Of a DNA stretch of 64,000 nucleotides, positions 1 to 64,000 are shown one piece after another. The number at the start of each line of letters is the position of its first letter. Positions within the stretch are counted from its first letter, which is position 1. This DNA is from Vibrio artabrorum (lineage in GTDB: Bacteria > Pseudomonadota > Gammaproteobacteria > Enterobacterales > Vibrionaceae), in the NCBI RefSeq assembly GCF_024347295.1, contig NZ_AP025458.1, forward strand, positions 1,488,001 to 1,552,000, written 5' to 3'. A model generated the notes under the pieces. It did no database searches, was not told the DNA's origin, and was given only the letters and a program-made list of their open reading frames with translations. The translations under genes were made by a program, and so were the position numbers.

Positions 1-204
1 GAACAAGTCCATACCAAGAAAAAATCGATTGACCTTGATTATCGTGTATGGGAAAAGCTTTCACAACGAGCGAATGAGTTGGATTGCACGTTATCAGATG
101 CCATTGAGTATTTGGTGAGTGAGGCCTCTCGTAGTGAACAAGCAAGTAAGAAAGTGACTAGTATCAAAGAAGACCTGAGTAAGCTTCTTTTTGACGACAA
201 ATAA
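1..204 (+). CDS. matP: MatP, macrodomain Ter protein (C-terminal part, cut by window edge)
   Basis: The first 67 codons in frame 1 end in TAA at 202-204 and form the C-terminal part of a protein whose start lies outside the window. The stretch KKKSIDLDYRVWEKL followed by a helical tail matches what I know of the MatP ribbon-helix-helix and C-terminal coiled coil (E. coli has RKKSIDLEFIVWQRL). MatP binds 13-bp matS sites and organises the terminus region, delaying segregation of sister termini. Two perfect matS sites and a dif site lie in this window, which supports the call independently. The N-terminal four-helix DNA-binding region cannot be checked. Confidence 0.88.
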   Translation, partial: EQVHTKKKSIDLDYRVWEKLSQRANELDCTLSDAIEYLVSEASRSEQASKKVTSIKEDLSKLLFDDK

Positions 205-227
205 TCATTAATGGTAGTGGTGGTATA

Positions 228-536
228 ATGATGTACGTAATTTTAATTGGCGCAATAGTGATTTTTTGGCTCGTAGCCATTGATAGACCCGTGTTAAAAA
301 TAAAATTCAATGATGGATCTATCGAACAGGTTAAAGGACACCTCCCACCGGGTTTCAAGCATAACCTTCAAGCCATTGGTCATCAGAATGCCTTTAAAGG
401 GCAACTTAAAGTCTATGCTAAGCGTTCTGGCTACCATCTCAAATTCACTAAAGATATACCTAAAAGTGTACAACAACGTATTCGCAACGTGTTTCCACAC
501 AATGGCTTTAAAGCAAAGGGGTCAAAGCGGGCATAA
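228..536 (+). CDS. DUF3634-like small membrane protein
   Basis: This 102-residue protein has one N-terminal membrane segment (about residues 3-18) followed by a basic soluble domain with the stretches KGHLPPGFKHNLQAIGH and RIRNVFPHNGF. It starts 23 bp after matP, with a purine-rich GGTGG before the first of two ATGs. The pattern resembles a small conserved gammaproteobacterial family that I recall as DUF3634; the family name is from memory. Function is unknown. Position suggests cotranscription with matP, which is inference. Confidence 0.62.
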   Translation: MMYVILIGAIVIFWLVAIDRPVLKIKFNDGSIEQVKGHLPPGFKHNLQAIGHQNAFKGQLKVYAKRSGYHLKFTKDIPKSVQQRIRNVFPHNGFKAKGSKRA

Positions 537-643
537 CGGCTGAAAGTTGCACCTAGGCTTGAATTTGTCATACTTTGTTGGTCCTCAACCCACTGAAACC
601 GCCGTCATACTGTCCTCTACTTTTATCATAAATAGAGAACGTT

Positions 644-955
644 ATGAGATATCTAGTATTTTTGTTCTATTTCTTATCTTCAGTTGTCGTTTCCGATGAC
701 GCGCTAATTAACCCTGTAGCACAAAAGATAAAAGCCTCTATTATTAAAGGCCTCAATAAAGATAATGTTGAACTTAATGGTTATTGTGATCTGATGATTG
801 AGATGAGGCATTCGAAAGGCTATGCGAAAATTAAAAAGGTTAGGGCATCTGGCGATAGCAAAGCGTGTAAGCATGCGAAAAATTATTTACCTAAAAGGAA
901 AAAGTACAAATACAGTTTTCCCGAAAAGTACATTCGCCTCCACTTAACTGAATAA
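644..955 (+). CDS. Small exported protein with a TolA/TonB C-terminal-like domain
   Basis: This 103-residue product has an N-terminal signal peptide (hydrophobic residues 3-16) and then essentially one domain. Its order of features resembles domain III of TolA: a helix, a Cys-containing strand (YCDLMIEM), a glycine turn, the motif ASGDSKACKHA, and a final strand ending IRLHLTE. Two cysteines sit where TolA domain III has its disulfide pair. There is no TolA-type membrane anchor plus long helix, so the product should be a free periplasmic domain. TolA domain III is the coreceptor for filamentous phages, and several vibriophages of that type integrate at dif, which lies 1.9 kb away. A role in phage interaction is speculation; fold similarity is by eye only. 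Confidence 0.6.
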   Translation: MRYLVFLFYFLSSVVVSDDALINPVAQKIKASIIKGLNKDNVELNGYCDLMIEMRHSKGYAKIKKVRASGDSKACKHAKNYLPKRKKYKYSFPEKYIRLHLTE

Positions 956-1077
956 CTCACCTTAGAGCACTATAACTTGTAGCTTCTGATTTCATTAAAA
1001 CAATTTCGTGAACCCATCTCTAACTTCTATTAATATAACGTTTATTATAAAGACAAAACATGTAGGCAAGAATATTT

Positions 1078-2319
1078 TTGGTTAAGGAGACGTTGAGGTT
1101 GTTGTTAGATAGTAGGAATCATTCGGCTGAGGTGATTGAGATATCGAGAAAGGTCTCTATCAATGTTGAAGCTCGTTTCAGCCGATGGCTCATCTCATCG
1201 GAGTATAAGCTTGACCAGTCAACAGTCGACTCGTTACTGAGTTTAGAAAATCGGTATTGTGATAGCGTCATATTTGATGAGTCTGATCGAGTCTCTTACA
1301 ATCAACGTATTTTATTGCGTTGTGAACAGGATAGAGTTAATGCTCGCCGCGAAAAAGTGGCCGCGAAACAGCAAACATTGCGCTACGTCATCGATGATGT
1401 CAGCAATACCGCATCTGAGCTTATGCTTGCAAAGCTTCAAGGAACCTTAATTAGCTCGTTGTTCACACATTTACCCGATTATAATCAATTTGCGAGTGTG
1501 GCTTATTCTCCATCCTTAAGCTTTCCTAAACTCCATGAAATATCAGCAAAAAGCAGAACATTGAGCATGAGCTTAAATGAATTTGTTTCCAACCGTGAGT
1601 TCACTGAAAAATACGGTAAGAAATCCAAGATAGTCTTAGATCCTAAAGTGGCTGCTCGACAGATAGGCATAGATAATTGCCGCTTACTATTTCCGTTACT
1701 CATGAGCCAGCAATTGATTAAGTGGAATGACAATAACATCAAGCATATCACGCCTAAAGTTTGGCAACATTTAGTCGTCACAGCCAATGCCACACGTATT
1801 CGACTTGAAGAGACAACAGTTAAAAATCCTGATGTTGGGATCCTTCTCGGAGTGTTAAGAGTGCTGCCTTTATTTCTGATTTGTAACCACTTTACTTCAA
1901 CGTTTGAAGATGCATTGGTTAAAACTATGCTCGGATATCGAGATGCCAGTGACAGACATGATGAATATTATGCTTGTACAGAAGTTCTTCCAAACACCAA
2001 GTTCCTTGAAGCCATGGTAGAGCAATTGGAGCTTAAGTTACTGGAAAGGCTTATCGAATTTATAGATTGGACGCCGAGTAATCAGTATATAAAACTGGCT
2101 CTTTTTGAAGAAATCAATGATATTCCTGCACTTGAACGAACGGTTTATGGCACAGCGCTCGCTCAAGGTAGAAAATTCTCGATATTTGAAGCGTTAGATA
2201 ACAGCGGCCTTTTTAATGTTAAACATATCCCGTACTGGTTCTCGACTGTACAAATATCCACTCCGACGGTATCGAAACTTCGAAGTAGAGTGCCAGGCAA
2301 GTTGACTACGATGATGTAG
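1078..2319 (+). CDS. HDOD-like domain protein, function unknown
   Basis: This 413-residue soluble protein has no membrane segment. Residues about 200-290 (KVAARQIGIDNCRLLFPLLM, then a VWQHLVVTANATRIRLEE helix, then GILLGVLRVLPLFLI) follow the helical order of HDOD domains, which are catalytically dead HD relatives used in signalling. The metal-binding HD pair is absent. The only start near the 5' end is TTG at 1078; the frame is closed by TAG at 1063, and the first internal ATG is more than 100 codons later, so the start is uncertain or the gene is 5'-truncated. It ends 510 bp before dif. The HDOD call is from pattern reading and could be wrong. Confidence 0.55.
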   Translation: MVKETLRLLLDSRNHSAEVIEISRKVSINVEARFSRWLISSEYKLDQSTVDSLLSLENRYCDSVIFDESDRVSYNQRILLRCEQDRVNARREKVAAKQQTLRYVIDDVSNTASELMLAKLQGTLISSLFTHLPDYNQFASVAYSPSLSFPKLHEISAKSRTLSMSLNEFVSNREFTEKYGKKSKIVLDPKVAARQIGIDNCRLLFPLLMSQQLIKWNDNNIKHITPKVWQHLVVTANATRIRLEETTVKNPDVGILLGVLRVLPLFLICNHFTSTFEDALVKTMLGYRDASDRHDEYYACTEVLPNTKFLEAMVEQLELKLLERLIEFIDWTPSNQYIKLALFEEINDIPALERTVYGTALAQGRKFSIFEALDNSGLFNVKHIPYWFSTVQISTPTVSKLRSRVPGKLTTMM

Positions 2320-2829
2320 AAAACAATAGATGCAGAGCACAACACGCTTAACGAACATGATAACTATTTTGTTGCACTGTCACTTATAATCGTCATTTTA
2401 ATAAAGACTTTAGAGCGAGATTCTATAGTTAGACTCAACGCAAGTCGAATCCTGAACAGCATAGCTCGCGTCAGAAACACTGTCCGTGGGGCAAATTTTC
2501 ATAAACCGTTCATTGGCCAAAACAAACTCACGAACAAGTAATTCAAAGTCGATCTCTACTGACTAGTGATGCAGAGAGAGGCACGACGCGACTGGAAATT
2601 CTGGGTAACGAAAGAAGCTAACATGTTCAGACTTCAACACAGAACCACATTCAATGGATTCTATGGATTAAAGTGTTTAGTTGTCACGCTGACCGCAACG
2701 AAAATCCAGAGATTAAGCAGATGTGGGCACACATTGCAAAAAAGTACAACGGGCTAGGATTAAACGCGATTTCAATGACTTGTACAGGATTAGTGTTGAT
2801 GGCAGCCACTCCAAATAAAGCACTACCTC
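2320..2829. other. Gene-poor interval next to dif
   Basis: About 510 bp hold no convincing gene. Short overlapping open frames at 2566-2757 and 2673-2855 lack ribosome binding sites and recognisable domains, and one runs through dif. I saw no second dif-like site, transposase or terminal repeat. This may be decayed mobile-element DNA or a plain spacer around the resolution site. Confidence 0.5.
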
Positions 2830-2857
2830 AGTGCGTATTATGTATATTATGTTAAAT
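2830..2857 (+). other. dif: dif, chromosome dimer resolution site for XerC/XerD
   Basis: The 28 bases consist of the XerC arm AGTGCGTATTA, the 6-bp central region TGTATA and the XerD arm TTATGTTAAAT. The XerD arm and centre are identical to the E. coli dif sequence as I remember it. The XerC arm differs from the V. cholerae dif1 arm (AGTGCGCATTA) by one base. The chromosome 2 site of vibrios has a different centre, so this is the chromosome 1 type. It lies between matP and ccoN, the same neighbourhood in which V. cholerae carries dif1 and its CTX/TLC phage array. Here no prophage is inserted to the right; the vpsS-like gene begins within 140 bp. Confidence 0.93.
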
Positions 2858-2954
2858 TGTATCTGAGGTTTATAGTGTTTGACCTTATATGTAATACCCT
2901 GCCTTTACCGAGTTAAGATTGTATTTAACACTTAGGCTATTTACCATAAAATAC

Positions 2955-3000
2955 CTAATAAACATATTTCCTAATCTTCGATTAAGAATATGTTTATTAG
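2955..3000 (-). terminator. Large inverted repeat at the 3' end of the vpsS-like gene
   Basis: Arms CTAATAAACATATT (2955-2968) and AATATGTTTATTAG (2987-3000) are perfect inverse complements, and an inner stem TAATC-TTC-GATTA continues the hairpin. The kinase stop codon lies within the right arm. Read on the minus strand, a TTTT run follows, so a terminator is plausible despite the AT-rich stem. Confidence 0.55.
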
Positions 3001-4721
3001 ATCTTAAGCATTAATCTATTAATCGCTTCTGTTATTTCTTGCGTTCTTACTGGCTTAGTCACGAAATCATTCATTCCTACGGCCAAACACGAAAGTCGAT
3101 CTTCTCTTGATGTGTGTGCTGTTAGTGCGACAATTGGAGTTTTGATGTTTAACTCTCTTATGTATTTAGTTGTCGTTAAACCATCCATAACTGGCATAGA
3201 CACATCCATCAAGATAATGTCGATTGGGTCCTTGTCTCTTTCAATAAAGTTAATGGCTTCTTCACCATTACTGACAATGAAAACGTTATGGCCTTGTCGT
3301 GTTAATATGAGCTTAATCACCATTTGATTCGTTGGGTTGTCTTCGACAACTAAAACTGAATAGCAGTTTCTGAGTTCTCTTGAGGAGCTTTTCTCTTCAT
3401 CGTGAGCTAGATTGTTCGTTACTCGAGTAAGAATCGGTAACTGTACCTCGAATTTCGATCCTTTTCCTGGCTCACTCTCTACCGATATGCGTCCATTCAT
3501 CAGTTCTACCAGTCGCTTGGTTATCGCCAAGCCCAAACCAGTACCACCAAATCTACGTGTGATTGTACTATCAGCTTGCACGAATGGACTGAACAACGAC
3601 GAACGTTGCTGCGAATTGATGCCAATCCCAGTGTCTTCTACTGAGATATAAAACGAGCTCGCTTGGGATTGAATAGAAACATGAACATGTCCATGCTCAG
3701 TAAACTTAATCGCGTTACCGATCAGGTTAAATAAAATTTGAGCTAAGCGGCTTGGATCGATGTAATGAAGTTCACCTCCAGAGATGTCGCTGGTTACCAT
3801 TAGTGCCAACCCTTTATTGTCAGCAGCCTTCTTTTGTTCAGAAATAACAAAAGTTACAGTGTCTCTTACGTTGCTCCATTGAGGTGTCAGCGAAAAGCAT
3901 CCTGATTCGATTTTTGAGAAATCCAGTACGTCACTGATGATCGCTAACAAAAGTTCAGACGATGTACTCATATTAAACAGTATTGTGCACTGTTCTTGAT
4001 TTAACTGGGTGGAGTTTAGCGTTTCTATCAAGCCGATTATTGCGTTCAGTGGTGTTCTTAATTCATGGCTCATCATCGCTAAGAATTCAGACTTTGCCCT
4101 ATTCGCTCTTTCAGCCTCTTTTCTGGCTGTAACTAGTTCTGCCGTACGTTCTCGGACAGTGGCTTCAAGCTTTTCCTTGTTTTCAATATCAAAAATTGCT
4201 CTCTCAATGAGTGGGCGAAAACGGTTTAAGGTCGCTTTGGTTTCGATACTAAAATGTTTGGGGTTGGAATGAATAAAAATGATAACAGATTGTGTTAATC
4301 CGCTATTAATACCTGTAATTAGTACTGAATTGATTTGATCGAGAATTATCGGATGCAAAGAATTGAATTCACCCAAAGATCTTGGTTCAAAAAGAATGGC
4401 GCATTCACCATTTATGACCCGTGATAATTTACCACAATCCGTCCAATCAACCAGTTCAAAGACTTTGTTATTGGTCAATAGAGTTTTGAATTTACCTTCT
4501 TTTCCTCCCCTTGATACGACAATAAAGTCGTCAAATTTAATGTACTTCCTTAATACTAATTCAAGGCTTGAGAATATCTCAGATATGTTACTCGCCTTAC
4601 TGATTGCCGAGATAGTTGATAAAATAACCCTATTCTCTTCGGCTAATTTTCGTTCGCGCGATTTTGATTTTTGCAGTTCAATACGAGCTTCTTGTAGTGC
4701 TTCTTGACCTTGAGAACCCAT
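2997..4721 (-). CDS. vpsS: Hybrid sensor histidine kinase, VpsS-like
   Basis: The 574-residue protein has a GAF-like region (about 35-180), a short coiled coil (180-210), a HisKA domain with MSHELRTP and phospho-His at H219, an ATPase domain with N box at N336, DTGIG (363-367) and GTGLGLAI (393-400), and a C-terminal receiver with the phospho-acceptor in LMDVSMPVMDG at D506. It has no membrane segment and no Hpt domain, so an external Hpt protein is needed. In V. cholerae VpsS feeds LuxU and promotes biofilm with its FIST partner VpsV/NosP. The start ATG overlaps the FIST stop by one base (TAATG), indicating translational coupling. The ortholog name rests on domain order and position before ccoN. 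Confidence 0.8.
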   Translation of the reverse strand: MGSQGQEALQEARIELQKSKSRERKLAEENRVILSTISAISKASNISEIFSSLELVLRKYIKFDDFIVVSRGGKEGKFKTLLTNNKVFELVDWTDCGKLSRVINGECAILFEPRSLGEFNSLHPIILDQINSVLITGINSGLTQSVIIFIHSNPKHFSIETKATLNRFRPLIERAIFDIENKEKLEATVRERTAELVTARKEAERANRAKSEFLAMMSHELRTPLNAIIGLIETLNSTQLNQEQCTILFNMSTSSELLLAIISDVLDFSKIESGCFSLTPQWSNVRDTVTFVISEQKKAADNKGLALMVTSDISGGELHYIDPSRLAQILFNLIGNAIKFTEHGHVHVSIQSQASSFYISVEDTGIGINSQQRSSLFSPFVQADSTITRRFGGTGLGLAITKRLVELMNGRISVESEPGKGSKFEVQLPILTRVTNNLAHDEEKSSSRELRNCYSVLVVEDNPTNQMVIKLILTRQGHNVFIVSNGEEAINFIERDKDPIDIILMDVSMPVMDGLTTTKYIRELNIKTPIVALTAHTSREDRLSCLAVGMNDFVTKPVRTQEITEAINRLMLKI

Positions 4722-5905
4722 TACATTTTTAACCTATAGAACGTTGCAGATGACACCATTAAATTGCCATGCGCATTCTCACCACCAGATAGTCTCCCTT
4801 GCTCACCAAAAGTAAATGGGCAAATATACGGAAGACCATTAAGAGCGTGGTTTATCTGCCTACAGACTTCATCCATGTCTTGTTTAAGCGTTAGCATTGG
4901 TCCTGCACAAAATATATTAATTGCGCCTAGTTTCTCTTCAAGAGCCATATCGTTGTAGTTACCTGAATGAATGATATTAGCCGCTCGGCTGATCAGTTGT
5001 TGCTTAGATCCCTGCATTAAATAGATGGTGTCGCCTTCATTTATATCGGTGAAGAGTTCGATCCCGTCACACTCGGTTTCTCTGATTGAGTGGGATAATT
5101 TGAAATATGGATAGTCGTATGAAGAGCCGACTTTCCTACCCAGTGGATAGACAGAGGACTTTTCAAATATATAACCGTCATCACTGCCACCTAAGTGAAA
5201 ATTCGTCCATTCGTTATAAACGGTGACAGCTGGCCTGTGGTCTATCTCCAACAATATTCGGTTTCTTACTTTGGTCACGGTACCTGAGTAACGTGTAGGT
5301 GTATGACCTGCACTAAAAGATGAGTAAATAGACTGAGAAGAAAATAATACTGTTAATGATATTCCATTGATAGACAGCGAATCTTCGGTAAAAATGCTCC
5401 AATTCCCAGACACCTGATTATCTGCAGCGCTGCCACCAATAATAGGCACTTCAGTACCGAATTTCCTGTCGATGGCTGCCATTACCTTCTCTTCATTGCC
5501 TGGCGTGGAATGAAGAAGGATAAGATCTGGGATTTCACCTTCTCGGTTAGCGTTCTTGAGTGCTTTATCGATAGCACAGAAGGTACTTCGGTCTATAGAG
5601 TCTGCAAAGTGTTCAATTCCTGTACCGTAAGCGTTGATCCCCGAGTCATAAATGATGAGAACCCCAATCACTGGACCAGAATGAAACCCAGTTTCAGTCA
5701 TAATACCGTGACAAGTGGTACAACCATGTATCGGAGTGTTAGGAAGTGCATCCACCAAATATTTCTGCACAGCGAGTGTCGAGTACTCTTCTGTGCAATA
5801 ACAAATAAGACAAGCAATATCCTCGAGTTTTTCTGCCTCGCTGAGCAACTCTTTAACGGCTATCTTATCATCTAAGGAATAAGATACTTTTGATAGAAAT
5901 TTCAT
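4721..5905 (-). CDS. vpsV: FIST-domain sensor protein, VpsV/NosP-like
   Basis: This 394-residue cytoplasmic protein shows FIST N-terminal features (ICYCTEEY, HGCTTCHGIMT, IIGGSAADNQVSGNW) and a FIST_C region near the end (FCAGPMLTLKQDMDEVCRQI, PFTFGEQGRLSGG). FIST proteins of this type bind heme and sense nitric oxide in several bacteria, inhibiting an adjacent kinase, as described for the V. cholerae VpsV/VpsS pair. The gene is the first of a two-gene unit with the hybrid kinase, overlapping it by one base. Heme or NO binding here is inferred from the pairing. Confidence 0.8.
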   Translation of the reverse strand: MKFLSKVSYSLDDKIAVKELLSEAEKLEDIACLICYCTEEYSTLAVQKYLVDALPNTPIHGCTTCHGIMTETGFHSGPVIGVLIIYDSGINAYGTGIEHFADSIDRSTFCAIDKALKNANREGEIPDLILLHSTPGNEEKVMAAIDRKFGTEVPIIGGSAADNQVSGNWSIFTEDSLSINGISLTVLFSSQSIYSSFSAGHTPTRYSGTVTKVRNRILLEIDHRPAVTVYNEWTNFHLGGSDDGYIFEKSSVYPLGRKVGSSYDYPYFKLSHSIRETECDGIELFTDINEGDTIYLMQGSKQQLISRAANIIHSGNYNDMALEEKLGAINIFCAGPMLTLKQDMDEVCRQINHALNGLPYICPFTFGEQGRLSGGENAHGNLMVSSATFYRLKM

Positions 5906-6019
5906 AGAATCTTGAAAAATTTACTCATAGTCTCTTTATAACACTTATAAGCACTATGTTTCACTAATCCCGGTATTTTTCCATCGAAATAATCGAGGAG
6001 CTACTAACATTTTGAACGG

Positions 6020-6385
6020 TCACTCTTGAAAGATTTTCACATTAAATGTAACTGCCTGTTGTGTAAATGTAACAAGCATTGACGGTGTCTTATCGCTCGT
6101 TTGCAATAGCCAATTCGATGGTTCTTTTTCTTCCAAAATACCGTTGCCATTATAGCCAATAGAGAATGCCCCTATTTCCGACGCTTTAATGGAATACCCC
6201 AAGTCATTGTCCAAAATCAAAATGCTATGCTTATCAGTTCCAATTTCACAAGGCTTTGAAACTATGCACTTTATTGTTTCGTTATTCTCATGGTTTATCG
6301 TTCTCCAAATAAATGCTGTTATCAAGACAGCCAACATGATGATTATTTGAACAAGCCTTGCTTTTGTTAGCTTTTGTGCCGCCAT
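6020..6385 (-). CDS. Small membrane-anchored protein, function unknown
   Basis: The product of 121 residues has one N-terminal membrane segment (about 10-27) and a short outer domain with two cysteines (KCIVSKPC) and a strand-rich end. I chose the ATG at 6385 because GAG lies 6 bases upstream; the longer reading would begin at a TTG at 6409 with poor context. The gene lies divergent to ccoN and its position matches a hypothetical gene between vpsV and ccoN in V. cholerae. The two-Cys pattern near an oxidase operon hints at redox or copper chemistry, but I do not recognise the family. Confidence 0.65.
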   Translation of the reverse strand: MAAQKLTKARLVQIIIMLAVLITAFIWRTINHENNETIKCIVSKPCEIGTDKHSILILDNDLGYSIKASEIGAFSIGYNGNGILEEKEPSNWLLQTSDKTPSMLVTFTQQAVTFNVKIFQE

Positions 6386-6643
6386 TTTTATCTCGATTCC
6401 TTGTAACAAAGTTCAAAGTTTTTAAATAAAAAATCAATTCCTGACCATGCGTAAGGTTACTACTCTGTCATTGATTTGTTAATTCACGTATAGTGTTGCG
6501 TTGAAAATGCCACTTTTTTTTAAAATCAGCAAGTGGAAATAACGCCCTGAATAGGTTGAATTTCCTTTTCTAATTTGGGTGGCATTACGACGTGAGTCGT
6601 GTTGGAAGTAAAGTGTAGTAAATAAGAAATTGGAAGCATGCAA

Positions 6644-8071
6644 ATGAGCCAAGAAAAGCAGCTTGAACAAAACTACAACTATACGGTCGTCCGTCAATTT
6701 ACCCTAGTTACCATTCTGTGGGGAATTGTCGGTATGGGCGTTGGTGTTTTGATTGCCGCTCAATTAGTTTGGCCACAGCTAAACTTTGATACGCCGTGGC
6801 TGACGTACAGTCGTTTACGTCCCCTGCATACTAATGCGGTTATTTTTGCGTTCGGTACAAGTGCGCTGTTTGCAACATCATATTATGTTGTGCAACGTAC
6901 CTGTCAAACGCGTCTCTTCGGTGGTCCTCTCGTAGCCTTTACCTTTTGGGGTTGGCAAGCGATTATCCTATCCGCTGCAATAACTTTACCGTTAGGCTTG
7001 ACCTCGGGTAAAGAGTACGCAGAACTAGAATGGCCAATCGATATTGCGATTACTCTTGTATGGGTAGCTTATGCGATCGTGTTCTTCGGAACCATGATTA
7101 AACGTAAGACATCACACATATACGTCGCAAACTGGTTCTTCGGAGCCTTCATCATCACAGTTGCTGTGTTGCACATCGTTAACAGCTTAGCTGTTCCAGT
7201 CTCTGCGTTTAAGTCGTACTCGATTTATTCCGGTGCGATTGATGCAATGGTGCAATGGTGGTACGGACACAATGCGGTAGGCTTCCTATTGACAGCTGGT
7301 TTCCTTGGTATGATGTACTATTTCGTACCTAAACAAGCTGGTCGCCCCGTTTACTCTTACCGTTTGTCTATCGTTCACTTCTGGGCTCTTGTCTCTCTTT
7401 ATATTTGGGCTGGCCCTCACCACCTACATTACACGGCACTTCCAGACTGGACACAGTCTCTCGGTATGGTGATGTCATTGGTTCTGTTTGCTCCTTCTTG
7501 GGGTGGCATGATCAACGGAATTATGACCCTGTCTGGTGCATGGCACAAACTTCGTTACGATCCTATCTTACGTTTTTTAATCGTCTCTTTATCATTTTAC
7601 GGTATGTCGACTTTCGAAGGTCCGATGATGGCAATTAAAACCGTTAACGCACTGTCTCACTACACGGATTGGACAATTGGTCACGTTCACTCTGGTGCGT
7701 TAGGTTGGGTTGCAATGGTTTCAATTGGTTCTATTTACCACTTGGTACCTAAATTGTTTGGTCAAGAACGTATGTATTCTGTATCCCTAATCAACGTGCA
7801 CTTCTGGTTAGCAACGATTGGTACGGTTTTTTACATTGTTGCTATGTGGATATCAGGTGTAATGCAAGGCTTGATGTGGCGTGCAGTCAATTCTGATGGA
7901 ACATTGACGTACAGTTTTGTTGAATCTGTTGAAGCGTCTTACCCGTTCTACTTTGTCCGTTTCTTAGGGGGAGGTATCTTCCTACTCGGTATGTTCTTAA
8001 TGGCATACAATACGTACAAAACGATTTCAGCACCACAAGATAGCCTCAAAGCTATCCCTCAACCGGCTTAA
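6644..8071 (+). CDS. ccoN: cbb3-type cytochrome c oxidase subunit I
   Basis: CcoN is the catalytic heme-copper subunit of the high-affinity terminal oxidase in the inner membrane, reducing oxygen with electrons from CcoO and CcoP. The 475-residue protein has about twelve membrane segments and the expected histidines ([53 protein letters not shown]). The ATG at 6644 is preferred over 6638 because GGAAG sits 7 bases before it and only 1 base before the other. It heads ccoNOQP. I saw no canonical FNR box in the upstream region, although such operons are often FNR-controlled. Confidence 0.96.
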
Positions 8072-8082
8072 GGAGATTGAGA

Positions 8083-8703
8083 ATGAGCTCAAATTCAAAT
8101 AATCGCCATGAGTTAGTAGAGAAGAATGTTGGCCTACTCGCAATCTTGATCGTTATCGCGATCAGTTTTGGTGCTTTGGTCGAAATTACCCCTCTTATTT
8201 TCCAAAAACAGACTACGGAACCTGTAGATAATTTACGCGTTTACTCTGCTCTGGAAATGGAAGGTCGTGATGTTTATATCCGCGAAGGTTGTAACGTATG
8301 TCACAGCCAAATGATTCGTCCTTTCCGCTCTGAAACTGAACGTTACGGTCACTACTCTGTCGCTGGCGAAAGTGTTTGGGAGCACCCATTCCTATGGGGT
8401 TCTAAGCGTACAGGCCCAGATCTGGCGCGTGTTGGTGAACGTTACTCTGATGAGTGGCACCGGGTTCACCTTATCGACCCTCGTGAACTGGTTCCCGAAT
8501 CCAACATGCCTGGTTTTCCATGGCTTGCTGAGAACGTACTTGATGGCAAATTGACTCAACAGAAGCTTGAACTCTTCCGTAATCAATTTGGTGTGCCTTA
8601 CACAGATGAACAAATTGCTAACGCGAAACAAGATGTTGAAGGAAAAACAGAGATGGATGCAATCATCGCGTACCTTCAATCGCTTGGCCACGCAATGAAA
8701 TAA
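8083..8703 (+). CDS. ccoO: cbb3-type cytochrome c oxidase subunit II, monoheme cytochrome c
   Basis: CcoO passes electrons from CcoP to the CcoN active site. The 206-residue protein has one N-terminal membrane anchor (about 15-35) and a periplasmic domain with a single heme c motif CNVCH and the typical [23 protein letters not shown] and [11 protein letters not shown] stretches, whose Met is a likely axial ligand. The ATG at 8083 follows AGGAG at 8 bases; the frame also opens at a TTG 6 bases earlier. It starts 11 bp after ccoN. Confidence 0.95.
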
Positions 8704-8712
8704 GGAATAATT

Positions 8713-8889
8713 ATGGACATTATTACATTTCAAAGTGTTTGGACTGTGACTGTTTTTGCTTGCTTCATTGGCATCGTTTGGTGGGCATATGGCAAGAATC
8801 GTAAATCACGTTTCGACGAAGATGCGAACCTTGTGTTTGCAGACGATGAGCCTGCAACAAGTTCTAAAAATCAAGGAGTGACAAAGTAA
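8713..8889 (+). CDS. ccoQ: cbb3-type oxidase small subunit CcoQ
   Basis: A 58-residue frame beginning MDIITFQSVW has one membrane segment (about residues 9-25), then YGKNRKSRFDEDANLVF, typical of CcoQ, the small stabilising subunit. It sits between ccoO and ccoP, 9 bp after the former, with AAGGAA before the ATG, and overlaps ccoP by one base (TAATG). Confidence 0.92.
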   Translation: MDIITFQSVWTVTVFACFIGIVWWAYGKNRKSRFDEDANLVFADDEPATSSKNQGVTK

Positions 8890-9863
8890 TGAGTACATTC
8901 TGGAGTATCTGGGTTAGTGCGATTACGATTGGTACCCTAATTGGTTGTGTGGTCCTACTTCGTTGGTGTTTTAAAGATCGAACTGGCGTAGAAGAAGGTC
9001 AGGATATGGGCCATGAATACGACGGTATTCGTGAGCTTAATAACCCCCTTCCAAAGTGGTGGACATATCTTTTCATTAGCACCATTGTATTTGCGGCGGT
9101 TTACCTTGCTCTATACCCAGGTCTTGGTAATTTTAAAGGCTTACTGGGTTGGACAAGTTCAAACCAAGACGTTCGTAACATTGAAGAGTCTCGATCTGCA
9201 ATCGCAGCCGCACAAGCAAACAAACAGCTAGATGCATACGCGAAAGAGCTTGATGATGCAGACACCTACTTTGGTGAAGCATTCAGAAAGTTGGCTTATG
9301 ACGAGAATGGTTTGCGTTCTGTTCCTGATATCGCATCAGATGCAGATGCAATAAAAGTGGGTCAGCGTTTATTCCTGCAAAACTGTTCTCAGTGCCATGG
9401 CTCTGACGCCCGAGGTCAGAAAGGTTTTCCTAACCTTACTGATAATGCATGGCTATATGGAGGGGAACCGCAAGCGATTGTCACGACACTCATGCACGGT
9501 CGTATCGGCCAAATGCCAGCATGGAAAGATGCGTTAGGTGAGCAAGGCGTTAAAGAAGTGGTTAGCTACACACTTAGCCTTTCAGGTCGTAGTGTGAATG
9601 CACGAGAGGCGGAAGCGGGTAAAGCACGCTTCGTTGTGTGTGCTGCGTGTCACGGTACTGACGGTAAGGGTAACCCTGCTGTAGGTGCCCCCGATCTAAC
9701 AGACCGTAACTGGTTATTCGGTGATTCTCGTGCGGATGTGACTGAAACAGTCATGAATGGGCGCTCTGGTGTCATGCCCGCTTGGAAAGACATTCTAGGC
9801 GAAGACAAAGTTCAATTAGTCGCATCATATGTATGGAGCCTAAGTAACTCGGACGATGAGTAA
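8889..9863 (+). CDS. ccoP: cbb3-type oxidase subunit III, diheme cytochrome c
   Basis: CcoP accepts electrons from soluble cytochrome c or the bc1 complex and passes them to CcoO. The 324-residue protein has an N-terminal membrane segment (about 8-26), a second one (about 58-78), and a periplasmic part with two heme c motifs, CSQCH (166-170) and CAACH (251-255), each followed by a Met-containing GQMPAWKD or GVMPAWKD ligand region. A strong hairpin follows 6 bp after the stop, so ccoNOQP is a closed unit with possible read-through to ccoH. Confidence 0.96.
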   Translation: MSTFWSIWVSAITIGTLIGCVVLLRWCFKDRTGVEEGQDMGHEYDGIRELNNPLPKWWTYLFISTIVFAAVYLALYPGLGNFKGLLGWTSSNQDVRNIEESRSAIAAAQANKQLDAYAKELDDADTYFGEAFRKLAYDENGLRSVPDIASDADAIKVGQRLFLQNCSQCHGSDARGQKGFPNLTDNAWLYGGEPQAIVTTLMHGRIGQMPAWKDALGEQGVKEVVSYTLSLSGRSVNAREAEAGKARFVVCAACHGTDGKGNPAVGAPDLTDRNWLFGDSRADVTETVMNGRSGVMPAWKDILGEDKVQLVASYVWSLSNSDDE

Positions 9864-9868
9864 CAAAC

Positions 9869-9905
9869 AAAAGACAGCCTCTTTCTAGAGGTTGTCTTTC
9901 CTTTA
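9869..9905 (+). terminator. Terminator after ccoP
   Basis: AAGACAGCCTCT and AGAGGTTGTCTT form a stem with a TTCT loop, followed by TTTCCTTTAATTT. It separates ccoNOQP from ccoH-ccoI-ccoS. Confidence 0.75.
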
Positions 9906-9947
9906 ATTTATAACGCCTTCTTCTTATTCTTTTTTGAGATTTTTTTT

Positions 9948-10427
9948 ATGGTAAAGCCTTGGTATAAACAGTTTTGGCCGTGGTTCTTAATCGCGCTGCC
10001 AGCGACAGTCGTGATCTGGACGATCTTAACGGTGATTGTATTCTCACAAAACTCTGTCGACTTAGTCACTGAGGATTACTATAAAAAAGGAAAAGGTATT
10101 AATGTCGACATTTCAAAAGTAAATATTTCAAAAGAACTGGGGCTATCCGCAGCCATTAACGAGAGAGGCAATTCTGTTATCATTACTCTCAATAAAGGCA
10201 AGCTTGAACACTTCCCTGCAATTAACGCAATGTTCGTACACCGCACACTTCCTGATCGCGATTTTACTCAGATGCTTACCGCCGATGCGACAGGCAATTA
10301 CACCCTAACTTTGGACCATGAGATGCAAGGTCCATGGTTTATTGAGCTTTCCCCACATGATTCTGAATGGTTATTACAAGGCAGAATGAACTTTCCAATT
10401 AATACACCAACTCAACTAACGAATTAA
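9948..10427 (+). CDS. ccoH: FixH/CcoH family oxidase assembly protein
   Basis: The 159-residue protein has one membrane segment (about 10-33) and an outer domain with the family stretch DLVTEDYYKKGKGINVDISK. FixH/CcoH proteins assist assembly of the cbb3 oxidase in the inner membrane. The gene sits directly before ccoI (5 bp gap), the standard order. The start ATG follows a GAG in a T-rich leader. Confidence 0.87.
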   Translation: MVKPWYKQFWPWFLIALPATVVIWTILTVIVFSQNSVDLVTEDYYKKGKGINVDISKVNISKELGLSAAINERGNSVIITLNKGKLEHFPAINAMFVHRTLPDRDFTQMLTADATGNYTLTLDHEMQGPWFIELSPHDSEWLLQGRMNFPINTPTQLTN

Positions 10428-10432
10428 AATTT

Positions 10433-12805
10433 ATGTGTAAATCCTGTTATCACTGCGGTGAAGATGTACCAGCGGAAACAGATTTTAAGGTAGAGATCTT
10501 AGGTGCGACTCGTCAGATGTGTTGTCCTGGCTGCGAGACGGTAGCTCAGACCATCGTTGATAGTGGCTTGGTATCTTATTACCAATACCGTACTGCTCCG
10601 GCGGAGAAAGCGGATTTAGTACCAGAACAACTTCTGGCACTCAGTCATTATGACAACGAAGATGTCCAACTTGAGTTCGTTCGTAATTCTGAAAACACGT
10701 CTGAAGTGACATTGTCACTAGAAGGCGTCTCTTGTGCCGCTTGTGCGTGGCTTATTGAGAAGCGAGTCTCGTCAAAACGAGGGGTGGGCAGCATTCGAGT
10801 TAATACCACCACTAACCGTGCCCTGCTTAGCTGGGATAACACGCAAGTTAAACTCAGTGAGTTATTGTCAGCAATCCATACCCTTGGTTACAAAGCAGCA
10901 CCGTTCGAAGCGGACCAACAAGAAGCGGCTTACCATCGTTCGATGAAAAACTACCTTTATCGTCTTGGTGTTGCTGGTTTAGCGACAATGCAAGTGATGA
11001 TGCTAGCTGTAGCACTTTATCTTGAAGTGTTTGGCAACCTTGAACCTGAATTCAAAAGCTATTTCCGCTGGGTGAGTTTAATTTTTGCAACACCAGTTCT
11101 ACTCTACTCGGCATTGCCTTTCTACATCAATGCGTGGCGCAGCATCAAAGGTCGAACCTTGGGAATGGACGTACCCGTGTCGATAGCTCTCTTATTTGCT
11201 TACGTTGCCAGCTTGGTGGCAACAGTGACAGAGCAAGGCGAAGTGTTCTTTGAATCAATCTCGATGTTCACCTTTTTTCTTTTGCTTGGTCGCTTTCTTG
11301 AAATGCGTGCTCGTCGTAAAGCCGCCGCCGCCAGTGGTAATCTGCTTAAGCTGGTTCCTGCTATGGCTACAACGCTAGAGGGTGAACAAGTTCCGGTAAA
11401 AACCTTAAAAGTTGGCGATCAAATTCGCGTACTTCCGGGTGAACACATTCCTGCAGATGGCAAAGTCTTGTCTGGCAGAGTTCATATCGATGAATCGATG
11501 CTGACTGGCGAGTCTATCCATGTAGTCAAAAACGAAGGCAATGCGGTCTTCGCTGGCACATTGAATGGAGACGAGTCGTTTGAATTGGAAGTCATGACAT
11601 CAAAAGCCGATTCAGTGATTTCTCATATCGTTCGCCTGCAAGATGAAGCGCAATTGTCGAAACCGCGTATTGCAGAAATAGCCGATGTTGTGGCTCGATA
11701 CTTTGTCGCAGTGATCTTAGTCATCTCATTCGGTACTTGGTTCTATTGGCACCAAACTCGTCCAGAAGACGCTTTCTGGATCATGCTTTCGGTATTGGTA
11801 GCGACGTGTCCTTGTGCTCTGTCACTGGCAACACCGACGGCGATAACTTGTTCGACTTCTCGCATGGGTAACTTCGGTATCTTGCTGCGCAAAGGCCACG
11901 TATTCGAAACCTTGTGCAAGGTGAATCACTTGATCATCGATAAAACGGGCACATTGACTGAAGGTGATATTCGTATCAGCCAAGTGGAAACTTTTGCTGA
12001 ACTTGATAAAGACATCTGCCTCAAAGTAGCGGCGAGCTTAGAGCAACATGCTAACCACCCTATCGCTAAAGCGTTTAAAACACATATTTCTGATGAGATC
12101 GAAGTCGAGTCAGTTAATAACGTGATTGGTTCAGGCATCACTGGTGAGTGGAATGGCCAAAAAGTTGCGATTGGTAGTAGTCAATTCATTCTAGGTGAAG
12201 CTCAACCATCGGAAAGTAACGGTATTTACTTGTCGATGTCGGATCGTCATATCGCGACGTTCACTTATGAAGATCCCATTCGCAAAGAAAGCATCGAGTT
12301 TATTAAGCAATTTAAAGAAGCGGGAATTAAAACGACTCTGCTGACTGGCGATTCTTTGATTAACGCGAAACCTGTTGCAGAAGAGATCGGTATTACTGAT
12401 ATTGTTGCTAACGCGAAACCTGAAGATAAACTTGCTTACCTGAACTCTCGAGATGCAAGTGACATTACCATGATGGTTGGCGATGGTATTAACGATGCCC
12501 CTATTCTTGCGGGTGCCCACCTTTCAGTCGCTATGGGTGGCGGTACCGATGTGGCGAAAGCCTCTGCGGATATGGTGTTACTGGGTGATAAGCTCGATAG
12601 ATTACTTAAGTCGCGTACTTTGGCATTAAAAACGCGTAAGATAATCCGTGAAAACCTAGCCTGGTCATTAGGATATAACTTACTTATCCTTCCATTGGCT
12701 GTCGCCGGTTTGGTTGCTCCATACATTGCCGTTGTTGGGATGTCTGCCAGCTCTATTATTGTTGTGTCTAACTCGTTAAGGCTTTTAAAAGAGCAAGGTA
12801 AATAA
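10433..12805 (+). CDS. ccoI: Copper-transporting P1B-type ATPase CcoI/FixI
   Basis: CcoI supplies copper for the CuB centre of the cbb3 oxidase. The 790-residue protein starts with a Cys-rich zinc-ribbon-like segment (CKSCYHCGE, CCPGCETV), then a heavy-metal domain with GVSCAACAW, then eight predicted membrane segments. It has LTGES, the CPC ion site in VATCPCALSLATPTA, the phosphorylation loop DKTGTLT, the HP motif in HANHPIAKAF, and GDGINDAPIL. A perfect matS site lies in its 5' part. It overlaps ccoS by one base (TAATG). Confidence 0.95.
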   Translation: MCKSCYHCGEDVPAETDFKVEILGATRQMCCPGCETVAQTIVDSGLVSYYQYRTAPAEKADLVPEQLLALSHYDNEDVQLEFVRNSENTSEVTLSLEGVSCAACAWLIEKRVSSKRGVGSIRVNTTTNRALLSWDNTQVKLSELLSAIHTLGYKAAPFEADQQEAAYHRSMKNYLYRLGVAGLATMQVMMLAVALYLEVFGNLEPEFKSYFRWVSLIFATPVLLYSALPFYINAWRSIKGRTLGMDVPVSIALLFAYVASLVATVTEQGEVFFESISMFTFFLLLGRFLEMRARRKAAAASGNLLKLVPAMATTLEGEQVPVKTLKVGDQIRVLPGEHIPADGKVLSGRVHIDESMLTGESIHVVKNEGNAVFAGTLNGDESFELEVMTSKADSVISHIVRLQDEAQLSKPRIAEIADVVARYFVAVILVISFGTWFYWHQTRPEDAFWIMLSVLVATCPCALSLATPTAITCSTSRMGNFGILLRKGHVFETLCKVNHLIIDKTGTLTEGDIRISQVETFAELDKDICLKVAASLEQHANHPIAKAFKTHISDEIEVESVNNVIGSGITGEWNGQKVAIGSSQFILGEAQPSESNGIYLSMSDRHIATFTYEDPIRKESIEFIKQFKEAGIKTTLLTGDSLINAKPVAEEIGITDIVANAKPEDKLAYLNSRDASDITMMVGDGINDAPILAGAHLSVAMGGGTDVAKASADMVLLGDKLDRLLKSRTLALKTRKIIRENLAWSLGYNLLILPLAVAGLVAPYIAVVGMSASSIIVVSNSLRLLKEQGK
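10706..10718. promoter_or_regulatory. matS site (MatP binding)
   Basis: GTGACATTGTCAC matches the matS consensus GTGACRNYGTCAC at every position. It lies inside ccoI, 10.5 kb from matP and 7.9 kb from dif. Confidence 0.85.
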
Positions 12806-13041
12806 TGGAAAGTTTATACATCCTGATCCCCATTGCGATTGTACTGGTGTGCATCGCTGTTGGTATTTTTCTATGGGCGGTGAAGAGCGAACAGTTTGAA
12901 GACCTAGAACGTCAAGGTCACAACATTCTGTTTGATGAAGACGAAAAGGCTCACAACCATTCGGATAGCAAACCTGTCAAGAATGGGAAAGCTAACAGCG
13001 AAAGCCAAACTCACGTAGACAAAAATAACGATGACGCCTGA
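12805..13041 (+). CDS. ccoS: cbb3-type oxidase assembly protein CcoS
   Basis: The 78-residue protein has one N-terminal membrane segment (about 3-24) followed by AVKSEQFEDLERQGHNILFDED, the CcoS signature. CcoS is needed for heme and copper insertion into CcoN. The gene overlaps ccoI by 1 bp and the next gene by 11 bp, so all three are likely translated together. The acidic and Asn-rich tail is variable in the family. Confidence 0.93.
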   Translation: MESLYILIPIAIVLVCIAVGIFLWAVKSEQFEDLERQGHNILFDEDEKAHNHSDSKPVKNGKANSESQTHVDKNNDDA

Positions 13042-13705
13042 TTGGATCGGAGCCTTTGTTGTTGGATTGATCGGCGCAGGCCACTGCATGGGAATGTGTG
13101 GTGGTATTGCATCGCTTCTTTCGATTGGCAACACGAAACCTACTTTTGTCACCCCGCTACTTTATAATGTCGGCCGTTTATTAAGCTACGCTGTGATCGG
13201 CGGCCTGATTGGTGGTGTCATCTCTTCCATTGGGCAGCTCAGCGATTTTAATACTCTGTTAGCTTGGCTGCGTTTGTTCGCAGCCACCTTCATGATCGTC
13301 TTGGGATTGTATATTGGTAAGTGGTGGTTCGGCTTGTTGTTTTTTGAAAAGGTCGGGCAAAAACTGTGGGCTTATATCGCTCCACTTGGAAAGTCATTTT
13401 TGCCATTGAAGCACCCAAGCCACGCATTACCCTTTGGCTTCATTTGGGGCTGGTTACCATGTGGCCTCGTATATTCGATGCTAACGTGGGCAGCCGTATC
13501 GGGAAGTTGGTATAATGGTGCCGGAATTATGCTTGCATTCGGCCTTGGTACTCTTCCGGCTATGTTGACGGTTGGCGTAGGCGCTAATTTCCTCAAGAAA
13601 CTGCAACAAACTGACTTATTTCGCCAATTAGGTGCAATTTTCATCCTGATTTACGGTTTCTATACCGGGTATACGGCAATACAGCTCATTATTTATACCG
13701 TATGA
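13031..13705 (+). CDS. TauE/SafE (DsbD-like) membrane protein linked to cbb3 oxidase biogenesis
   Basis: The 224-residue protein has six predicted membrane segments. Its first helix carries GAGHCMGMCGGIASLL, a conserved His-Cys-Met-Cys motif of the copper- and heme-associated branch of TauE/SafE proteins, and a second helix has WGWLPCGLVYSML. Genes of this type often close cco assembly clusters and have been linked to copper handling or thiol-electron transfer; the exact substrate is not shown by the sequence. It overlaps ccoS by 11 bp. A weak T-rich run follows its stop before fnr. Confidence 0.85.
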   Translation: MTPDWIGAFVVGLIGAGHCMGMCGGIASLLSIGNTKPTFVTPLLYNVGRLLSYAVIGGLIGGVISSIGQLSDFNTLLAWLRLFAATFMIVLGLYIGKWWFGLLFFEKVGQKLWAYIAPLGKSFLPLKHPSHALPFGFIWGWLPCGLVYSMLTWAAVSGSWYNGAGIMLAFGLGTLPAMLTVGVGANFLKKLQQTDLFRQLGAIFILIYGFYTGYTAIQLIIYTV

Positions 13706-13761
13706 GTGTTCTTTTAATGCGGTTTTTTTACTACCCAACACGATGAAGGAATGCTAAAATA

Positions 13762-13775
13762 TTGACGTATATCAA
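13762..13775. promoter_or_regulatory. FNR box upstream of fnr
   Basis: TTGACGTATATCAA differs from the FNR consensus TTGATnnnnATCAA at one base. It ends 16 bp before the fnr start codon, a position suited to autorepression. Confidence 0.7.
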
Positions 13776-13791
13776 ATAGTGAAAGATTGTT

Positions 13792-14538
13792 ATGATTTCT
13801 GAAAAGCCTGTGACGAAACGAGTTCAGTCTGGCGGCTGTGCAATCCACTGCCAGGATTGTAGTATTAGCCAGCTCTGTATCCCATTTACTTTGAATGAAT
13901 CTGAACTCGATCAACTTGATCAGATCATTGAGAGAAAGAAACCTATTCAAAAAGGCCAAGAGCTATTCAAAGCTGGCGATGAGCTAAAGTCGCTGTACGC
14001 TATTCGCTCTGGCACGATCAAAAGTTATACGATTACTGAGCAAGGTGATGAGCAGATCACAGCATTCCACCTAGCGGGTGATCTTGTTGGTTTTGATGCA
14101 ATTACAGGTGACTTACACCCTAGTTTTGCTCAAGCTCTAGAAACTTCGATGGTTTGTGAAATACCTTACGAAATTCTTGATGATCTATCAGGAAAAATGC
14201 CTAAATTGCGTCAGCAAATTATGCGCCTGATGAGTAATGAAATTAAAGGTGACCAAGAAATGATTCTGCTTCTTTCTAAGAAGAATGCAGAAGAACGTCT
14301 TGCCGCATTCCTTTACAACCTTTCGACTCGCTTCTCTCAACGTGGCTTTAGCCCTAGAGAGTTTCGCTTAACGATGACTCGTGGTGATATTGGTAACTAC
14401 TTAGGTCTTACCGTTGAAACCATTAGCCGTCTTTTAGGCCGCTTTCAAAAATCAAACATCTTGAGCGTTAAAGGTAAATACATCACGATCGAAGATCATG
14501 ATGCGTTGATGGAACTGGCTGGCGTTTCAAAAGAATAG
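13792..14538 (+). CDS. fnr: Fumarate/nitrate reduction transcriptional regulator Fnr
   Basis: Fnr is the oxygen-sensing CRP-family regulator that binds DNA when its [4Fe-4S] cluster is intact. The 248-residue protein has N-terminal cysteines at 16, 20, 23 and 29 and the internal one at C122, matching the cluster ligands. A cyclic-nucleotide-like beta roll follows, then a helix-turn-helix with [14 protein letters not shown], whose E and SR residues read the FNR box. It lies directly after the oxidase assembly genes and before uspE, and has its own FNR box. Confidence 0.96.
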
Positions 14539-14548
14539 TTTAGATATC

Positions 14549-14585
14549 AATGATGTAGTTCAATAATGAGCTACATCATATTTCT
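14549..14585 (+). terminator. Probable terminator after fnr
   Basis: ATGATGTAG (14550-14558) pairs with CTACATCAT (14571-14579), followed by ATTTCTC. The T tract is imperfect, so confidence is moderate. Confidence 0.55.
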
Positions 14586-14670
14586 CTCCTAAAACCTCCT
14601 ATATTTCTCTTAATCTTTCCATAACTACGCTACATTATTGATATCTTCGATATAAAAAGTAGGCTTAGTT

Positions 14671-15621
14671 ATGAGTATCTATAATAAAATTTTAGTTGTC
14701 GCTGACATCAATCATGATGAGCAACCTGCTCTAGCTCGTGCAATCCAACTCGCCAAGAAAAGCACTTCAACAAGCCACGTTACCTTCTTTTTGTCGATTT
14801 ACGATTTCTCGTATGAGATGACATCGATGCTCTCTGTCGACGAGAGAGATGCAATGCGAAAAGGCGTCATTCACCAACGTGAAATCTGGATGAATAAAAT
14901 CGCAGAGCCGTACATTGACGATTCAATAGAATTCAATGTTCAAGTGGTTTGGCATAATCGTCCTTATGAAGCCATTATTGCTGAAGTTTTTAGTAGTGGT
15001 CATGACATATTAATCAAAGGGACACGCAAACACGATACGTTAGAGTCAGTGATTTTCACTCCTACAGATTGGCATTTGTTGAGAAAGTGCCCTAGCCCAG
15101 TCCTATTAGTGAAAAATGATTTTTGGCCCGATGATGCGAAGATACTAGCTTCGGTTCATGTTGGATCAGAGACTGACGCTCATTTAGAGTTAAACGACAC
15201 GATCGTCGACAGACTGCTTGAGATCACAGGGCGTCTTGATGCTGAGGCATTTTTAGTCAATGCTTATCCAGTAACGCCCGCGAATATAACAATCGAGTTA
15301 CCCGAATTTGACCCAACGTCATACACCGACGCGGTTCGCGGACACCATTTGACTGCGATGAAAGCACTGCGCCAAAAGCACGGGATGTGTGAAGAGCAAA
15401 CTGTGGTTGAACAAGGTTTACCGGAAGATGTCATTCCTCAGGTGGCGCACGAGAAAAGCGCAGCCATGGTGATTCTTGGCACAACGGGCCGCACAGGGTT
15501 ATCGGCTGTGTTTATTGGTAACACTGCCGAACACGTGATCGATAAGATTAACTGTGATGTTCTTGCGATTAAACCGTCGGGCTATGTTAGCCCTCTCGAT
15601 CCAAATCTTTCGAAAGGTTAA
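14671..15621 (+). CDS. uspE: Universal stress protein UspE
   Basis: This 316-residue protein consists of two tandem Usp domains. The first begins YNKILVVADINHDEQPALARA, and the second ends with the ATP-binding-like pattern VILGTTGRTGLSAVFIGNTAEHVI. Tandem-domain UspE proteins act in stress resistance, motility and adhesion. The order fnr-uspE is conserved in enteric and vibrio genomes, and uspE expression is commonly under Fnr; I saw only a half-site (TTGAT) just upstream of it, so direct control is not shown. Confidence 0.94.
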   Translation: MSIYNKILVVADINHDEQPALARAIQLAKKSTSTSHVTFFLSIYDFSYEMTSMLSVDERDAMRKGVIHQREIWMNKIAEPYIDDSIEFNVQVVWHNRPYEAIIAEVFSSGHDILIKGTRKHDTLESVIFTPTDWHLLRKCPSPVLLVKNDFWPDDAKILASVHVGSETDAHLELNDTIVDRLLEITGRLDAEAFLVNAYPVTPANITIELPEFDPTSYTDAVRGHHLTAMKALRQKHGMCEEQTVVEQGLPEDVIPQVAHEKSAAMVILGTTGRTGLSAVFIGNTAEHVIDKINCDVLAIKPSGYVSPLDPNLSKG

Positions 15622-15657
15622 GTCGGCATAGTCTAAGCCCGCAACCCGTTTAAGTCA

Positions 15658-15694
15658 TAAAAAACGCCTCTCGCATTGCTTGAGGCGTTTTTTT
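15658..15694. terminator. Bidirectional terminator between uspE and ttcA
   Basis: AAAAAACGCCTC and GAGGCGTTTTTTT flank an 11-base loop. A and T tracts on both sides let it serve both convergent genes. Confidence 0.88.
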
Positions 15695-15730
15695 CTCTCG
15701 TTCTCTATATACCGAGTGGCGGATATCTTA

Positions 15731-16624
15731 CTAAATATTGGTCACGTCGATGAACATTGACTCATCAATATTTGAAGATGAAATTTCAGCTTCTTCGAAT
15801 TCGTACGCTTTGCGCTCTTCACTACGGTCGAGCGGAAGGTTGACGAAATCAAACAACTCACGGTCAGCCAGTTGGCTTGGACTTACGTTCTGAATTGACT
15901 TGAAGATCTTTTCAACTCGACCAGGGGTTTTCTTATCCCAATCAATCAGCATCGCTTTAATGTTCTGACGCTGTAGGTTCTCTTGAGAGCCACATAAATT
16001 ACAAGGGATAATTGGGAACTCTTTGTGTTCAGCGTATTTGATTAGGTCAGTTTCACGACAGTAAGTCAGGGGACGAATCACCACGTTACGACCATCATCA
16101 GAGCGTAGCTTCGGTGGCATTGCCTTTAAACGTGCTCCGTGGAACATGTTCAGGAACATGGTCTCAACGATGTCATCAAGGTGGTGACCAAGAGCGATCT
16201 TAGTTGCGCCAATCTTCTCTGCGAATGAGTACAAAGTCCCACGACGTAAACGAGAACATAGACCGCAGGTCGTTTTACCTTCGGGTATTTTTTCTTTCAC
16301 AACGGAATAGGTATCCTTGTCCACAATGTAGTAAGGAATGTTCAACGTTTCAAAATACTCTGGCAGAATATGTTCAGGGAACCCTGGCTGTTTTTGGTCC
16401 AGATTTACGGCGACAACATCAAATTTGATTGGTGCAGCTTCACGCAAACGCAACAAAATATCGAGCATCGCAAATGAATCTTTACCACCACTGATACATG
16501 CCATTACTACATCATTTTCCTCGATCATGTTGTAGTCAATGATGGCATTTCCAACATTTCTTCTCAGGCGCTTCTGAAGTTTGTTGAATTCAAGTGTTTC
16601 TTTTCTATTATCGTTTTGGTTCAT
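15731..16624 (-). CDS. ttcA: tRNA 2-thiocytidine(32) synthetase TtcA
   Basis: TtcA thiolates cytidine 32 of certain tRNAs, using ATP and an iron-sulfur cluster. The 297-residue protein has the PP-loop SGGKDS near its N-terminus, the cluster cysteines in [12 protein letters not shown] and IPCNLCGSQ, and long stretches shared with E. coli TtcA ([17 protein letters not shown] start, [16 protein letters not shown]). The ATG at 16624 is chosen because GAGAG lies 6 bases before it; the frame also opens at a GTG at 16636. It is convergent with uspE. Confidence 0.95.
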
Positions 16625-16843
16625 TGCGACTCTCACACCGTCGTATTATCGACTGTCGATTGCTAGTGGGACTGTTTAAGGGCGAGGATTATACGTATTT
16701 TTATTTCAGGTTGAAATAGCAACGGTTGGATAAACAAGCTGAGAGTTAGAAAGATTCCGCGATATCATGGGATAACTCAATAAACAGGTAGAAAAGAGTA
16801 CTGGAGTGGAACATTCGTTGCTGAAATAAACGGATTGTAAATC

Positions 16844-16882
16844 TAAAAATGAAAAGCAGCGCCTTTGATAGCTCTGCTTTTC
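16844..16882 (-). terminator. Terminator after the DUF2987 gene
   Basis: On the minus strand AAAAGCAG and CTGCTTTT form a stem followed by a T-rich run (complement of TAAAAAT). It lies 43 bp past the stop of the DUF2987 gene. The rest of 16625-16924 shows no gene. Confidence 0.7.
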
Positions 16883-16924
16883 CCATTTTGATGAAGGCTA
16901 ACCGATTGCGAGTGAATGTTGGAG

Positions 16925-17572
16925 CTATTTCCCTGGAATATATGGAAGAACCCGCAGCGTTGCTTGAGGGAGCGTAATGCTACTTCCGTCTAACTCCGCT
17001 AGAGTAAATCTAGATCGCCCTTGTTTAATTGGAATTTTTTTACCATTAGAGAGCTCGATAGTCCCTTCAAGCTTGTCAGAAAATTCTAGGGTTAAACCTT
17101 CAACATCCGGCGTAAACCAGCGAGAAAACATACCGCTTACATCTTCCAGCATCGCTTGCATCTGTGGTAATAATTTTTTGATTTGAGCGTTTTCGACTTT
17201 ACCGACTAATGGTGTTTGAGTCATCACAACCAAAGAGTAGGCGCACTCTTGCTCTTGTGTTTGCACAAAGATCAGAGGGTTAGCTGAGCGTAAGTTTTGA
17301 TCGACAGGTAGCAAGAGTTCATGGGCCGGTGATACTTTTAGTGCTTCATAATGCTCTTCTTTTTCCATCCAGGCTTTGCTGATATGACAGATTTCTTGAG
17401 CCCGTTGATCAACAAAAAAAATCGCAACTTTGACATCATCGTGCCCTTCTTTAACGTTATTTTTAAGTTGTGTATACAGCTTAGAATACGTGAACATGTA
17501 TTCTTGGGCCGCGATGGGCAAGGATATCCCAAGGCTTAATGAAGCAAATAAAGCGAGTACGGTCTTTTTCAT
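16925..17572 (-). CDS. Exported DUF2987-like protein
   Basis: The 215-residue protein has a clear Sec signal peptide (KKTVLALFASLSLGISLPIAAQ, cleavage after AAQ or nearby) and a periplasmic domain starting YMFTYSKLYTQLKNNVKEGHDDVKVA. I recall this pattern as the vibrio/shewanella family DUF2987, with no known function. It contains two cysteines, one near the middle (EICHIS) and one in QECAYS, which could form a disulfide. It lies alone between two terminators. Confidence 0.72.
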   Translation of the reverse strand: MKKTVLALFASLSLGISLPIAAQEYMFTYSKLYTQLKNNVKEGHDDVKVAIFFVDQRAQEICHISKAWMEKEEHYEALKVSPAHELLLPVDQNLRSANPLIFVQTQEQECAYSLVVMTQTPLVGKVENAQIKKLLPQMQAMLEDVSGMFSRWFTPDVEGLTLEFSDKLEGTIELSNGKKIPIKQGRSRFTLAELDGSSITLPQATLRVLPYIPGK

Positions 17573-17606
17573 GATTGCAATCTTGTTGAAATATAGTGTT
17601 TATAAA

Positions 17607-17638
17607 TAAAAAGAGCAGCCAATGAGCTGCTCTTTTTT
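17607..17638. terminator. Terminator after the glucosaminidase gene
   Basis: AAAAAGAGCAGC and GCTGCTCTTTTTT form a stem with a short loop and A/T tracts on both sides. It ends minus-strand transcription from the glucosaminidase gene. Confidence 0.88.
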
Positions 17639-17691
17639 CAATGCTAATGGCTTCATCGGCTATGCGGCCATCCAACGTTTAACAGAGAGAG

Positions 17692-18492
17692 TTACTTTTT
17701 CCAGTATACCTTGTTGTGACGGATCATAGCTTGTAAATCAGTCACATAGTCAGAACCTCGTTCAGAGTATTTCAACAAACCATTAGTCAGCTCTGTAGCG
17801 GTTTCCGTGGTCAACAAATCTTTACCTTGAGCAGAAAGTTTCGCACGGATTACTCTTAAACCAGCATATGCCTCGTTTCGGTTGAGGTTCATGAAGTAAC
17901 GATGCACAGACTCTTGGCTAGAGGAGAATTTAGCAACTTCATGAAAGCTGCCCTCATTGCGTTGTGATGGCACAAGGCCACAACCTTTTGTGTAACACCA
18001 ATGACCGAAGTAGTTATTAGCTTTGATAGCAAAGCGAGAAGTGCCCCAAGCCGATTCATTAGCGGCCTGCGTCAGTACTAATGCTTCTGGAAGTACATTA
18101 ACGCGGTTGAGCATTTCAGTTAACCAACCATCATCCATACCAGTAGGCGGTACTGGTAAGTTGTATGATTCCCCTAACCTTTTAAGAGACGCTGTATCTT
18201 TAGAGTTCACGTTACTCAACCCCGATCCTGCAACTTGGGTCAGCAGCGCACGCTCTTTGACAATACGGGTGTTTTCATTGTTAACACTCGGACGTAAAAA
18301 TGAAAAGAACGCCTCTTTTTTCTCTTTTACATCTTCAATGGCACGAAAATCGGGGGCGTTTGAAGAAAAACCACTGTCGCTCATTTTCTTATAAAGATAT
18401 GGGCCAACCAATGAGATAGTACCAACGATCGCCAGCGCGATTACTTTAAGAGCCAGTGATTTTCTGGCACTTGCTTGATCATGATTATGCAT
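17692..18492 (-). CDS. Membrane-anchored glucosaminidase-domain protein (Bax-like)
   Basis: The 266-residue protein has an N-terminal membrane anchor (about 15-33) and a C-terminal glucosaminidase (mannosyl-glycoprotein endo-beta-N-acetylglucosaminidase) domain. The domain holds the ALVLTQAANESAWGTSRFA motif with its catalytic Glu and the NYFGHWCY stretch, as in E. coli Bax. It should cleave peptidoglycan glycan strands in the periplasm. The ATG at 18492 overlaps the preceding membrane-protein stop by 8 bp (ATGCATAA), which fixes the start; the frame extends further but without support. Confidence 0.85.
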   Translation of the reverse strand: MHNHDQASARKSLALKVIALAIVGTISLVGPYLYKKMSDSGFSSNAPDFRAIEDVKEKKEAFFSFLRPSVNNENTRIVKERALLTQVAGSGLSNVNSKDTASLKRLGESYNLPVPPTGMDDGWLTEMLNRVNVLPEALVLTQAANESAWGTSRFAIKANNYFGHWCYTKGCGLVPSQRNEGSFHEVAKFSSSQESVHRYFMNLNRNEAYAGLRVIRAKLSAQGKDLLTTETATELTNGLLKYSERGSDYVTDLQAMIRHNKVYWKK

Positions 18493-19297
18493 CGAACACC
18501 TGTGTATTTTTGTTGTTGTCATCATTATTGTCATCGTTTTTGGGACGGTCTGATGCAATCAGTTTCATTTTAATACCAAACATTTCACGATAGAGGATGC
18601 CTTTCACGTGGAAAAAGAATGGAAGAACGAAGATTAGACCAATGCCATACATCATCGCCGCAACGATAAACATCAGCATAACGATTAAGTAAATAGATGC
18701 GATCACGAATATCTTCTTATTTACAGCCCTTAAAGAGAGGAGCAATGATTGCATTGGCGGTACTTTCTTATCACAAATTAGCAGGATTGATTGACTAAAC
18801 GCTAGTGAGAAGTATATCGATAGAAACGGTAAAATCATCCCCGCAATGCCTTGTAGGGTTAAACTAAACAAAGTAACCAAAATGACAGGAACCGTGAACT
18901 GTAACCCCTTCGCCATATGTCGAACTTTTGTTCGTAAACCCGCAGCATGGCTCATTGCCATTAAGCTGATACCTGCGTATATCGGAGCGCTGACAACTTC
19001 GTAACTGAAGTTAGCAATGAAAATCGAGTCAACGACCTGAGGGGTAAAGGAGTCAGGATCGATAACAGCATCTAAAATAATAGCCGGATCGCCAAGCTGC
19101 AGTTTTAAAGCAATATAAAAAATAGCCACTTGCAAGAACATTAGAGCAACAATCGCAGGCGAAAACGAAAGAAAGTGATTTATCGTATGTTTCCAAGCCT
19201 CTTGGAATACAGCCGTTGCTTTTAGCTCATAATCGCCAGAAAGTGCACGGTTGATGCTACCGCCCAAATTAAAATCTTTTTCTATGTCGTTGTTCAT
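18485..19297 (-). CDS. Polytopic inner membrane protein, function unknown
   Basis: The 270-residue protein has about five or six membrane segments (starting near 40-62, 95-115, 130-165, 195-245) and a hydrophilic Asp/Asn-rich tail (KNDDNNDDNNKN). The overall shape recalls YciC/BPSS1780-type membrane proteins, but I cannot confirm a family. AGGT lies before the ATG. The gene is upstream of and overlaps the glucosaminidase gene by 8 bp, so the two are probably one operon and may act together at the cell wall. Confidence 0.7.
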   Translation of the reverse strand: MNNDIEKDFNLGGSINRALSGDYELKATAVFQEAWKHTINHFLSFSPAIVALMFLQVAIFYIALKLQLGDPAIILDAVIDPDSFTPQVVDSIFIANFSYEVVSAPIYAGISLMAMSHAAGLRTKVRHMAKGLQFTVPVILVTLFSLTLQGIAGMILPFLSIYFSLAFSQSILLICDKKVPPMQSLLLSLRAVNKKIFVIASIYLIVMLMFIVAAMMYGIGLIFVLPFFFHVKGILYREMFGIKMKLIASDRPKNDDNNDDNNKNTQVFDA

Positions 19298-19626
19298 ATT
19301 GATACCTAGGTGTACTAGTTAAACTCAGCCACCTAACTTATTGATAAAAAATTGCCTTCATTATACGCATATGTCGGATACAAACTAAAATATGAATCTC
19401 TAACAAAGCTTGCTTTTGCATCTTAATGGTTAATAATTAGGCAGTTATATGAGAGTAAGCTCAATAAATACTATTATGGTAAAGGATGTTTACTTTTACC
19501 TGCAAAATTTTTTGTCTGGTAATGACAAAAAATGCTTTGAATTCACGTTTTTGGTGATTATGATGCGCGCCTTAAAAGTGTATAGCAACAGGTCTCAAAA
19601 AGAACCAAGGTGGAGAAAAACAGACG
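19298..19626. other. Divergent intergenic region upstream of potA
   Basis: This 329-bp AT-rich stretch lies between the minus-strand membrane gene and potA and must hold both promoters. A short frame at 19449-19637 has no recognisable domain and overlaps potA. I see no clear operator. Confidence 0.5.
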
Positions 19627-20742
19627 TTGAACGCTAAAAAATCAGTAGGAAAGCCAGTCGTACAGCTTGCTGGCATTAGTAAAAGTTTCGATGGTAAAGA
19701 AGTCATCGGCAATCTTGATCTAAATGTAAATCATGGAGAGTTTCTCACGATCTTAGGTCCATCAGGTTGTGGTAAAACGACGGTACTCAGAATGATTGCG
19801 GGTTTTGAAACTGCCGATAGTGGTCAAATACTATTAGCGGAACAAAACGTAACCCAAGTTCCTGCTGAACAAAGGCATGTCAACACTGTATTCCAAAGCT
19901 ATGCCCTATTCCCGCATATGACCGTTTTCGACAATGTGGCATTTGGCTTACGCATGCAGAAAGTTCCAAGCAGCGAAATTGAACCTCGTGTAATGGACGC
20001 GTTGAAAATGGTGCGCCTAACACAAATGGCACAACGCAAACCACATCAGCTATCTGGTGGCCAACAGCAACGTATCGCCATTGCGCGAGCTGTCGTTAAT
20101 AAGCCAAAAGTTCTTTTGTTGGATGAGTCTCTATCTGCTCTTGATTACAAACTACGTAAACAGATGCAAATCGAGCTGAAACAACTGCAACGCCAACTTG
20201 GGATTACGTTTATTTTTGTCACGCATGACCAAGAAGAAGCGCTGTCTATGTCTGACCGTATTATTGTTATGCGTGATGGCGTGATTGAACAAGATGGAAC
20301 ACCAAGAGAGATCTACGAAGAGCCTAAAAACTTATTTGTGGCGCGCTTCATTGGTGAAATTAACGTATTCGAAGCGACAGCGAAATTTCGTCAAGATGAA
20401 AAACGCATTGTTGCGACAATCGAAGGTGAAGAGTCGATTATCTATTACGATAAAGACGTAAAACCGGGTCAAAAACTGCAAGTATTGCTTCGCCCTGAAG
20501 ATCTTCGTATCGAAGAAATCAAAGAATCTGAGCAATGCGGTATTGTTGGCCACATTGTCGAGCGAACCTATAAAGGCATGACATTAGACTCAGTCGTAGA
20601 ACTTGAATCTGGTATGCGTGTCATGGTTAGCGAATTCTTCAACGAAGATGACCCTGATGTTGATCACTCACTGGGCCAAAAAGTTGCAGTAACTTGGGTT
20701 GAGAGCTGGGAAGTGGTATTAGAAGATGAGCAAAAAGTTTAA
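19627..20742 (+). CDS. potA: Spermidine/putrescine ABC transporter ATP-binding protein
   Basis: PotA powers polyamine uptake through PotBC. The 371-residue protein has the Walker [12 protein letters not shown] loop in [15 protein letters not shown], signature [14 protein letters not shown], a Walker B of the PotA type ([15 protein letters not shown]) and a C-terminal TOBE-like domain (from about 240). The only usable start is TTG at 19627, preceded by GGTGGAG at 11 bases; no ATG occurs before the Walker A region. It overlaps potB by 17 bp. Confidence 0.95.
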
Positions 20743-21583
20743 TTTACAAAACGCAATTGTTGCTCTAATCACAGGTTGGCTAGTGCTGTTCGTGATGATT
20801 CCAAACATCATGATCATCGGTACTAGTTTCTTAACTCGTGATGAAGCGAACTTGATCGAGATGACCTTCACTCTCGATAACTACATGCGTTTGGCTGACC
20901 CGCTGTATTTTAAAGTGTTGATGCACTCTTTCTATATGGCAATTGTCGCAACCCTATTGTGTTTAATTATTGGCTATCCGTTCGCTTACATCGTGGCAAA
21001 AATGCCTGCGAAGTGGCGTCCAATTATGTTGTTCCTAGTGATTGTGCCATTTTGGACTAACTCTTTGATTCGTACATACGGATTGAAAATTGTACTGGGT
21101 ACTCAGGGTGTCTTAAACAAAAGCTTGTTAGCGCTAGATATCATTGATAAACCGCTACGTATCATGTACTCAGAAACCGCAGTAATGATCGGTTTAGTGT
21201 ACATCCTACTGCCGTTTATGATTCTGCCGCTGTTTTCAGCGATTGAAAAACTGGACGATACGTACTTAGAAGCGGCTAAAGATTTAGGTGCGAACAAACT
21301 GCAAACGCTTTTGAAAGTCGTCCTGCCACTAACCATGCCGGGCATTATCGGCGGCTGTTTGTTAGTACTACTGCCTGCGTTAGGTATGTTCTATATCTCA
21401 GACCTATTAGGCGGAGCTAAGAACCTATTAATTGGTAACGTGATTAAGAGCCAGGTGCTCAACGCTCGAGATTGGCCGTTTGGTGCAGCAACCAGTATCG
21501 CACTGACCATAGCCATGGCTGTAATGCTGTTTGCCTACTACCGAGCTGGTAAGCTATTGAACAAAAAAGTGGAGCTAGACTAA
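20726..21583 (+). CDS. potB: Spermidine/putrescine ABC transporter permease
   Basis: The 285-residue inner membrane protein has six membrane segments and the EAA loop that contacts PotA ([28 protein letters not shown]). The region [18 protein letters not shown] is typical of PotB. It begins within potA and ends overlapping potC by one base, so translation of the three is coupled. Confidence 0.95.
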
Positions 21584-22353
21584 TGGGTCGCACAGTTAAG
21601 TTCAGCTTTATGGCGCTGGTATACGCCTTTCTATACCTACCTATTATCGTATTGATCGCGAACTCCTTTAATGCCAATAAATTTGGTATGAAATGGGGTG
21701 GCTTCACCACTAAATGGTATGACGCGCTTATTAACAACGACAGCCTAATGCAGGCTGCGTGGCACTCGATCAACGTAGCCGTGTTCTCTGCAACAGCCGC
21801 AACGATTGTCGGGAGCCTTACAGCAGTAGCCCTATTCCGTTACCAATTCAAAGGTAAAGGCATCGTAAATGGCATGCTGTTCATCGTAATGATGTCTCCC
21901 GATATCGTAATGGCGATTTCGCTTCTTGCGCTATTCTTGGTAATGGGTGTGCAACTTGGGTTCTTTACCCTACTTGCTGCTCACATTACCTTCTGTCTAC
22001 CGTTTGTTGTAGTAACGGTATACAGTCGCTTGAATGGCTTTGATGTGAAGATGCTAGAAGCCGCAAAAGACTTAGGGGCAAGTGAATGGACGATTCTAAA
22101 GCAAATCATTCTACCTCTTGCTAAACCAGCGGTTGCTGCAGGTTGGTTATTGAGCTTCACGCTATCTTTAGATGATGTGATCATCAGCTCTTTCGTAACC
22201 GGCCCAACGTATGAAATCTTACCTTTGAAGATTTACTCAATGGTTAAAGTGGGTATCTCTCCTGAGGTAAACGCCCTAGCAACAGTGATGTTAGTGGTGT
22301 CGTTAATACTGGTGATCATTTCTCAGTTATTAGCGAGAGAAAAAATCAAGTAA
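21583..22353 (+). CDS. potC: Spermidine/putrescine ABC transporter permease
   Basis: The 256-residue partner permease has six membrane segments and an EAA loop ([28 protein letters not shown]). Stretches YLPIIVLIANSFN and DDVIISSFVTGPTYEILPLKIYS are typical of PotC. It is followed by a hairpin before the first potD, which may reduce read-through to the binding-protein genes. Confidence 0.95.
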   Translation: MGRTVKFSFMALVYAFLYLPIIVLIANSFNANKFGMKWGGFTTKWYDALINNDSLMQAAWHSINVAVFSATAATIVGSLTAVALFRYQFKGKGIVNGMLFIVMMSPDIVMAISLLALFLVMGVQLGFFTLLAAHITFCLPFVVVTVYSRLNGFDVKMLEAAKDLGASEWTILKQIILPLAKPAVAAGWLLSFTLSLDDVIISSFVTGPTYEILPLKIYSMVKVGISPEVNALATVMLVVSLILVIISQLLAREKIK

Positions 22354-22427
22354 GTCCACTACTCTATACAGAGACAAGCTTGATAAGAAGTTAAGATACT
22401 TCAAGTTCAAAAAAGTGTTAATCATAA

Positions 22428-22456
22428 ACAGAATGGTAAATTGCCATTCTGTTTTT
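22428..22456 (+). terminator. Hairpin between potC and the first potD
   Basis: ACAGAATGG and CCATTCTGT form a stem with a 7-base loop followed by TTTT. It may be a full terminator or an attenuator or mRNA-processing hairpin that sets different levels of PotABC and PotD. Confidence 0.7.
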
Positions 22457-22500
22457 CTATCTACTGCCTTCGGGCAACGTTTAGTTTGGAGCTAACGTCA

Positions 22501-23535
22501 ATGAAAAAATGGGCTACTCTATTAGCTGGTAGTGCATGTGCGCTTTCAATGTTATCTGCACCGTCATTTGCAAAAGATAACAAAGAATTGGTATTCATGA
22601 ACTGGGGACCTTACATCAACAGTGAGATTCTAGAACAGTTCACGGATGAAACTGGTATTAAGGTGATTTACTCGACTTACGAGTCGAATGAAACCTTGTA
22701 CGCAAAGCTAAAAACACACAACAAAGGCTATGACCTAGTTGTGCCGTCGACTTACTTCGTATCTAAGATGCGCGACGAAGGTATGCTACAAAAGATCGAC
22801 AAAACGAAGCTGCACAACTTCAAGAATCTAGATACTAACTATCTAGACAAGCCGTACGACCCTAACAACGATTATTCGATTCCACATGTCGTTGCGATAA
22901 CAGGTCTTGCTGTTAACACTGACATGTACGATCCAGAAGATTTCCAAAGCTGGGCCGATTTATGGAAGCCTGAGCTTGAAGGTCAACTGATGATGATGGA
23001 CGACACGCGTGAAGTGTTCCACATCGCACTACGTAAGTTAGGTTACTCTGGCAACACAACAAACGAGAAAGAGATCGACGAAGCGTACGCTGAGCTACAA
23101 AAGCTAATGCCGAACGTCCTCGTATTTAATTCAGACAATCCAGGTGCGCCATACATGTCAGGTGAAGTAGGTCTTGGTATGCTGTGGAACGGTTCTGCTG
23201 CTGCTGCGCAAAACGAAGGGCTACCGATTAAACTGGTTTTCCCTAAAGAAGGCGGTATCGGTTGGGTAGATAACTTTGCGATTAGTTCTGGCGCAGTAAA
23301 CGTAGAAGCGGCCCATCAGATGATCGACTTCCTACTTCGCCCAGAAATCGCCGAGCAAATCTCTCGTGACACCGGTTACCTAACAGCAGTTAAAGCTTCT
23401 AACGAGAAGTTCAAAGACAGCCCTGCTCTGTTTCCTTCGCAAGAAGACCTTGACCGTGTTGAATGGCAAGCGGCAGTTGGCGATAAAACCGTGAAGTATG
23501 AAGATTATTTCATGAAACTCAAAGCGGGTCAGTAA
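22501..23535 (+). CDS. potD2: Spermidine/putrescine-binding periplasmic protein, first of two (PotD2 position)
   Basis: The 344-residue protein has a Sec signal peptide ending ...APSFAKD and the PotD fold signatures MNWGPYINSEILEQF, STYESNETLYAKLK, VPSTYFVSKMRDEGML and GMLWNGSAAAA. The ATG at 22501 follows GGAGC at 8 bases; the frame extends upstream without support. In V. cholerae two potD genes follow potABC in this order; the distal one is the main spermidine receptor and the role of this one is unclear. The aromatic ligand-pocket residues differ from the paralog: INSE follows GPY here, IPNE follows SEY there; VVAITG here, IWGATG there. Altered ligand preference is inference. Confidence 0.92.
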   Translation: MKKWATLLAGSACALSMLSAPSFAKDNKELVFMNWGPYINSEILEQFTDETGIKVIYSTYESNETLYAKLKTHNKGYDLVVPSTYFVSKMRDEGMLQKIDKTKLHNFKNLDTNYLDKPYDPNNDYSIPHVVAITGLAVNTDMYDPEDFQSWADLWKPELEGQLMMMDDTREVFHIALRKLGYSGNTTNEKEIDEAYAELQKLMPNVLVFNSDNPGAPYMSGEVGLGMLWNGSAAAAQNEGLPIKLVFPKEGGIGWVDNFAISSGAVNVEAAHQMIDFLLRPEIAEQISRDTGYLTAVKASNEKFKDSPALFPSQEDLDRVEWQAAVGDKTVKYEDYFMKLKAGQ

Positions 23536-23593
23536 ACAACAGCATAATGTTGTTTATCCAATCTTCAACGAGTTAAGTTCAATAATATTAATC

Positions 23594-23620
23594 AATAGGC
23601 AGCTTAGGCTGCCTATTTTG
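23594..23620 (+). terminator. Hairpin between the two potD genes
   Basis: AATAGGCAGC and GCTGCCTATT pair around TTAG, followed by TTG and T-rich sequence. It separates the two binding-protein genes. Confidence 0.75.
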
Positions 23621-23629
23621 TCATTTGGC

Positions 23630-23638
23630 TGCTATAAT
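23630..23638 (+). promoter_or_regulatory. Possible extended -10 promoter of the second potD
   Basis: TGCTATAAT has the extended -10 TGn element directly before a perfect TATAAT. No good -35 is seen. It lies 77 bp before the start codon and just past a hairpin, so the second potD may have its own promoter. Confidence 0.45.
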
Positions 23639-23714
23639 CTAGCGCGATTTTTAGAAATCCTTTTACTTTGGGTTCACTACCCAGCTCCAAATCAAACAAA
23701 TGAACGGAACAGTA

Positions 23715-24752
23715 ATGAAAAAAACACTGTATACCGGCGCATTGTGTGCTGCTACTTTACTTTCGATCCCCTCTTTCGCAGCTGACCAAGAATTGTATTT
23801 TTACAACTGGTCTGAATATATTCCAAATGAAGTACTTGAAAACTTCACCAAAGAAACGGGTATTAAAGTCTATTACTCGACTTATGAGTCTAACGAAAGC
23901 ATGTATGCTAAGTTGAAAACTCAAGGTACGGGTTACGACTTAGTGGTTCCTTCGACTTACTTCGTTTCTAAGATGCGCAAAGAAGGCATGCTTCAAAAAA
24001 TTGATAAAACGAAGCTAAGTCACTTTGCAGATTTGGACCCTAATTACTTAGACAAGCCCTTTGACCCAAATAACGAATACTCTATCCCATACATTTGGGG
24101 CGCAACGGGTATTGGCATCAACTCAGACATGCTAGACAAATCTTCAGTTAAAAACTGGGGCGATCTGTGGGATACACAGTGGGAAGGTCAACTGATGATG
24201 ATGGATGATTCTCGTGAGGTTTTCCATATCGCACTGTCTAAACTGGGTTACTCTCCCAACACAACGAACCCTGAAGAAATCAAAGAAGCGTACGAAGAAC
24301 TTCGCAAATTAATGCCAAATGTATTGGTTTTTAACTCAGATTTCCCAGCAAATCCCTACCTAGCAGGTGAAGTATCTCTTGGTATGCTTTGGAATGGATC
24401 GGCTTACATGGCACGCCAAGAAGGTGCCGCGATCGATATCATTTGGCCAGAGAAAGGCGCTATCTTCTGGATGGACAGCTTAGCGATTCCAACAGGGGCT
24501 AAGAACATTGAAGCTGCTCATAAGATGATCGATTTCCTTCTTCGCCCAGAAAATGCAGCTAAGATTGCGCTAGAAATCGGTTACCCGACACCAGTTAAAA
24601 CCGCTTACCCTCTTTTACCGAAAGCCTTCGCCGAAGATAAGAACGTTTTCCCACCGCAATCGGTGATGGATAATGGCGTTTGGCAAGATGAAGTTGGTGA
24701 AGCGAGTGTCCTTTATGATGAGTACTTCCAAAAACTCAAAGTAAATAACTAA
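23715..24752 (+). CDS. potD1: Spermidine-binding periplasmic protein, second of two (PotD1 position)
   Basis: The 345-residue paralog has a Sec signal peptide (residues 1-21, ending SFAAD) and the PotD signatures YNWSEYIPNEVLENF, STYESNESMYAKLK, VPSTYFVSKMRKEGML, YIWGATGIGINSDM and GMLWNGSAYMARQEG. The ATG at 23715 is preferred because GGAAC lies 6 bases before it, unlike the ATG at 23700. It looks closer to E. coli PotD in its binding-site stretches than its upstream neighbour. It captures polyamines for PotABC; in V. cholerae this pathway influences biofilm through spermidine and norspermidine. Confidence 0.93.
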   Translation: MKKTLYTGALCAATLLSIPSFAADQELYFYNWSEYIPNEVLENFTKETGIKVYYSTYESNESMYAKLKTQGTGYDLVVPSTYFVSKMRKEGMLQKIDKTKLSHFADLDPNYLDKPFDPNNEYSIPYIWGATGIGINSDMLDKSSVKNWGDLWDTQWEGQLMMMDDSREVFHIALSKLGYSPNTTNPEEIKEAYEELRKLMPNVLVFNSDFPANPYLAGEVSLGMLWNGSAYMARQEGAAIDIIWPEKGAIFWMDSLAIPTGAKNIEAAHKMIDFLLRPENAAKIALEIGYPTPVKTAYPLLPKAFAEDKNVFPPQSVMDNGVWQDEVGEASVLYDEYFQKLKVNN

Positions 24753-24764
24753 ATGGTTGCGAAT

Positions 24765-24800
24765 CGAAGAATAAAGCGGCGCAAGCCGCTTTATTCTTCG
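24765..24800. terminator. Strong terminator after the potABCD2D1 cluster
   Basis: A perfect 16-bp stem (CGAAGAATAAAGCGGC with its complement) closes on a GCAA tetraloop. A/T-rich outer stem ends make it work in either direction. Confidence 0.9.
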
Positions 24801-24831
24801 ATAAAATAGAAGCAACATAAAATGACATGGA

Positions 24832-25632
24832 ATGTGCTTAAACATGTTAGTGAATCCGATATTATTAGTTGCCACTCTTATGCTTGTAGCATCACTTTTA
24901 ATGCTCGGTTTGAGCTCATTTATCCCGATAGACTCTAATTACGACCTATTATTCGAAACGAATACGCTCGTGATTGCCATGTATATTTACTGTGTAACCC
25001 ACCGCGCTATTCGCCCCTATAAATCCCTTCACTATGGCGTATTACTGCTGATTGCGAACCTCATTTATGATGTTTTCACTGAGCTAAAACAGTTCGACGA
25101 ATGGTCGGATAGACACGAATTACTCGATACTTTTCTAGAAGATGGTCTCGTACAAATTTCATTCTTACTTATTGCCTGCGGCATTACGAAGCTGATCGCT
25201 AAATTAAAAGATCAGAGCAAGCAAGATGAGCTGACAGGTTTGTACAACCGTAAGAAATTTGACGCCATTAAGCTGAAGGAATTCGAACTCATCTATTTCG
25301 ATTTGGATGGATTAAAAGAGGTCAATGACCAAAAAGGACATCAAGTAGGAGATTTAGTGATTGTTCGCTTTTCTCAAGCCTTAAGCCAAACGGCATTGGG
25401 AGATGAAATGGTATTTAGAGTTGGAGGGGATGAATTCGTTGTAACCGCTGAACTTGGACGTGGTGAGGAGTTTGTGAATCAAGTCAATTGTCGGCTCCAT
25501 GGAGAGGATATTCCTTTTTCTTATGGTATTGAAGTCACTAACCAAGAGAACTTTGACTTGGCGCTCGATAAGTCAGATAAAGCCATGTATCAAATGAAAC
25601 AATCGCAACGACCTATTACAGCAAAGGGTTAA
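24832..25632 (+). CDS. Membrane diguanylate cyclase (GGDEF)
   Basis: The 266-residue protein has an N-terminal membrane region of about four segments (residues 5-120) and a GGDEF domain with an intact active site RVGGDEFVV, a DELTGLYNRKKF start and the IYFDLDGLKEVND metal-binding strand. It should make cyclic-di-GMP. The I-site RxxD is not evident before the active site. The domain is short and ends soon after the last helix. The ATG at 24832 is used; M5 at 24844 is an alternative with GGAATG upstream. Its position next to the polyamine receptor genes may be chance, although polyamines control c-di-GMP in vibrios. Confidence 0.85.
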   Translation: MCLNMLVNPILLVATLMLVASLLMLGLSSFIPIDSNYDLLFETNTLVIAMYIYCVTHRAIRPYKSLHYGVLLLIANLIYDVFTELKQFDEWSDRHELLDTFLEDGLVQISFLLIACGITKLIAKLKDQSKQDELTGLYNRKKFDAIKLKEFELIYFDLDGLKEVNDQKGHQVGDLVIVRFSQALSQTALGDEMVFRVGGDEFVVTAELGRGEEFVNQVNCRLHGEDIPFSYGIEVTNQENFDLALDKSDKAMYQMKQSQRPITAKG

Positions 25633-25674
25633 GCTTCTATCAATCTGGTAGCCTTAAGAAGCATTTTTGCTTAA

Positions 25675-26409
25675 TTAAACCGTCAAAGAGCCTTTCTCTG
25701 AGCACAACAGTTCACCCACCAATTTCGGCACTTCAATACTCGCCTTTCCGTAACGCTTCTCCTCAAACTCACTCTCAACCGCACTGGGTTCAAGGTTGAT
25801 CTCGATAGTGTGTGCACCATGCATCCTAGCATCATGCACAAACCCTGCGGCCGGATAAACAACCCCAGATGTACCAATCGAAATAAACAGATCCGCTTCT
25901 TCTAATGCAGAGTAGATCTCTCCCATTCTTAATGGCATTTCACCAAACCAAACGATATGTGGACGCATTTGCGCTGGGATCTGGCAGCAATGGCAAAGCT
26001 CGCCGGTTTCGATGTCATCTTTATGGTCGACAACCTGATTCGACTCACTGCAACGTGCTTTTAGAAGTTCGCCATGCATATGAATAATGTTGTGGCTACC
26101 GCCTCTCTCATGCAAGTTGTCGATGTTTTGAGTAATGATAGTCACGTTACCATCAAGCTTATCCTCAAGCTCTCCTAGTGCTTTATGGGCAGAATTTGGC
26201 TGAACGCCGTCGCTTTGCAAACTGGAACGACGTTGGTTGTAAAATGCTTGTACCAAATCAGGATCCCTATTAAAGCCTTCCGGTGTCGCGACATCTTCGA
26301 TTTTATGGTTTTCCCATAATCCGTCTTGTGCTCGGAATGTTTGAATCCCCGACTCCGCTGAGATGCCAGCGCCAGTAAGAATTACGATATTTCGATATGG
26401 AAAATGCAT
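25675..26409 (-). CDS. cobB: NAD-dependent protein deacylase, sirtuin CobB
   Basis: CobB removes acetyl or succinyl groups from lysines, consuming NAD. The 244-residue protein shows the NAD site [27 protein letters not shown], the catalytic His in HMHGE, four zinc cysteines (ARCSES and ELCHCCQ region) and [12 protein letters not shown]. The Tyr-x-x-Arg pattern in AFYNQRR is the class III mark linked to desuccinylase and demalonylase activity. It is a short form without the long N-terminal extension of E. coli CobB. Confidence 0.94.
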
Positions 26410-26563
26410 AAAACGTCCTTTTTAATATGTCACTTTGAACAGCTTAGCACTGTTCAAATTCCAACAATAGTTTTAGGGATTAGACCATAGTCTTAACTCA
26501 TGGATTTCATTGTGCATTTGTGACATCACTCGCTCGATAATCACATTTAGGAATAAACAGATA

Positions 26564-26588
26564 CAAAAAAGCGACCAGAGTCGCTTAT
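26564..26588 (-). terminator. Terminator after amt
   Basis: AAGCGAC and GTCGCTT pair around CAGA; on the minus strand the stem is followed by TTTTTTG. It lies 60 bp past the amt stop. Confidence 0.8.
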
Positions 26589-26647
26589 TGTTTTGTTAGG
26601 CTAAACCGTTTACACGACTTGTTTTTAATAACGGATTACCGTATTGG

Positions 26648-27868
26648 CTAGTCTTCACTAGTAGAGGAGATCTTATGGATTGACAAATCCGCGCCGTTGA
26701 ACTCGTCTTCTTCGCTCAAACGCAGGCCTGTCAGCTTATTCAACACACCATAGACAGTGAGCGCTCCGATCAAAGCGACAGCAATACCCGTAAGGGTTCC
26801 TGTTACCTGAGAGAAAAAGCTTACGCCCCCTAGCCCCCAGAATGCTTGCTGTCCAAAGATACCTGCCGCAATGCCCCCCCAAGCGCCACATACGCCATGT
26901 AAAGGCCACACACCTAATACATCATCAATCTTTGTTTTATTTTGCATATAGGTAAACAGATAGACAAACAACGCACCAGCAATACCGCCAGTCACCAGTG
27001 CGGCCAGTGGATGCATCAAGTCTGAACCGGCACAAACCGCAACCAATCCCGCTAACGGACCATTATGAATAAAGCCCGGGTCATTTTTACCGACCACTAA
27101 AGCAGCAAGAATCCCCCCGACCATGGCCATTAATGAATTCATTGCCACTAACCCACTAATGCCGTTAATAGCTTGAGCTGACATCACGTTAAAACCAAAC
27201 CAACCCACACATAAGATCCAAGAACCCAGCGCTAAGAAGGGAATGTTCGATGGTGCAAAGTTTGTGTGCTTACCTGCACGGATGCGGCCTTTACGCATAC
27301 CAAGAAAATAGACCGCGACCAACGCAATCCAACCCCCAACGCCGTGAACGACGACCGAGCCCGCGAAGTCATGGAATTGATAACCAAACGAACCTTCTAA
27401 CCACGCTTGGAAACCAAAGTTACCGTTCCAAATGATGCCTTCAAAAAATGGATAGATGAAGCCAACCGTAAACAACGTTGCAATCAATATTGGGTAGAAA
27501 CGTGCACGTTCTGCGATGCCACCCGAAACAATCGCAGGAATAGCCGCTGCAAAAGTCATTAGGAAAAAGAACTTAACCAGTTCGTACCCATTCCCTTGAG
27601 ACAAGGTTTCGGCATCAACAAAGAAGTTGTTCCCATAAGCAATCCAATAACCGATAAAGAAGTAAGCGATGGCGGAGACCCCAAAATCTGAGAGTATTTT
27701 AACCAGTGCGTTCACTTGGTTCTTTTTTCTTACCGTACCGACTTCTAGAAATGCAAAGCCTGCATGCATCAAAAAGACCATGATTGCGCCAAGTAATAGG
27801 AATAAAGTATCTGAACTTTGGGTAAGGGTTTGTACTGCACTATGAACTTGAGTCACCGTATCACTCAT
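26648..27868 (-). CDS. amt: Ammonium transporter (Amt family)
   Basis: The 406-residue protein has about eleven membrane segments and the twin pore histidines in DFAGSVVVHGVGGW and PLHGVCGAWGG, plus the GFAFLEVGTVRKKN start of the first helices. It conducts ammonium across the inner membrane. The ATG at 27868 follows GGAG at 9 bases; the frame runs on upstream for 38 codons of non-family sequence. No glnK (PII) gene lies next to it, unlike the glnK-amtB pair of enterics, so this may be a stand-alone Amt. Confidence 0.93.
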   Translation of the reverse strand: MSDTVTQVHSAVQTLTQSSDTLFLLLGAIMVFLMHAGFAFLEVGTVRKKNQVNALVKILSDFGVSAIAYFFIGYWIAYGNNFFVDAETLSQGNGYELVKFFFLMTFAAAIPAIVSGGIAERARFYPILIATLFTVGFIYPFFEGIIWNGNFGFQAWLEGSFGYQFHDFAGSVVVHGVGGWIALVAVYFLGMRKGRIRAGKHTNFAPSNIPFLALGSWILCVGWFGFNVMSAQAINGISGLVAMNSLMAMVGGILAALVVGKNDPGFIHNGPLAGLVAVCAGSDLMHPLAALVTGGIAGALFVYLFTYMQNKTKIDDVLGVWPLHGVCGAWGGIAAGIFGQQAFWGLGGVSFFSQVTGTLTGIAVALIGALTVYGVLNKLTGLRLSEEDEFNGADLSIHKISSTSED

Positions 27869-28379
27869 TAAAGCATTCTCCTTCGCTTTCATATAATTTG
27901 CACTGATTTCGTGCGATTCATGATGTAATAAATTAAAGACTCCAGCGTAAACGCAAGATACGTTCCAACTGCTCAATGTCATTCTCGTGCAACATGATTT
28001 ATTTTTAACTTACTGATTAAATTTAAATAAATTTCTAATTTCACTTTACTCGCTCTTAGATGCATGAAAAATCACATGCATGATTGCACCAACAGGGTGA
28101 GCTGCACCATTTTAAGGCAAATGTGAATGTTCAGTTCCTCATCAAACCATCGGATAGATTAAGTACAAACCAACCCCACACAGTGATTATTCTTAATAAC
28201 TCGAATAATGAATTCACGATATCGCCAATAATATAATGCAACCGAACGAGTATAATGATTCTCAACAGAACATTAACCGAATTGTACATATTGCGAGTAA
28301 CCCTTAATCTCAGTCCAAATAACCATCGAGAGTGAAGTTAAAGTTATTAGCCTTTTCGGTAACTAAAAAAGGAATAATA
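27869..28379. other. Divergent intergenic region between amt and grxB
   Basis: About 510 AT-rich bases hold no gene I can support. Two perfect TATAAT hexamers lie at 28232-28237 and 28251-28256, possible -10 elements for grxB, with no convincing -35. I looked for a sigma-54 promoter facing amt and found none with correct spacing. Confidence 0.5.
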
Positions 28380-29033
28380 ATGAAACTGTATATTTATGAA
28401 CACTGCCCATTTTGTGCCCGTGTGTTATACGTTGCCGGTTCTTTGAACCTCAGTATTAATTCAACGGTTATTGATTATGATGATGAGACCACAACGACGA
28501 AGATATCAGGAATTAAGCAGGTTCCTGTCTTTGTTAACGACAATAATCAAGCATTAACTGAGAGCCTAGATATCATTGAGCACCTTTTGCAACAGGCTGA
28601 CGTCTGTGAAAAAAGCAAACCATCGCACGATGTACTCCAATGGCAGAGTGACGCGTTCTTAACTTTACAAAAAATTGGCTACCCTCGATGGTATTTGTAT
28701 CCACTAAAAGAGTTCAAGAAGGAGTCTGCACAAATTGCATGGCGAGAGAAAAAAGAAACCGAAACGTTAAATTTTGATGCATTGCTTGCTGATACCAAAG
28801 ATATAGCCAGAGACGCTGAAGAGTTAATCAAGCGCGCCGGCGCTTTGTTAAATACCAACCGTGACCTTGTTGACAAGAGCATTATTTTCTCCATTTTGCG
28901 TGGTTTTACCAGTGCTATAGAAATCAATTGGGACCCGTTTGTCGCTAACTGGATAATAAAACAAAGTAAAGAAACGGGTGTTTCTCTTCTCACTGAACGC
29001 TTTCCTCCTGAGCTAAATTCTGTAGCAAAATAA
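28380..29033 (+). CDS. grxB: Glutaredoxin 2
   Basis: The 217-residue protein begins MKLYIYEHCPFCARV, with the redox-active CPFC (C9, C12), a thioredoxin-fold domain and an all-helical GST-like C-terminal domain, the GrxB architecture. It reduces mixed disulfides with glutathione in the cytoplasm. The ATG at 28380 follows GGAAT at 6 bases; the frame extends 16 codons upstream without support. It is 13 bp before a membrane-protein gene and likely cotranscribed. Confidence 0.92.
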   Translation: MKLYIYEHCPFCARVLYVAGSLNLSINSTVIDYDDETTTTKISGIKQVPVFVNDNNQALTESLDIIEHLLQQADVCEKSKPSHDVLQWQSDAFLTLQKIGYPRWYLYPLKEFKKESAQIAWREKKETETLNFDALLADTKDIARDAEELIKRAGALLNTNRDLVDKSIIFSILRGFTSAIEINWDPFVANWIIKQSKETGVSLLTERFPPELNSVAK

Positions 29034-29046
29034 GGATCTAAACCCC

Positions 29047-29832
29047 ATGGAAAATAAAAACTTTGCTAATTTAATTACTCTAACCGGAATTATCGCTGTT
29101 GTCAGCGCGATTTATAATGTTCATTTATATGATGGAGCGTGGTCTGGAATTGCTACTGTGATTGCAGCTTTAATGATTCCAATTACAGCGTTTATTAACC
29201 GAAAGAATGTGAACCTGTCTTTCCTATTGCCATTATTTTTCACCACTATTGTTGTTAGAAATGCCGATCAACATGATTGGTCACAGATTGGTTGGATTGC
29301 CGCCTTAACCTATATACCATTGATTTTTCAATGCGTTGTTGTCATGAGGAGAACATTTTTAAACTATGGTTCAACTGAGACGGCACTCAGCATGTTGAGA
29401 ATATTCATAGGTTTTAACTGGTTAACACACTGCACGGAAAAACTATTTGTTTCATCTCATGACACTGGTTTGGTTGATTTCTTTGCTACTGGATTTGGAA
29501 ACTTAATCCTTGGTCATCCGCTCCCGACGGCTATGACACACGGTTTAATTGTTTTTGGTGGCATTATAGAACTTGCGACCGCGATTTCTCTTGGCCTTGG
29601 ATTGATGTCTAGGTTTGGTGCATTCATGTCTGCTGGCTACCTTATTATTGCGCAAATAATCGGTGGTCACTTTTCTGTTGGATACACGTGGATTCTTCCT
29701 GGTGGTGGATGGGAGTTGGCATTCTATTTCTTCATGGTAACCATTCCATTTATGCTACCCAATGTCGGTGGGACTGTATCATTAGACCACTTTATCTCTA
29801 AGAAGAGAGATCGATCTTACCAATACGCATAA
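29047..29832 (+). CDS. DoxX-like polytopic membrane protein
   Basis: The 261-residue protein has about eight hydrophobic segments. The C-terminal half (MLRIFIGFNWLTHCTEKLF, then HGLIVFGGIIELATAISLGLG, SRFGAFMSAGYLIIAQ, WELAFYFFMVTIPF) follows the four-helix DoxX plan, with an N-terminal extension of about 110 residues. DoxX proteins are linked to thiol and oxidative stress systems. Its 13-bp distance from grxB fits a redox role, but function is not known. Confidence 0.65.
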   Translation: MENKNFANLITLTGIIAVVSAIYNVHLYDGAWSGIATVIAALMIPITAFINRKNVNLSFLLPLFFTTIVVRNADQHDWSQIGWIAALTYIPLIFQCVVVMRRTFLNYGSTETALSMLRIFIGFNWLTHCTEKLFVSSHDTGLVDFFATGFGNLILGHPLPTAMTHGLIVFGGIIELATAISLGLGLMSRFGAFMSAGYLIIAQIIGGHFSVGYTWILPGGGWELAFYFFMVTIPFMLPNVGGTVSLDHFISKKRDRSYQYA

Positions 29833-29932
29833 CTAAGATAATTCAGCCACGAATCGCTTTTATGGCTAGGCTACCTAAGTAACGAGTTAACAATGCTTAC
29901 GTGGTAAGGTGTTAACACTCCGTTGATAGACA

Positions 29933-29965
29933 AAAAGCCCAGTGAACTGAATCACTGGGCTTTCT
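29933..29965. terminator. Bidirectional terminator between the DoxX-like gene and the FDH operon end
   Basis: AAAGCCCAGTG and CACTGGGCTTT form an 11-bp stem with A and T tracts on both sides, between convergent transcription units. Confidence 0.88.
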
Positions 29966-30013
29966 AATGACGATTATTTTAAGTAAATCGCTCTACGTTA
30001 ATTTGATGCTCAA

Positions 30014-30430
30014 CTACAAGTTTGGGCCCGTTGTCGGCTTCTGCGGTAGGTTTTGACTCAGACGTCGCATACCTTGATACATACGGACAAACCAAATCAT
30101 AATTGCAACGCCACCAAACAGCATACCGATATATGGAATGTAGAAAGCAATATCATCGATAAGATGGTTTTGATACCAGTAATCGTTCACACCGATTAAC
30201 ACACCATTAGACGTCGCTACCGTTACGATAAGTACGACAAAGAATGTGAGGTTCAAGAAGAACGAGCGAATCAAGCCATAGTAATGCGTATCCACTACTT
30301 CGCCATCTTCCCCTTTATCTAAACGATAACCCGCATAGATGATCGCAATCACACCAGAAATAAGACAAGTCACGGGTGTAAGGCAACTGAGTATATAAGC
30401 GACCCAAATACCTTTATGAGGTTTGTTCAT
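30014..30430 (-). CDS. DUF4870-like membrane protein at the end of the FDH operon
   Basis: The 138-residue protein has about three or four membrane segments (10-32, 48-72, 95-118) separated by a hydrophilic loop with RLDKGEDGEVVDTHYYGLIRS, a layout resembling the Tic20/DUF4870 group. It overlaps the cytochrome b gene by 17 bp and is the last gene before the terminator, so it belongs to the formate dehydrogenase operon. I do not know its role; it could assist the membrane complex. Confidence 0.62.
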   Translation of the reverse strand: MNKPHKGIWVAYILSCLTPVTCLISGVIAIIYAGYRLDKGEDGEVVDTHYYGLIRSFFLNLTFFVVLIVTVATSNGVLIGVNDYWYQNHLIDDIAFYIPYIGMLFGGVAIMIWFVRMYQGMRRLSQNLPQKPTTGPNL

Positions 30431-31487
30431 TCTTATTCACCCCTTCCGTTGTTTCAGTTTCTACGTGAGCGACCGATTGCTCACCGTTTTTCTCTTGTTC
30501 CATTACTTCTTTGTACCAAAGATCATGGTGCTCTTTCGCCCAAGTCTCGTCGACGTCACCGGTTACCATACCTTCTAGCGCACCTTCCATACCGAACAAG
30601 CCGATGTAGATGTGGAACACAAAACCACAGATAAGGATAAGTGCAGCCACCATGTGAACGAGGTTTGAAAGTTCCATATGACGACGGGTTTGCCCAAAGA
30701 TAGGGAAATCAAGAACCAAGCCACTGATCGCCGCCACACTTCCCATCACAATCAACAGCCAGAATAGTGCTTTTTCACCGGCATTTGAGAACTCTGCTGA
30801 TGGATGAGAGCCTTTATGTTTTCCAACCATGCCACCCAGTTTGATAAACCACTGGATATCGACCATCTTGAAAATTGATTTACGCCACCACTTGATAAGT
30901 ACGATCATCAACAGTACATAGAAAATCGGACCGATATAGTTGTGGTATTGCTTAGCGAGTAGAACGATAAAGCCCCAAAGCTCCGTTGGAATGTACGGTT
31001 TCAAAAAGTGCTTGCCGTACACCAACATCAAGCCACTGAATGCAAGCGTTAAGAAAGTAAACGCCATACTCCAGTGCAGTGCGCGATCCAATCGAGTCCA
31101 ACGCTTGATTTTACGACCCGTTCTTGGCGCACTTAGCATTAATGGGCCAATCACAACGTACATCAAAGTCACGAAAGCAATACTGCCAAAGATAGCAACG
31201 GCACCCGCAGGTGACATCCACTTCTCTTTTAATATGTACCACGTTTGACCTGGAGTACTGATCAATACACCGTGCTCGGCAGATTGAGATGTGGTGTAAC
31301 CTTGTTCACCGTTTCTCACTTGTCGCCAAAAATCAGCGCCAGCAAGTTGAACCACTTCACGTTCAGCAGAGCTAGCTTGCGTTTGTGATGAGTTCGTCTC
31401 AGATGCATAACTCATAGGAGAAAGCATTGTCAGTGCTGCCAAAATAGGCAGCACAACAAGGAAGAGACGCTTAAACATTGTAAGCAT
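30414..31487 (-). CDS. Formate dehydrogenase gamma subunit, cytochrome b556
   Basis: The 357-residue protein has a signal-like first helix (10-28), a periplasmic stretch with WRQVRNGEQGYTTSQ, then four or five membrane segments with heme-binding histidines (RLDRALHWSMAFTF, KQYHNYIGPIFYV, NLVHMVAALILICGFVFHIYIG). It anchors the FDH alpha-beta dimer and passes electrons to quinone. Compared with E. coli FdnI (about 217 residues) it is longer by the N-terminal periplasmic domain, as in the Shewanella/Wolinella-type FDH. GGAG lies 6 bases before the ATG. Confidence 0.88.
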   Translation of the reverse strand: MLTMFKRLFLVVLPILAALTMLSPMSYASETNSSQTQASSAEREVVQLAGADFWRQVRNGEQGYTTSQSAEHGVLISTPGQTWYILKEKWMSPAGAVAIFGSIAFVTLMYVVIGPLMLSAPRTGRKIKRWTRLDRALHWSMAFTFLTLAFSGLMLVYGKHFLKPYIPTELWGFIVLLAKQYHNYIGPIFYVLLMIVLIKWWRKSIFKMVDIQWFIKLGGMVGKHKGSHPSAEFSNAGEKALFWLLIVMGSVAAISGLVLDFPIFGQTRRHMELSNLVHMVAALILICGFVFHIYIGLFGMEGALEGMVTGDVDETWAKEHHDLWYKEVMEQEKNGEQSVAHVETETTEGVNKNEQTS

Positions 31488-31500
31488 ACGTCTCTCCTAC

Positions 31501-32109
31501 TTAGCTCTTAGTCGCATCGTAAGAAAGGTCGTTGCCGTTTGTCCAACCTGCACCTTTCGCACCACGCTCTACTACACGTTGACGGAATACATCAGAGACT
31601 TTCTCTGCATCGCCCGCAAGCAGTGCTTTGGTTGAACACAACGAAGCACACATTGGTAACTTACCTTCAGCAATACGGTTCGCTCCGTACTTCTGACGTT
31701 CTTCAACAGAGCCGGGTTCTGTTTCTGGACCGCCTGCACAGAAGGTACATTTGTCCATCTTACCGCGCTCACCAAAGGCTTCCTGTTTAGGGAATTGAGG
31801 TGCGCCAAACGGACAAGCAAACAAGCAGTAACCACAACCAATACAAAGATCTTTATTGTGAAGAACGATGCCGTCCTCTGTATGTTCAAAACAATCGGCT
31901 GGACAAACTGCCATACAAGGCGCATCAGTACAGTGCATACATGCGACTGAGATAGAGTTTTCGCCCGGTTCACCATCGTTCAGTGTGACAACACGGCGAC
32001 GTTGAATACCCCATTCCAGAGCATCATCATTTTCATTCTTACATGCAGTGACACAACCGTTACATTCGATACAACGTTTGGTGTCACAAAGAAATTTCAT
32101 TCTAGCCAT
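31501..32109 (-). CDS. fdhB: Formate dehydrogenase beta subunit, 4Fe-4S ferredoxin-type
   Basis: The 202-residue protein carries four ferredoxin motifs: CIECNGCVTACKNEN, CMHCTDAPCMAVCPADC, CIGCGYCLFACPFG and a last group with CTFC and CASLC. These wire electrons from the alpha subunit to the membrane cytochrome. There is no membrane anchor helix. AGGAG lies 7 bases before the ATG. It is between alpha (11 bp gap) and gamma (13 bp gap). Confidence 0.92.
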   Translation of the reverse strand: MARMKFLCDTKRCIECNGCVTACKNENDDALEWGIQRRRVVTLNDGEPGENSISVACMHCTDAPCMAVCPADCFEHTEDGIVLHNKDLCIGCGYCLFACPFGAPQFPKQEAFGERGKMDKCTFCAGGPETEPGSVEERQKYGANRIAEGKLPMCASLCSTKALLAGDAEKVSDVFRQRVVERGAKGAGWTNGNDLSYDATKS

Positions 32110-32120
32110 TTTAAGACTCC

Positions 32121-34976
32121 TTACGCTTTACGAATATTACAAAGGGTTACTTTCGTTTCCTGCATCAACGTGACAGGGTCGTAACCGTATGTGGTTGCTG
32201 TATTGGCGGCTTCGCCAATAACGTAAGGATCAGTGCCTTCAGGGTATTTAGAACGCAAATCTTCGCCTTCAAACTTACCACCGAAGTGGAACGGTAGGAA
32301 TGCCAGACCCGGTTTTACACGACGAGTGACCATCGCTTTCACTTTGATACGGCCTTTCTCTGCACCCTCAACCCAAACGTCATCACCATCTTTAAAGCCT
32401 ATGTCATTCGCGTCTTTTGGATTCACTTCAACAAACATCTCTTGTTGTAGCTCTGCTAGCCAAGGGTTAGAGCGAGTCTCTTCACCACCACCTTCGTACT
32501 CAACCAGACGACCGGATGTAAGAATAATCGGGTATTCACCAGACTTGTCTTGCTCTTGGATCGACTTGTACAACGTAGGAACACGGAAGATCGCTTCCTT
32601 ATCATCCCATGTAGGGTAGTCAGCTACTAGGTCGCGACGAGGCGTGTAAAGTGGTTCACGGTGCAGGGGTACGCGGTCTGGGAATGTCCAAACAATCGCA
32701 CGCGCTTTCGCGTTACCAAATGGGATACAACCGTGCTTGATAGCCACGCGTTGAATGCCGCCAGAAACGTCGGTCTTCCAGTTTTTGCCTTCCGCTGAAG
32801 CTTTCTCTTCTGCGGTTAAGTCATCCCACCAACCCAACTGCTTCAGAAGTTTGTCACTGAACTCTGGGTAGCCATCTTTAATTTCGCAGCCTTTTGAGTA
32901 GCTGTCTTCAGCCAGTAGGCTTTGACCTTCAAACTCCACACCGAAACGAGTACGGAAGTTACCACCGCCCTCAGCAACCGGTTTAGACGTATCGTAAAGG
33001 ATATGCGTACCTGGGTGTTTCATTTCCGGGTTACCCCAACATGGCCAAGGCAGACCGTAAGTCTCACCGTTCACAGGACCACCTTCTGCAGCAAGTGTGG
33101 TTTTGTGGAACGTGTGCCAGTTCTGTTGGTGCTCTTTCAAGCGCTCTGGGCTTTGACCGGTGTAACCGATTGTCCACATACCCTTGTTGAATTCACGAGT
33201 GATGTCTTCAATCAATGGTTGGTTGTTCTCAACACGGATGTTTTTGAACAGTTGATCAGAGAAACCAAGCTTCTTAGTAAGAAGGTACATAATTTCGTGG
33301 TCAGGTTTAGATTCGAACAGAGGCTCAACCACTTTGTCTCGCCACTGCAAAGAACGGTTTGACGCCGTTACACTGCCGTAGGTTTCAAATTGAGTGGTGG
33401 CAGGAAGCAAGTAAACGCCATCGGTACGATCGTTCATAACCGCTGCGACTGTTGGGTATGGATCAACGATAACCATCATATCCAACTTCTGCATCGCCTT
33501 CTTAATTTCTGGGCCACGAGTCTGAGAGTTGACCGCGTGTCCCCAGTAGAACATGGCACGAATGTTTTCACGCTGACGAATCTTGTCTTTATCTTCAAGT
33601 ACACCATCAACCCAACGAGAGACCGGAATACCAGCGCTGTTCATTGGCTTTTGACCACCGTATGCGTTGTCGTCGAAACGGCCTTTCACCCATTCAAAGT
33701 CAATGTCCCAAACTTTAGACCAGTGACGCCAAGAACCTTCAGACAAACCGTAGTAACCTGGCAATGTATCTGACAAGACGCCGAGGTCTGTTGCGCCTTG
33801 CACGTTATCGTGACCACGGAAGATGTTTGCACCACCGCCCGCTTTACCGATGTTACCAAGCGCAAGTTCTAATACACAGTAAGCGCGAGTGTTGTTGTTA
33901 CCCGTGGTATGTTGAGTCCCCCCCATACACCACACAACACAACCTGGACGGTTTTCCGAGAGCAATTTCGCGGTTTGGTAAACTTCTTCTTCGCTGACAC
34001 CAGTGACACGCTCAACTTCTGCAGGGTTCCACTTCGCAACTTCTTCACGGATCTCATCCATGCCGAATACACGTTGGCGGATGAATTCTTTGTCTTCCCA
34101 TTTGTTAGCAAAGACATGCCAAAGCACGCCCCAAATAAAGGCCACATCTGAACCAGGACGAAGAGAAACATAGTGATCAGATTTCGCTGCCGTGCGCGTA
34201 CGACGAGGATCCGCCACCACGATCTTACAGTTGTTCTTCTCTTTCGCAATGAGGATGTGTTGCATCGCTACTGGGTGAGCTTCTGCTGGGTTCGAACCAA
34301 TGAACAGTATCGACTTACAGTTGTGCATGTCATTGAACGAGTTCGTCATCGCACCGTAACCCCAAGTATTTGCAACACCGGCTACCGTGGTTGAGTGACA
34401 AATACGCGCTTGGTGGTCAACGTTATTGGTGCCCCAAAGCGACGCCATCTTACGGAATGCGTAAGCTTGTTCGTTACTGTGCTTAGCACTACCAAGGAAG
34501 TAAACGGAATCAGGGCCAGACTCTTTACGAAGCTCTAGCGCTTTGTTACCGATCTCTTCAATCGCTTGTTCCCAAGAAAGCTTCTTCCACTTACCGCCTT
34601 CTAATTTCATTGGGTACTTAAGACGACGTTCACCGTGGCCGTGCTCACGCAGTGCTGCGCCTTTCGCACAGTGTCCACCAGCGTTGAATGGGTGATCAAA
34701 TGCTGGCTCTTGACCCGTCCAGACACCATTTTGGACTTCAGCGTAGATACCACAACCCACAGAACAGTGAGAACAGATAGTACGTTTCACTTCTGTTTTC
34801 GCCTCTAGATCGACAGATTTAGCTTGCGCCTTTCTCATCATACCCGGAGCGAACAGACTTGCGCCTACTACCGCGCCACCCGCCGCTAATGAGGTGTTTT
34901 TCATGAAGGCGCGTCGAGACACACCCAGTTGATTCGTTTCTTTGCTCACACTATCGGAGCGTTTGACCAGTTTCAT
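32121..34976 (-). CDS. fdhA: Formate dehydrogenase alpha subunit, Mo/W-bis-MGD, Cys form
   Basis: The 951-residue catalytic subunit oxidises formate to CO2 in the periplasm. It has a Tat signal (VSRRAFMKNTSLAAGG, R21-R22), a 4Fe-4S site at C68, C71, C75 and C103, and the metal-ligand position in DHQARICHSTTVAGV at C193, where E. coli FdnG and FdoG have selenocysteine. The frame has no internal TGA, so it is a true Cys enzyme. The C-terminal molydopterin domain includes LTSGRLVEYEGGGEETRSNPWL. Genes for tungstate uptake and cofactor synthesis lie 15 kb away, so W or Mo could be bound; the sequence does not decide. Confidence 0.95.
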   Translation of the reverse strand: MKLVKRSDSVSKETNQLGVSRRAFMKNTSLAAGGAVVGASLFAPGMMRKAQAKSVDLEAKTEVKRTICSHCSVGCGIYAEVQNGVWTGQEPAFDHPFNAGGHCAKGAALREHGHGERRLKYPMKLEGGKWKKLSWEQAIEEIGNKALELRKESGPDSVYFLGSAKHSNEQAYAFRKMASLWGTNNVDHQARICHSTTVAGVANTWGYGAMTNSFNDMHNCKSILFIGSNPAEAHPVAMQHILIAKEKNNCKIVVADPRRTRTAAKSDHYVSLRPGSDVAFIWGVLWHVFANKWEDKEFIRQRVFGMDEIREEVAKWNPAEVERVTGVSEEEVYQTAKLLSENRPGCVVWCMGGTQHTTGNNNTRAYCVLELALGNIGKAGGGANIFRGHDNVQGATDLGVLSDTLPGYYGLSEGSWRHWSKVWDIDFEWVKGRFDDNAYGGQKPMNSAGIPVSRWVDGVLEDKDKIRQRENIRAMFYWGHAVNSQTRGPEIKKAMQKLDMMVIVDPYPTVAAVMNDRTDGVYLLPATTQFETYGSVTASNRSLQWRDKVVEPLFESKPDHEIMYLLTKKLGFSDQLFKNIRVENNQPLIEDITREFNKGMWTIGYTGQSPERLKEHQQNWHTFHKTTLAAEGGPVNGETYGLPWPCWGNPEMKHPGTHILYDTSKPVAEGGGNFRTRFGVEFEGQSLLAEDSYSKGCEIKDGYPEFSDKLLKQLGWWDDLTAEEKASAEGKNWKTDVSGGIQRVAIKHGCIPFGNAKARAIVWTFPDRVPLHREPLYTPRRDLVADYPTWDDKEAIFRVPTLYKSIQEQDKSGEYPIILTSGRLVEYEGGGEETRSNPWLAELQQEMFVEVNPKDANDIGFKDGDDVWVEGAEKGRIKVKAMVTRRVKPGLAFLPFHFGGKFEGEDLRSKYPEGTDPYVIGEAANTATTYGYDPVTLMQETKVTLCNIRKA

Positions 34977-34986
34977 CCGTTATCTC

Positions 34987-35187
34987 CTAAAGTGTGTCGT
35001 AGTAATCGCGAATATGCTGTGTTTCACGATAGCCGGTCTTCTTCACATCTTGTTTCGAAATTTCAACCGTTTCTGAAGCCGTTGCCATTTTGGTCGTGCC
35101 AGCGACAACAGCACCGGCCACAGCTGCGGTTGTTAAGCCTTTGAGTAAGTCCCTACGGCTTGTGTTTATCTCTTTATTATCTTTCAT
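34987..35187 (-). CDS. Formate dehydrogenase region Tat-target small protein
   Basis: The 66-residue protein is mostly a Tat signal (NTSRRDLLKGLTTAAVAGAVV) followed by a short mature part ending YRETQHIRDYYDTL. This matches the small Tat-target family that sits directly before fdhA in many proteobacteria. It may be a small subunit or export partner. Of the two adjacent ATGs, the second (35187) has better spacing to AGGAAG. Confidence 0.85.
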   Translation of the reverse strand: MKDNKEINTSRRDLLKGLTTAAVAGAVVAGTTKMATASETVEISKQDVKKTGYRETQHIRDYYDTL

Positions 35188-35264
35188 CATTGCTTCCTTA
35201 CCTCTCGGTGGATCTTTTTTGGAGGCTTCATGCCCCTCTATCGATATAATCGCGTACGGCTTGA

Positions 35265-35915
35265 TTACTCGTAATCAGTGACGTTTTTCACATCAATCTT
35301 TAATTTGTGTTTACTGGTTATCGTCTTCACGCTAAAACGCACTTGTTCTAACATTAAAAATGCTTCACATAGCTGAGCTGCAGATTTATAGAAGTTGGCA
35401 CTTTTTGCCGCTTCAAGCTGACGCGTAAAAGCGTTGAACCAAGGGCCAAGGTGTTTATTGAAAAAAGCTTGTTGAAGCGCCTCTTCTTCACCCGTTAACA
35501 TCGCCATCACTTCACATAGAGCTGCGATATGATCTTCAGGCTCTTTCACTTGGTCATCACGCTCAATGCCTAAAAGTTCGAGATCATGACGAATCTCTGC
35601 TAATGGTTTCTCCATCATAGCGCCAGTGCGATGCCAAGAACCAAATGGAACAACCTCTCCACGACCAATACCAATGAACAGATCTTGATATTCGTCTTCT
35701 AATGCTTCGCGAGAAGCTTCGGTTGCCGCTTGTTGAATAGCAACCCACGCCTTTTGCATCGCACTTTCAGACGCTTCAATGTCTAACGTTTTTAGAAACT
35801 CGATCACCTCGTCAGAAGGTGCGCAGCGAAACAGTGCAGATAAAACCAAATAAATTTCAGTTCTGAGTGTCTGTTCTTGTTCCAGTTCTTGTGCTTGATC
35901 TAAATGAGTATCCAA
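35265..35915 (-). CDS. TorD/DmsD-family chaperone for formate dehydrogenase
   Basis: The 216-residue all-helical protein has the TorD-family core EYQDLFIGIGRGEVVPFGSWHRTGAMMEKPLAEIR and PEDHIAALCEVMAML. Such chaperones bind the Tat signal of a molybdoenzyme and hold it until cofactor loading. The start is TTG at 35915 with GGAG 6 bases upstream. Position just before the Tat peptide gene and fdhA indicates that FdhA is its client. Confidence 0.85.
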   Translation of the reverse strand: MDTHLDQAQELEQEQTLRTEIYLVLSALFRCAPSDEVIEFLKTLDIEASESAMQKAWVAIQQAATEASREALEDEYQDLFIGIGRGEVVPFGSWHRTGAMMEKPLAEIRHDLELLGIERDDQVKEPEDHIAALCEVMAMLTGEEEALQQAFFNKHLGPWFNAFTRQLEAAKSANFYKSAAQLCEAFLMLEQVRFSVKTITSKHKLKIDVKNVTDYE

Positions 35916-35924
35916 GACCTACTC

Positions 35925-37616
35925 CTAATATTTCAATTGTTTCAACGGATCTTGTGCCATTGAATCGAACATATCTACCACACGACAGTCTTCACACATC
36001 GCAATGCGGTTAATCGCAGCTTCATCTGAAAAATGAGAGTGACCGCGTAACTTATCCTGTAGCATATCAATCATAGACTGCGGTGCGAATGGCTTATGAC
36101 AACGAATACATTGCGCCGCTTTTTCTTCATGAATCACCATCGCTTGCTGACGCTCTTCCTTCGCCCAGTTCATGCGAGGCGTTAGAGTCAGAACGTTCTC
36201 AGGACACGCTTTTTCACATAAGCCACATTGAATACAGTCTTGTTCAACAAACTTAAGGGATGGCGAAGCGCCGTCAGTATGCAGCGCACGTGTTGGACAC
36301 ACCGCTACACAGCTCATGCACAACGTGCAATCTTTGCTCTCACACGACACTGTGCCATATGGTGCATTGGAAGGAAGTTCAACCACATTCTCAACTGGAA
36401 TGCGAGCTGATGCCATCGCATCCAGTGCTGTAAATAGGCGTTGGCGTTTATTGCCTTGAAGCTCACCAAGTGCCAGATCGAATGAATCCACGCACAGTGT
36501 AGGAGGGCCTTCACGAAGCGATTCTAAATAAAGGATATCGATGGTTTCTTTTGGGATACCAATTTGATCAAGAAGCTCTTGAGCGATCCCGACTTCGTTA
36601 CTCAGCACACGAATGATGGTTTCGGGCATAAAGTGAGAAGCCGCAAACAAAACCTGAGTTGCGCCATTCACGAGCGCTGCAAACCACGTATCGATACCAA
36701 CAGATGGTAGCTCTTCTACCACAATTGGAATGACGTTTTCTGGGAGAGCCTTTAACGCCATCACGTTATAGGTTTCATGACGTGAGCTACAGACAAGCAC
36801 GATAGGATCTAGCCCACCCGCTTGCTCATAATTGGCTAACGTACGTTCAATGAACTTTTGAGTGTCGTCAGGGTTCGGCAATGCGTAAGAGATCGCTTCT
36901 GTCGGACAGCTTGTTGCACACGTCCCCACGCCCTGACATAAATAAGGGTTAATTTCGATCTTGTGACCCGTTTTATCTGAACCTTCACTCGACAGTGCAC
37001 CAGCAGGACAAGCATCAACACAACGCTCGCAACCTTTTACGCCACGAGAACTGTGTGCACAAAGGTCGGTGTCTAAACGGAAGAACTTAGGCTTATCGAA
37101 TGTCCCCATCAGTGTTGGGATCTCTTCCAGTGCTTCTGCCAGCTTTGGATAACCTCGACCTACTGGATAATAACCCGGTACAGGCACTTCTTCTGTCATG
37201 CAGCTATTCAGACATAGGTCTAGCACAACATCGAAACAATCGTGATTAATCGCGACTTTCGCTAGGTTATTGGTTCGACCTTTGCTTTCGATAAGAACTT
37301 CGAATGTACCGAGGAAACCAGACACTTGAACTGAGTTTGCGTAGTAAATTTCGATTGTTTTTTGACTATGGGTTTGATTCCCAGCGGCACTCGAAAGCTC
37401 CCCGTCAGTCGAAAGTAAAGTCAGGCTAGTAAGCTGCGGTAATTGTGCAGCTGCACTCTCAATGATCTTTGTTGGACCAATGATGAGTGTATTTCCCCCG
37501 CTCTCGTAACTTACGGTCGGTGGAATTAGGTTGGTTAACTCAACTGTATTCTCAAATGCATACAGCCTTGCTTTAGCGTTATTTGAAGTTGCTTGTTCTA
37601 ATAATTGTTTAAGCAT
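35925..37616 (-). CDS. Multi-cluster 4Fe-4S ferredoxin protein, first gene of the FDH operon
   Basis: The 563-residue cytoplasmic protein has no signal peptide. It carries two pairs of ferredoxin motifs (GVKGCERCVDACP and GVGTCATSCP; CTLCMSCVAVCP and CIQCGLCEKACP) separated by a domain of about 200 residues. At the C-terminus are CIRCHKPFAP and MCEDCRVVDMF, CxxC pairs that could bind zinc or another cluster. Related proteins precede fdh genes in Shewanella and other vibrios, with roles in FDH maturation or electron supply not settled. A sigma-54 promoter and palindromic sites lie upstream. Confidence 0.85.
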   Translation of the reverse strand: MLKQLLEQATSNNAKARLYAFENTVELTNLIPPTVSYESGGNTLIIGPTKIIESAAAQLPQLTSLTLLSTDGELSSAAGNQTHSQKTIEIYYANSVQVSGFLGTFEVLIESKGRTNNLAKVAINHDCFDVVLDLCLNSCMTEEVPVPGYYPVGRGYPKLAEALEEIPTLMGTFDKPKFFRLDTDLCAHSSRGVKGCERCVDACPAGALSSEGSDKTGHKIEINPYLCQGVGTCATSCPTEAISYALPNPDDTQKFIERTLANYEQAGGLDPIVLVCSSRHETYNVMALKALPENVIPIVVEELPSVGIDTWFAALVNGATQVLFAASHFMPETIIRVLSNEVGIAQELLDQIGIPKETIDILYLESLREGPPTLCVDSFDLALGELQGNKRQRLFTALDAMASARIPVENVVELPSNAPYGTVSCESKDCTLCMSCVAVCPTRALHTDGASPSLKFVEQDCIQCGLCEKACPENVLTLTPRMNWAKEERQQAMVIHEEKAAQCIRCHKPFAPQSMIDMLQDKLRGHSHFSDEAAINRIAMCEDCRVVDMFDSMAQDPLKQLKY

Positions 37617-37781
37617 TGCTCAGTTCCATCTTTGGACATGGAGAATCTGTTCAACCTTCATTGTAGTTAGCGTTAGTGAACTTGCTGAGTAATCGTTTAA
37701 CAACTCACGGTTTGGTTAGCGATTTGTTGTTCCGTCGACTTAACTTGGCAATCTACAATAAAGTTGATGATTAGCCATATA

Positions 37782-37799
37782 CAGCAAATGCCATGCCAG
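37782..37799 (-). promoter_or_regulatory. Sigma-54 promoter of the FDH operon
   Basis: On the minus strand the sequence reads TGGCATGGCATTTGCTG, with GG and GC exactly 10 bases apart, against the consensus TGGCACGnnnnTTGCW. The predicted start of transcription is near 37772, about 155 bases before the first gene's ATG. Confidence 0.75.
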
Positions 37800-37861
37800 T
37801 TTATTTACCCTTACTATTCAGTGAATTAGCACAACTTAACCTCTATTTTTACAATAAAAAA

Positions 37862-37890
37862 ACCGCTTGGGACATTTTGTCGCAAGCGGT
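37862..37890. terminator. Terminator hairpin of the DUF3306 gene with an embedded activator site
   Basis: ACCGCTTG (37862-37869) pairs with CAAGCGGT (37883-37890), and the inner GACA-TTT-TGTC continues the stem. On the minus strand a run of TTTTTTT follows. The inner stem is also a copy of the GGACATTTTGTCC palindrome. Confidence 0.75.
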
Positions 37891-37943
37891 TCATTGAGTG
37901 TTTAGTCAAAATGTACCTATTCTTTGTGTGGTATATTTTGTCC
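37870..37943. promoter_or_regulatory. Cluster of three putative enhancer sites for the FDH operon
   Basis: Three copies related to the palindrome GGACATTTTGTCC occur: GGACATTTTGTCG at 37870-37882 (12 of 13), AGTCAAAATGTAC at 37904-37916 (10 of 13 in inverse orientation), GTATATTTTGTCC at 37931-37943 (11 of 13). Their centres lie about 104, 138 and 165 bases upstream of the predicted sigma-54 start, the usual range for NtrC-type activators. Confidence 0.65.
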
Positions 37944-38630
37944 CATCTCGTTCAGGTCAGCTTCGTCTGACATTGTAGCGTTAACATCTGGTACTGTGTT
38001 TTTATACAGCTCGCTTCCTTGTTCGGTTATTTCGGCACTTTCTGAAGTTTCAAGTTCATTCTCCGACACCTCAAGATCGCTTCCAGAATTATCTAAAACG
38101 TCGCCTTCATCTTTATTATCAATGACTTGTTCTTCTTCTGGTGTGGTTTCTTCTTCCGTTTTGTCTTTAACCCAATCACGCAAGGTTTCAGCCACCCCTT
38201 TAGAAAGAGACGTCAAATTACTGTAATCGTCGTCGTAATCATCTAAACCATCACGAATGTTGAACTCTTCTGAGAGGAATAATTTACGCAATGCCGCTTT
38301 TTTTACGCTTTCTGAGGCTTCTGACACCAATAATTGAGCAACAGACAAGTCTTCAGTCGTTTCTGATGCTACCTCCTGAAAGTCAATAGCTTGAGAATCG
38401 ACAGCGTGATCGTCTTCATTGTGTTCTGGAGACTCATTTTCTAAAGCACTATTTTCTGAGGTCTCACGCTCTAATGACTCCGATGTTTGTGCGTCTAAAG
38501 ATGAAGCAGCAGACGAAGCCTCAGCGGAAGTAAGCTCAGTTCCCTCAAGCGTTTGTTGCGCTTCTAATGGTTGGTCGGTCGATTGATCAAGTTTTCGTTG
38601 CGACCATCGGCTAAAAAAGTTAGTTGCCAT
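37917..38630 (-). CDS. DUF3306 domain protein linked to formate dehydrogenase
   Basis: The 237-residue acidic protein begins MATNFFSRWSQRKLD, the DUF3306 mark, and contains ALRKLFLSEEFNIRDGLDDYDDDY in a largely disordered Glu/Ser-rich chain. Such proteins are found with DUF3305 and fdhD next to FDH operons; function unknown. It overlaps DUF3305 by 11 bp. One of the enhancer-like sites lies in its last codons. Confidence 0.82.
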   Translation of the reverse strand: MATNFFSRWSQRKLDQSTDQPLEAQQTLEGTELTSAEASSAASSLDAQTSESLERETSENSALENESPEHNEDDHAVDSQAIDFQEVASETTEDLSVAQLLVSEASESVKKAALRKLFLSEEFNIRDGLDDYDDDYSNLTSLSKGVAETLRDWVKDKTEEETTPEEEQVIDNKDEGDVLDNSGSDLEVSENELETSESAEITEQGSELYKNTVPDVNATMSDEADLNEMGQNIPHKE

Positions 38631-39084
38631 TTGATCGACCCGCGCCTTTACGTTTTTTACGTCTCGCTTCTAATAACTCACCATGACGACCGATGAAGGC
38701 TTCCATCCAAGCTTGTACAGGCAGCGGAATGTCGTATGAAAGGACTTGGTTGTCACCGTCCATGTATTGTCCTGCAACGGTTTGTGATGCTGTAAGTAAC
38801 TGAATCACAGGCTTAACACCCGAGTCGACGTTATCCATCACCAAAAAAAGCTTCGGCCGCTGAGAGCTTAAGTTAAATCGATAGTCGGTACGCTCGTCTT
38901 TATGTAATTGGAGTAAACAAACGTCTTGAGTATCGTCTTCTGGCGACAGTTCAAACCCCGTCAATTCCCATTGTGTAGTGACCCAGATGCCTGTTTTGAT
39001 CTCTTTCTCTACTCTTTGGACACCGATTGGCCAAGAAGCTTCTGTTTTTTCATAGTGCTCTTTGAATTCTTTTATCTCAGACAT
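38620..39084 (-). CDS. DUF3305 domain protein linked to formate dehydrogenase
   Basis: The 154-residue protein has the DUF3305 stretch WPIGVQRVEKEIKTGIWVTTQWELTGF and QAWMEAFIGRHGELLEARRKKRKG. It is coded with DUF3306 in an overlapping pair, divergent from fdhD, the standard arrangement in FDH loci. Function is unknown; a role in enzyme maturation is a guess from context. A sigma-54 promoter-like sequence lies about 90 bp upstream. Confidence 0.85.
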   Translation of the reverse strand: MSEIKEFKEHYEKTEASWPIGVQRVEKEIKTGIWVTTQWELTGFELSPEDDTQDVCLLQLHKDERTDYRFNLSSQRPKLFLVMDNVDSGVKPVIQLLTASQTVAGQYMDGDNQVLSYDIPLPVQAWMEAFIGRHGELLEARRKKRKGAGRSNGN

Positions 39085-39123
39085 ACTTTACCCAATTGAT
39101 TTTCTTTGGTCTGAATGCATTTA

Positions 39124-39136
39124 GGACATTTTGTAC
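39124..39136. promoter_or_regulatory. Putative enhancer palindrome in the DUF3305-fdhD intergenic region
   Basis: GGACATTTTGTAC matches GGACATTTTGTCC at 12 of 13 positions. Its centre is about 234 bases upstream of the predicted fdhD start, but 21 bases downstream of the predicted DUF3305 start, so its geometry for the second is unusual. Confidence 0.6.
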
Positions 39137-39160
39137 TGTGTGCAATCATCTAACCTTATA

Positions 39161-39178
39161 AAGCAATAAACACGCCAA
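39161..39178 (-). promoter_or_regulatory. Putative sigma-54 promoter of DUF3305-DUF3306
   Basis: The minus strand reads TTGGCGTGTTTATTGCTT, with GG-N10-GC spacing and intact TTGGC and TTGC blocks. Confidence 0.6.
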
Positions 39179-39335
39179 TAGAGGTCACTCCCAAGAGCGT
39201 ATCTACAGCGTTCGTTATCAAGTTGTCACTATAACGTTAGTTGATACTGGTTATTTCAGACAACTCCGCCCGGTGAACTCTGATATTTTGCGCTTTTTTA
39301 ATCTAATGCTTCATGTTTCCATCAATCCCCGTTAT

Positions 39336-39354
39336 TTTGGAATAAGATTTGCAA
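39336..39354 (+). promoter_or_regulatory. Putative sigma-54 promoter of fdhD
   Basis: TTTTGGAATAAGATTTGCA has GG (39339-39340) and GC (39351-39352) 10 bases apart and a strong TTTGCA block. The start of transcription would be near 39364, about 127 bases before fdhD. Confidence 0.55.
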
Positions 39355-39490
39355 ACGCTACTCTCAGAACTATGACATGTTCGGAGCGATAATCGAAAGC
39401 GAACTAACAGACTAGCGCATTACTGGATGAGAGCTTTAGTGCTCTTGTTGACTTCTTATCTCATAAAATCGCTATCTCATTAAGTAGGAA

Positions 39491-40333
39491 ATGACTGTGG
39501 TAAAACCCAACATTATAAAAACCAGTGAGAACCCACTTCAGACAATCGAAGTTGAAGTGTTTGATGAATATGGCGAAAAGCTCACCAAACAGATCGCGTG
39601 TGAGCGCCCTCTTACCGTGATGTTGAACTGGAAAGAGATCGTAACGTTAATGACATTGGGCTCACGTCCTGAGTCATTAGTATTAGGCTATTTGAAAAAC
39701 CAAAGCTTCCTTTCTGATCCGGAAGCGGTTGAATCGATTATCATTGATTGGGAAACCAGTTCTGCTGCGGTGATCACCAAAGAAGACACGAGCCAACTTG
39801 AACAAGCGCTTAAAAAGAAGACTGTAACTTCTGGCTGCGGTCAAGGCACCATGTATGGCAACGTAATGAAGCAATTGGAAGATTACCAAGTGCCTCAAAA
39901 CAAGATTAAGCAATCTGAAATCTACACAGCGCTTGAAGCGTTGACGCATTACAACGATACCTACAAGAAAGCAGGTGCGGTGCACGGTTGTGCCGTTTGC
40001 CAAGACGACAAGGTTCTATCGTTTGTTGAAGATGTTGGTCGACACAATGCCGTTGATACATTGGCTGGTGAGATGTGGCTTAACAAAGAGACCGGTGAAG
40101 ACAAGATCTTCTATACCACAGGCCGTTTAACGTCTGAGATGGTGATTAAGGTTGCTCAGATGGGTATCCCTGTTCTGCTATCGCGCTCTGGCGTAACGCA
40201 AATGGGCTTAGACTTGGCTCAGAAGTTCGGCATCACAACGATTGCTCGCGCTAAAGGTTTACGCTTCCAAGTGTTCACAGGGGCAGACAAGATCGACTTT
40301 GATGTAAAAGGCAAAGAGTCAACAAGCCAGTAA
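39491..40333 (+). CDS. fdhD: Formate dehydrogenase accessory sulfurtransferase FdhD
   Basis: FdhD transfers sulfur from IscS to the bis-MGD cofactor of formate dehydrogenase. The 280-residue protein has the family stretches VHGCAVCQDDKVLSFVEDVG followed by RHNAVDTLAGEMWL and TTGRLTSEMVIKVAQMGIP. The sulfur-carrying loop reads SGCGQGTMYG: one Cys is present and the second Cys of the E. coli CxxC is Gly. The ATG at 39491 is used; a GTG 6 bases later has better spacing to AGGA. Confidence 0.93.
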   Translation: MTVVKPNIIKTSENPLQTIEVEVFDEYGEKLTKQIACERPLTVMLNWKEIVTLMTLGSRPESLVLGYLKNQSFLSDPEAVESIIIDWETSSAAVITKEDTSQLEQALKKKTVTSGCGQGTMYGNVMKQLEDYQVPQNKIKQSEIYTALEALTHYNDTYKKAGAVHGCAVCQDDKVLSFVEDVGRHNAVDTLAGEMWLNKETGEDKIFYTTGRLTSEMVIKVAQMGIPVLLSRSGVTQMGLDLAQKFGITTIARAKGLRFQVFTGADKIDFDVKGKESTSQ

Positions 40334-40401
40334 CCAGTACCAGATCGATGTTATAAGTAGCTAACAACGTATATCGAGTGGACGACGCACAGCAAAGAGA
40401 C

Positions 40402-40440
40402 AAAAACGCCGTCATGCTGAAAACATGACGGCGTTTTTTA
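40402..40440. terminator. Bidirectional terminator between fdhD and ybiT
   Basis: AAAACGCCGTCATG and CATGACGGCGTTTT form a 14-bp stem with A and T tracts at both ends, between convergent genes. Confidence 0.9.
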
Positions 40441-40494
40441 ATTTAAAGCTTCATTCCAGACGAATGAAATTGAAAACTTTGGCTAGCTTATCGC

Positions 40495-42084
40495 TTAAGC
40501 GCGTGCTTTCAAGAACTCAGCGTAAGTACCGCGGAAATCGTTGATCTTGCCATCTTTGATTTCAAGGATACGAGTTGCAAGCGAATCTACGAATACACGG
40601 TCGTGAGAGACGAAGAACAAGGTGCCTTTGTAGTTCTCAAGCGCTAAGTTAAGCGCTTCGATAGATTCCATATCCATGTGGTTTGTTGGCTCATCCATTA
40701 GCAGGATGTTTGGTTTATGCATCATGATCTTACCAAGAAGCATACGACCTTGCTCACCACCAGAGATAACCTTTACCGATTTCTTAATGTCGTCTTGACC
40801 AAATAGCATACGACCTAGGAAGCCACGAACAACTTGCTCGTCTTCGCCTTCTTGGCGCCATTGGCTCATCCAATCAAACAGGTTCATGTCTGTCTCGAAA
40901 TCGTGTGCGTGATCTTGTGCGTAGTAACCGATGTTTGAGTTTTCAGACCACTTGTACTCACCAGTGCGAGGCTCAAGAGCGCCAGCTAGTGTGTTCAGCA
41001 GCGTTGTTTTACCCACACCGTTCTCACCGATGATCGCAACACGCTCACCGACTTCGAAAATACCGTCAAACTTGTTGTATAGGTCTTCTTCAAAACCTTG
41101 AGATAGGTTTTCAACCACAAGTGCGTTACGGAATAGCTCTTTAGACTGTTCGAAACGAATGAATGGATTTTGACGGCTAGACGCTTTAACTTCATCAAGT
41201 TGGATCTTATCGATCTGCTTAGCACGAGACGTTGCTTGCTTCGCTTTCGATGCGTTAGCAGAGAAACGAGAGACGAACGTTTGAAGTTCAGCAATTTGTG
41301 CTTTCTTCTTAGCGTTGTCAGACAATAGACGCTCACGCGCTTGAGTCGCAGCTGTCATGTACTCATCGTAGTTACCTGGGAATAGACGAAGTTCGCCGTA
41401 ATCAAGGTCAGCCATGTGTGTACAAACCGAGTTTAGGAAGTGACGGTCGTGCGAAATGATGATCATTGTGCAGTTACGTTGGTTTAGCGTATCTTCCAAC
41501 CACTTGATGGTGTCCATATCCAGGTTGTTCGTTGGTTCGTCAAGCAGCATGATATGCGGGTCTGCAAACAGTACTTGAGACAATAGAACACGAAGTTTCC
41601 AACCCGGTGCGACTTCGCTCATTAGACCGAAGTGCATTGATTCTTCAATACCTACCGCAAGAAGAAGCTCACCCGCTTTCGCTTCTGCCATGTAGCCGTC
41701 CATTTCAGCGAACTGAACTTCAAGGTCAGCCACTTTCATGCCGTCTTCTTCGCTCATTTCTGGCAAAGAGTAAATGCGGTCACGCTCTTGCTTAATAGCC
41801 CAAAGTTCTTTGTGACCCATGATAACCGTGTCGATTACCGTGAATTCTTCGTAAGCAAATTGGTCTTGGTTTAGCTTAGCAACACGCTCGTTTGGATCGT
41901 AGCTTACGTTACCAGCACTTGGCTCAAGTTCACCAGATAGGATCTTCATGAACGTCGATTTACCACAGCCATTCGCGCCGATTAAACCGTAGCGGTTGCC
42001 TTCGCCGAACTTCACTGAAATATTTTCGAAAAGTGGCTTAGCGCCGAATTGTTGGGTGATATTTGCTGTGGAGATCAATGCCAT
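40495..42084 (-). CDS. ybiT: ABC-F family ATPase YbiT
   Basis: The 529-residue soluble protein has two ABC domains: Walker [10 protein letters not shown] and GENGVGKTT, signature degenerate in the first and [12 protein letters not shown] in the second, Walker [15 protein letters not shown] and [13 protein letters not shown], with an arm and linker rich in charged residues between. ABC-F proteins bind the ribosome E site and ease stalled translation. Length and the EEDG-containing arm fit YbiT of E. coli. No membrane part is present. Confidence 0.93.
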
Positions 42085-42466
42085 TACCTTTTTAATGTGA
42101 AAAACGCCGCAACGTTACTTGTTCAGGGCTTTAACTGCAAGTATTGATTGCAATTACTGGCCATTAAGTGAGTGATAACCTAGCCAAATCATAGTTTGAG
42201 CTCTATCACACTTTTGATTTGCTATTTTATTATGAATAAACGTCGTTCTTCAATAGCAACCAAACAGCAAGCCCCGTCGAAATTGGCGTTAAAATAGCAC
42301 TGATGAACATATTGAATATTGAGCATACGGCTTGTCAAACCGCGATAACCAAACCCATTTTTACAAGGGGTATTTAGACGATTATCTTGCGCTCAAACAT
42401 TGATCTACCCCATGATTATAACGAACAAAATCAGAATAAAGTTTTTGTTCGAAAAACGGGATAAAT

Positions 42467-42495
42467 TTCACAAACTGACATTAACTCACTATAGT
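42467..42495 (+). promoter_or_regulatory. Probable sigma-70 promoter of the P-loop/MscS unit
   Basis: TTCACA (42467-42472) and TATAGT (42490-42495) are separated by 17 bp; each differs from consensus by one base. The start codon is 32 bp downstream. The rest of 42085-42526 shows no supported gene. Confidence 0.6.
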
Positions 42496-42526
42496 GTTCC
42501 TAACCTCATAATTCTAAGAGACTTTT

Positions 42527-44872
42527 ATGCGTTCACTTTTGCGCTTCTTTTTATTCACATTGGCCATCCTCTCTTGGCCTAGTCATGCCAGCTTGGACTA
42601 TGACTTACCATCACAACCTCAAGTGTCGAACATCGCCCTCGATCTGGCTAAGCGTATCAGTGCACTGCCTGATCCGCTGTTTATGGAAGAATCCGATAAA
42701 CATGAGGTGAGTGTTCTATTGACTGAAGTACTCCGAGTTCAAGACCAACAGATCACAACCTTTGACCAGCAGCTTCTTGATTACCGAGAAAATAGTGGCT
42801 CTGACCAATGGTTTGCTGTGGAATCAAGCTATAAAACACTAAATAGTTTGAATGTCAGTAAGCAGCGACTGCTTGAGCAAACGACGACCGCGAATAAAGA
42901 ACAATTGACGGGATTTGGGCCTTTTGGCGTGACTCAGTTTAAACAAGAGTGGCACCTAACCCAGCTTAATATTGAATACTTAGTCTATTTCCAGACTCGC
43001 AGTTTTAAAGCATTGATTAAAGATATCTTTATTTCGCCAGTTCCGGTGATTTGGGCCTGCTTAAAAGTACTCTTCACCTACTTCTGTTTAGTTTGGTGGT
43101 TATCCAATAGTGCACGTTTGATTGAACTATTCCGAGTTAACTTCTTAGAGCCTAAACAGCCCCCAGCTTTTTGGATTCGGCTAATTTGGTATATAAGCCG
43201 TGCCCATCGCGCTATCGCATGGTTAGTCGCTATCACCATATCACTGCGCATTCTTTCAAGTATACCAAGCCTGCAACACCTCATTTTCTTTGAAATATTT
43301 ACGTGGTGGATCTTAGGTGGCTCAATCGCCATTAGTTTTATTCTTGAGTTGGCTTACCGTATTGGTCGAACGTCAAACCAAACCGTTATTGCACTTCGTT
43401 TGTCGACGATCCGACGTTATGTATGGAGCTTCATTGTCGCAGGGGTGATCTTACAAATATCCAGTATCACCCTAGGTAAAGGCACCATCTACAATTGGAT
43501 CTACAGTGCTTTGTTCTTGTGGTTCGTTTTAGTTACGGTTTCGGTTTTAAAATTATGGCGTTCAAAAGTATTCGATACGTTGCAGCACATCTCCGATCAT
43601 CCGGTTTGGGTCAACTGGGCGGTCAATCGGAAAGACACGTTCCTGCTTAATATTATCGCGACAGCAATCGGCATCGCGTGGCTAACGGTTTATAACTTCC
43701 AACATCGAATTATGGCTCTGCTTTCCAATTACACATTGTTCAGCCAAGCCTTGGCTTATTTATTTAGAATCGAGGTGGCCAAGCAGTCTGATCTTGATAA
43801 GAACCAGCAGAATTTAGTGCGAATCAAAGGTGATCAAACTTATGATTACATCCTTCCGGGTTCAATCGATAGTACGCTCATTGATTACGCTGGCGATGAA
43901 ATCAAACAGCTTTCTCGCTACTTGATGTCTGATAGTCCTGCAATATGCGTTGTATCGGGCGAACGTGGTGTGGGTTCAACCACTTTACTGTATACGTTAC
44001 TTCATAAAGTTTCGAATGCAGAACCCGTTTACGTCAGCTGCCCTTATGCAGGCTACCCTGAATTCTTGGCGCATCTAGCCGTTAGCATTGGTTTAAAAGA
44101 AGAAGCGACTGAGATTCAGATTTTGGCACACTTGCGTAAGAGTGAAACCACTTACCTTATCGCCATTGACAATGCCCAACGCCTCGTCAAACCAATGGTC
44201 GGTGGTCTGTCGGATTTGATCCGTCTAACGAATTTACTACGCCGGTCTAAAAAGAATCACCGCATAGTGATGTCGATTGCCAAGTCTAGCTGGCGCTTTG
44301 TTGATAGAGCGCGGGGTGAGCGACTATTGTTTGATTTAGTTTGCTTCCTACCACGCTGGACAGAGAAACAAGTCGGTGAGCTTCTTACCAGTCGCATCAA
44401 TATGACGTTAGATCAACCCTTGTCATTTGATGGCTTAGTGGTTCCCAAACAGTGGGACCAAGATGACATGACAGAAGAGGAGCGCGCTCGTCAGGGCTTC
44501 TATCGAATTCTATGGCACTACTCAGATGGCAACCCTACCGTTGCGTTGCGTTTCTTCCGTTTATCTCTAAATCGAAACAAGGATACAGGCCAAACTGTGG
44601 TGCGTTTGTTCCACGTACCAGAAGCTCAAGAACTGGAAAACATGCCAAAACCGATGCTGGCGGTATTACGCTCTATTGTACAACTCGAAATCGCGTCCCC
44701 TGAAGTGCTGTCTGAATGTACTCAGTTGAGTATTGCCGAAATCACCGGAGTTCTGCGCTACTTTGAAAGTCGCGGTTACATTGGTTGGAATGAAGACAAA
44801 GCTAAGATTTCGGACCATTGGTTCCGCCATATAACCAACGTTCTCGACCGTCAACATTTATTGGTGAAGTAA
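42527..44872 (+). CDS. Membrane protein with cytoplasmic P-loop (AAA/STAND-like) domain, partner of MscS
   Basis: The 781-residue protein has a signal peptide (1-21), a periplasmic helical domain (about 25-165), roughly six to seven membrane segments (170-410) and a cytoplasmic part. The latter begins with a P-loop GERGVGSTT (478-486) in which the usual Lys is Ser, then a Walker B-like TYLIAIDNAQR (542-552), a helical region and a C-terminal winged-helix-like segment (PEVLSECTQLSIAEITGVLRYFESRGYI). It ends 1 bp before an MscS gene, so the two are one unit. I do not recognise a named family. The layout suggests an energy- or ligand-dependent switch acting on the channel; that is inference. Confidence 0.75.
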   Translation: MRSLLRFFLFTLAILSWPSHASLDYDLPSQPQVSNIALDLAKRISALPDPLFMEESDKHEVSVLLTEVLRVQDQQITTFDQQLLDYRENSGSDQWFAVESSYKTLNSLNVSKQRLLEQTTTANKEQLTGFGPFGVTQFKQEWHLTQLNIEYLVYFQTRSFKALIKDIFISPVPVIWACLKVLFTYFCLVWWLSNSARLIELFRVNFLEPKQPPAFWIRLIWYISRAHRAIAWLVAITISLRILSSIPSLQHLIFFEIFTWWILGGSIAISFILELAYRIGRTSNQTVIALRLSTIRRYVWSFIVAGVILQISSITLGKGTIYNWIYSALFLWFVLVTVSVLKLWRSKVFDTLQHISDHPVWVNWAVNRKDTFLLNIIATAIGIAWLTVYNFQHRIMALLSNYTLFSQALAYLFRIEVAKQSDLDKNQQNLVRIKGDQTYDYILPGSIDSTLIDYAGDEIKQLSRYLMSDSPAICVVSGERGVGSTTLLYTLLHKVSNAEPVYVSCPYAGYPEFLAHLAVSIGLKEEATEIQILAHLRKSETTYLIAIDNAQRLVKPMVGGLSDLIRLTNLLRRSKKNHRIVMSIAKSSWRFVDRARGERLLFDLVCFLPRWTEKQVGELLTSRINMTLDQPLSFDGLVVPKQWDQDDMTEEERARQGFYRILWHYSDGNPTVALRFFRLSLNRNKDTGQTVVRLFHVPEAQELENMPKPMLAVLRSIVQLEIASPEVLSECTQLSIAEITGVLRYFESRGYIGWNEDKAKISDHWFRHITNVLDRQHLLVK

Positions 44873-44873
44873 A

Positions 44874-45767
44874 ATGAAGAAATTATTTGTCCTATTGTTT
44901 ATTTGCTTGACGACTGCGGTCAGCTTCCCGACTTACGCGACAGAAGAGTTAGTCAACGTAGAAAACATCTCTAAGATTGCAAGCTTAGTGCGTTGGAGTG
45001 GGGTATTTTTCTCGATCATTGTGATTGCAGCAATGTGGCTATTGCTCAAGTTCATTAATTCATTAGTGACCAGCTTTGGTAGCCAGTTTGTGCAATATCG
45101 AATGTTGCTACAAAAATTGCAGTCCTTTACCCAATTCTTCATCTATGTCAGTACTGGGCTTATTGTGTTCATGATGAGTTTTCGTATTAATGATCAAATA
45201 CTGGCTCTGATTGGTGGTACCCTCGCCGTGTCGGTCGGCTTTGCGCTTAAAGACTTGGCAGCTTCATTCATCGCGGGTATCACTGTGATGATTGATAGAC
45301 CCTTTCAGGTGGGTGACCGTGTCACGTTTGAGGGCGATTATGGTGATGTCATTACCATCGGTTTACGGTCAGTGCGCATGAGAACGTTGAATGATGACAT
45401 CATCACGATTCCAAACAACAAGTTCTTAAATGAAGTCACAACCAGTGGTAACTATGGCGCGTTAGATATGCAGGTCGTGATTCCATTTTATGTGGGAATG
45501 GACGAAGACATCACCCTAGCCCGTGATTTAATCCAAGAAGCGGCCTCATCCAGTCGTTATATCCATTTACCAAAGCCTGTCACAGTACTGGTTAAACAGA
45601 CCATTACGGATAACTACTTAGCGATACAGCTAACGTGTAAAGCTTATGTCGTAGATACCGCGTATGAGAAGTTGTTTGAAACCGATATTACTCTGCGTGT
45701 GATGAAAGAATTTAGAAAACACAATATCACTCCGCCAAAGATATCTGTGGCGGCGCATCAATCATAG
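44874..45767 (+). CDS. MscS-family mechanosensitive ion channel
   Basis: The 297-residue protein has a signal-like first segment (3-21), three membrane helices (about 40-62, 88-108, 112-140), the pore helix with GGTLAVSVGFALKDLAASFIAG, and a cytoplasmic beta domain (DRPFQVGDRVTFEG, VRMRTLNDDIITIPNNKF) plus alpha-beta tail. MscS channels open on membrane tension and release solutes. It lies 1 bp after the P-loop gene. In the coding sequence at 45313-45325 is a one-mismatch matS look-alike. Confidence 0.92.
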   Translation: MKKLFVLLFICLTTAVSFPTYATEELVNVENISKIASLVRWSGVFFSIIVIAAMWLLLKFINSLVTSFGSQFVQYRMLLQKLQSFTQFFIYVSTGLIVFMMSFRINDQILALIGGTLAVSVGFALKDLAASFIAGITVMIDRPFQVGDRVTFEGDYGDVITIGLRSVRMRTLNDDIITIPNNKFLNEVTTSGNYGALDMQVVIPFYVGMDEDITLARDLIQEAASSSRYIHLPKPVTVLVKQTITDNYLAIQLTCKAYVVDTAYEKLFETDITLRVMKEFRKHNITPPKISVAAHQS

Positions 45768-45811
45768 AACGAAGATGGATTGATCGATACTAATGAGTCC
45801 TTGAGGACCAA

Positions 45812-45845
45812 TAAAAACACCTCCAACATACGGAGGTGTTTTTAT
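45812..45845. terminator. Bidirectional terminator between mscS and the sensor kinase
   Basis: AAAAACACCTCC and GGAGGTGTTTTT form a stem around a short loop, flanked by A and T tracts. Confidence 0.9.
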
Positions 45846-45924
45846 TATGTGTAACGACATCGAGGCACCGTAAGTTTCGTTTACCGCTGCATCATGATAC
45901 ACACGCAGCTCAACCTAAATGAGA

Positions 45925-47952
45925 TCATAAGTTCGACACCAACAACTGCGGTGTCGCTTTCTTTTGAAGGTAGATACTAAAACAGCTCCCCTTACCGACT
46001 TCAGATTCGACACGAATCTCTCCACCCGTTTGACTCAAAATACTTTGCGACACCGATAAACCAAGGCCTGTTCCATCTCGTTTAGTGGTATAGAAAGGCG
46101 AGAAGATCCGTTTTAGCTGTTCTTCACTGATACCACAACCTTGATCTTCAACGTGAATTATCGCGCCACGAGATTTATCATTTTCGACCCAATCTTCGCT
46201 TGAGATAGTCAATATCCCCTTACCTTCCATCGCGTGAATCGCATTCATCTGGAGATTAACCAATATCTGAAGCAATTGGTTTCGGTTAACTTCGACCGAA
46301 GTTTTAGCATTAAGTTTTGATACGTAAACGATGCCTTTCTTTTTGGCCCCCGTTTTGACCAGTGTGATGCTTTCATCGACAATCGGGTTGATGTGTTGCC
46401 AGGTCACTTCATCTTGTACACCGCCATGTCGGCTGTATTGCAGTAGACTGCGGGTGATGTTTCGAATTCGGTCAATCTGCTCCATGATGGCGTTCACCTC
46501 TTCACCAACACAAGTGACTTCCTCTCCTAGCTCAAATTTGATGAGTTCGACATTACCAAGAATCACCGCCGTCGGATTATTGATTTCATGGGCAATACCC
46601 GCGGTTAACTCCCCCAATGCAGCTAGTTTTTCACTGACCACTAACTTATCACGAGCCTGGTTCAGCAGTTTGATATGCCGTTCAAGCTCTTCGGTTTTAT
46701 CTTTCAAACTGGCTGTGCGCGAATGAACCTTACATTCTAATTCAAGTGCCGCTTGCTGTATCTCTTGATTGCGCTCGTGCAACAGATCCAGCATCTTATC
46801 AAACTGTTTCGCAAGCAGCGTGAGTTCATGTTGATCATCCAAACCAAGGGGACCAATTCGCTTGTCTTGCCCCATCTGGACGAGTTTGACAACTTTGTAA
46901 ATGCGCTCTATTGGCTTGAAAAGATCACGAGCACCACGGTGAACAATGAAACCAGAAGCCAACAACAACAACACGATAGTAATGCTGATTTCACCAAGAT
47001 TGGTTAAGTACGTCTCTATTAGCGGCCACAACAAATAACCGGTATAAAGCATGCCAATCACGTTACCAAACTGATCATGAATCGGCTGATAAGCGGTAAT
47101 GTACCAAGCATCGTACACATACGCTCGATCTAACCACTCTTTACCTTCATTTAAAACCTTGGCATTAACTTCATGTGAAACTCGAGTACCAATAGCACGC
47201 CCGGCACTTTCTTCACTGCTCAAAGGCACATTTGTACTGACACGAAGATCATCGAGGAATACGGTGATGGTGCCCACACGGCGATTAAAACCATCGCGTT
47301 TCGGGTAAATCAAGTTGCTAATTTGATCGACCAATTGAGTGCTATTATTCAGTAAGATTCCGCCGTCAAGAAAACCAATCACATGGTCATGCTCATCTCG
47401 AATAGAAACGACGGTTCGACTGACTAAACCTCTCGTTTCTACTCCCTGTTCATTGAGCATCGGAACTTCGGCTTTCTTCGCGAGATCTCGATCCAGAGTG
47501 TTAAGTTCATCTTGACTTAATACACTGAAAAACGACTCTTTGTGCGTCAAGTTAAGGTATTGAAGCTTATTGGTTAAATGCTCAACACTGCGCCAGCGTA
47601 AAAAATCGAGCTGATAACGTGACTTATTTTCAGACACCCAACGGGCGAAGTCTTCTTGTGAAGCATGATTCGCGAGTTTGATTCGGAATTGGTAAGATTC
47701 AGCAAAAGCTTTAACGTTGTAGGCCTGTTGGCTTTGAATTAGCTGAATACTATTTTCTGCAACATCCAAACGCTCATCAACATCAATCAACGCCCCTTGC
47801 CACGTATAATGAATTGACCAATATAAAGTAATCGTCACCAACGCACATAACGTGAGAATGATCGGAGCGGAGGTCAAAAATAATAAGCGGTAACGCACCA
47901 TGGTTTTGAATCGAAACGCCCATTTTCGCCACCAAGGCCGTCTAATCGGCAT
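45925..47952 (-). CDS. Sensor histidine kinase with periplasmic Cache-type domain
   Basis: The 675-residue protein has a membrane helix (22-44), a periplasmic domain of about 270 residues that ends in EGKEWLDRAYVYDAWYITAYQPIHDQFGN-type sequence as in Cache sensors, a second helix (319-337), HAMP (338-392), a coiled coil, and a kinase core with GIAHEINNP (H455), an N box in NLQMNAIHAM, DQGCGIS and GTGLGLSVS. It pairs with the NtrC-type regulator gene, which overlaps its start by 11 bp. The ligand is unknown; formate, tungstate, molybdate or a related anion is a guess based on neighbours. Confidence 0.88.
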   Translation of the reverse strand: MPIRRPWWRKWAFRFKTMVRYRLLFLTSAPIILTLCALVTITLYWSIHYTWQGALIDVDERLDVAENSIQLIQSQQAYNVKAFAESYQFRIKLANHASQEDFARWVSENKSRYQLDFLRWRSVEHLTNKLQYLNLTHKESFFSVLSQDELNTLDRDLAKKAEVPMLNEQGVETRGLVSRTVVSIRDEHDHVIGFLDGGILLNNSTQLVDQISNLIYPKRDGFNRRVGTITVFLDDLRVSTNVPLSSEESAGRAIGTRVSHEVNAKVLNEGKEWLDRAYVYDAWYITAYQPIHDQFGNVIGMLYTGYLLWPLIETYLTNLGEISITIVLLLLASGFIVHRGARDLFKPIERIYKVVKLVQMGQDKRIGPLGLDDQHELTLLAKQFDKMLDLLHERNQEIQQAALELECKVHSRTASLKDKTEELERHIKLLNQARDKLVVSEKLAALGELTAGIAHEINNPTAVILGNVELIKFELGEEVTCVGEEVNAIMEQIDRIRNITRSLLQYSRHGGVQDEVTWQHINPIVDESITLVKTGAKKKGIVYVSKLNAKTSVEVNRNQLLQILVNLQMNAIHAMEGKGILTISSEDWVENDKSRGAIIHVEDQGCGISEEQLKRIFSPFYTTKRDGTGLGLSVSQSILSQTGGEIRVESEVGKGSCFSIYLQKKATPQLLVSNL

Positions 47953-49405
47953 AGTCAGAACCTTCTGTGCTCCAATCTTTGTACTTACGTTCTAGCGTTT
48001 TACGTGCCACCCCTAAATCTCTCGCTGCCGCAGACTTATTACCATCATGGAAACTCACGAGTTGCTCAATATGTGCTTTTTCAACTTCTTTAAGCGTCCA
48101 ATTATTTGGATAACCTTCCGTGGGGCTAGCCTTTCCCATATCCGGCATGCTAACACCATGTGACACCGTCACTGATAGGCTCGTAGGAGCTGCATTATCA
48201 TTAATTTCTCGCCAATAGTGAGCGGGCGGCTTATCGAGTAAAATACATCTTTCGACTAAATTTTTAAGCTCACGAACATTGCCAGGCCATTCGTATTGGT
48301 GCAAAGCCAAAATGTCTTCATGTGCCCAATGAGGTACTGGCATCCCTAACTCGCTCGATAACAAGTGGGTAAAATATGGGACCAGTTCAACCAAATCAGA
48401 CGGGCGTTCTCTTAAAGGTGCAACATCAATCTTGAGCACATTCAGGCGATAGAATAGATCTCGACGAAAATGCCCTTTATCGACCTCTTGTTGAAGATTA
48501 CGGTTAGTGGCAGCAACGACACGCACATCAATTGAAATTTCTTTCTCGCATCCCACTGGACGAATCGTTCGTTGCTCCAAAACACGCAATAACGCCGCTT
48601 GCATGGACAGTGGCATTTCTCCTATCTCATCAAGAAACAGCGTACCACCACTGGCAACTCTAAATAGACCTTCGCGGTTTTTTTTAGCTCCGGTAAATGC
48701 ACCGGACGTATGACCAAACAACTCACTTTCCAAAAGCTCAGGCGCAATTGCCCCACAGTTAATCGGCACGAAAGGACCAGTACGTTTACTGGCGTCATGA
48801 ACACCTCGGGCAACCAGCTCTTTCCCTGTCCCCGATTCTCCTTCGATAAGTACAGACGCTCTTGATGGTGCAAACTGGGTGATCAGTCGCTTAAGTTGTT
48901 TGGTTTTATCAGAGCTCCCAAGCAATTCTGTTTTAATATGCCGACTGACATCACGTTTAAGCGCATATTGCATTCGCTGGTCTAAACGTTTGTCCATACA
49001 GCGCAGAACAGCTTGAATGATTTGATCTAAATTAAACGGTTTAAGAATAAAGTCCGACGCCCCCAACTTCAGTGCAGATATCGTCATCTCTAAGTCGGCA
49101 TAACCCGTCATAAAGATAACGTCCACTTTTCGGTCGGTGTCGTTAAAAACCTCTTCCCACTCAATGCCTGAACGACCAGGAAGATTGATATCAAGAACAA
49201 TTAAATCGAAATGCTGATTGCTACGCAGAATTTCGGCCTCTTCGACGGAGCCTGCACACGACACTTTACCAAAGTACTTACCTAGCGCTTTTTTGAGAAT
49301 CGCCTGCATACCGATCTCATCGTCCACAACCAAGACGGAAAATGCTTGATATTGAGTCAATGTATTTGAATTGAGATTTGACACATTTGAACGAGATAAA
49401 GACAT
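47942..49405 (-). CDS. NtrC-family sigma-54-dependent response regulator
   Basis: The 487-residue protein has a receiver (phospho-acceptor D72 in [10 protein letters not shown]), an AAA+ domain with Walker A GESGTGKE (189-196), GAFTGA (235-240) and [12 protein letters not shown], and a C-terminal Fis-type helix-turn-helix ([23 protein letters not shown]). The intact GAFTGA shows it can activate RNA polymerase with sigma-54. I prefer the ATG at 49405 because the 20 extra residues of the longer frame are not like any receiver start. It is divergent from tupA, with palindromic sites between them. Regulation of tup and fdh genes is inferred from sites, see findings. Confidence 0.88.
48160..48172. 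promoter_or_regulatory. matS site (MatP binding)
   Basis: GTGACACCGTCAC matches GTGACRNYGTCAC exactly. It lies inside the response regulator gene, 37.5 kb from the first site, similar to the average matS spacing known in E. coli. Confidence 0.85.
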
Positions 49406-49430
49406 AATGAACAGCCAGTAGGAAAAGTTG

Positions 49431-49488
49431 GGACAGAGTGTACCAATTAACCCCATGTGCAACATACTCAGTGTGCGACATTTTGTCC
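49431..49488. promoter_or_regulatory. Two putative enhancer sites between the regulator and tupA
   Basis: CGACATTTTGTCC at 49476-49488 matches the palindrome at 12 of 13 positions; GGACAGAGTGTAC at 49431-49443 matches its inverse at 10 of 13. Centres lie about 123 and 168 bases upstream of the predicted tupA transcription start. Confidence 0.62.
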
Positions 49489-49577
49489 TAGCTCATGTTT
49501 TGATTCATTTTATCAAGATAAATGGCGTACTTTTATCCGAAATAACAGTAATTAAATAGAATTTGATTCACTATTTA

Positions 49578-49595
49578 TTGGCACTAACTTTGCTT
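49578..49595 (+). promoter_or_regulatory. Sigma-54 promoter of tupABC
   Basis: TTGGCACTAACTTTGCTT fits the consensus TTGGCACnnnnnTTGCW fully, with GG (49580-49581) and GC (49592-49593) 10 bases apart. Predicted start near 49605, about 100 bases before tupA. Confidence 0.85.
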
Positions 49596-49706
49596 GTTAA
49601 GTAATGATTTCTAATTACAAAATTAGCATCTTGTGTGCATGCTCTTCTTCGGCCCTGTAAAGCTGAGCGCATGTCATTCATTTATAACAGAATGGACAGA
49701 ATAAAA

Positions 49707-50513
49707 ATGAAAGCAATTCCTCTAGCTATTGCAGCCCTATCTATCGTCAGTTACACAGCAAGCAGCGCTGAAGACACCACACATATCAAGCTGGCTACCA
49801 CGACAAGCACCTACAACTCTGGACTACTGGATTACCTATTACCAAAGTTTGAAAAAGATACGGGCATCAAAGTCGGTGTTATCGCTGCCGGTACGGGGAA
49901 ATCACTTCGTATGGGTGAGAATGGTGATGTTGATTTGGTGATGACACACGCTCCAAAGGCTGAAGCGGATTTCGTTGAAAAAGGCTACGGTGTTCTGCCT
50001 CGTAAACTTATGTATAACGATTTTGTGGTTGTTGGACCAAAGAGTGACCCTGCGAAAATTGCGTCTCAAAAAAATGTCATCGATGTTTTCAAGGTAATCG
50101 CAAACAGCAACGTGACATTCTTGTCTCGAGGTGACGATTCAGGTACCAACAAGAAAGAGATGGGCATTTGGGCACAAACCAAAATGGAGCCTAACTTTGG
50201 TGGCTATCGTAGTGTTGGTCAAGGCATGGGACCGACGCTGAACATGACCTCTGAGATGCAAGGTTACACGCTCACGGATCGTGGTACTTGGTTGGCTTAT
50301 CAAAACAAACTGGATCTAAAAATCCTTTTTCAAGGCGATAAAAATCTATTCAACCCTTACCAAGTGATCCTGGTTAACCCTAAACGCTACCCAACCACCC
50401 ACTATAACGCAGCAAAAGTATTCAGTGACTGGCTTGTTAACCCTAAAGGGCAGAAGCTGATCAACGATTTTAAACTGCAAGGTCAGCAGTTGTTTGTTGC
50501 AAACGCAGAATAA
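49707..50513 (+). CDS. tupA: Tungstate ABC transporter substrate-binding protein
   Basis: TupA binds tungstate in the periplasm for TupBC. The 268-residue protein has a Sec signal peptide (to about SSAED) and the TupA marks ATTTSTYNSGLLDYLLPKF, GKSLRMGENGDVDLVMTHAP, NDFVVVGPKSDP and SRGDDSGTNKKE, which form the oxyanion pocket. Molybdate-type ModA has different motifs, so tungstate preference is likely though some family members take both. I chose the ATG at 49707, 8 bases after GGACAG; the frame extends 24 codons upstream. Confidence 0.92.
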   Translation: MKAIPLAIAALSIVSYTASSAEDTTHIKLATTTSTYNSGLLDYLLPKFEKDTGIKVGVIAAGTGKSLRMGENGDVDLVMTHAPKAEADFVEKGYGVLPRKLMYNDFVVVGPKSDPAKIASQKNVIDVFKVIANSNVTFLSRGDDSGTNKKEMGIWAQTKMEPNFGGYRSVGQGMGPTLNMTSEMQGYTLTDRGTWLAYQNKLDLKILFQGDKNLFNPYQVILVNPKRYPTTHYNAAKVFSDWLVNPKGQKLINDFKLQGQQLFVANAE

Positions 50514-50567
50514 TTAATACAGCATTATTACCAATGGAATTGAATTAAGACGATCCTTTGTCTCACA

Positions 50568-50608
50568 ATAGCTGACCAATGATGCCTCGCACGAATTGCG
50601 TCAGCTAT
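50568..50608 (+). repeat. Inverted repeat between tupA and tupB
   Basis: ATAGCTGAC and GTCAGCTAT are perfect inverse complements with a 23-base loop. No T tract follows, so it is not a classic terminator; it may be an mRNA stability hairpin. The tupA-tupB gap (147 bp) is large for this operon. Confidence 0.6.
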
Positions 50609-50660
50609 GATTACGTCATTAACACATTCAGACTGATTGTCGACCGAAATGAGAGCTTCC

Positions 50661-51359
50661 ATGTCCTTATGGCAAACAACGCTTGATGCATTAAATTTAT
50701 TGGTGAGTTTCGATAACGAATTGTGGAAAATCGTTGCGGTATCTTTTAGTGTCTCTTTATCCGCCATTTCCTTGGTCATTGTCCCTGCAATCATCATATC
50801 CTTCCTCTTAGCCTATACCGAGTTTCCAGGAAAATGGTCACTGTTGTCGATAATTAACACCCTCCAAGCCATCCCCACCGTGGTGATCGGTTTACTGTTG
50901 TACATGATGTTGTCGCGTTCTGGCCCCTTGGGTGACTGGCAATTGCTGTTCACACAAAAAGCGATGATACTTGGCCAAATGCTGATCTGCTTCCCGGTGC
51001 TGGTTGCAATGATGCATGGCGCGTTACAAGCCAGTGACCGTCGTGCTGTTGAAACCGCTCGTACACTCGGCGTTTCAACCACTCGAGTGGCATGCACGTT
51101 AATTTGGGAAACACGCTTTCCTTTAATGGCAGCCGCCATTGCCGCATTTTCTCGCATCGTAACGGAAGTGGGATGTTCAATGATGGTTGGTGGCAATATC
51201 ATGGGGATGACAAGAAATATCCCAACAGCGATTGCAATGGAAAGCCATAAGGGGGCCTTCGCTCAAGGCGTTGCACTGGGTATGGTCCTACTTGCCTTGG
51301 CATTAGCGCTAAACTTTTTTCTCTCTAGTGTGAGAGGAAAAGGCTATTTAAGAACTTAG
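50661..51359 (+). CDS. tupB: Tungstate ABC transporter permease
   Basis: The 232-residue protein has five to six membrane segments and the permease EAA loop (AVETARTLGVSTTRVACTLIWETRFPLMAAAIAAFSRIVTEVG). ALQASDRRAVETARTLGVS and MVGGNIMGMTRNIPTAIA are typical of TupB. The ATG at 50661 is preferred over an upstream TTG because AGAG lies 6-7 bases ahead. It is followed 10 bp later by tupC. Confidence 0.9.
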   Translation: MSLWQTTLDALNLLVSFDNELWKIVAVSFSVSLSAISLVIVPAIIISFLLAYTEFPGKWSLLSIINTLQAIPTVVIGLLLYMMLSRSGPLGDWQLLFTQKAMILGQMLICFPVLVAMMHGALQASDRRAVETARTLGVSTTRVACTLIWETRFPLMAAAIAAFSRIVTEVGCSMMVGGNIMGMTRNIPTAIAMESHKGAFAQGVALGMVLLALALALNFFLSSVRGKGYLRT

Positions 51360-51369
51360 GAGTGCTGTC

Positions 51370-52089
51370 ATGAGTATAAAAATAACAACACAGCAAATCT
51401 CAATGCGCTTTAAGGAGCGTGTTTTATTCCATATACCTGAATTATCAATTGGTCCTAACGATGCCATTTATCTTAAAGGTGATAATGGTGTCGGAAAAAC
51501 GACCCTACTTAAAATTTTGTCCGGTTTAATCCAGCCAAGTTCTGGACAGATTCAATCTCCAACCCAAAGCTGGCACCAGCTCTTATTCCCAAGGTCAAAA
51601 TTTAAAGACATCATCTATTTGCACCAAACGCCGTATCTTTTTGATGGTTCGGTATACCAAAATGTTGCTTACGGCATTCGATTTCATAAAGGGAGCCAAA
51701 AAGATAAGCGCGCTCAAATAATTAGCGCGTTGAGAATGGTCGCTTTAGAAACCTTAGCGGATGAGCATATTTCTGTCCTCTCAGGGGGGGAACGCCAGCG
51801 CGTTGCAATGGCTCGGGCTTGGATTTTAAAGCCCTCAATTTTGCTCATGGATGAACCGAGCGCCTCTTTAGATAAAGAATCTATTGAAAGATTAGTCATT
51901 ATGGCTGAAGATCTCCTTTTACGAGGCGCAAGCTTGGTCATCACAAGCCATCAAGCCAATGCGTTAACCGATTTATGTAGGAAGCAATGGTGGATCAAAG
52001 ACAACACTTTGACTGAATCAACGCTTCTGAAAGTTATTCAAAAAAACAGTGCACAAGAGAACATTTATGTTGCTTCCAGCGCAAACTAG
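51370..52089 (+). CDS. tupC: Tungstate ABC transporter ATP-binding protein
   Basis: The 239-residue ATPase has Walker [15 protein letters not shown] loop [13 protein letters not shown], signature [15 protein letters not shown] and Walker [13 protein letters not shown]. It drives uptake by TupAB. No ModC-type TOBE domain is present, as expected for TupC. It overlaps mobA by 23 bp, tying metal uptake to cofactor synthesis in one transcript. Confidence 0.9.
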
Positions 52090-52651
52090 TTGGGTTATTT
52101 TGGCCGGCGGACAAGCCAGCCGTATGGGTGGAAAAGATAAAGGACTCGTTGAACTTAACGGGTCGCCGCTTATTCAATATGTTATCGACCAGCTGTCACG
52201 ACAAGATGTCAGCATCACCATCAATGCAAACCGTAACTTAGACCGTTACCAAACCTTTGCGCCTGTTGTGTCTGATTCCTTCCCGGATTACCCGGGGCCA
52301 TTAGGGGGGATTCATGCCGGTCTTAAAAACGCGACGACAGATTGGGTCGGGTTTGTACCTTGCGATAGTCCGCAAATTAATAGCGACCTTGTGACACGTT
52401 TTTGTGCAGCAGTGAAAGAGAACAGTGACATTCTTGTCGCTCATGATGGCGAATTTAAGCAACCGGTATTCACCCTATTCCACAAGCGTGTCCTACCAAA
52501 GTTAGAAGCATTTTTGGAACGTGGTGATCGTAAAATCATCCTACTGTACAAAGACTGCGTGACTGAGTACGTCGACTTTAGTGACTCGCCAGATTGCTTT
52601 GTCAATCTCAATACGCCAGAAGAACTCACCCAATTCGGAACCCTTCGATAA
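52067..52651 (+). CDS. mobA: Molybdenum cofactor guanylyltransferase MobA
   Basis: MobA attaches GMP to molybdopterin, making MGD for bis-MGD enzymes such as formate dehydrogenase. The 194-residue protein has the nucleotide motif [39 protein letters not shown] and a C-terminal [10 protein letters not shown] as in E. coli. The ATG at 52067 is chosen (AAGAGAA upstream); it overlaps tupC by 23 bp and the next gene by one base. Confidence 0.93.
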
Positions 52652-54468
52652 TGAAAGATTCTAAACAACGCCCTAACCTTCCTCTATTGGGCTTTGCTGC
52701 TTATAGTGGTACAGGTAAAACAACGGTACTTGAAGCTCTGCTGCCGTTATTGACTGAATCGGGTTTAAAAGTAGGTGTGTTAAAACATGCTCACCACGAT
52801 TTTGATGTCGATAAGCCGGGTAAAGACAGTTACCGTTTACGTAAAGCGGGCGCGAACCAAATGTTGATTGCATCTCGTAACCGTCACGTGATGATGACAG
52901 AAACGCCAGAGGCGGAAGCAAATTTTGATTACTTGCTGACTCGCTTTGATATCAACACGCTTGATCTGATTTTGGTGGAAGGCTGTAAGAACATCGCTTT
53001 CCCAAAAATCGAACTGCATCGAGATGAAGTGGGCAAACCTTGGTTGTACCCGAACGATGACAACATTATTGCTATCGCGGCAAACAGCCAAGTTGAATCC
53101 GATCTACCACAAATGGCGATCAACGACTTAGAAGCGATTCGTGATTTCATCATCGATTACGCGCAGTCCTTTGACCTTTCATCTACAACAGGCAAAGCCG
53201 TGTCATGCTCATCTTCAAAAGACGCAGCGCCCACAGTGTGTTGTGATTCGTTCTCTCCTGCTGGTCTAACCGTTTCTCAAGGCCAACAAAAGATTGTTGA
53301 TAGTATTGACGCACTCGATCTCACTGAGAGTGTTGAATTGTTGCAGGGCTATGGCCGCGTATTGGCGGAAGATGTCATCTCACCAATCAATGTTCCTCAA
53401 AATACCAACTCTGCGATGGATGGCTATGCGATCCGTAGTCAAGATCTAGAATTGGACAGCTACAACATCGTTGCGGAAGTCATGGCCGGTCACTGCTACC
53501 AGCAAACCGTTCAACAAGGTCAAGCGGTTAAGATCATGACGGGCGCACCAATGCCAGAAGGTGTTGATGTTGTCGTGATGCGCGAACAAGCCGTTCAAGA
53601 TGGCGACACCGTTCGCTTTCCTGACGCTAAGATCTCGGTTGGACAAAATGTCCGTATGGCCGGTGAAGATTTAAAGATCGGCCAACCTGTCTTTACCCGT
53701 GGCACACGCATTGAAGCGCCAGAAATGGGCATGATGGCGTCGTTAGGTTTTGGTACCTGCCCGGTTGTGCGTAAAGTGAAAGTGGGTGTGTTCTCGACGG
53801 GAGATGAAGTTCAAGCGCCGGGGAGCGAACAAAAACCCAACTCTGTCTACGACTCGAACCGTTTTACGATTATCGGCATGCTTCAAAAACTTGGCTGTGA
53901 CATCGTTGATTACGGCATTATTGAAGATGACGAACAAAAGATGATCGACGTGCTGCACTCTGCATCGCTTGAAACCGACATGGTTCTGACTTCGGGGGGC
54001 GTGTCTGTTGGTGATGCAGATTACATCAAGCTTGCGTTAGATAAGCTGGGTGAAATCAACTTCTGGCGTATCAATATGCGTCCGGGGCGCCCTCTTGCTT
54101 ACGGCAAAATTGAAGATAAACCGTTCTTCGGTTTACCGGGTAACCCAGTGGCTGTCATGGTGTCGTTCATTAACTTTGTTGAGCCTGCGATTCGCAAGCT
54201 TCAGGGTCAAACCAACTGGACGCCAGTGAAAGCAAACGCAGTCGCCACTCAACAACTGCGTTCACGCCAAGGCCGTACTGAATTTAGTCGTGGAGTATTC
54301 TCGATGAATGAATTCGGCGTGCTTGAAGTGAAAACAACAGGTAAACAAGGTTCAGGTATTCTGCGCTCAATGAGTGAAGCAAACTGTTTAATCGAGATCT
54401 CACCAGCGGTTGATACCGTAAAAGTGGGTGAGACAGTGACGATCATTCCTTTGCAAGGCCGCGTTTAA
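52651..54468 (+). CDS. MobB-MoeA fusion, molybdenum cofactor biosynthesis
   Basis: The 605-residue protein fuses two enzymes. Residues 1 to about 175 are MobB, a P-loop protein (AYSGTGKTTVLEALLP, KHAHHDFDVDKPGKDS), which partners MobA in MGD synthesis. After a Ser-rich linker, residues about 210-605 are MoeA, the metal insertase (TNSAMDGYAIRSQD, MTGAPMPEGVDVVVMREQ, FSTGDEVQ, TSGGVSVGDADYIK, GLPGNPVAVMVSF). It starts with a one-base overlap (TAATG) to mobA. The operon order tupABC-mobA-mobB/moeA links tungstate uptake to insertion. A perfect GGACA-AAA-TGTCC palindrome lies in the MoeA part. Confidence 0.92.
   Translation: MKDSKQRPNLPLLGFAAYSGTGKTTVLEALLPLLTESGLKVGVLKHAHHDFDVDKPGKDSYRLRKAGANQMLIASRNRHVMMTETPEAEANFDYLLTRFDINTLDLILVEGCKNIAFPKIELHRDEVGKPWLYPNDDNIIAIAANSQVESDLPQMAINDLEAIRDFIIDYAQSFDLSSTTGKAVSCSSSKDAAPTVCCDSFSPAGLTVSQGQQKIVDSIDALDLTESVELLQGYGRVLAEDVISPINVPQNTNSAMDGYAIRSQDLELDSYNIVAEVMAGHCYQQTVQQGQAVKIMTGAPMPEGVDVVVMREQAVQDGDTVRFPDAKISVGQNVRMAGEDLKIGQPVFTRGTRIEAPEMGMMASLGFGTCPVVRKVKVGVFSTGDEVQAPGSEQKPNSVYDSNRFTIIGMLQKLGCDIVDYGIIEDDEQKMIDVLHSASLETDMVLTSGGVSVGDADYIKLALDKLGEINFWRINMRPGRPLAYGKIEDKPFFGLPGNPVAVMVSFINFVEPAIRKLQGQTNWTPVKANAVATQQLRSRQGRTEFSRGVFSMNEFGVLEVKTTGKQGSGILRSMSEANCLIEISPAVDTVKVGETVTIIPLQGRV
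53641..53653. promoter_or_regulatory. Perfect 13-bp palindrome inside the MoeA coding region
   Basis: GGACAAAATGTCC is the inverse complement of GGACATTTTGTCC and is the only fully symmetric copy in the window. It lies within coding sequence of the putative target operon; it may be chance or a decoy or distal site. Confidence 0.4.
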
Positions 54469-54540
54469 TTCAAAGCGAAGATACGACATTGACTTAGCCT
54501 CTTTTTAATTGACTTAGAAGATCTTCGCCAAAACATAAAC

Positions 54541-54583
54541 GAAGCCCCTATATAGATTTTTCAATACTAAGGGGCTTTTTGTT
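54541..54583 (+). terminator. Terminator after the tup-mob-moe operon
   Basis: AAGCCCCT and AGGGGCTT pair around a 20-base loop, followed by TTTTTG. It lies 73 bp past the fusion gene. Confidence 0.75.
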
Positions 54584-54748
54584 CTTTTCGTTTCGAGAAA
54601 AACAACCTGTTCGTTACCTAAAAGACAAATAGCTCAAATTACGCTAAACGTTTAGAACGATAATTTTAAGATTTCTTACCATTACCTTGAGCCACGTACG
54701 GTTTTTATGTAGAGTGCGCGCAAAGTAACAATCCTATTGGAGAGCACC

Positions 54749-55015
54749 ATGGCTCGTACCATTCTGTACACTTACAAAGATGAAGACAAAGAGTTACTGT
54801 TTTCAAAACAAGAACACCGCACGATCCAAGAAGCGGTTGCCGAAGCGGAAGGCATCGACATCACTGAGTATCTCAAAACTGAGCAACAGCTTGAGTTGAT
54901 TTCAGATACGAAAGCGGTTCGCAACTACCAAGACAACTACTTCCGTAAGCTTGGCTTTACTAAGCTTACCTTGAAACAAAAAGACAACCTTGGTGTGGGT
55001 AAAAAGAAGAAGTAA
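54749..55015 (+). CDS. DUF2960-like small protein
   Basis: The 88-residue basic soluble protein begins MARTILYTYKDEDKELLF and contains EAVAEAEGIDITEYLKTEQQ and AVRNYQDNYFRKLGF, ending in a Lys-rich tail. I recall this as family DUF2960, restricted to vibrios and relatives; function unknown. The ATG at 54749 has GGAG 6 bases upstream. Confidence 0.75.
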   Translation: MARTILYTYKDEDKELLFSKQEHRTIQEAVAEAEGIDITEYLKTEQQLELISDTKAVRNYQDNYFRKLGFTKLTLKQKDNLGVGKKKK

Positions 55016-55095
55016 GCCCTCTGTCTGGCTCTTGTTCTTGATATATCGCTTCTAGCTTTTTGTTTTGCGTTAAAAAGCGAAAACACTGAACAATA

Positions 55096-55134
55096 AAAAA
55101 TGTCGCAACCTGTTTCGAGATTGCGGCATTTTTA
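55096..55134. terminator. Terminator between the DUF2960 gene and nagK
   Basis: AAATGTCGCAA and TTGCGGCATTT form a stem (one G-T pair) with A and T tracts on both sides, between convergent genes. Confidence 0.8.
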
Positions 55135-55183
55135 TTTGTGCTTTGTAACTATCTAACCTTAGCTAGCGTAACTTAAGTCACCA

Positions 55184-56092
55184 TTACTTAATGTTAAGGA
55201 ATGCAGCGCCACGAACGCCACCTGAATCACCGTGCTTCGCTTTGATGATCTTTGGACATTTCGCTACAGACAACAGATATTTAGGCACACGTTTTGGCAT
55301 CTCTTGGTAGATAAGCTCGAAATTTGAAAGACCGCCGCCCAGTGCAACTACGTGTGGATCCAACCCTGTAAACAGGTTGGCAAAACAGATGGCCAACAAC
55401 TCCATAAAACGATCTACGTGCTCAGCCGCTTTCGCTTCACCCTCGTTATACGCTTGAATGATCTCAATCGCTTTCTTCTTCTCGCCAAAGTAGTGCTCGT
55501 AAATTAACTCAAAACCACGGCCAGATAAATAGCTGTCTAAACAACCTTTCTTGCCACAACCACAGCCCAATAACGGTGCGTTGTCGCCAAGGTGGAACCA
55601 TGCATCAAGAGGAAGGCGCATATGGCCAAGCTCGCCAGCAACATGGTTACGACCAGAGAACACTTTGCCTTCGTAAATAAGACCGCCACCAAAGCCTGTA
55701 CCGAGAATTAGGCCAGCAACTGAGGGTTCATCTTTCAACTCATCATCCCACGCTTCTGAAAGCGCAAAACAGTTTGCATCATTTTCGATTTTTACACTGC
55801 GGCCAATAAGTGCTTCTAAATCTTTTCGCAGTGGTTTACCTGTTGAAGCGGGTACGTTAACGACAAGCATAGTGCCGTCATCGGCGTTTTCCATACCAGG
55901 AAGACCAAGGCCAATTTTACCTTCGCAAGAGAATTCGCTGTCGTATTTCTGAACCAACCCTGCAATCGTATCAAGCAGTAATTGATAGTCGTCTGTTGGC
56001 GTAGGTACACGCTCTGTTGCTACTCGCTCAAGTTTCTCATTGAATGCACCAAACTCAATTTTTGTGCCACCAACATCGAAGCCGTAATACAT
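55184..56092 (-). CDS. nagK: N-acetylglucosamine kinase (ROK family)
   Basis: NagK phosphorylates GlcNAc released from chitin or cell wall, feeding GlcNAc-6-phosphate metabolism. The 302-residue protein has the ROK phosphate loop [13 protein letters not shown], catalytic END (IENDANCF), GTGFGGGLI, the zinc site HMRLPL...[12 protein letters not shown] and the sugar site ELGH. The ATG follows GGAG. It lies alone between the DUF2960 gene and the DTW gene. Confidence 0.92.
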
Positions 56093-56255
56093 GAAATCTC
56101 TCCAATTTTTCCCTAAATTCGGGTAAATAAAATGTTTAAATAAAACAACTAAGGAGCATTATCCATAACACTCCCCCTACAAACCGTGATAGATAACAAA
56201 CTTATCTCGTGATCGAGTCTGTTTGAACAACAAGTCAGCACAAAGCGGTTAAAGG

Positions 56256-56996
56256 TTAGAGTGACGTCTCATTTTTACTGTGTTCGATGAAAGCATTCAA
56301 GCAAGGTTGAGTCGGATCCGACTTATAACGCGTCTTACTTAACATGTAGCTTTCTCGAAATGCTTCAAACCAGAGCTGTAAAGTCTTGGCCCCCTCTTCT
56401 TCACCGGCCTGTTGGAGCACTACGCTCGCGACTTCGGCAGTCGAAAGGTGTTGCTCATTGTCTGACTTTCTCATCATGTACTGGGAAACCGATTCAGGCT
56501 TAATCGATAAAACAGGTAAAGGTTGCAGATACTCTGAACGGCGAAAGATGCGTCTCGCTTCTCGCCAGCTTCCATCGATGAAGATAAGTAACAGTGTTTT
56601 ATTCGAATCACGCATTTGAGGTAAATCTTGAACCACACGCGTTTTGTCGTCGGTGTAATCTTCAGGGAATACAACAACGGGTTGGTATTTCTCATCGTTG
56701 AGGATATCCAACATCTCTTGATTAGGTTCTGTTCGGTGCCAAAGATAGGCATAACTGTCCTTGACCGTATCCATGATCAATCGACCGGTATTACTCGGCT
56801 TCATGATTTCGTTGTCTGATAAGATCAACATGGTCGCGACGTTGGTATCTATATTGGGTTGATGTTCACACAGACAACTCTCTTGCTTGATTTTACAGTA
56901 CTCGCATCGCACGACTTTACACCCCCGTGCGTTAAACGGCTTGGTAGCAAGAGACAAACGGTGTTGGTATAAACGGTGGAAAGCGTGAATTCTCAT
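56256..56996 (-). CDS. tapT: DTW-domain tRNA-uridine aminocarboxypropyltransferase
   Basis: The 246-residue protein has an N-terminal Cys cluster (CEYCKIKQESCLC), then LILSDNEIMKPSNTGRLI and the DTW motif region IFIDGSWREARRIFRRS, with Ser in place of Thr. DTW enzymes use SAM to add acp to tRNA uridine 47 (E. coli TapT). I chose the ATG at 56996, where the conserved stretch begins; the frame extends 30 codons upstream and overlaps the divergent next gene. Ortholog assignment to TapT rather than another DTW enzyme is by likeness only. Confidence 0.8.
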   Translation of the reverse strand: MRIHAFHRLYQHRLSLATKPFNARGCKVVRCEYCKIKQESCLCEHQPNIDTNVATMLILSDNEIMKPSNTGRLIMDTVKDSYAYLWHRTEPNQEMLDILNDEKYQPVVVFPEDYTDDKTRVVQDLPQMRDSNKTLLLIFIDGSWREARRIFRRSEYLQPLPVLSIKPESVSQYMMRKSDNEQHLSTAEVASVVLQQAGEEEGAKTLQLWFEAFRESYMLSKTRYKSDPTQPCLNAFIEHSKNETSL

Positions 56997-57070
56997 GAAT
57001 ATTAACGATAGATCTAGAAAAGTGGCACGATTGTACTTACAGTAACCTGATAATGATAGAAGGAATTCCC

Positions 57071-57880
57071 ATGCAAGATCCATCACTGCTGCGTCTCATT
57101 TGTTTTATTGTCGTTTTCGGATTGTGTGCGCTTTGGGAATGTCGCTTTCCACGTAAAACGCTGACTCAAAGCAAGTGGTTTCGTTGGGGGAACAACTTCG
57201 CATTAGTTGCCTTAAATAGTGTTCTGTTAGCCACACTTATCCCTATCGCTGCATTCCAAGCCTCAATCATTGCACAAGAGCATCACTGGGGTTTATTCAA
57301 TATCTTGTCCCTTCCTAAAGTGCTGACTATTGTCATCTGTGTGATACTGTTAGATTGCGCCATTTATCTACAGCACTTGGTATTTCACCGTGTGTCTTGG
57401 TTATGGAAGTTACATCGAGTTCACCATGCGGACCTCGATATTGATGTGACAACCGGCACTCGCTTCCATCCGATTGAAATGATACTTTCGATGCTAATAA
57501 AAGTGAGTTTAGTGGTCGCTCTCGGCGTCCCGGTTATTGCCGTAGTGATATTTGAAATTGTTCTTAATGCGAGTGCGATGTTCAACCACAGTAATGCGCG
57601 TCTACCACTGTGGATCGATAAGCAGTTGAGAAAAGTGATCGTGACACCAGACATGCACCGAGTGCATCACTCTATCATTGTTAAAGAGACGCATTCGAAC
57701 TTTGGCTTCTTCTTATCTGTATGGGACATCTGGTTTAAGACTTACCGCGCTCAACCCAAACTAGGCCACGATAAGGTGCATATTGGTGTGCCCGAGATTC
57801 AAGATGGTAAGGAGCAACGGTTGGATTTGATGCTGCGTCAACCGTTCGCGCATTTCTCGCCTCCCAACCAAGTAAAGTAA
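57071..57880 (+). CDS. Fatty-acid hydroxylase / sterol desaturase family membrane protein
   Basis: The 269-residue protein has four to five membrane segments and the diiron histidine motifs HLVFHRVSWLWKLHRVHH and HRVHHS, with a further FNHSN. Members hydroxylate or desaturate lipids using oxygen in the membrane; the substrate here is unknown. The ATG at 57071 follows GGA at about 7 bases. It is divergent from the DTW gene. Confidence 0.88.
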   Translation: MQDPSLLRLICFIVVFGLCALWECRFPRKTLTQSKWFRWGNNFALVALNSVLLATLIPIAAFQASIIAQEHHWGLFNILSLPKVLTIVICVILLDCAIYLQHLVFHRVSWLWKLHRVHHADLDIDVTTGTRFHPIEMILSMLIKVSLVVALGVPVIAVVIFEIVLNASAMFNHSNARLPLWIDKQLRKVIVTPDMHRVHHSIIVKETHSNFGFFLSVWDIWFKTYRAQPKLGHDKVHIGVPEIQDGKEQRLDLMLRQPFAHFSPPNQVK

Positions 57881-58026
57881 AGCTACTAAATTGGGGAGGT
57901 TAAGTCGCTCCGTACCCAGCAGTGATTGTTCAACGTAACGGTAAATAAATAAGTATGATTAATTTATTTCGTATACTTGAAGCCGTTGATGACGTTTGAT
58001 TTTAGTTTTTATTAGAAGAGTGACAT

Positions 58027-58512
58027 ATGAAAATAAAAAGAATACTAGCTTTGATAGTCACCTTGACGACTTTGGTTGCTTGTAGCTCTACGCCTATCCC
58101 TTACAGAGACATGAATGCTCTATCGAAACCGCTATCAAAATCAGAGCAAATGACAACGAATGCCTACATGACAGTATATAAGCATTGGCAAGGTGTACCT
58201 TATCATTTTGGTGGCACATCATTCCAAGGCATTGACTGTTCAGCCTTTGTGCAAATAGCAGTCCAAGATGCCGCTCAAAAAACCTTACCGAGAACGACAA
58301 AAAACCAAAGTAAGCAAGGTGTAAAAATCGCCTATGAACAAGCAATGAGCGGTGACTTGGTGTTTTTCAAAACCTCATTGAACGTCAGACACGTCGGTGT
58401 TTATCTGGGCAATAAACAGTTCCTACATGTCTCTACCTCTAAGGGCGTAATTATCTCTAGGCTAGATAACCCTTATTGGGCTTCAAAATTTTGGCAGTTT
58501 AGACGTATATAA
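58027..58512 (+). CDS. NlpC/P60 family lipoprotein peptidase
   Basis: The 161-residue protein has a lipoprotein signal with lipobox LVAC (Cys 19) and an NlpC/P60 domain with the catalytic Cys in GIDCSAFVQIA, His in VRHVGVYLG and a second polar residue in HVSTSKG. It should cleave peptidoglycan peptide bridges, anchored to an envelope membrane. Serine follows the lipidated Cys, favouring the outer membrane. It is a single-gene unit. Confidence 0.9.
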   Translation: MKIKRILALIVTLTTLVACSSTPIPYRDMNALSKPLSKSEQMTTNAYMTVYKHWQGVPYHFGGTSFQGIDCSAFVQIAVQDAAQKTLPRTTKNQSKQGVKIAYEQAMSGDLVFFKTSLNVRHVGVYLGNKQFLHVSTSKGVIISRLDNPYWASKFWQFRRI

Positions 58513-58635
58513 AGCATCAAAACTCTACTTATACCCTAAATCTAGCTCCTTGTTTAAAATGAAGAATTCTAAACGCTGGAGCCAGTTCTAAAGTCTCAAG
58601 CGCCAACGCTTAAAATCAGGACGATGATGAGATAT

Positions 58636-58980
58636 CTAGTCGTATTTTGCGACAGCCGAATCAAATAGATTTTTCACTAACGCAATATATTCATCTAAAA
58701 ATACGATTTGCTCGTTAGTCGCTTTCTTGCCCCATACCCCCGCAAGCACTTCACTTAAATCGGCAACGACCGCATCCGCTTCTTTCAACAACTGAAAACG
58801 AACACTAGAGTGGAGTTCAGGGTTCTGTTCAAAAATCGCCATGATGTTAGATGAAATCATGTCGGTGACAATGTCTTCAACACTTTCATCGCCCGTATCC
58901 CCTTTGGCATTGGTAAATACATCCAGATTGAATGATAAGTGCTCAATTAAAGCCAGATAGCCATCAGTTTCTACAACCAC
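58636..58980 (-). CDS. DUF3802-like small protein
   Basis: The 114-residue acidic helical protein begins MVVETDGYLALIEHLSFNL and contains GDESVEDIVTDMISSNIMAIFEQNP. I recall this as DUF3802, found in vibrios and relatives, with no known function. It lies convergent to the NlpC/P60 gene. Confidence 0.75.
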   Translation of the reverse strand: MVVETDGYLALIEHLSFNLDVFTNAKGDTGDESVEDIVTDMISSNIMAIFEQNPELHSSVRFQLLKEADAVVADLSEVLAGVWGKKATNEQIVFLDEYIALVKNLFDSAVAKYD

Positions 58981-59528
58981 AATAAATCTCCGTTTTTAAG
59001 CTCAAGAGCAGATGAATACGTCTCAAGCTAATAGTATGTTAATGAAGACATTTGTCACCACTTTCTTCTAAAAAGTGGTATATAAATGCTCTTCGCAAGC
59101 CTGTAAGGTCAAAAATACATCAATATAGAAACAAAGCCTAAACGTCGAATATATAATGGCTTTCCAATGCTGACTGATCCTTTGAATACTGACTGAACAG
59201 CGTGTCTTTGTGGCCTACACTTTAACATTCTCACTTGCTCAACTTTAGCGTAGACAATAACAACCCTTCAAAACTTTTCCAATCAGGAATCTGCTCTCAA
59301 CGTTGAATGTGAGATTTATGCCAAATTCTTCATCATCGTCAAAACGATTTTTTTACTGAATCAATTGCATTTCATCAGCTTGAGTTCACAGATCCACCAA
59401 TTGATTCGTCTTAATAAGATTAAGACTCAAGAACATTGACCAGTACATCTATAAATTGTTGAAATTTATCCTAGACTAACACTATTAACTCAACGTAATA
59501 CAAACCAACAGTTCTTTGAGGATCCCCT
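58981..59528. other. Intergenic region without a supported gene
   Basis: About 550 AT-rich bases separate the DUF3802 gene from the kinase-like gene. I see no gene, tRNA, terminator or clear operator; promoters of both flanking genes should be here. Confidence 0.5.
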
Positions 59529-60395
59529 ATGTGGCAGGCCATTTCTCAACAGCTTTCAGATACACTTTTATTCAACTTTCCGATCACCGAACGTATTAAA
59601 GTTTCCGGTGGTGACATTAACGATTGCTACATGATTAGTGATGGTAATGAGCGTTATTTTGTGAAAGTCAACCAGCGAGAATTTCTACCTAAATTTGAAA
59701 TTGAAGCTGAGAACCTTCGTTTACTAAGAGAAACGTCTACCGTCTATGTACCTGAACTTGTTCTGATCGGTAAAGCCAAAGACTGTTCGTTCATCGTTCT
59801 CAATTACTTACCCACTAAACCGCTTGAAACGAGTAACAATAGTTATGATTTCGGAGTACAACTTGCTCGACTGCATCAGTGGGGAGAGCAAAAAGAGTTT
59901 GGTTGTGATCAAGACAACTACATTGGCAGTACGCTTCAACCTAACCCGTGGCATAAAAAATGGTCGCGTTTTTTCTCCGAGCAGCGTATTGGTTTCCAGC
60001 TCCAGTTGTTGAAAGAAAAAGGCATCGATTTTGGTGACATCGACGATATCGTCAATACGGTCAACATGAAATTGGCGGGTCATAACCCTAGTCCTTCTTT
60101 GCTTCATGGCAATTTGTGGCATGGTAATGTTGCTAACTCCGCGTTTGGCCCGATTTGTTACGATCCTGCCTGCTATTGGGGTGACCATGAGTGTGATATT
60201 GCGTTAACAGAGTTATTTCACGGGTTCCCGCCCGCATTTTATGAAGGCTATCAAAGCGTCGTACCGCTCGATGTGGGTTATCCTGATCGAAAAGACATTT
60301 ATAATTTGTACCATCTTCTTAATCACTGCAATCAATTTGGCGGTGAGTATTTAGCACAAACTGAAGCATGTATTCAGAAGATTCAAGCGTTCTAG
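59529..60395 (+). CDS. Fructosamine-kinase family protein
   Basis: The 288-residue protein has an aminoglycoside-phosphotransferase-like kinase fold: GGDINDCYMI phosphate loop, FVKVNQREF Lys, the catalytic loop LLHGNLWHGNVANS and a metal site YDPACYWGDHECD. It resembles the YniA/FN3K group, proposed to phosphorylate glycated proteins and so trigger deglycation. The catalytic loop has HGN where many kinases have HGD; the Asp is replaced by Asn at that position, which also occurs in parts of this family, so activity is uncertain. A CPXCG gene follows 37 bp downstream. Confidence 0.88.
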   Translation: MWQAISQQLSDTLLFNFPITERIKVSGGDINDCYMISDGNERYFVKVNQREFLPKFEIEAENLRLLRETSTVYVPELVLIGKAKDCSFIVLNYLPTKPLETSNNSYDFGVQLARLHQWGEQKEFGCDQDNYIGSTLQPNPWHKKWSRFFSEQRIGFQLQLLKEKGIDFGDIDDIVNTVNMKLAGHNPSPSLLHGNLWHGNVANSAFGPICYDPACYWGDHECDIALTELFHGFPPAFYEGYQSVVPLDVGYPDRKDIYNLYHLLNHCNQFGGEYLAQTEACIQKIQAF

Positions 60396-60432
60396 TATCG
60401 ATCACCGTAGGTCAGTGTGAGGAGAGTTCACC

Positions 60433-60636
60433 ATGCACAAATACACCGAGAAACACGTCTCTTGCCCTCATTGCGGGCATGGCATAAGCATAACGCTCGA
60501 TGCGTCAAACGGCAGCCAAGACTTTTATGATGATTGCCCGGCTTGCTGTCACGCCATCCATTTAGATATGCAAGTTGATGAAGCCCGAAATCGGATCAAT
60601 CTATCGATTGATGCCGATGACGAACAAGTGTTCTAA
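60433..60636 (+). CDS. CPXCG zinc-ribbon small protein
   Basis: The 67-residue protein has two Cys pairs (CPHCG at 11-15 and CPACC) around a central strand region, ending in an acidic tail, matching the CPXCG family of small zinc-ribbon proteins. Function is unknown. GAGGAGAG precedes the ATG. It is probably cotranscribed with the kinase-like gene. Confidence 0.88.
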   Translation: MHKYTEKHVSCPHCGHGISITLDASNGSQDFYDDCPACCHAIHLDMQVDEARNRINLSIDADDEQVF

Positions 60637-60765
60637 ATAATGCCAATGGTTGATTGAGTACACCACAATCCCAAAAGAGTACTTCATGTGCTCTTTTGAT
60701 CTGAACGAAGGGCCGAAAAAACCAAATTCGCTGCTATCAATAATCGTCAACGGCGACAAGTCGAA

Positions 60766-61374
60766 CTATTTCTGATTCGCCAGAACGCGTTCAACCGTAT
60801 CCACTATCGCTTGTGTTTGAGGGTCGAATTCAATATTCACATCATCCCCGACCTCACGAGCGCCAAACAGAGTGCGATTCAGTGTTTCTGGGATCAAATG
60901 TACCGAAAAACGGTTGCCTTCAACTTCACCAATCGTCAATGAGCATCCATCAACACCGATGTAGCCTTTGCTCAGTACATATTTCATGGATGCTTCTGGC
61001 AGTTCGAACCACAGCGTACGGTTGTTTTCCGTTTTAATCACTTCAACTAGCTTTGCCATCAGTGCGATGTGACCAGACATACTGTGACCGCCAATCTCGT
61101 CACCAAACTTAGCAGCGCGCTCGACGTTGACCTTGTCACCAACCTTTAACTGGCCGAGATTGGTTAACCTCAATGTTGCTTGCATTAAATCAAACGCAAC
61201 GTGGTTTGCTGAAATATCAGTGACGGTTAAACAGCAGCCGTTATGAGCAATTGAAGCACCAATCGCTAAGCCTTCAACCATGTTATCAGTTAACTCAATG
61301 GTATGAGTTTGAAACGACGCTTTTTTGTCAATCGCAACCACTGTTGCCATGCCTTGAACGATACCTGTAAACAT
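60766..61374 (-). CDS. ribE: Riboflavin synthase alpha chain
   Basis: RibE makes riboflavin from two lumazines. The 202-residue protein has two tandem lumazine-binding domains, the first starting [12 protein letters not shown], with [12 protein letters not shown] and the second with [12 protein letters not shown], and [11 protein letters not shown] between. The ATG at 61374 follows AGGAA; the longer frame adds 9 non-family residues. It is divergent from norM, as in other vibrios. No FMN riboswitch is seen in the short upstream gap. Confidence 0.94.
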
Positions 61375-61535
61375 AAGATTCCTATTGAGCGTATTACCCA
61401 CAGTTTTTCATAGCAGTTATTGTGACATTTCTTTATGATTCGTCCAGTGGAAGCTCAAATTCTGTGTCTCTGATTCGTTCAGAATCTCCATTCCTACACC
61501 ATTACCCTAATTTTATCTCTTATTTGGAGTTGTTT

Positions 61536-62906
61536 GTGCATCGTTACAAAGAAGAAGCGTCTAATCTGATCAAACTTGCGACCCCGGTTTTGATCGCATC
61601 CATTGCACAAACTGGAATGGGCTTTGTCGATACCGTAATGGCTGGCGGCGTAAGCGCGATTGATATGGCGGCGGTGTCGATTGCTGCCAGTATTTGGTTG
61701 CCATCGATTCTATTTGGTGTCGGGTTATTAATGGCGCTGGTTCCTGTTGTGGCACAGTTGAACGGCTCGGGTCGTCAAATAAAGATTCCGTTTGAAATTC
61801 AGCAAGGTGTATTTTTAGCGCTTGTCATCTCTGTTCCAATCATTGGAGTGCTTTTTCAAACGCAGCTGATACTTGAATGGATGCACATTGAACCACTTAT
61901 GGCCCAAAAGACCATCGGTTATATCAATGCCGTGATGTTTGCTGTTCCTGCTTTTTTGCTCTTCCAAACGCTAAGAAGTTTTACTGATGGTATGTCTTTA
62001 ACCAAGCCTGCAATGGTGATTGGTTTTATTGGCTTACTTTTGAATATCCCACTCAATTGGATGTTTGTATACGGTAAGCTAGGAGCCCCTGCTCTTGGTG
62101 GGGTCGGTTGTGGCGTGGCAACGACCATTGTGTACTGGGTGATGTTCGCTTTATTGTTTGCCTACGTTTTAACATCAAAACGTTTAGCGAAAATCAATAT
62201 CTTTGGCACGTTCCATAAACCACAATTAAAAGCGCAAATCCGTCTGTTTAAACTTGGCTTCCCGGTTGCTGCTGCTATCTTTTTTGAGGTAACCCTATTT
62301 GCGGTTGTTTCCTTATTAGTCGCTCCATTGGGTTCATTGATCGTTGCAGCACATCAAGTCGCGATTAACTTCTCTTCACTGGTATTCATGATTCCAATGA
62401 GCATTGGTGCTGCAGTGAGTATTCGTGTTGGTCATAAATTAGGTGAAAGCAACACTGAAGGAGCAAAGATCGCGACACATGTGGGGATTATTATTGGGTT
62501 GATAACAGCGTTTATGACGGCAGCGCTAACGGTGCTGTTCAGAGAACAAGTCTCGCTGCTGTATACAGAGAACACCGCTGTAATCACGGTGGCAATGCAA
62601 CTATTGTTATTCGCTGCGGTATATCAATGTACTGATGCCATTCAAGTGATTGCGGCAGGTGCTCTACGCGGATACAAAGACATGCGTTCAATCTTCAACA
62701 TCACCTTCGTTGCCTACTGGTTGCTTGGTCTTCCTATCGGCTACATCTTAGGTATGAAAGATTGGATTGTTGAACCTATGGGCGCACACGGCTTCTGGAT
62801 TGGTTTCATTATTGGACTCACATCAGCGGCGATTATGCTGGGTATGCGCCTACACTGGATGCACAAGCAAGACGACGATGTTCAGCTAGAATTTAGCGCT
62901 CGTTAA
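61536..62906 (+). CDS. norM: Multidrug efflux MATE transporter NorM
   Basis: NorM exports drugs and dyes in exchange for Na+. The 456-residue protein has twelve membrane segments and long identity by eye to V. cholerae NorM (HRYKEEASNLIKLATPVLIAS, FVDTVMAGGVSAIDMAAVSI, RSFTDGMSLTKPAMVIGFIG). The start is GTG at 61536, with GGAG 6 bases upstream; the frame runs further upstream without family likeness. A terminator follows. Confidence 0.94.
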   Translation: MHRYKEEASNLIKLATPVLIASIAQTGMGFVDTVMAGGVSAIDMAAVSIAASIWLPSILFGVGLLMALVPVVAQLNGSGRQIKIPFEIQQGVFLALVISVPIIGVLFQTQLILEWMHIEPLMAQKTIGYINAVMFAVPAFLLFQTLRSFTDGMSLTKPAMVIGFIGLLLNIPLNWMFVYGKLGAPALGGVGCGVATTIVYWVMFALLFAYVLTSKRLAKINIFGTFHKPQLKAQIRLFKLGFPVAAAIFFEVTLFAVVSLLVAPLGSLIVAAHQVAINFSSLVFMIPMSIGAAVSIRVGHKLGESNTEGAKIATHVGIIIGLITAFMTAALTVLFREQVSLLYTENTAVITVAMQLLLFAAVYQCTDAIQVIAAGALRGYKDMRSIFNITFVAYWLLGLPIGYILGMKDWIVEPMGAHGFWIGFIIGLTSAAIMLGMRLHWMHKQDDDVQLEFSAR

Positions 62907-62937
62907 AGAGCGTTGCCGATCCTGTAGGCAAAGAGAC

Positions 62938-62972
62938 TTTAAGAGCACTGACTGAGCAGGGCTCTTTTTATT
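62938..62972 (+). terminator. Terminator after norM
   Basis: AAGAGC (62941-62946) and GCTCTT (62961-62966) pair around a 14-base loop, followed by TTTA. Confidence 0.65.
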
Positions 62973-63021
62973 GCCGATCAACTTATATATTCTGGTTTAG
63001 ATACCATAACTGTTTTTATTG

Positions 63022-63864
63022 TTAATACTCGCTCTTTTCCCGAACAAAGCGTGCAAACTTGGGTTTCCCATTTTGAGTAAATCCGTTGTAGCGAAACGTG
63101 ATCTGACTGCCAATTTCGGGGGGAGCCAATCGCATTTTGTCGCTAAATCCGCTCCCAATATAAAACTCGACACCGTCTTCGGTATGAACCAGTATTGAGC
63201 CCATCATCCCCTTATATTTGCCCGTACCCGCTTTATAGCCAATAACGGTTGCTTCCGCATCGTGGTGCCTTTTTAGTTTCAACAAGTCGTTACTTCGACC
63301 TGCTTGATAACGACTCGTGATTTTACGTAACATCAAACCTTCACCATTACGTTCGTCCACATTATCTAACTGATAGAATAAGCTGTCTTCACTATGAATT
63401 GGCGAATGCTCAATATAACTAACATGAGGCTCATCAATTACGCGAACCCAATGAATAATATTGTAATAGCGTTTCTGATAGTCACCTGCCGCACCTGGCA
63501 TATCAAACAACATGAGATCGATTTTCTTCCATGCGGCATCACTAGGCGTATGATCTAGCACGGTTTGCTGAACAAGATGAAAATTACCTCGCCCTGCCCA
63601 CAACTCCCCTTCTAAACGCACTTTCGGTAGTTTTTTGACAAACCACTTAGGGGCATAAATTCGATTGCCGTTGCGAGTAAAGAGTTGCTCTCCATCCCAC
63701 AAAGCTCGGACCCCATCCAGCTTTTCACTGGTCCAGTACAGGGACACATCGATGCCTTGTTGATAGTTATTGGCCAACACCAGATCGTCGGGTGGTAAGT
63801 AAGAAGAATGAGATGGGAGTGAACACGCCCAAAGGGTCGCAATTGCCAATTTCGTTAATCTCAT
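63022..63864 (-). CDS. Periplasmic ATP-dependent DNA ligase (Lig E type)
   Basis: The 280-residue protein has a signal peptide (MRLTKLAIATLWACSLPSHS) followed by a minimal ATP-dependent ligase: the nucleotidyl Lys in TSEKLDGVRALWDG, LEGELWAGR, LMLFDMPG, GEGLMLR, LLKLKRHHDAEATVIGY, and an OB-fold tail (ITFRYNGFTQNGKPKFARF). Lig E enzymes lack extra DNA-binding domains and are exported; roles in extracellular DNA or uptake have been proposed. The ATG at 63864 has GGAG 6 bases upstream. Bases 63865-64000 hold only its promoter region. Confidence 0.92.
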   Translation of the reverse strand: MRLTKLAIATLWACSLPSHSSYLPPDDLVLANNYQQGIDVSLYWTSEKLDGVRALWDGEQLFTRNGNRIYAPKWFVKKLPKVRLEGELWAGRGNFHLVQQTVLDHTPSDAAWKKIDLMLFDMPGAAGDYQKRYYNIIHWVRVIDEPHVSYIEHSPIHSEDSLFYQLDNVDERNGEGLMLRKITSRYQAGRSNDLLKLKRHHDAEATVIGYKAGTGKYKGMMGSILVHTEDGVEFYIGSGFSDKMRLAPPEIGSQITFRYNGFTQNGKPKFARFVREKSEY

Positions 63865-64000
63865 TACCAGCTCCAAGTTGTTTAACTTTCATTCCAAGAA
63901 GGCAACATCGTAAGCAATATTTCGTCACGGATGGCGGCATTTCATTAAAGATGCGACTCAAACAGCAACCTTATTTAACGCACCGTTTCATTCACCCCAC

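Follow-up and report, generated by a model that had tools for sequence, protein, structure and literature searches.

FhlA of Escherichia coli is a sigma-54 activator that responds to formate by binding it directly within the cell, no kinase being involved; the Vibrio system described here is, in contrast, predicted to sense outside the cell. TunR/TupR of Desulfovibrio are said, going by the title of Rajeev 2019, to come from another regulator family. In the available text of PMC10102598 they are linked to regulation of tungstate uptake genes, a control that the Vibrio system would share, but the regulator studied here is NtrC-type (the contrast with TunR being by description only). AtoSC, ZraSR and other NtrC-family two-component systems share the domain plan of the Vibrio pair but have another sensor domain and other targets. 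In NCBIfam the pair matches AtoS and AtoC best, with scores far below the equivalog cut-offs (201.4 of 646 bits and 373.9 of 714). The closest PDB sequences to the sensor, with the best VIA-align Z, are formate-binding sCache_3_3 / Cache_3-Cache_2 domains of chemoreceptors (PacF, McpF, PDB 8py0, 8py1), whereas in Vibrio the domain controls a histidine kinase and carries an additional segment. A genome-wide prediction (PMC12316311) assigns 176 members of one COG to sigma-54, 32% of them formate dehydrogenases (FDHs); its accessible part names no activator, site, tungsten link or signal. The presumed orthologues of the regulator, VF_1401 of Vibrio fischeri and VC1522 of V. cholerae (assigned from gene order and numbering), are given no function in the accessible portions of the literature on them. 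A literature search, with subscription papers mostly outside its scope, found no description of this system in the text available.

Palindromes and sigma-54 promoters in the window

The window, i.e. the whole stretch of DNA analysed, comprises 64 kb of a 4.44-Mb genome (Table 1). Its gene calls agree with the original prediction, whose regulator start at 49405 is possible, as is 49465; scans with Rfam (gathering threshold) and for tRNAs gave no matches in the window. The regulator has the group I (NtrC-type) architecture of a receiver, an AAA+ domain with GAFTGA and a Fis-type HTH, and the sCache_3_3 domain of the kinase scores 97.0 bits against a Pfam cut-off of 28.8. The active site of the FDH catalytic subunit we take to be of the cysteine type from its sequence motif.

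Table 1. Features of the FDH, regulatory and tungstate/cofactor regions (positions within the window)
Feature	Position	Strand	Remarks
Small protein, last FDH-operon gene	30014..30430	-	no family found
FDH gamma, cytochrome b subunit	30414..31487	-	above NCBIfam cut-off, 261.7 of 115.85 bits
FDH beta subunit (FDH3)	31501..32109	-	above NCBIfam cut-off, 335.4 of 240 bits
FDH catalytic subunit, presumed cysteine type	32121..34976	-	below NCBIfam Fdh-alpha cut-off, 480.7 of 666.25 bits
Small twin-arginine protein	34987..35190	-	from translation; coordinates read by eye
TorD-like FDH chaperone	35265..35915	-	
4Fe-4S protein ('fd563'), first FDH-operon gene	35925..37616	-	
Sigma-54 promoter of FDH operon	37783..37798	-	best in window
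Palindrome, main fdh site	37868..37884	.	matrix 25.3, best in window; within hairpin
Palindrome, second fdh site	37929..37945	.	matrix 15.4; in DUF3306 end
DUF3306 protein	37917..38630	-	
DUF3305 protein	38620..39084	-	
Weak palindrome between DUF3305 and fdhD	39122..39138	.	matrix 10.6; conserved in L062-L064, weaker in L065
Sigma-54 promoter of DUF3305/3306	39162..39177	-	third best in window
Candidate sigma-54 promoter of fdhD	39338..39353	+	score 18.0
fdhD sulfurtransferase	39491..40333	+	
Sensor histidine kinase, periplasmic sCache_3_3 domain	45925..47952	-	Pfam sCache_3_3, HisKA, HATPase_c; H, N, G1, F, G2 boxes
NtrC-type sigma-54 response regulator	47942..49405	-	Response_reg, Sigma54_activat, HTH_8; GAFTGA and Walker motifs
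Palindrome, second tup-pair site	49429..49445	.	matrix 17.0, third in window; 24 bp upstream of 49405 start
Palindrome, main tup site	49474..49490	.	matrix 21.5
Sigma-54 promoter of tupA	49579..49594	+	second best in window; score 20 or more at tupA in 39/39 loci
tupA, tungstate-type binding protein	49707..50513	+	NCBIfam TupA 255.5 bits, below 400; PDB 3lr1, 5my5; ORF opens at 49635, start chosen by eye
tupB permease	50637..51359	+	NCBIfam TupB 180.5 bits, below 320
tupC ATPase	51370..52089	+	ABC_tran; named by position; NCBIfam TupC 98.2 of 400 bits
mobA	52049..52651	+	above cut-off
mobB-moeA fusion	52594..54468	+	above cut-off

The original prediction placed a recurring palindrome in three intergenic regions, serving FDH structural, FDH accessory and metal/cofactor genes. 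The sequence GGACATTTTGTCC was found with one mismatch in all three (37870, 39124 and 49476), where 0.15 sites with at most one mismatch would be expected (mean of 20 first-order Markov simulations), and a fourth, exact copy lies at 53641 within mobB/moeA coding DNA. The palindrome spans 17 bp, about TGRGACA-WWW-TGTCYCA, and the strict consensus allows at most one mismatch; the matrix was trained on 58 sites from other genomes, excluding the window and L062-L065. The five highest matrix scores in the window belong to the five palindromes of Table 1, and the sixth-best site scores 9.3. Across 200 Markov-simulated versions of the window, the top-scoring site reached 11.8 on average and never more than 20.9, with 0.95 sites of 10.6 or more expected per window. 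Hence the FDH and tup regions lie far above chance, whereas 39122 does not on the 64-kb scale and stands out only when its own region is shuffled (0 of 50). Throughout the genome the strict consensus occurs in only two places, upstream of the FDH operon and in the regulator/tupA gap. The three best sigma-54 promoters of the window, by a hand-weighted score, fall in the same three regions (37798-, 49579+ and 39177-).

Other exact matches to the core or consensus, C1:2203890 in the same genome together with L161, L163 and L164 from other genomes, were rejected as regulon members. Judged by eye from the translations, these presumably fall within ptsI, within ksgA, ahead of a cytochrome gene (a CRP-like site) and beside hipBA-like genes. 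The four were set aside because the strongest sigma-54 promoter in the surrounding 400 bp scored just 15.2-16.5 in each; the matrix gives L161 and L164 high scores (25.8 and 24.0), so a good palindrome alone does occur outside the locus.

Conservation of the sites and extent of the proposed regulon

Footprinting in other vibrios bore out the predicted conservation of the palindrome upstream of both fdh and tup. In all 39 fetched Vibrionaceae loci the kinase and regulator genes run divergently from tupA, and both palindrome and sigma-54 promoter are present; this tupA count is not independent of the matrix since training sites came from L066-L100, and neither are 27 of the 37 loci at the first FDH gene. 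In genomes with 29-112 kb between fdh and the kinase, fdh still has the palindrome (8/8 genomes; G114 and G110, two of ten separately fetched loci, were omitted because at 20-22 kb their fdh simply sits farther down an unchanged gene order). Both palindrome and sigma-54 promoter are missing from two genomes that have tup and fdh but in which the sensor was not detected. Exact sites occur in 60 of 87 sensor genomes (being absent from 27) versus 2 of 34 without the sensor, and among the matches listed 71 of 75 are no farther than 25 kb from the kinase. Only 22 of 37 FDH promoters attain a sigma-54 score of 18, two genomes (G041, G067) have the palindrome at tupA without a good sigma-54 promoter, and in one genome with the sensor (G087) FdhA was looked for and not found. 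Beyond Vibrionaceae, the sites are found again in Aeromonas, Shewanella, Ferrimonas and Neptunomonas. A regulator match was present in 20 of 21 remote class-level loci and tup, mob or fdh genes in about 13; the rest showed no such gene in the fetched DNA, many contigs being short. Collectively, the conservation, co-occurrence, relocation and absence of these sites make it well supported that one two-component system serves the FDH and the tungstate/cofactor operons, as comparative sequence data can indicate, and the original single-system proposal stands for these two.

From the same data we infer that the palindrome is bound by this regulator and that its effect on the targets is positive. 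A palindrome belonging to another enhancer-binding protein or a global regulator, its nearness to the pair being incidental, appears very improbable. Such a reading could draw on the fact that binding by this regulator is itself deduced from sequence, and on accessible parts of the literature that list an AphA site between VC1522 and VC1523 and tie VC1514-VC1516 to iron effects, which indicates that other inputs exist. It is opposed by the way exact sites track the sensor and cluster near the kinase, and by the HTH, in which R488, T490, R493 and W498 are present in 140 of 140 rows covering it, an invariance that fits one conserved site.

The accessory part of the proposal, concerning DUF3305/3306 and fdhD, held only partly. 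The sigma-54 promoters of this region are conserved, but the 39122 palindrome is kept only in close relatives, and a matrix search for a conserved DUF3305-fdhD palindrome across Vibrionaceae found none. A regulon of just two promoters, with these genes outside the regulator and 39122 a chance site, is a possibility to be taken seriously, although we lean against it. Matrix scores of at least 10 occur in only 3/39 (DUF3305) and 3/39 (fdhD) loci, and sites of 39122's strength are expected at the rate given above. Against this, a sigma-54 score of at least 18 is seen in 25/39 (DUF3305) and 26/39 (fdhD) loci compared with 10/125 control upstream regions (abcF, aaa781, mscS, fdhA and mobB/moeA, some inside operons), sites scoring 11.7-19.6 lie between these genes in Ferrimonas (L236, L237 and L243, but not in L239) and in Neptunomonas (L247 and L254), and VC1517-VC1518 rise together with FDH and tup genes in the part of the literature available. 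DUF3305/3306 and fdhD probably follow the same activator, through a site that in most vibrios would be weak or lie farther away.

Signal of the sensor kinase

The original prediction left the signal as formate or a metal oxyanion. The two PDB entries nearest to the sensor are formate complexes, and its R237, T240 and T256 align (to 8py1) with the Arg/Thr/Thr reported, in the accessible account of PacF, as formate-binding. Among 36 sensor sequences R237 and T240 are found in 36/36 and T256 in 31/36 (S in five). These data favour formate over a metal oxyanion, and on them the kinase probably detects formate outside the cell; the sensor fold and its likeness to formate-bound domains are predicted, and formate as the ligand is inferred from sequence and model together. 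By Foldseek E-value LuxQ and another kinase come ahead of the formate entries, which align over just 136-149 of 274 sensor residues. The Arg/Thr pattern is also present in the other sCache_3_3 protein of this genome, a chemoreceptor, and so could be a feature of the domain family at large and not one specific to this sensor.

It is unlikely that the kinase of the same regulon instead senses tungstate/molybdate, another anion or redox state. The gene neighbourhood would suit such a sensor, since tupA adjoins the pair in 75 of 80 named loci whereas only 35 of the 80 have fdh genes at a distance of up to 10 kb, making metal genes its nearest neighbours. The formate-bound relatives and aligned Arg/Thr/Thr argue the other way, as does a genome (G022) that keeps tup without sensor or FdhA, which suggests that the sensor accompanies the enzyme rather than tup alone. 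The metal served by the operon would be tungsten. TupA is close to known tungstate binders (3lr1, named tungstate-binding, E 6e-75; 5my5, E 1e-68), with TupA, TupB and TupC all below their equivalog cut-offs (Table 1).

A proposed model for formate-controlled tungsten supply

We think it quite likely that a formate-sensing pair co-activates the FDH and tup-mob operons via palindromes and sigma-54. The kinase would bind formate in its periplasmic Cache domain and hand phosphate to the NtrC-type regulator, which would bind pairs of the 17-bp palindrome and switch on the FDH operon and tupABC-mobA-mobB/moeA from their sigma-54 promoters. In the proposed model production of the enzyme is thus coupled to tungstate uptake and to the making of its dinucleotide cofactor, and the DUF3305/3306 and fdhD promoters would follow the same activator.

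On balance, and with less assurance, we favour an old gammaproteobacterial system, ranging from Vibrio to Thiodiazotropha, in which outside formate, not metal, commands tungsten acquisition through a formate-sensing histidine kinase whose small regulon comprises one formate dehydrogenase and the genes that supply it with tungsten and cofactor. Formate-responsive control parts of this kind may be useful in CO2/formate biotechnology. A regulator with no function in the available literature gains a candidate binding site, targets and a likely ligand, and tungsten uptake in these bacteria would be set by substrate sensing rather than by metal sensing.

Gene content and palindromes of the locus

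The window comes from a genome of 4.44 Mb in two contigs, and the kinase encoded in it shares 98% identity with a kinase of Vibrio minamisatsumaniensis. Family searches agreed with the gene descriptions of the original prediction. An FDH operon (minus strand) is followed by DUF3305/3306, fdhD, an ABC-F protein, an AAA/MscS pair, the Cache kinase and the NtrC-type regulator; the last two genes overlap by 11 bp, and tupABC-mobA-mobB/moeA diverges from them. TupA, TupB and TupC all scored below curated NCBIfam cut-offs, and tungstate-binding proteins are found among the PDB relatives of TupA. FDH beta and gamma scored above curated cut-offs and the catalytic subunit below its own.

Features discussed in the text (bare positions are those within the window)
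Position	Strand	Feature	Matrix rank
29047-29832		DoxX-family protein; match to HvfX (copper-peptide maturation protein) below cut-off	
37851-37901		Inverted repeat, 24-bp arms, centred on the main fdh site, resembling a DUF3305/3306 terminator	
37868		Main fdh site	1
37929		Second fdh site	4
39122		Weak site between DUF3305 and fdhD	5
42527-45767		781-aa AAA_22 protein and MscS-type channel, paired beside the kinase in many, not all, Vibrio loci	
45925-47952	-	Histidine kinase with sCache_3_3 sensor	
47942-49405	-	NtrC-type regulator	
49429		Second tup site	3
49474		Main tup site	2
53639-53655		Palindrome inside mobB/moeA resembling the putative regulator site	
L122:6557-7768		Kinase of genome G041	
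G000:C1:2057825-2058145		L256, chemoreceptor by sequence	

A palindrome had been claimed in three intergenic regions, and GGACATTTTGTCC with one mismatch is indeed present in all three (0.15 sites expected in the window at up to one mismatch); the same regions hold the top three sigma-54 promoters of the window by a hand-weighted score. With up to two mismatches allowed, TGRGACANNNTGTCYCA matches the window 4 times (0.67 expected), a count reached in 1 of 100 shuffles, and at up to one mismatch TGNGACAWWWTGTCNCA occurs genome-wide in two places only, the main fdh and tup sites. A weight matrix derived from 58 sites in other genomes, with the window and four further loci (L062-L065) excluded, placed these two above all 200 simulated windows (maximum 20.9). 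The paired sites are spaced 45 bp (tup) and 61 bp (fdh) apart. For the fifth-ranked site, simulation gives about one site of such strength per window.

The inverted repeat around the main fdh site may play a double role, as terminator and putative regulator site. An exact copy of GGACATTTTGTCC lies within mobB/moeA, and a strong palindrome inside this gene is also seen in several Photobacterium loci (e.g. L200, L204, L207, L210 and L221); it could reflect codon conservation or an intragenic site.

Footprinting in Vibrionaceae

The kinase sensor part was found in 87 of 121 genomes, always as a single copy, TupA in 92 and FdhA of this type in 90. TupA accompanies the sensor in every one of the 87, and FdhA does so in 86 (the exception is G087). 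We fetched 39 of the 86 loci besides that of the window, and in every one the kinase/regulator pair diverges from tupABC-mobA-mobB/moeA. Across the 40 loci including the window, the consensus at up to one mismatch occurs 70 times, 67 of them upstream of tupA or the first FDH gene and 3 in coding sequence, compared with a mean of 0.57 (maximum 5) for 30 shuffled palindromes; at up to two mismatches there are 123 occurrences against a shuffled mean of 8.0 (maximum 31).

Scored over the fetched loci, part of which were used in training, the matrix reached 10 or more at tupA in 39/39 and at the first FDH gene in 37/37, compared with 3/39 for DUF3305, 3/39 for fdhD and 1/125 control upstream regions. 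Sigma-54 scores, taken over the same loci, were at least 20 at tupA in 39/39 (controls 0/125) and at least 18 at the first FDH gene in 22/37, DUF3305 in 25/39 and fdhD in 26/39 (controls 10/125). Ten of the 39 fetched stretches lack fdh genes, and all ten genomes carry FdhA elsewhere, 29-112 kb from the kinase in eight and 20-22 kb away with the same gene order in two. In all ten the palindrome (up to two mismatches) lies directly upstream of the first FDH gene, and none of these separate regions was used for matrix training.

The single system over three promoter regions originally proposed is well supported for the FDH and tup operons; for DUF3305/3306 and fdhD, where the palindrome is rarely conserved in the family, membership is possible.

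Genomes without a detected sensor, and loci outside the family

Of the 87 genomes with the sensor, 60 carry exact consensus sites, against 2 of 34 without; the same sequence pattern reversed occurs in 5 of 121. Among the 75 sites listed, which cover 60 of the 62 genomes, 71 are no more than 25 kb away from the kinase; of the four farther ones, one belongs to G082, where the contig is split and the site stands upstream of tupA. TupA occurs without a detected sensor in five genomes, whose fetched stretches were searched for the regulator. In G030 and G011 tup and fdh are adjacent, and none of the four target genes exceeds a matrix score of 1.6 or a sigma-54 score of 16.0. G022, which carries tup and lacks FdhA, reaches 8.6 and 19.3, respectively, at tupA. 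G041 and G067 keep the regulator with a palindrome beside it, and a good sigma-54 promoter was not found at tupA (13.5 and 14.5). The G041 kinase (403 residues) lacks the entire Cache domain, and the G067 kinase resembles it, judging by its match. By eye, a short loop separates two membrane helices in the G041 protein.

The sensor is present in 22 of 369 genomes of a class-wide sample, the window's own included. A contig search for it returned at least 80 named loci; all 80 listed have a regulator match and 75 have tupA; fdh genes lie within the stretch examined in 35 of the 80 listed. Of the 78 listed loci that contain tupA, a first FDH gene, DUF3305 or fdhD (two without were dropped), 71 have their single best matrix site upstream of one of these genes, where 4.2 would be expected. 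Outside Vibrionaceae this holds for 25 of 29 listed loci (one dropped) against 1.7, including Aeromonas, Shewanella, Ferrimonas, Neptunomonas and Thiodiazotropha. Sites scoring 11.7-19.6 occupy the DUF3305-fdhD gap in 3/4 Ferrimonas and 2/2 Neptunomonas loci having these genes, and are the best support for the proposed third promoter.

Regulator, signal and published context

The regulator has a receiver domain, GAFTGA and Walker motifs and a Fis-type HTH, in which R488, T490, R493 and W498 are invariant in all 140 rows covering it (142 in total). As a sequence pattern this fits one conserved site, short of proving binding. The sole other sCache_3_3 protein of the genome, L256, has a similar Arg/Thr pattern and is possibly a formate receptor.

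In the available text of PMC5816637, riboflavin mutants show a joint rise of VC1510-VC1518 and VC1523-VC1524, three of which are assigned to the iron regulon; we infer the correspondence of VC numbers to the window's genes from order and name. An AphA site at VC1522/VC1523 appears in the accessible part of PMC6855506, and VF_1401 is counted as a class I enhancer-binding protein in that of PMC10162802. Sigma-54 control of formate dehydrogenases in general is not new, since the predicted sigma-54 targets in the portion available of PMC12316311 include them. A description of this regulon was not found in the accessible text of the literature searched, mainly open papers.

Formate is the likeliest signal. 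The regulon would then be of the NtrC-type two-component kind with a formate-type Cache sensor, in which it is the substrate that controls metal uptake.
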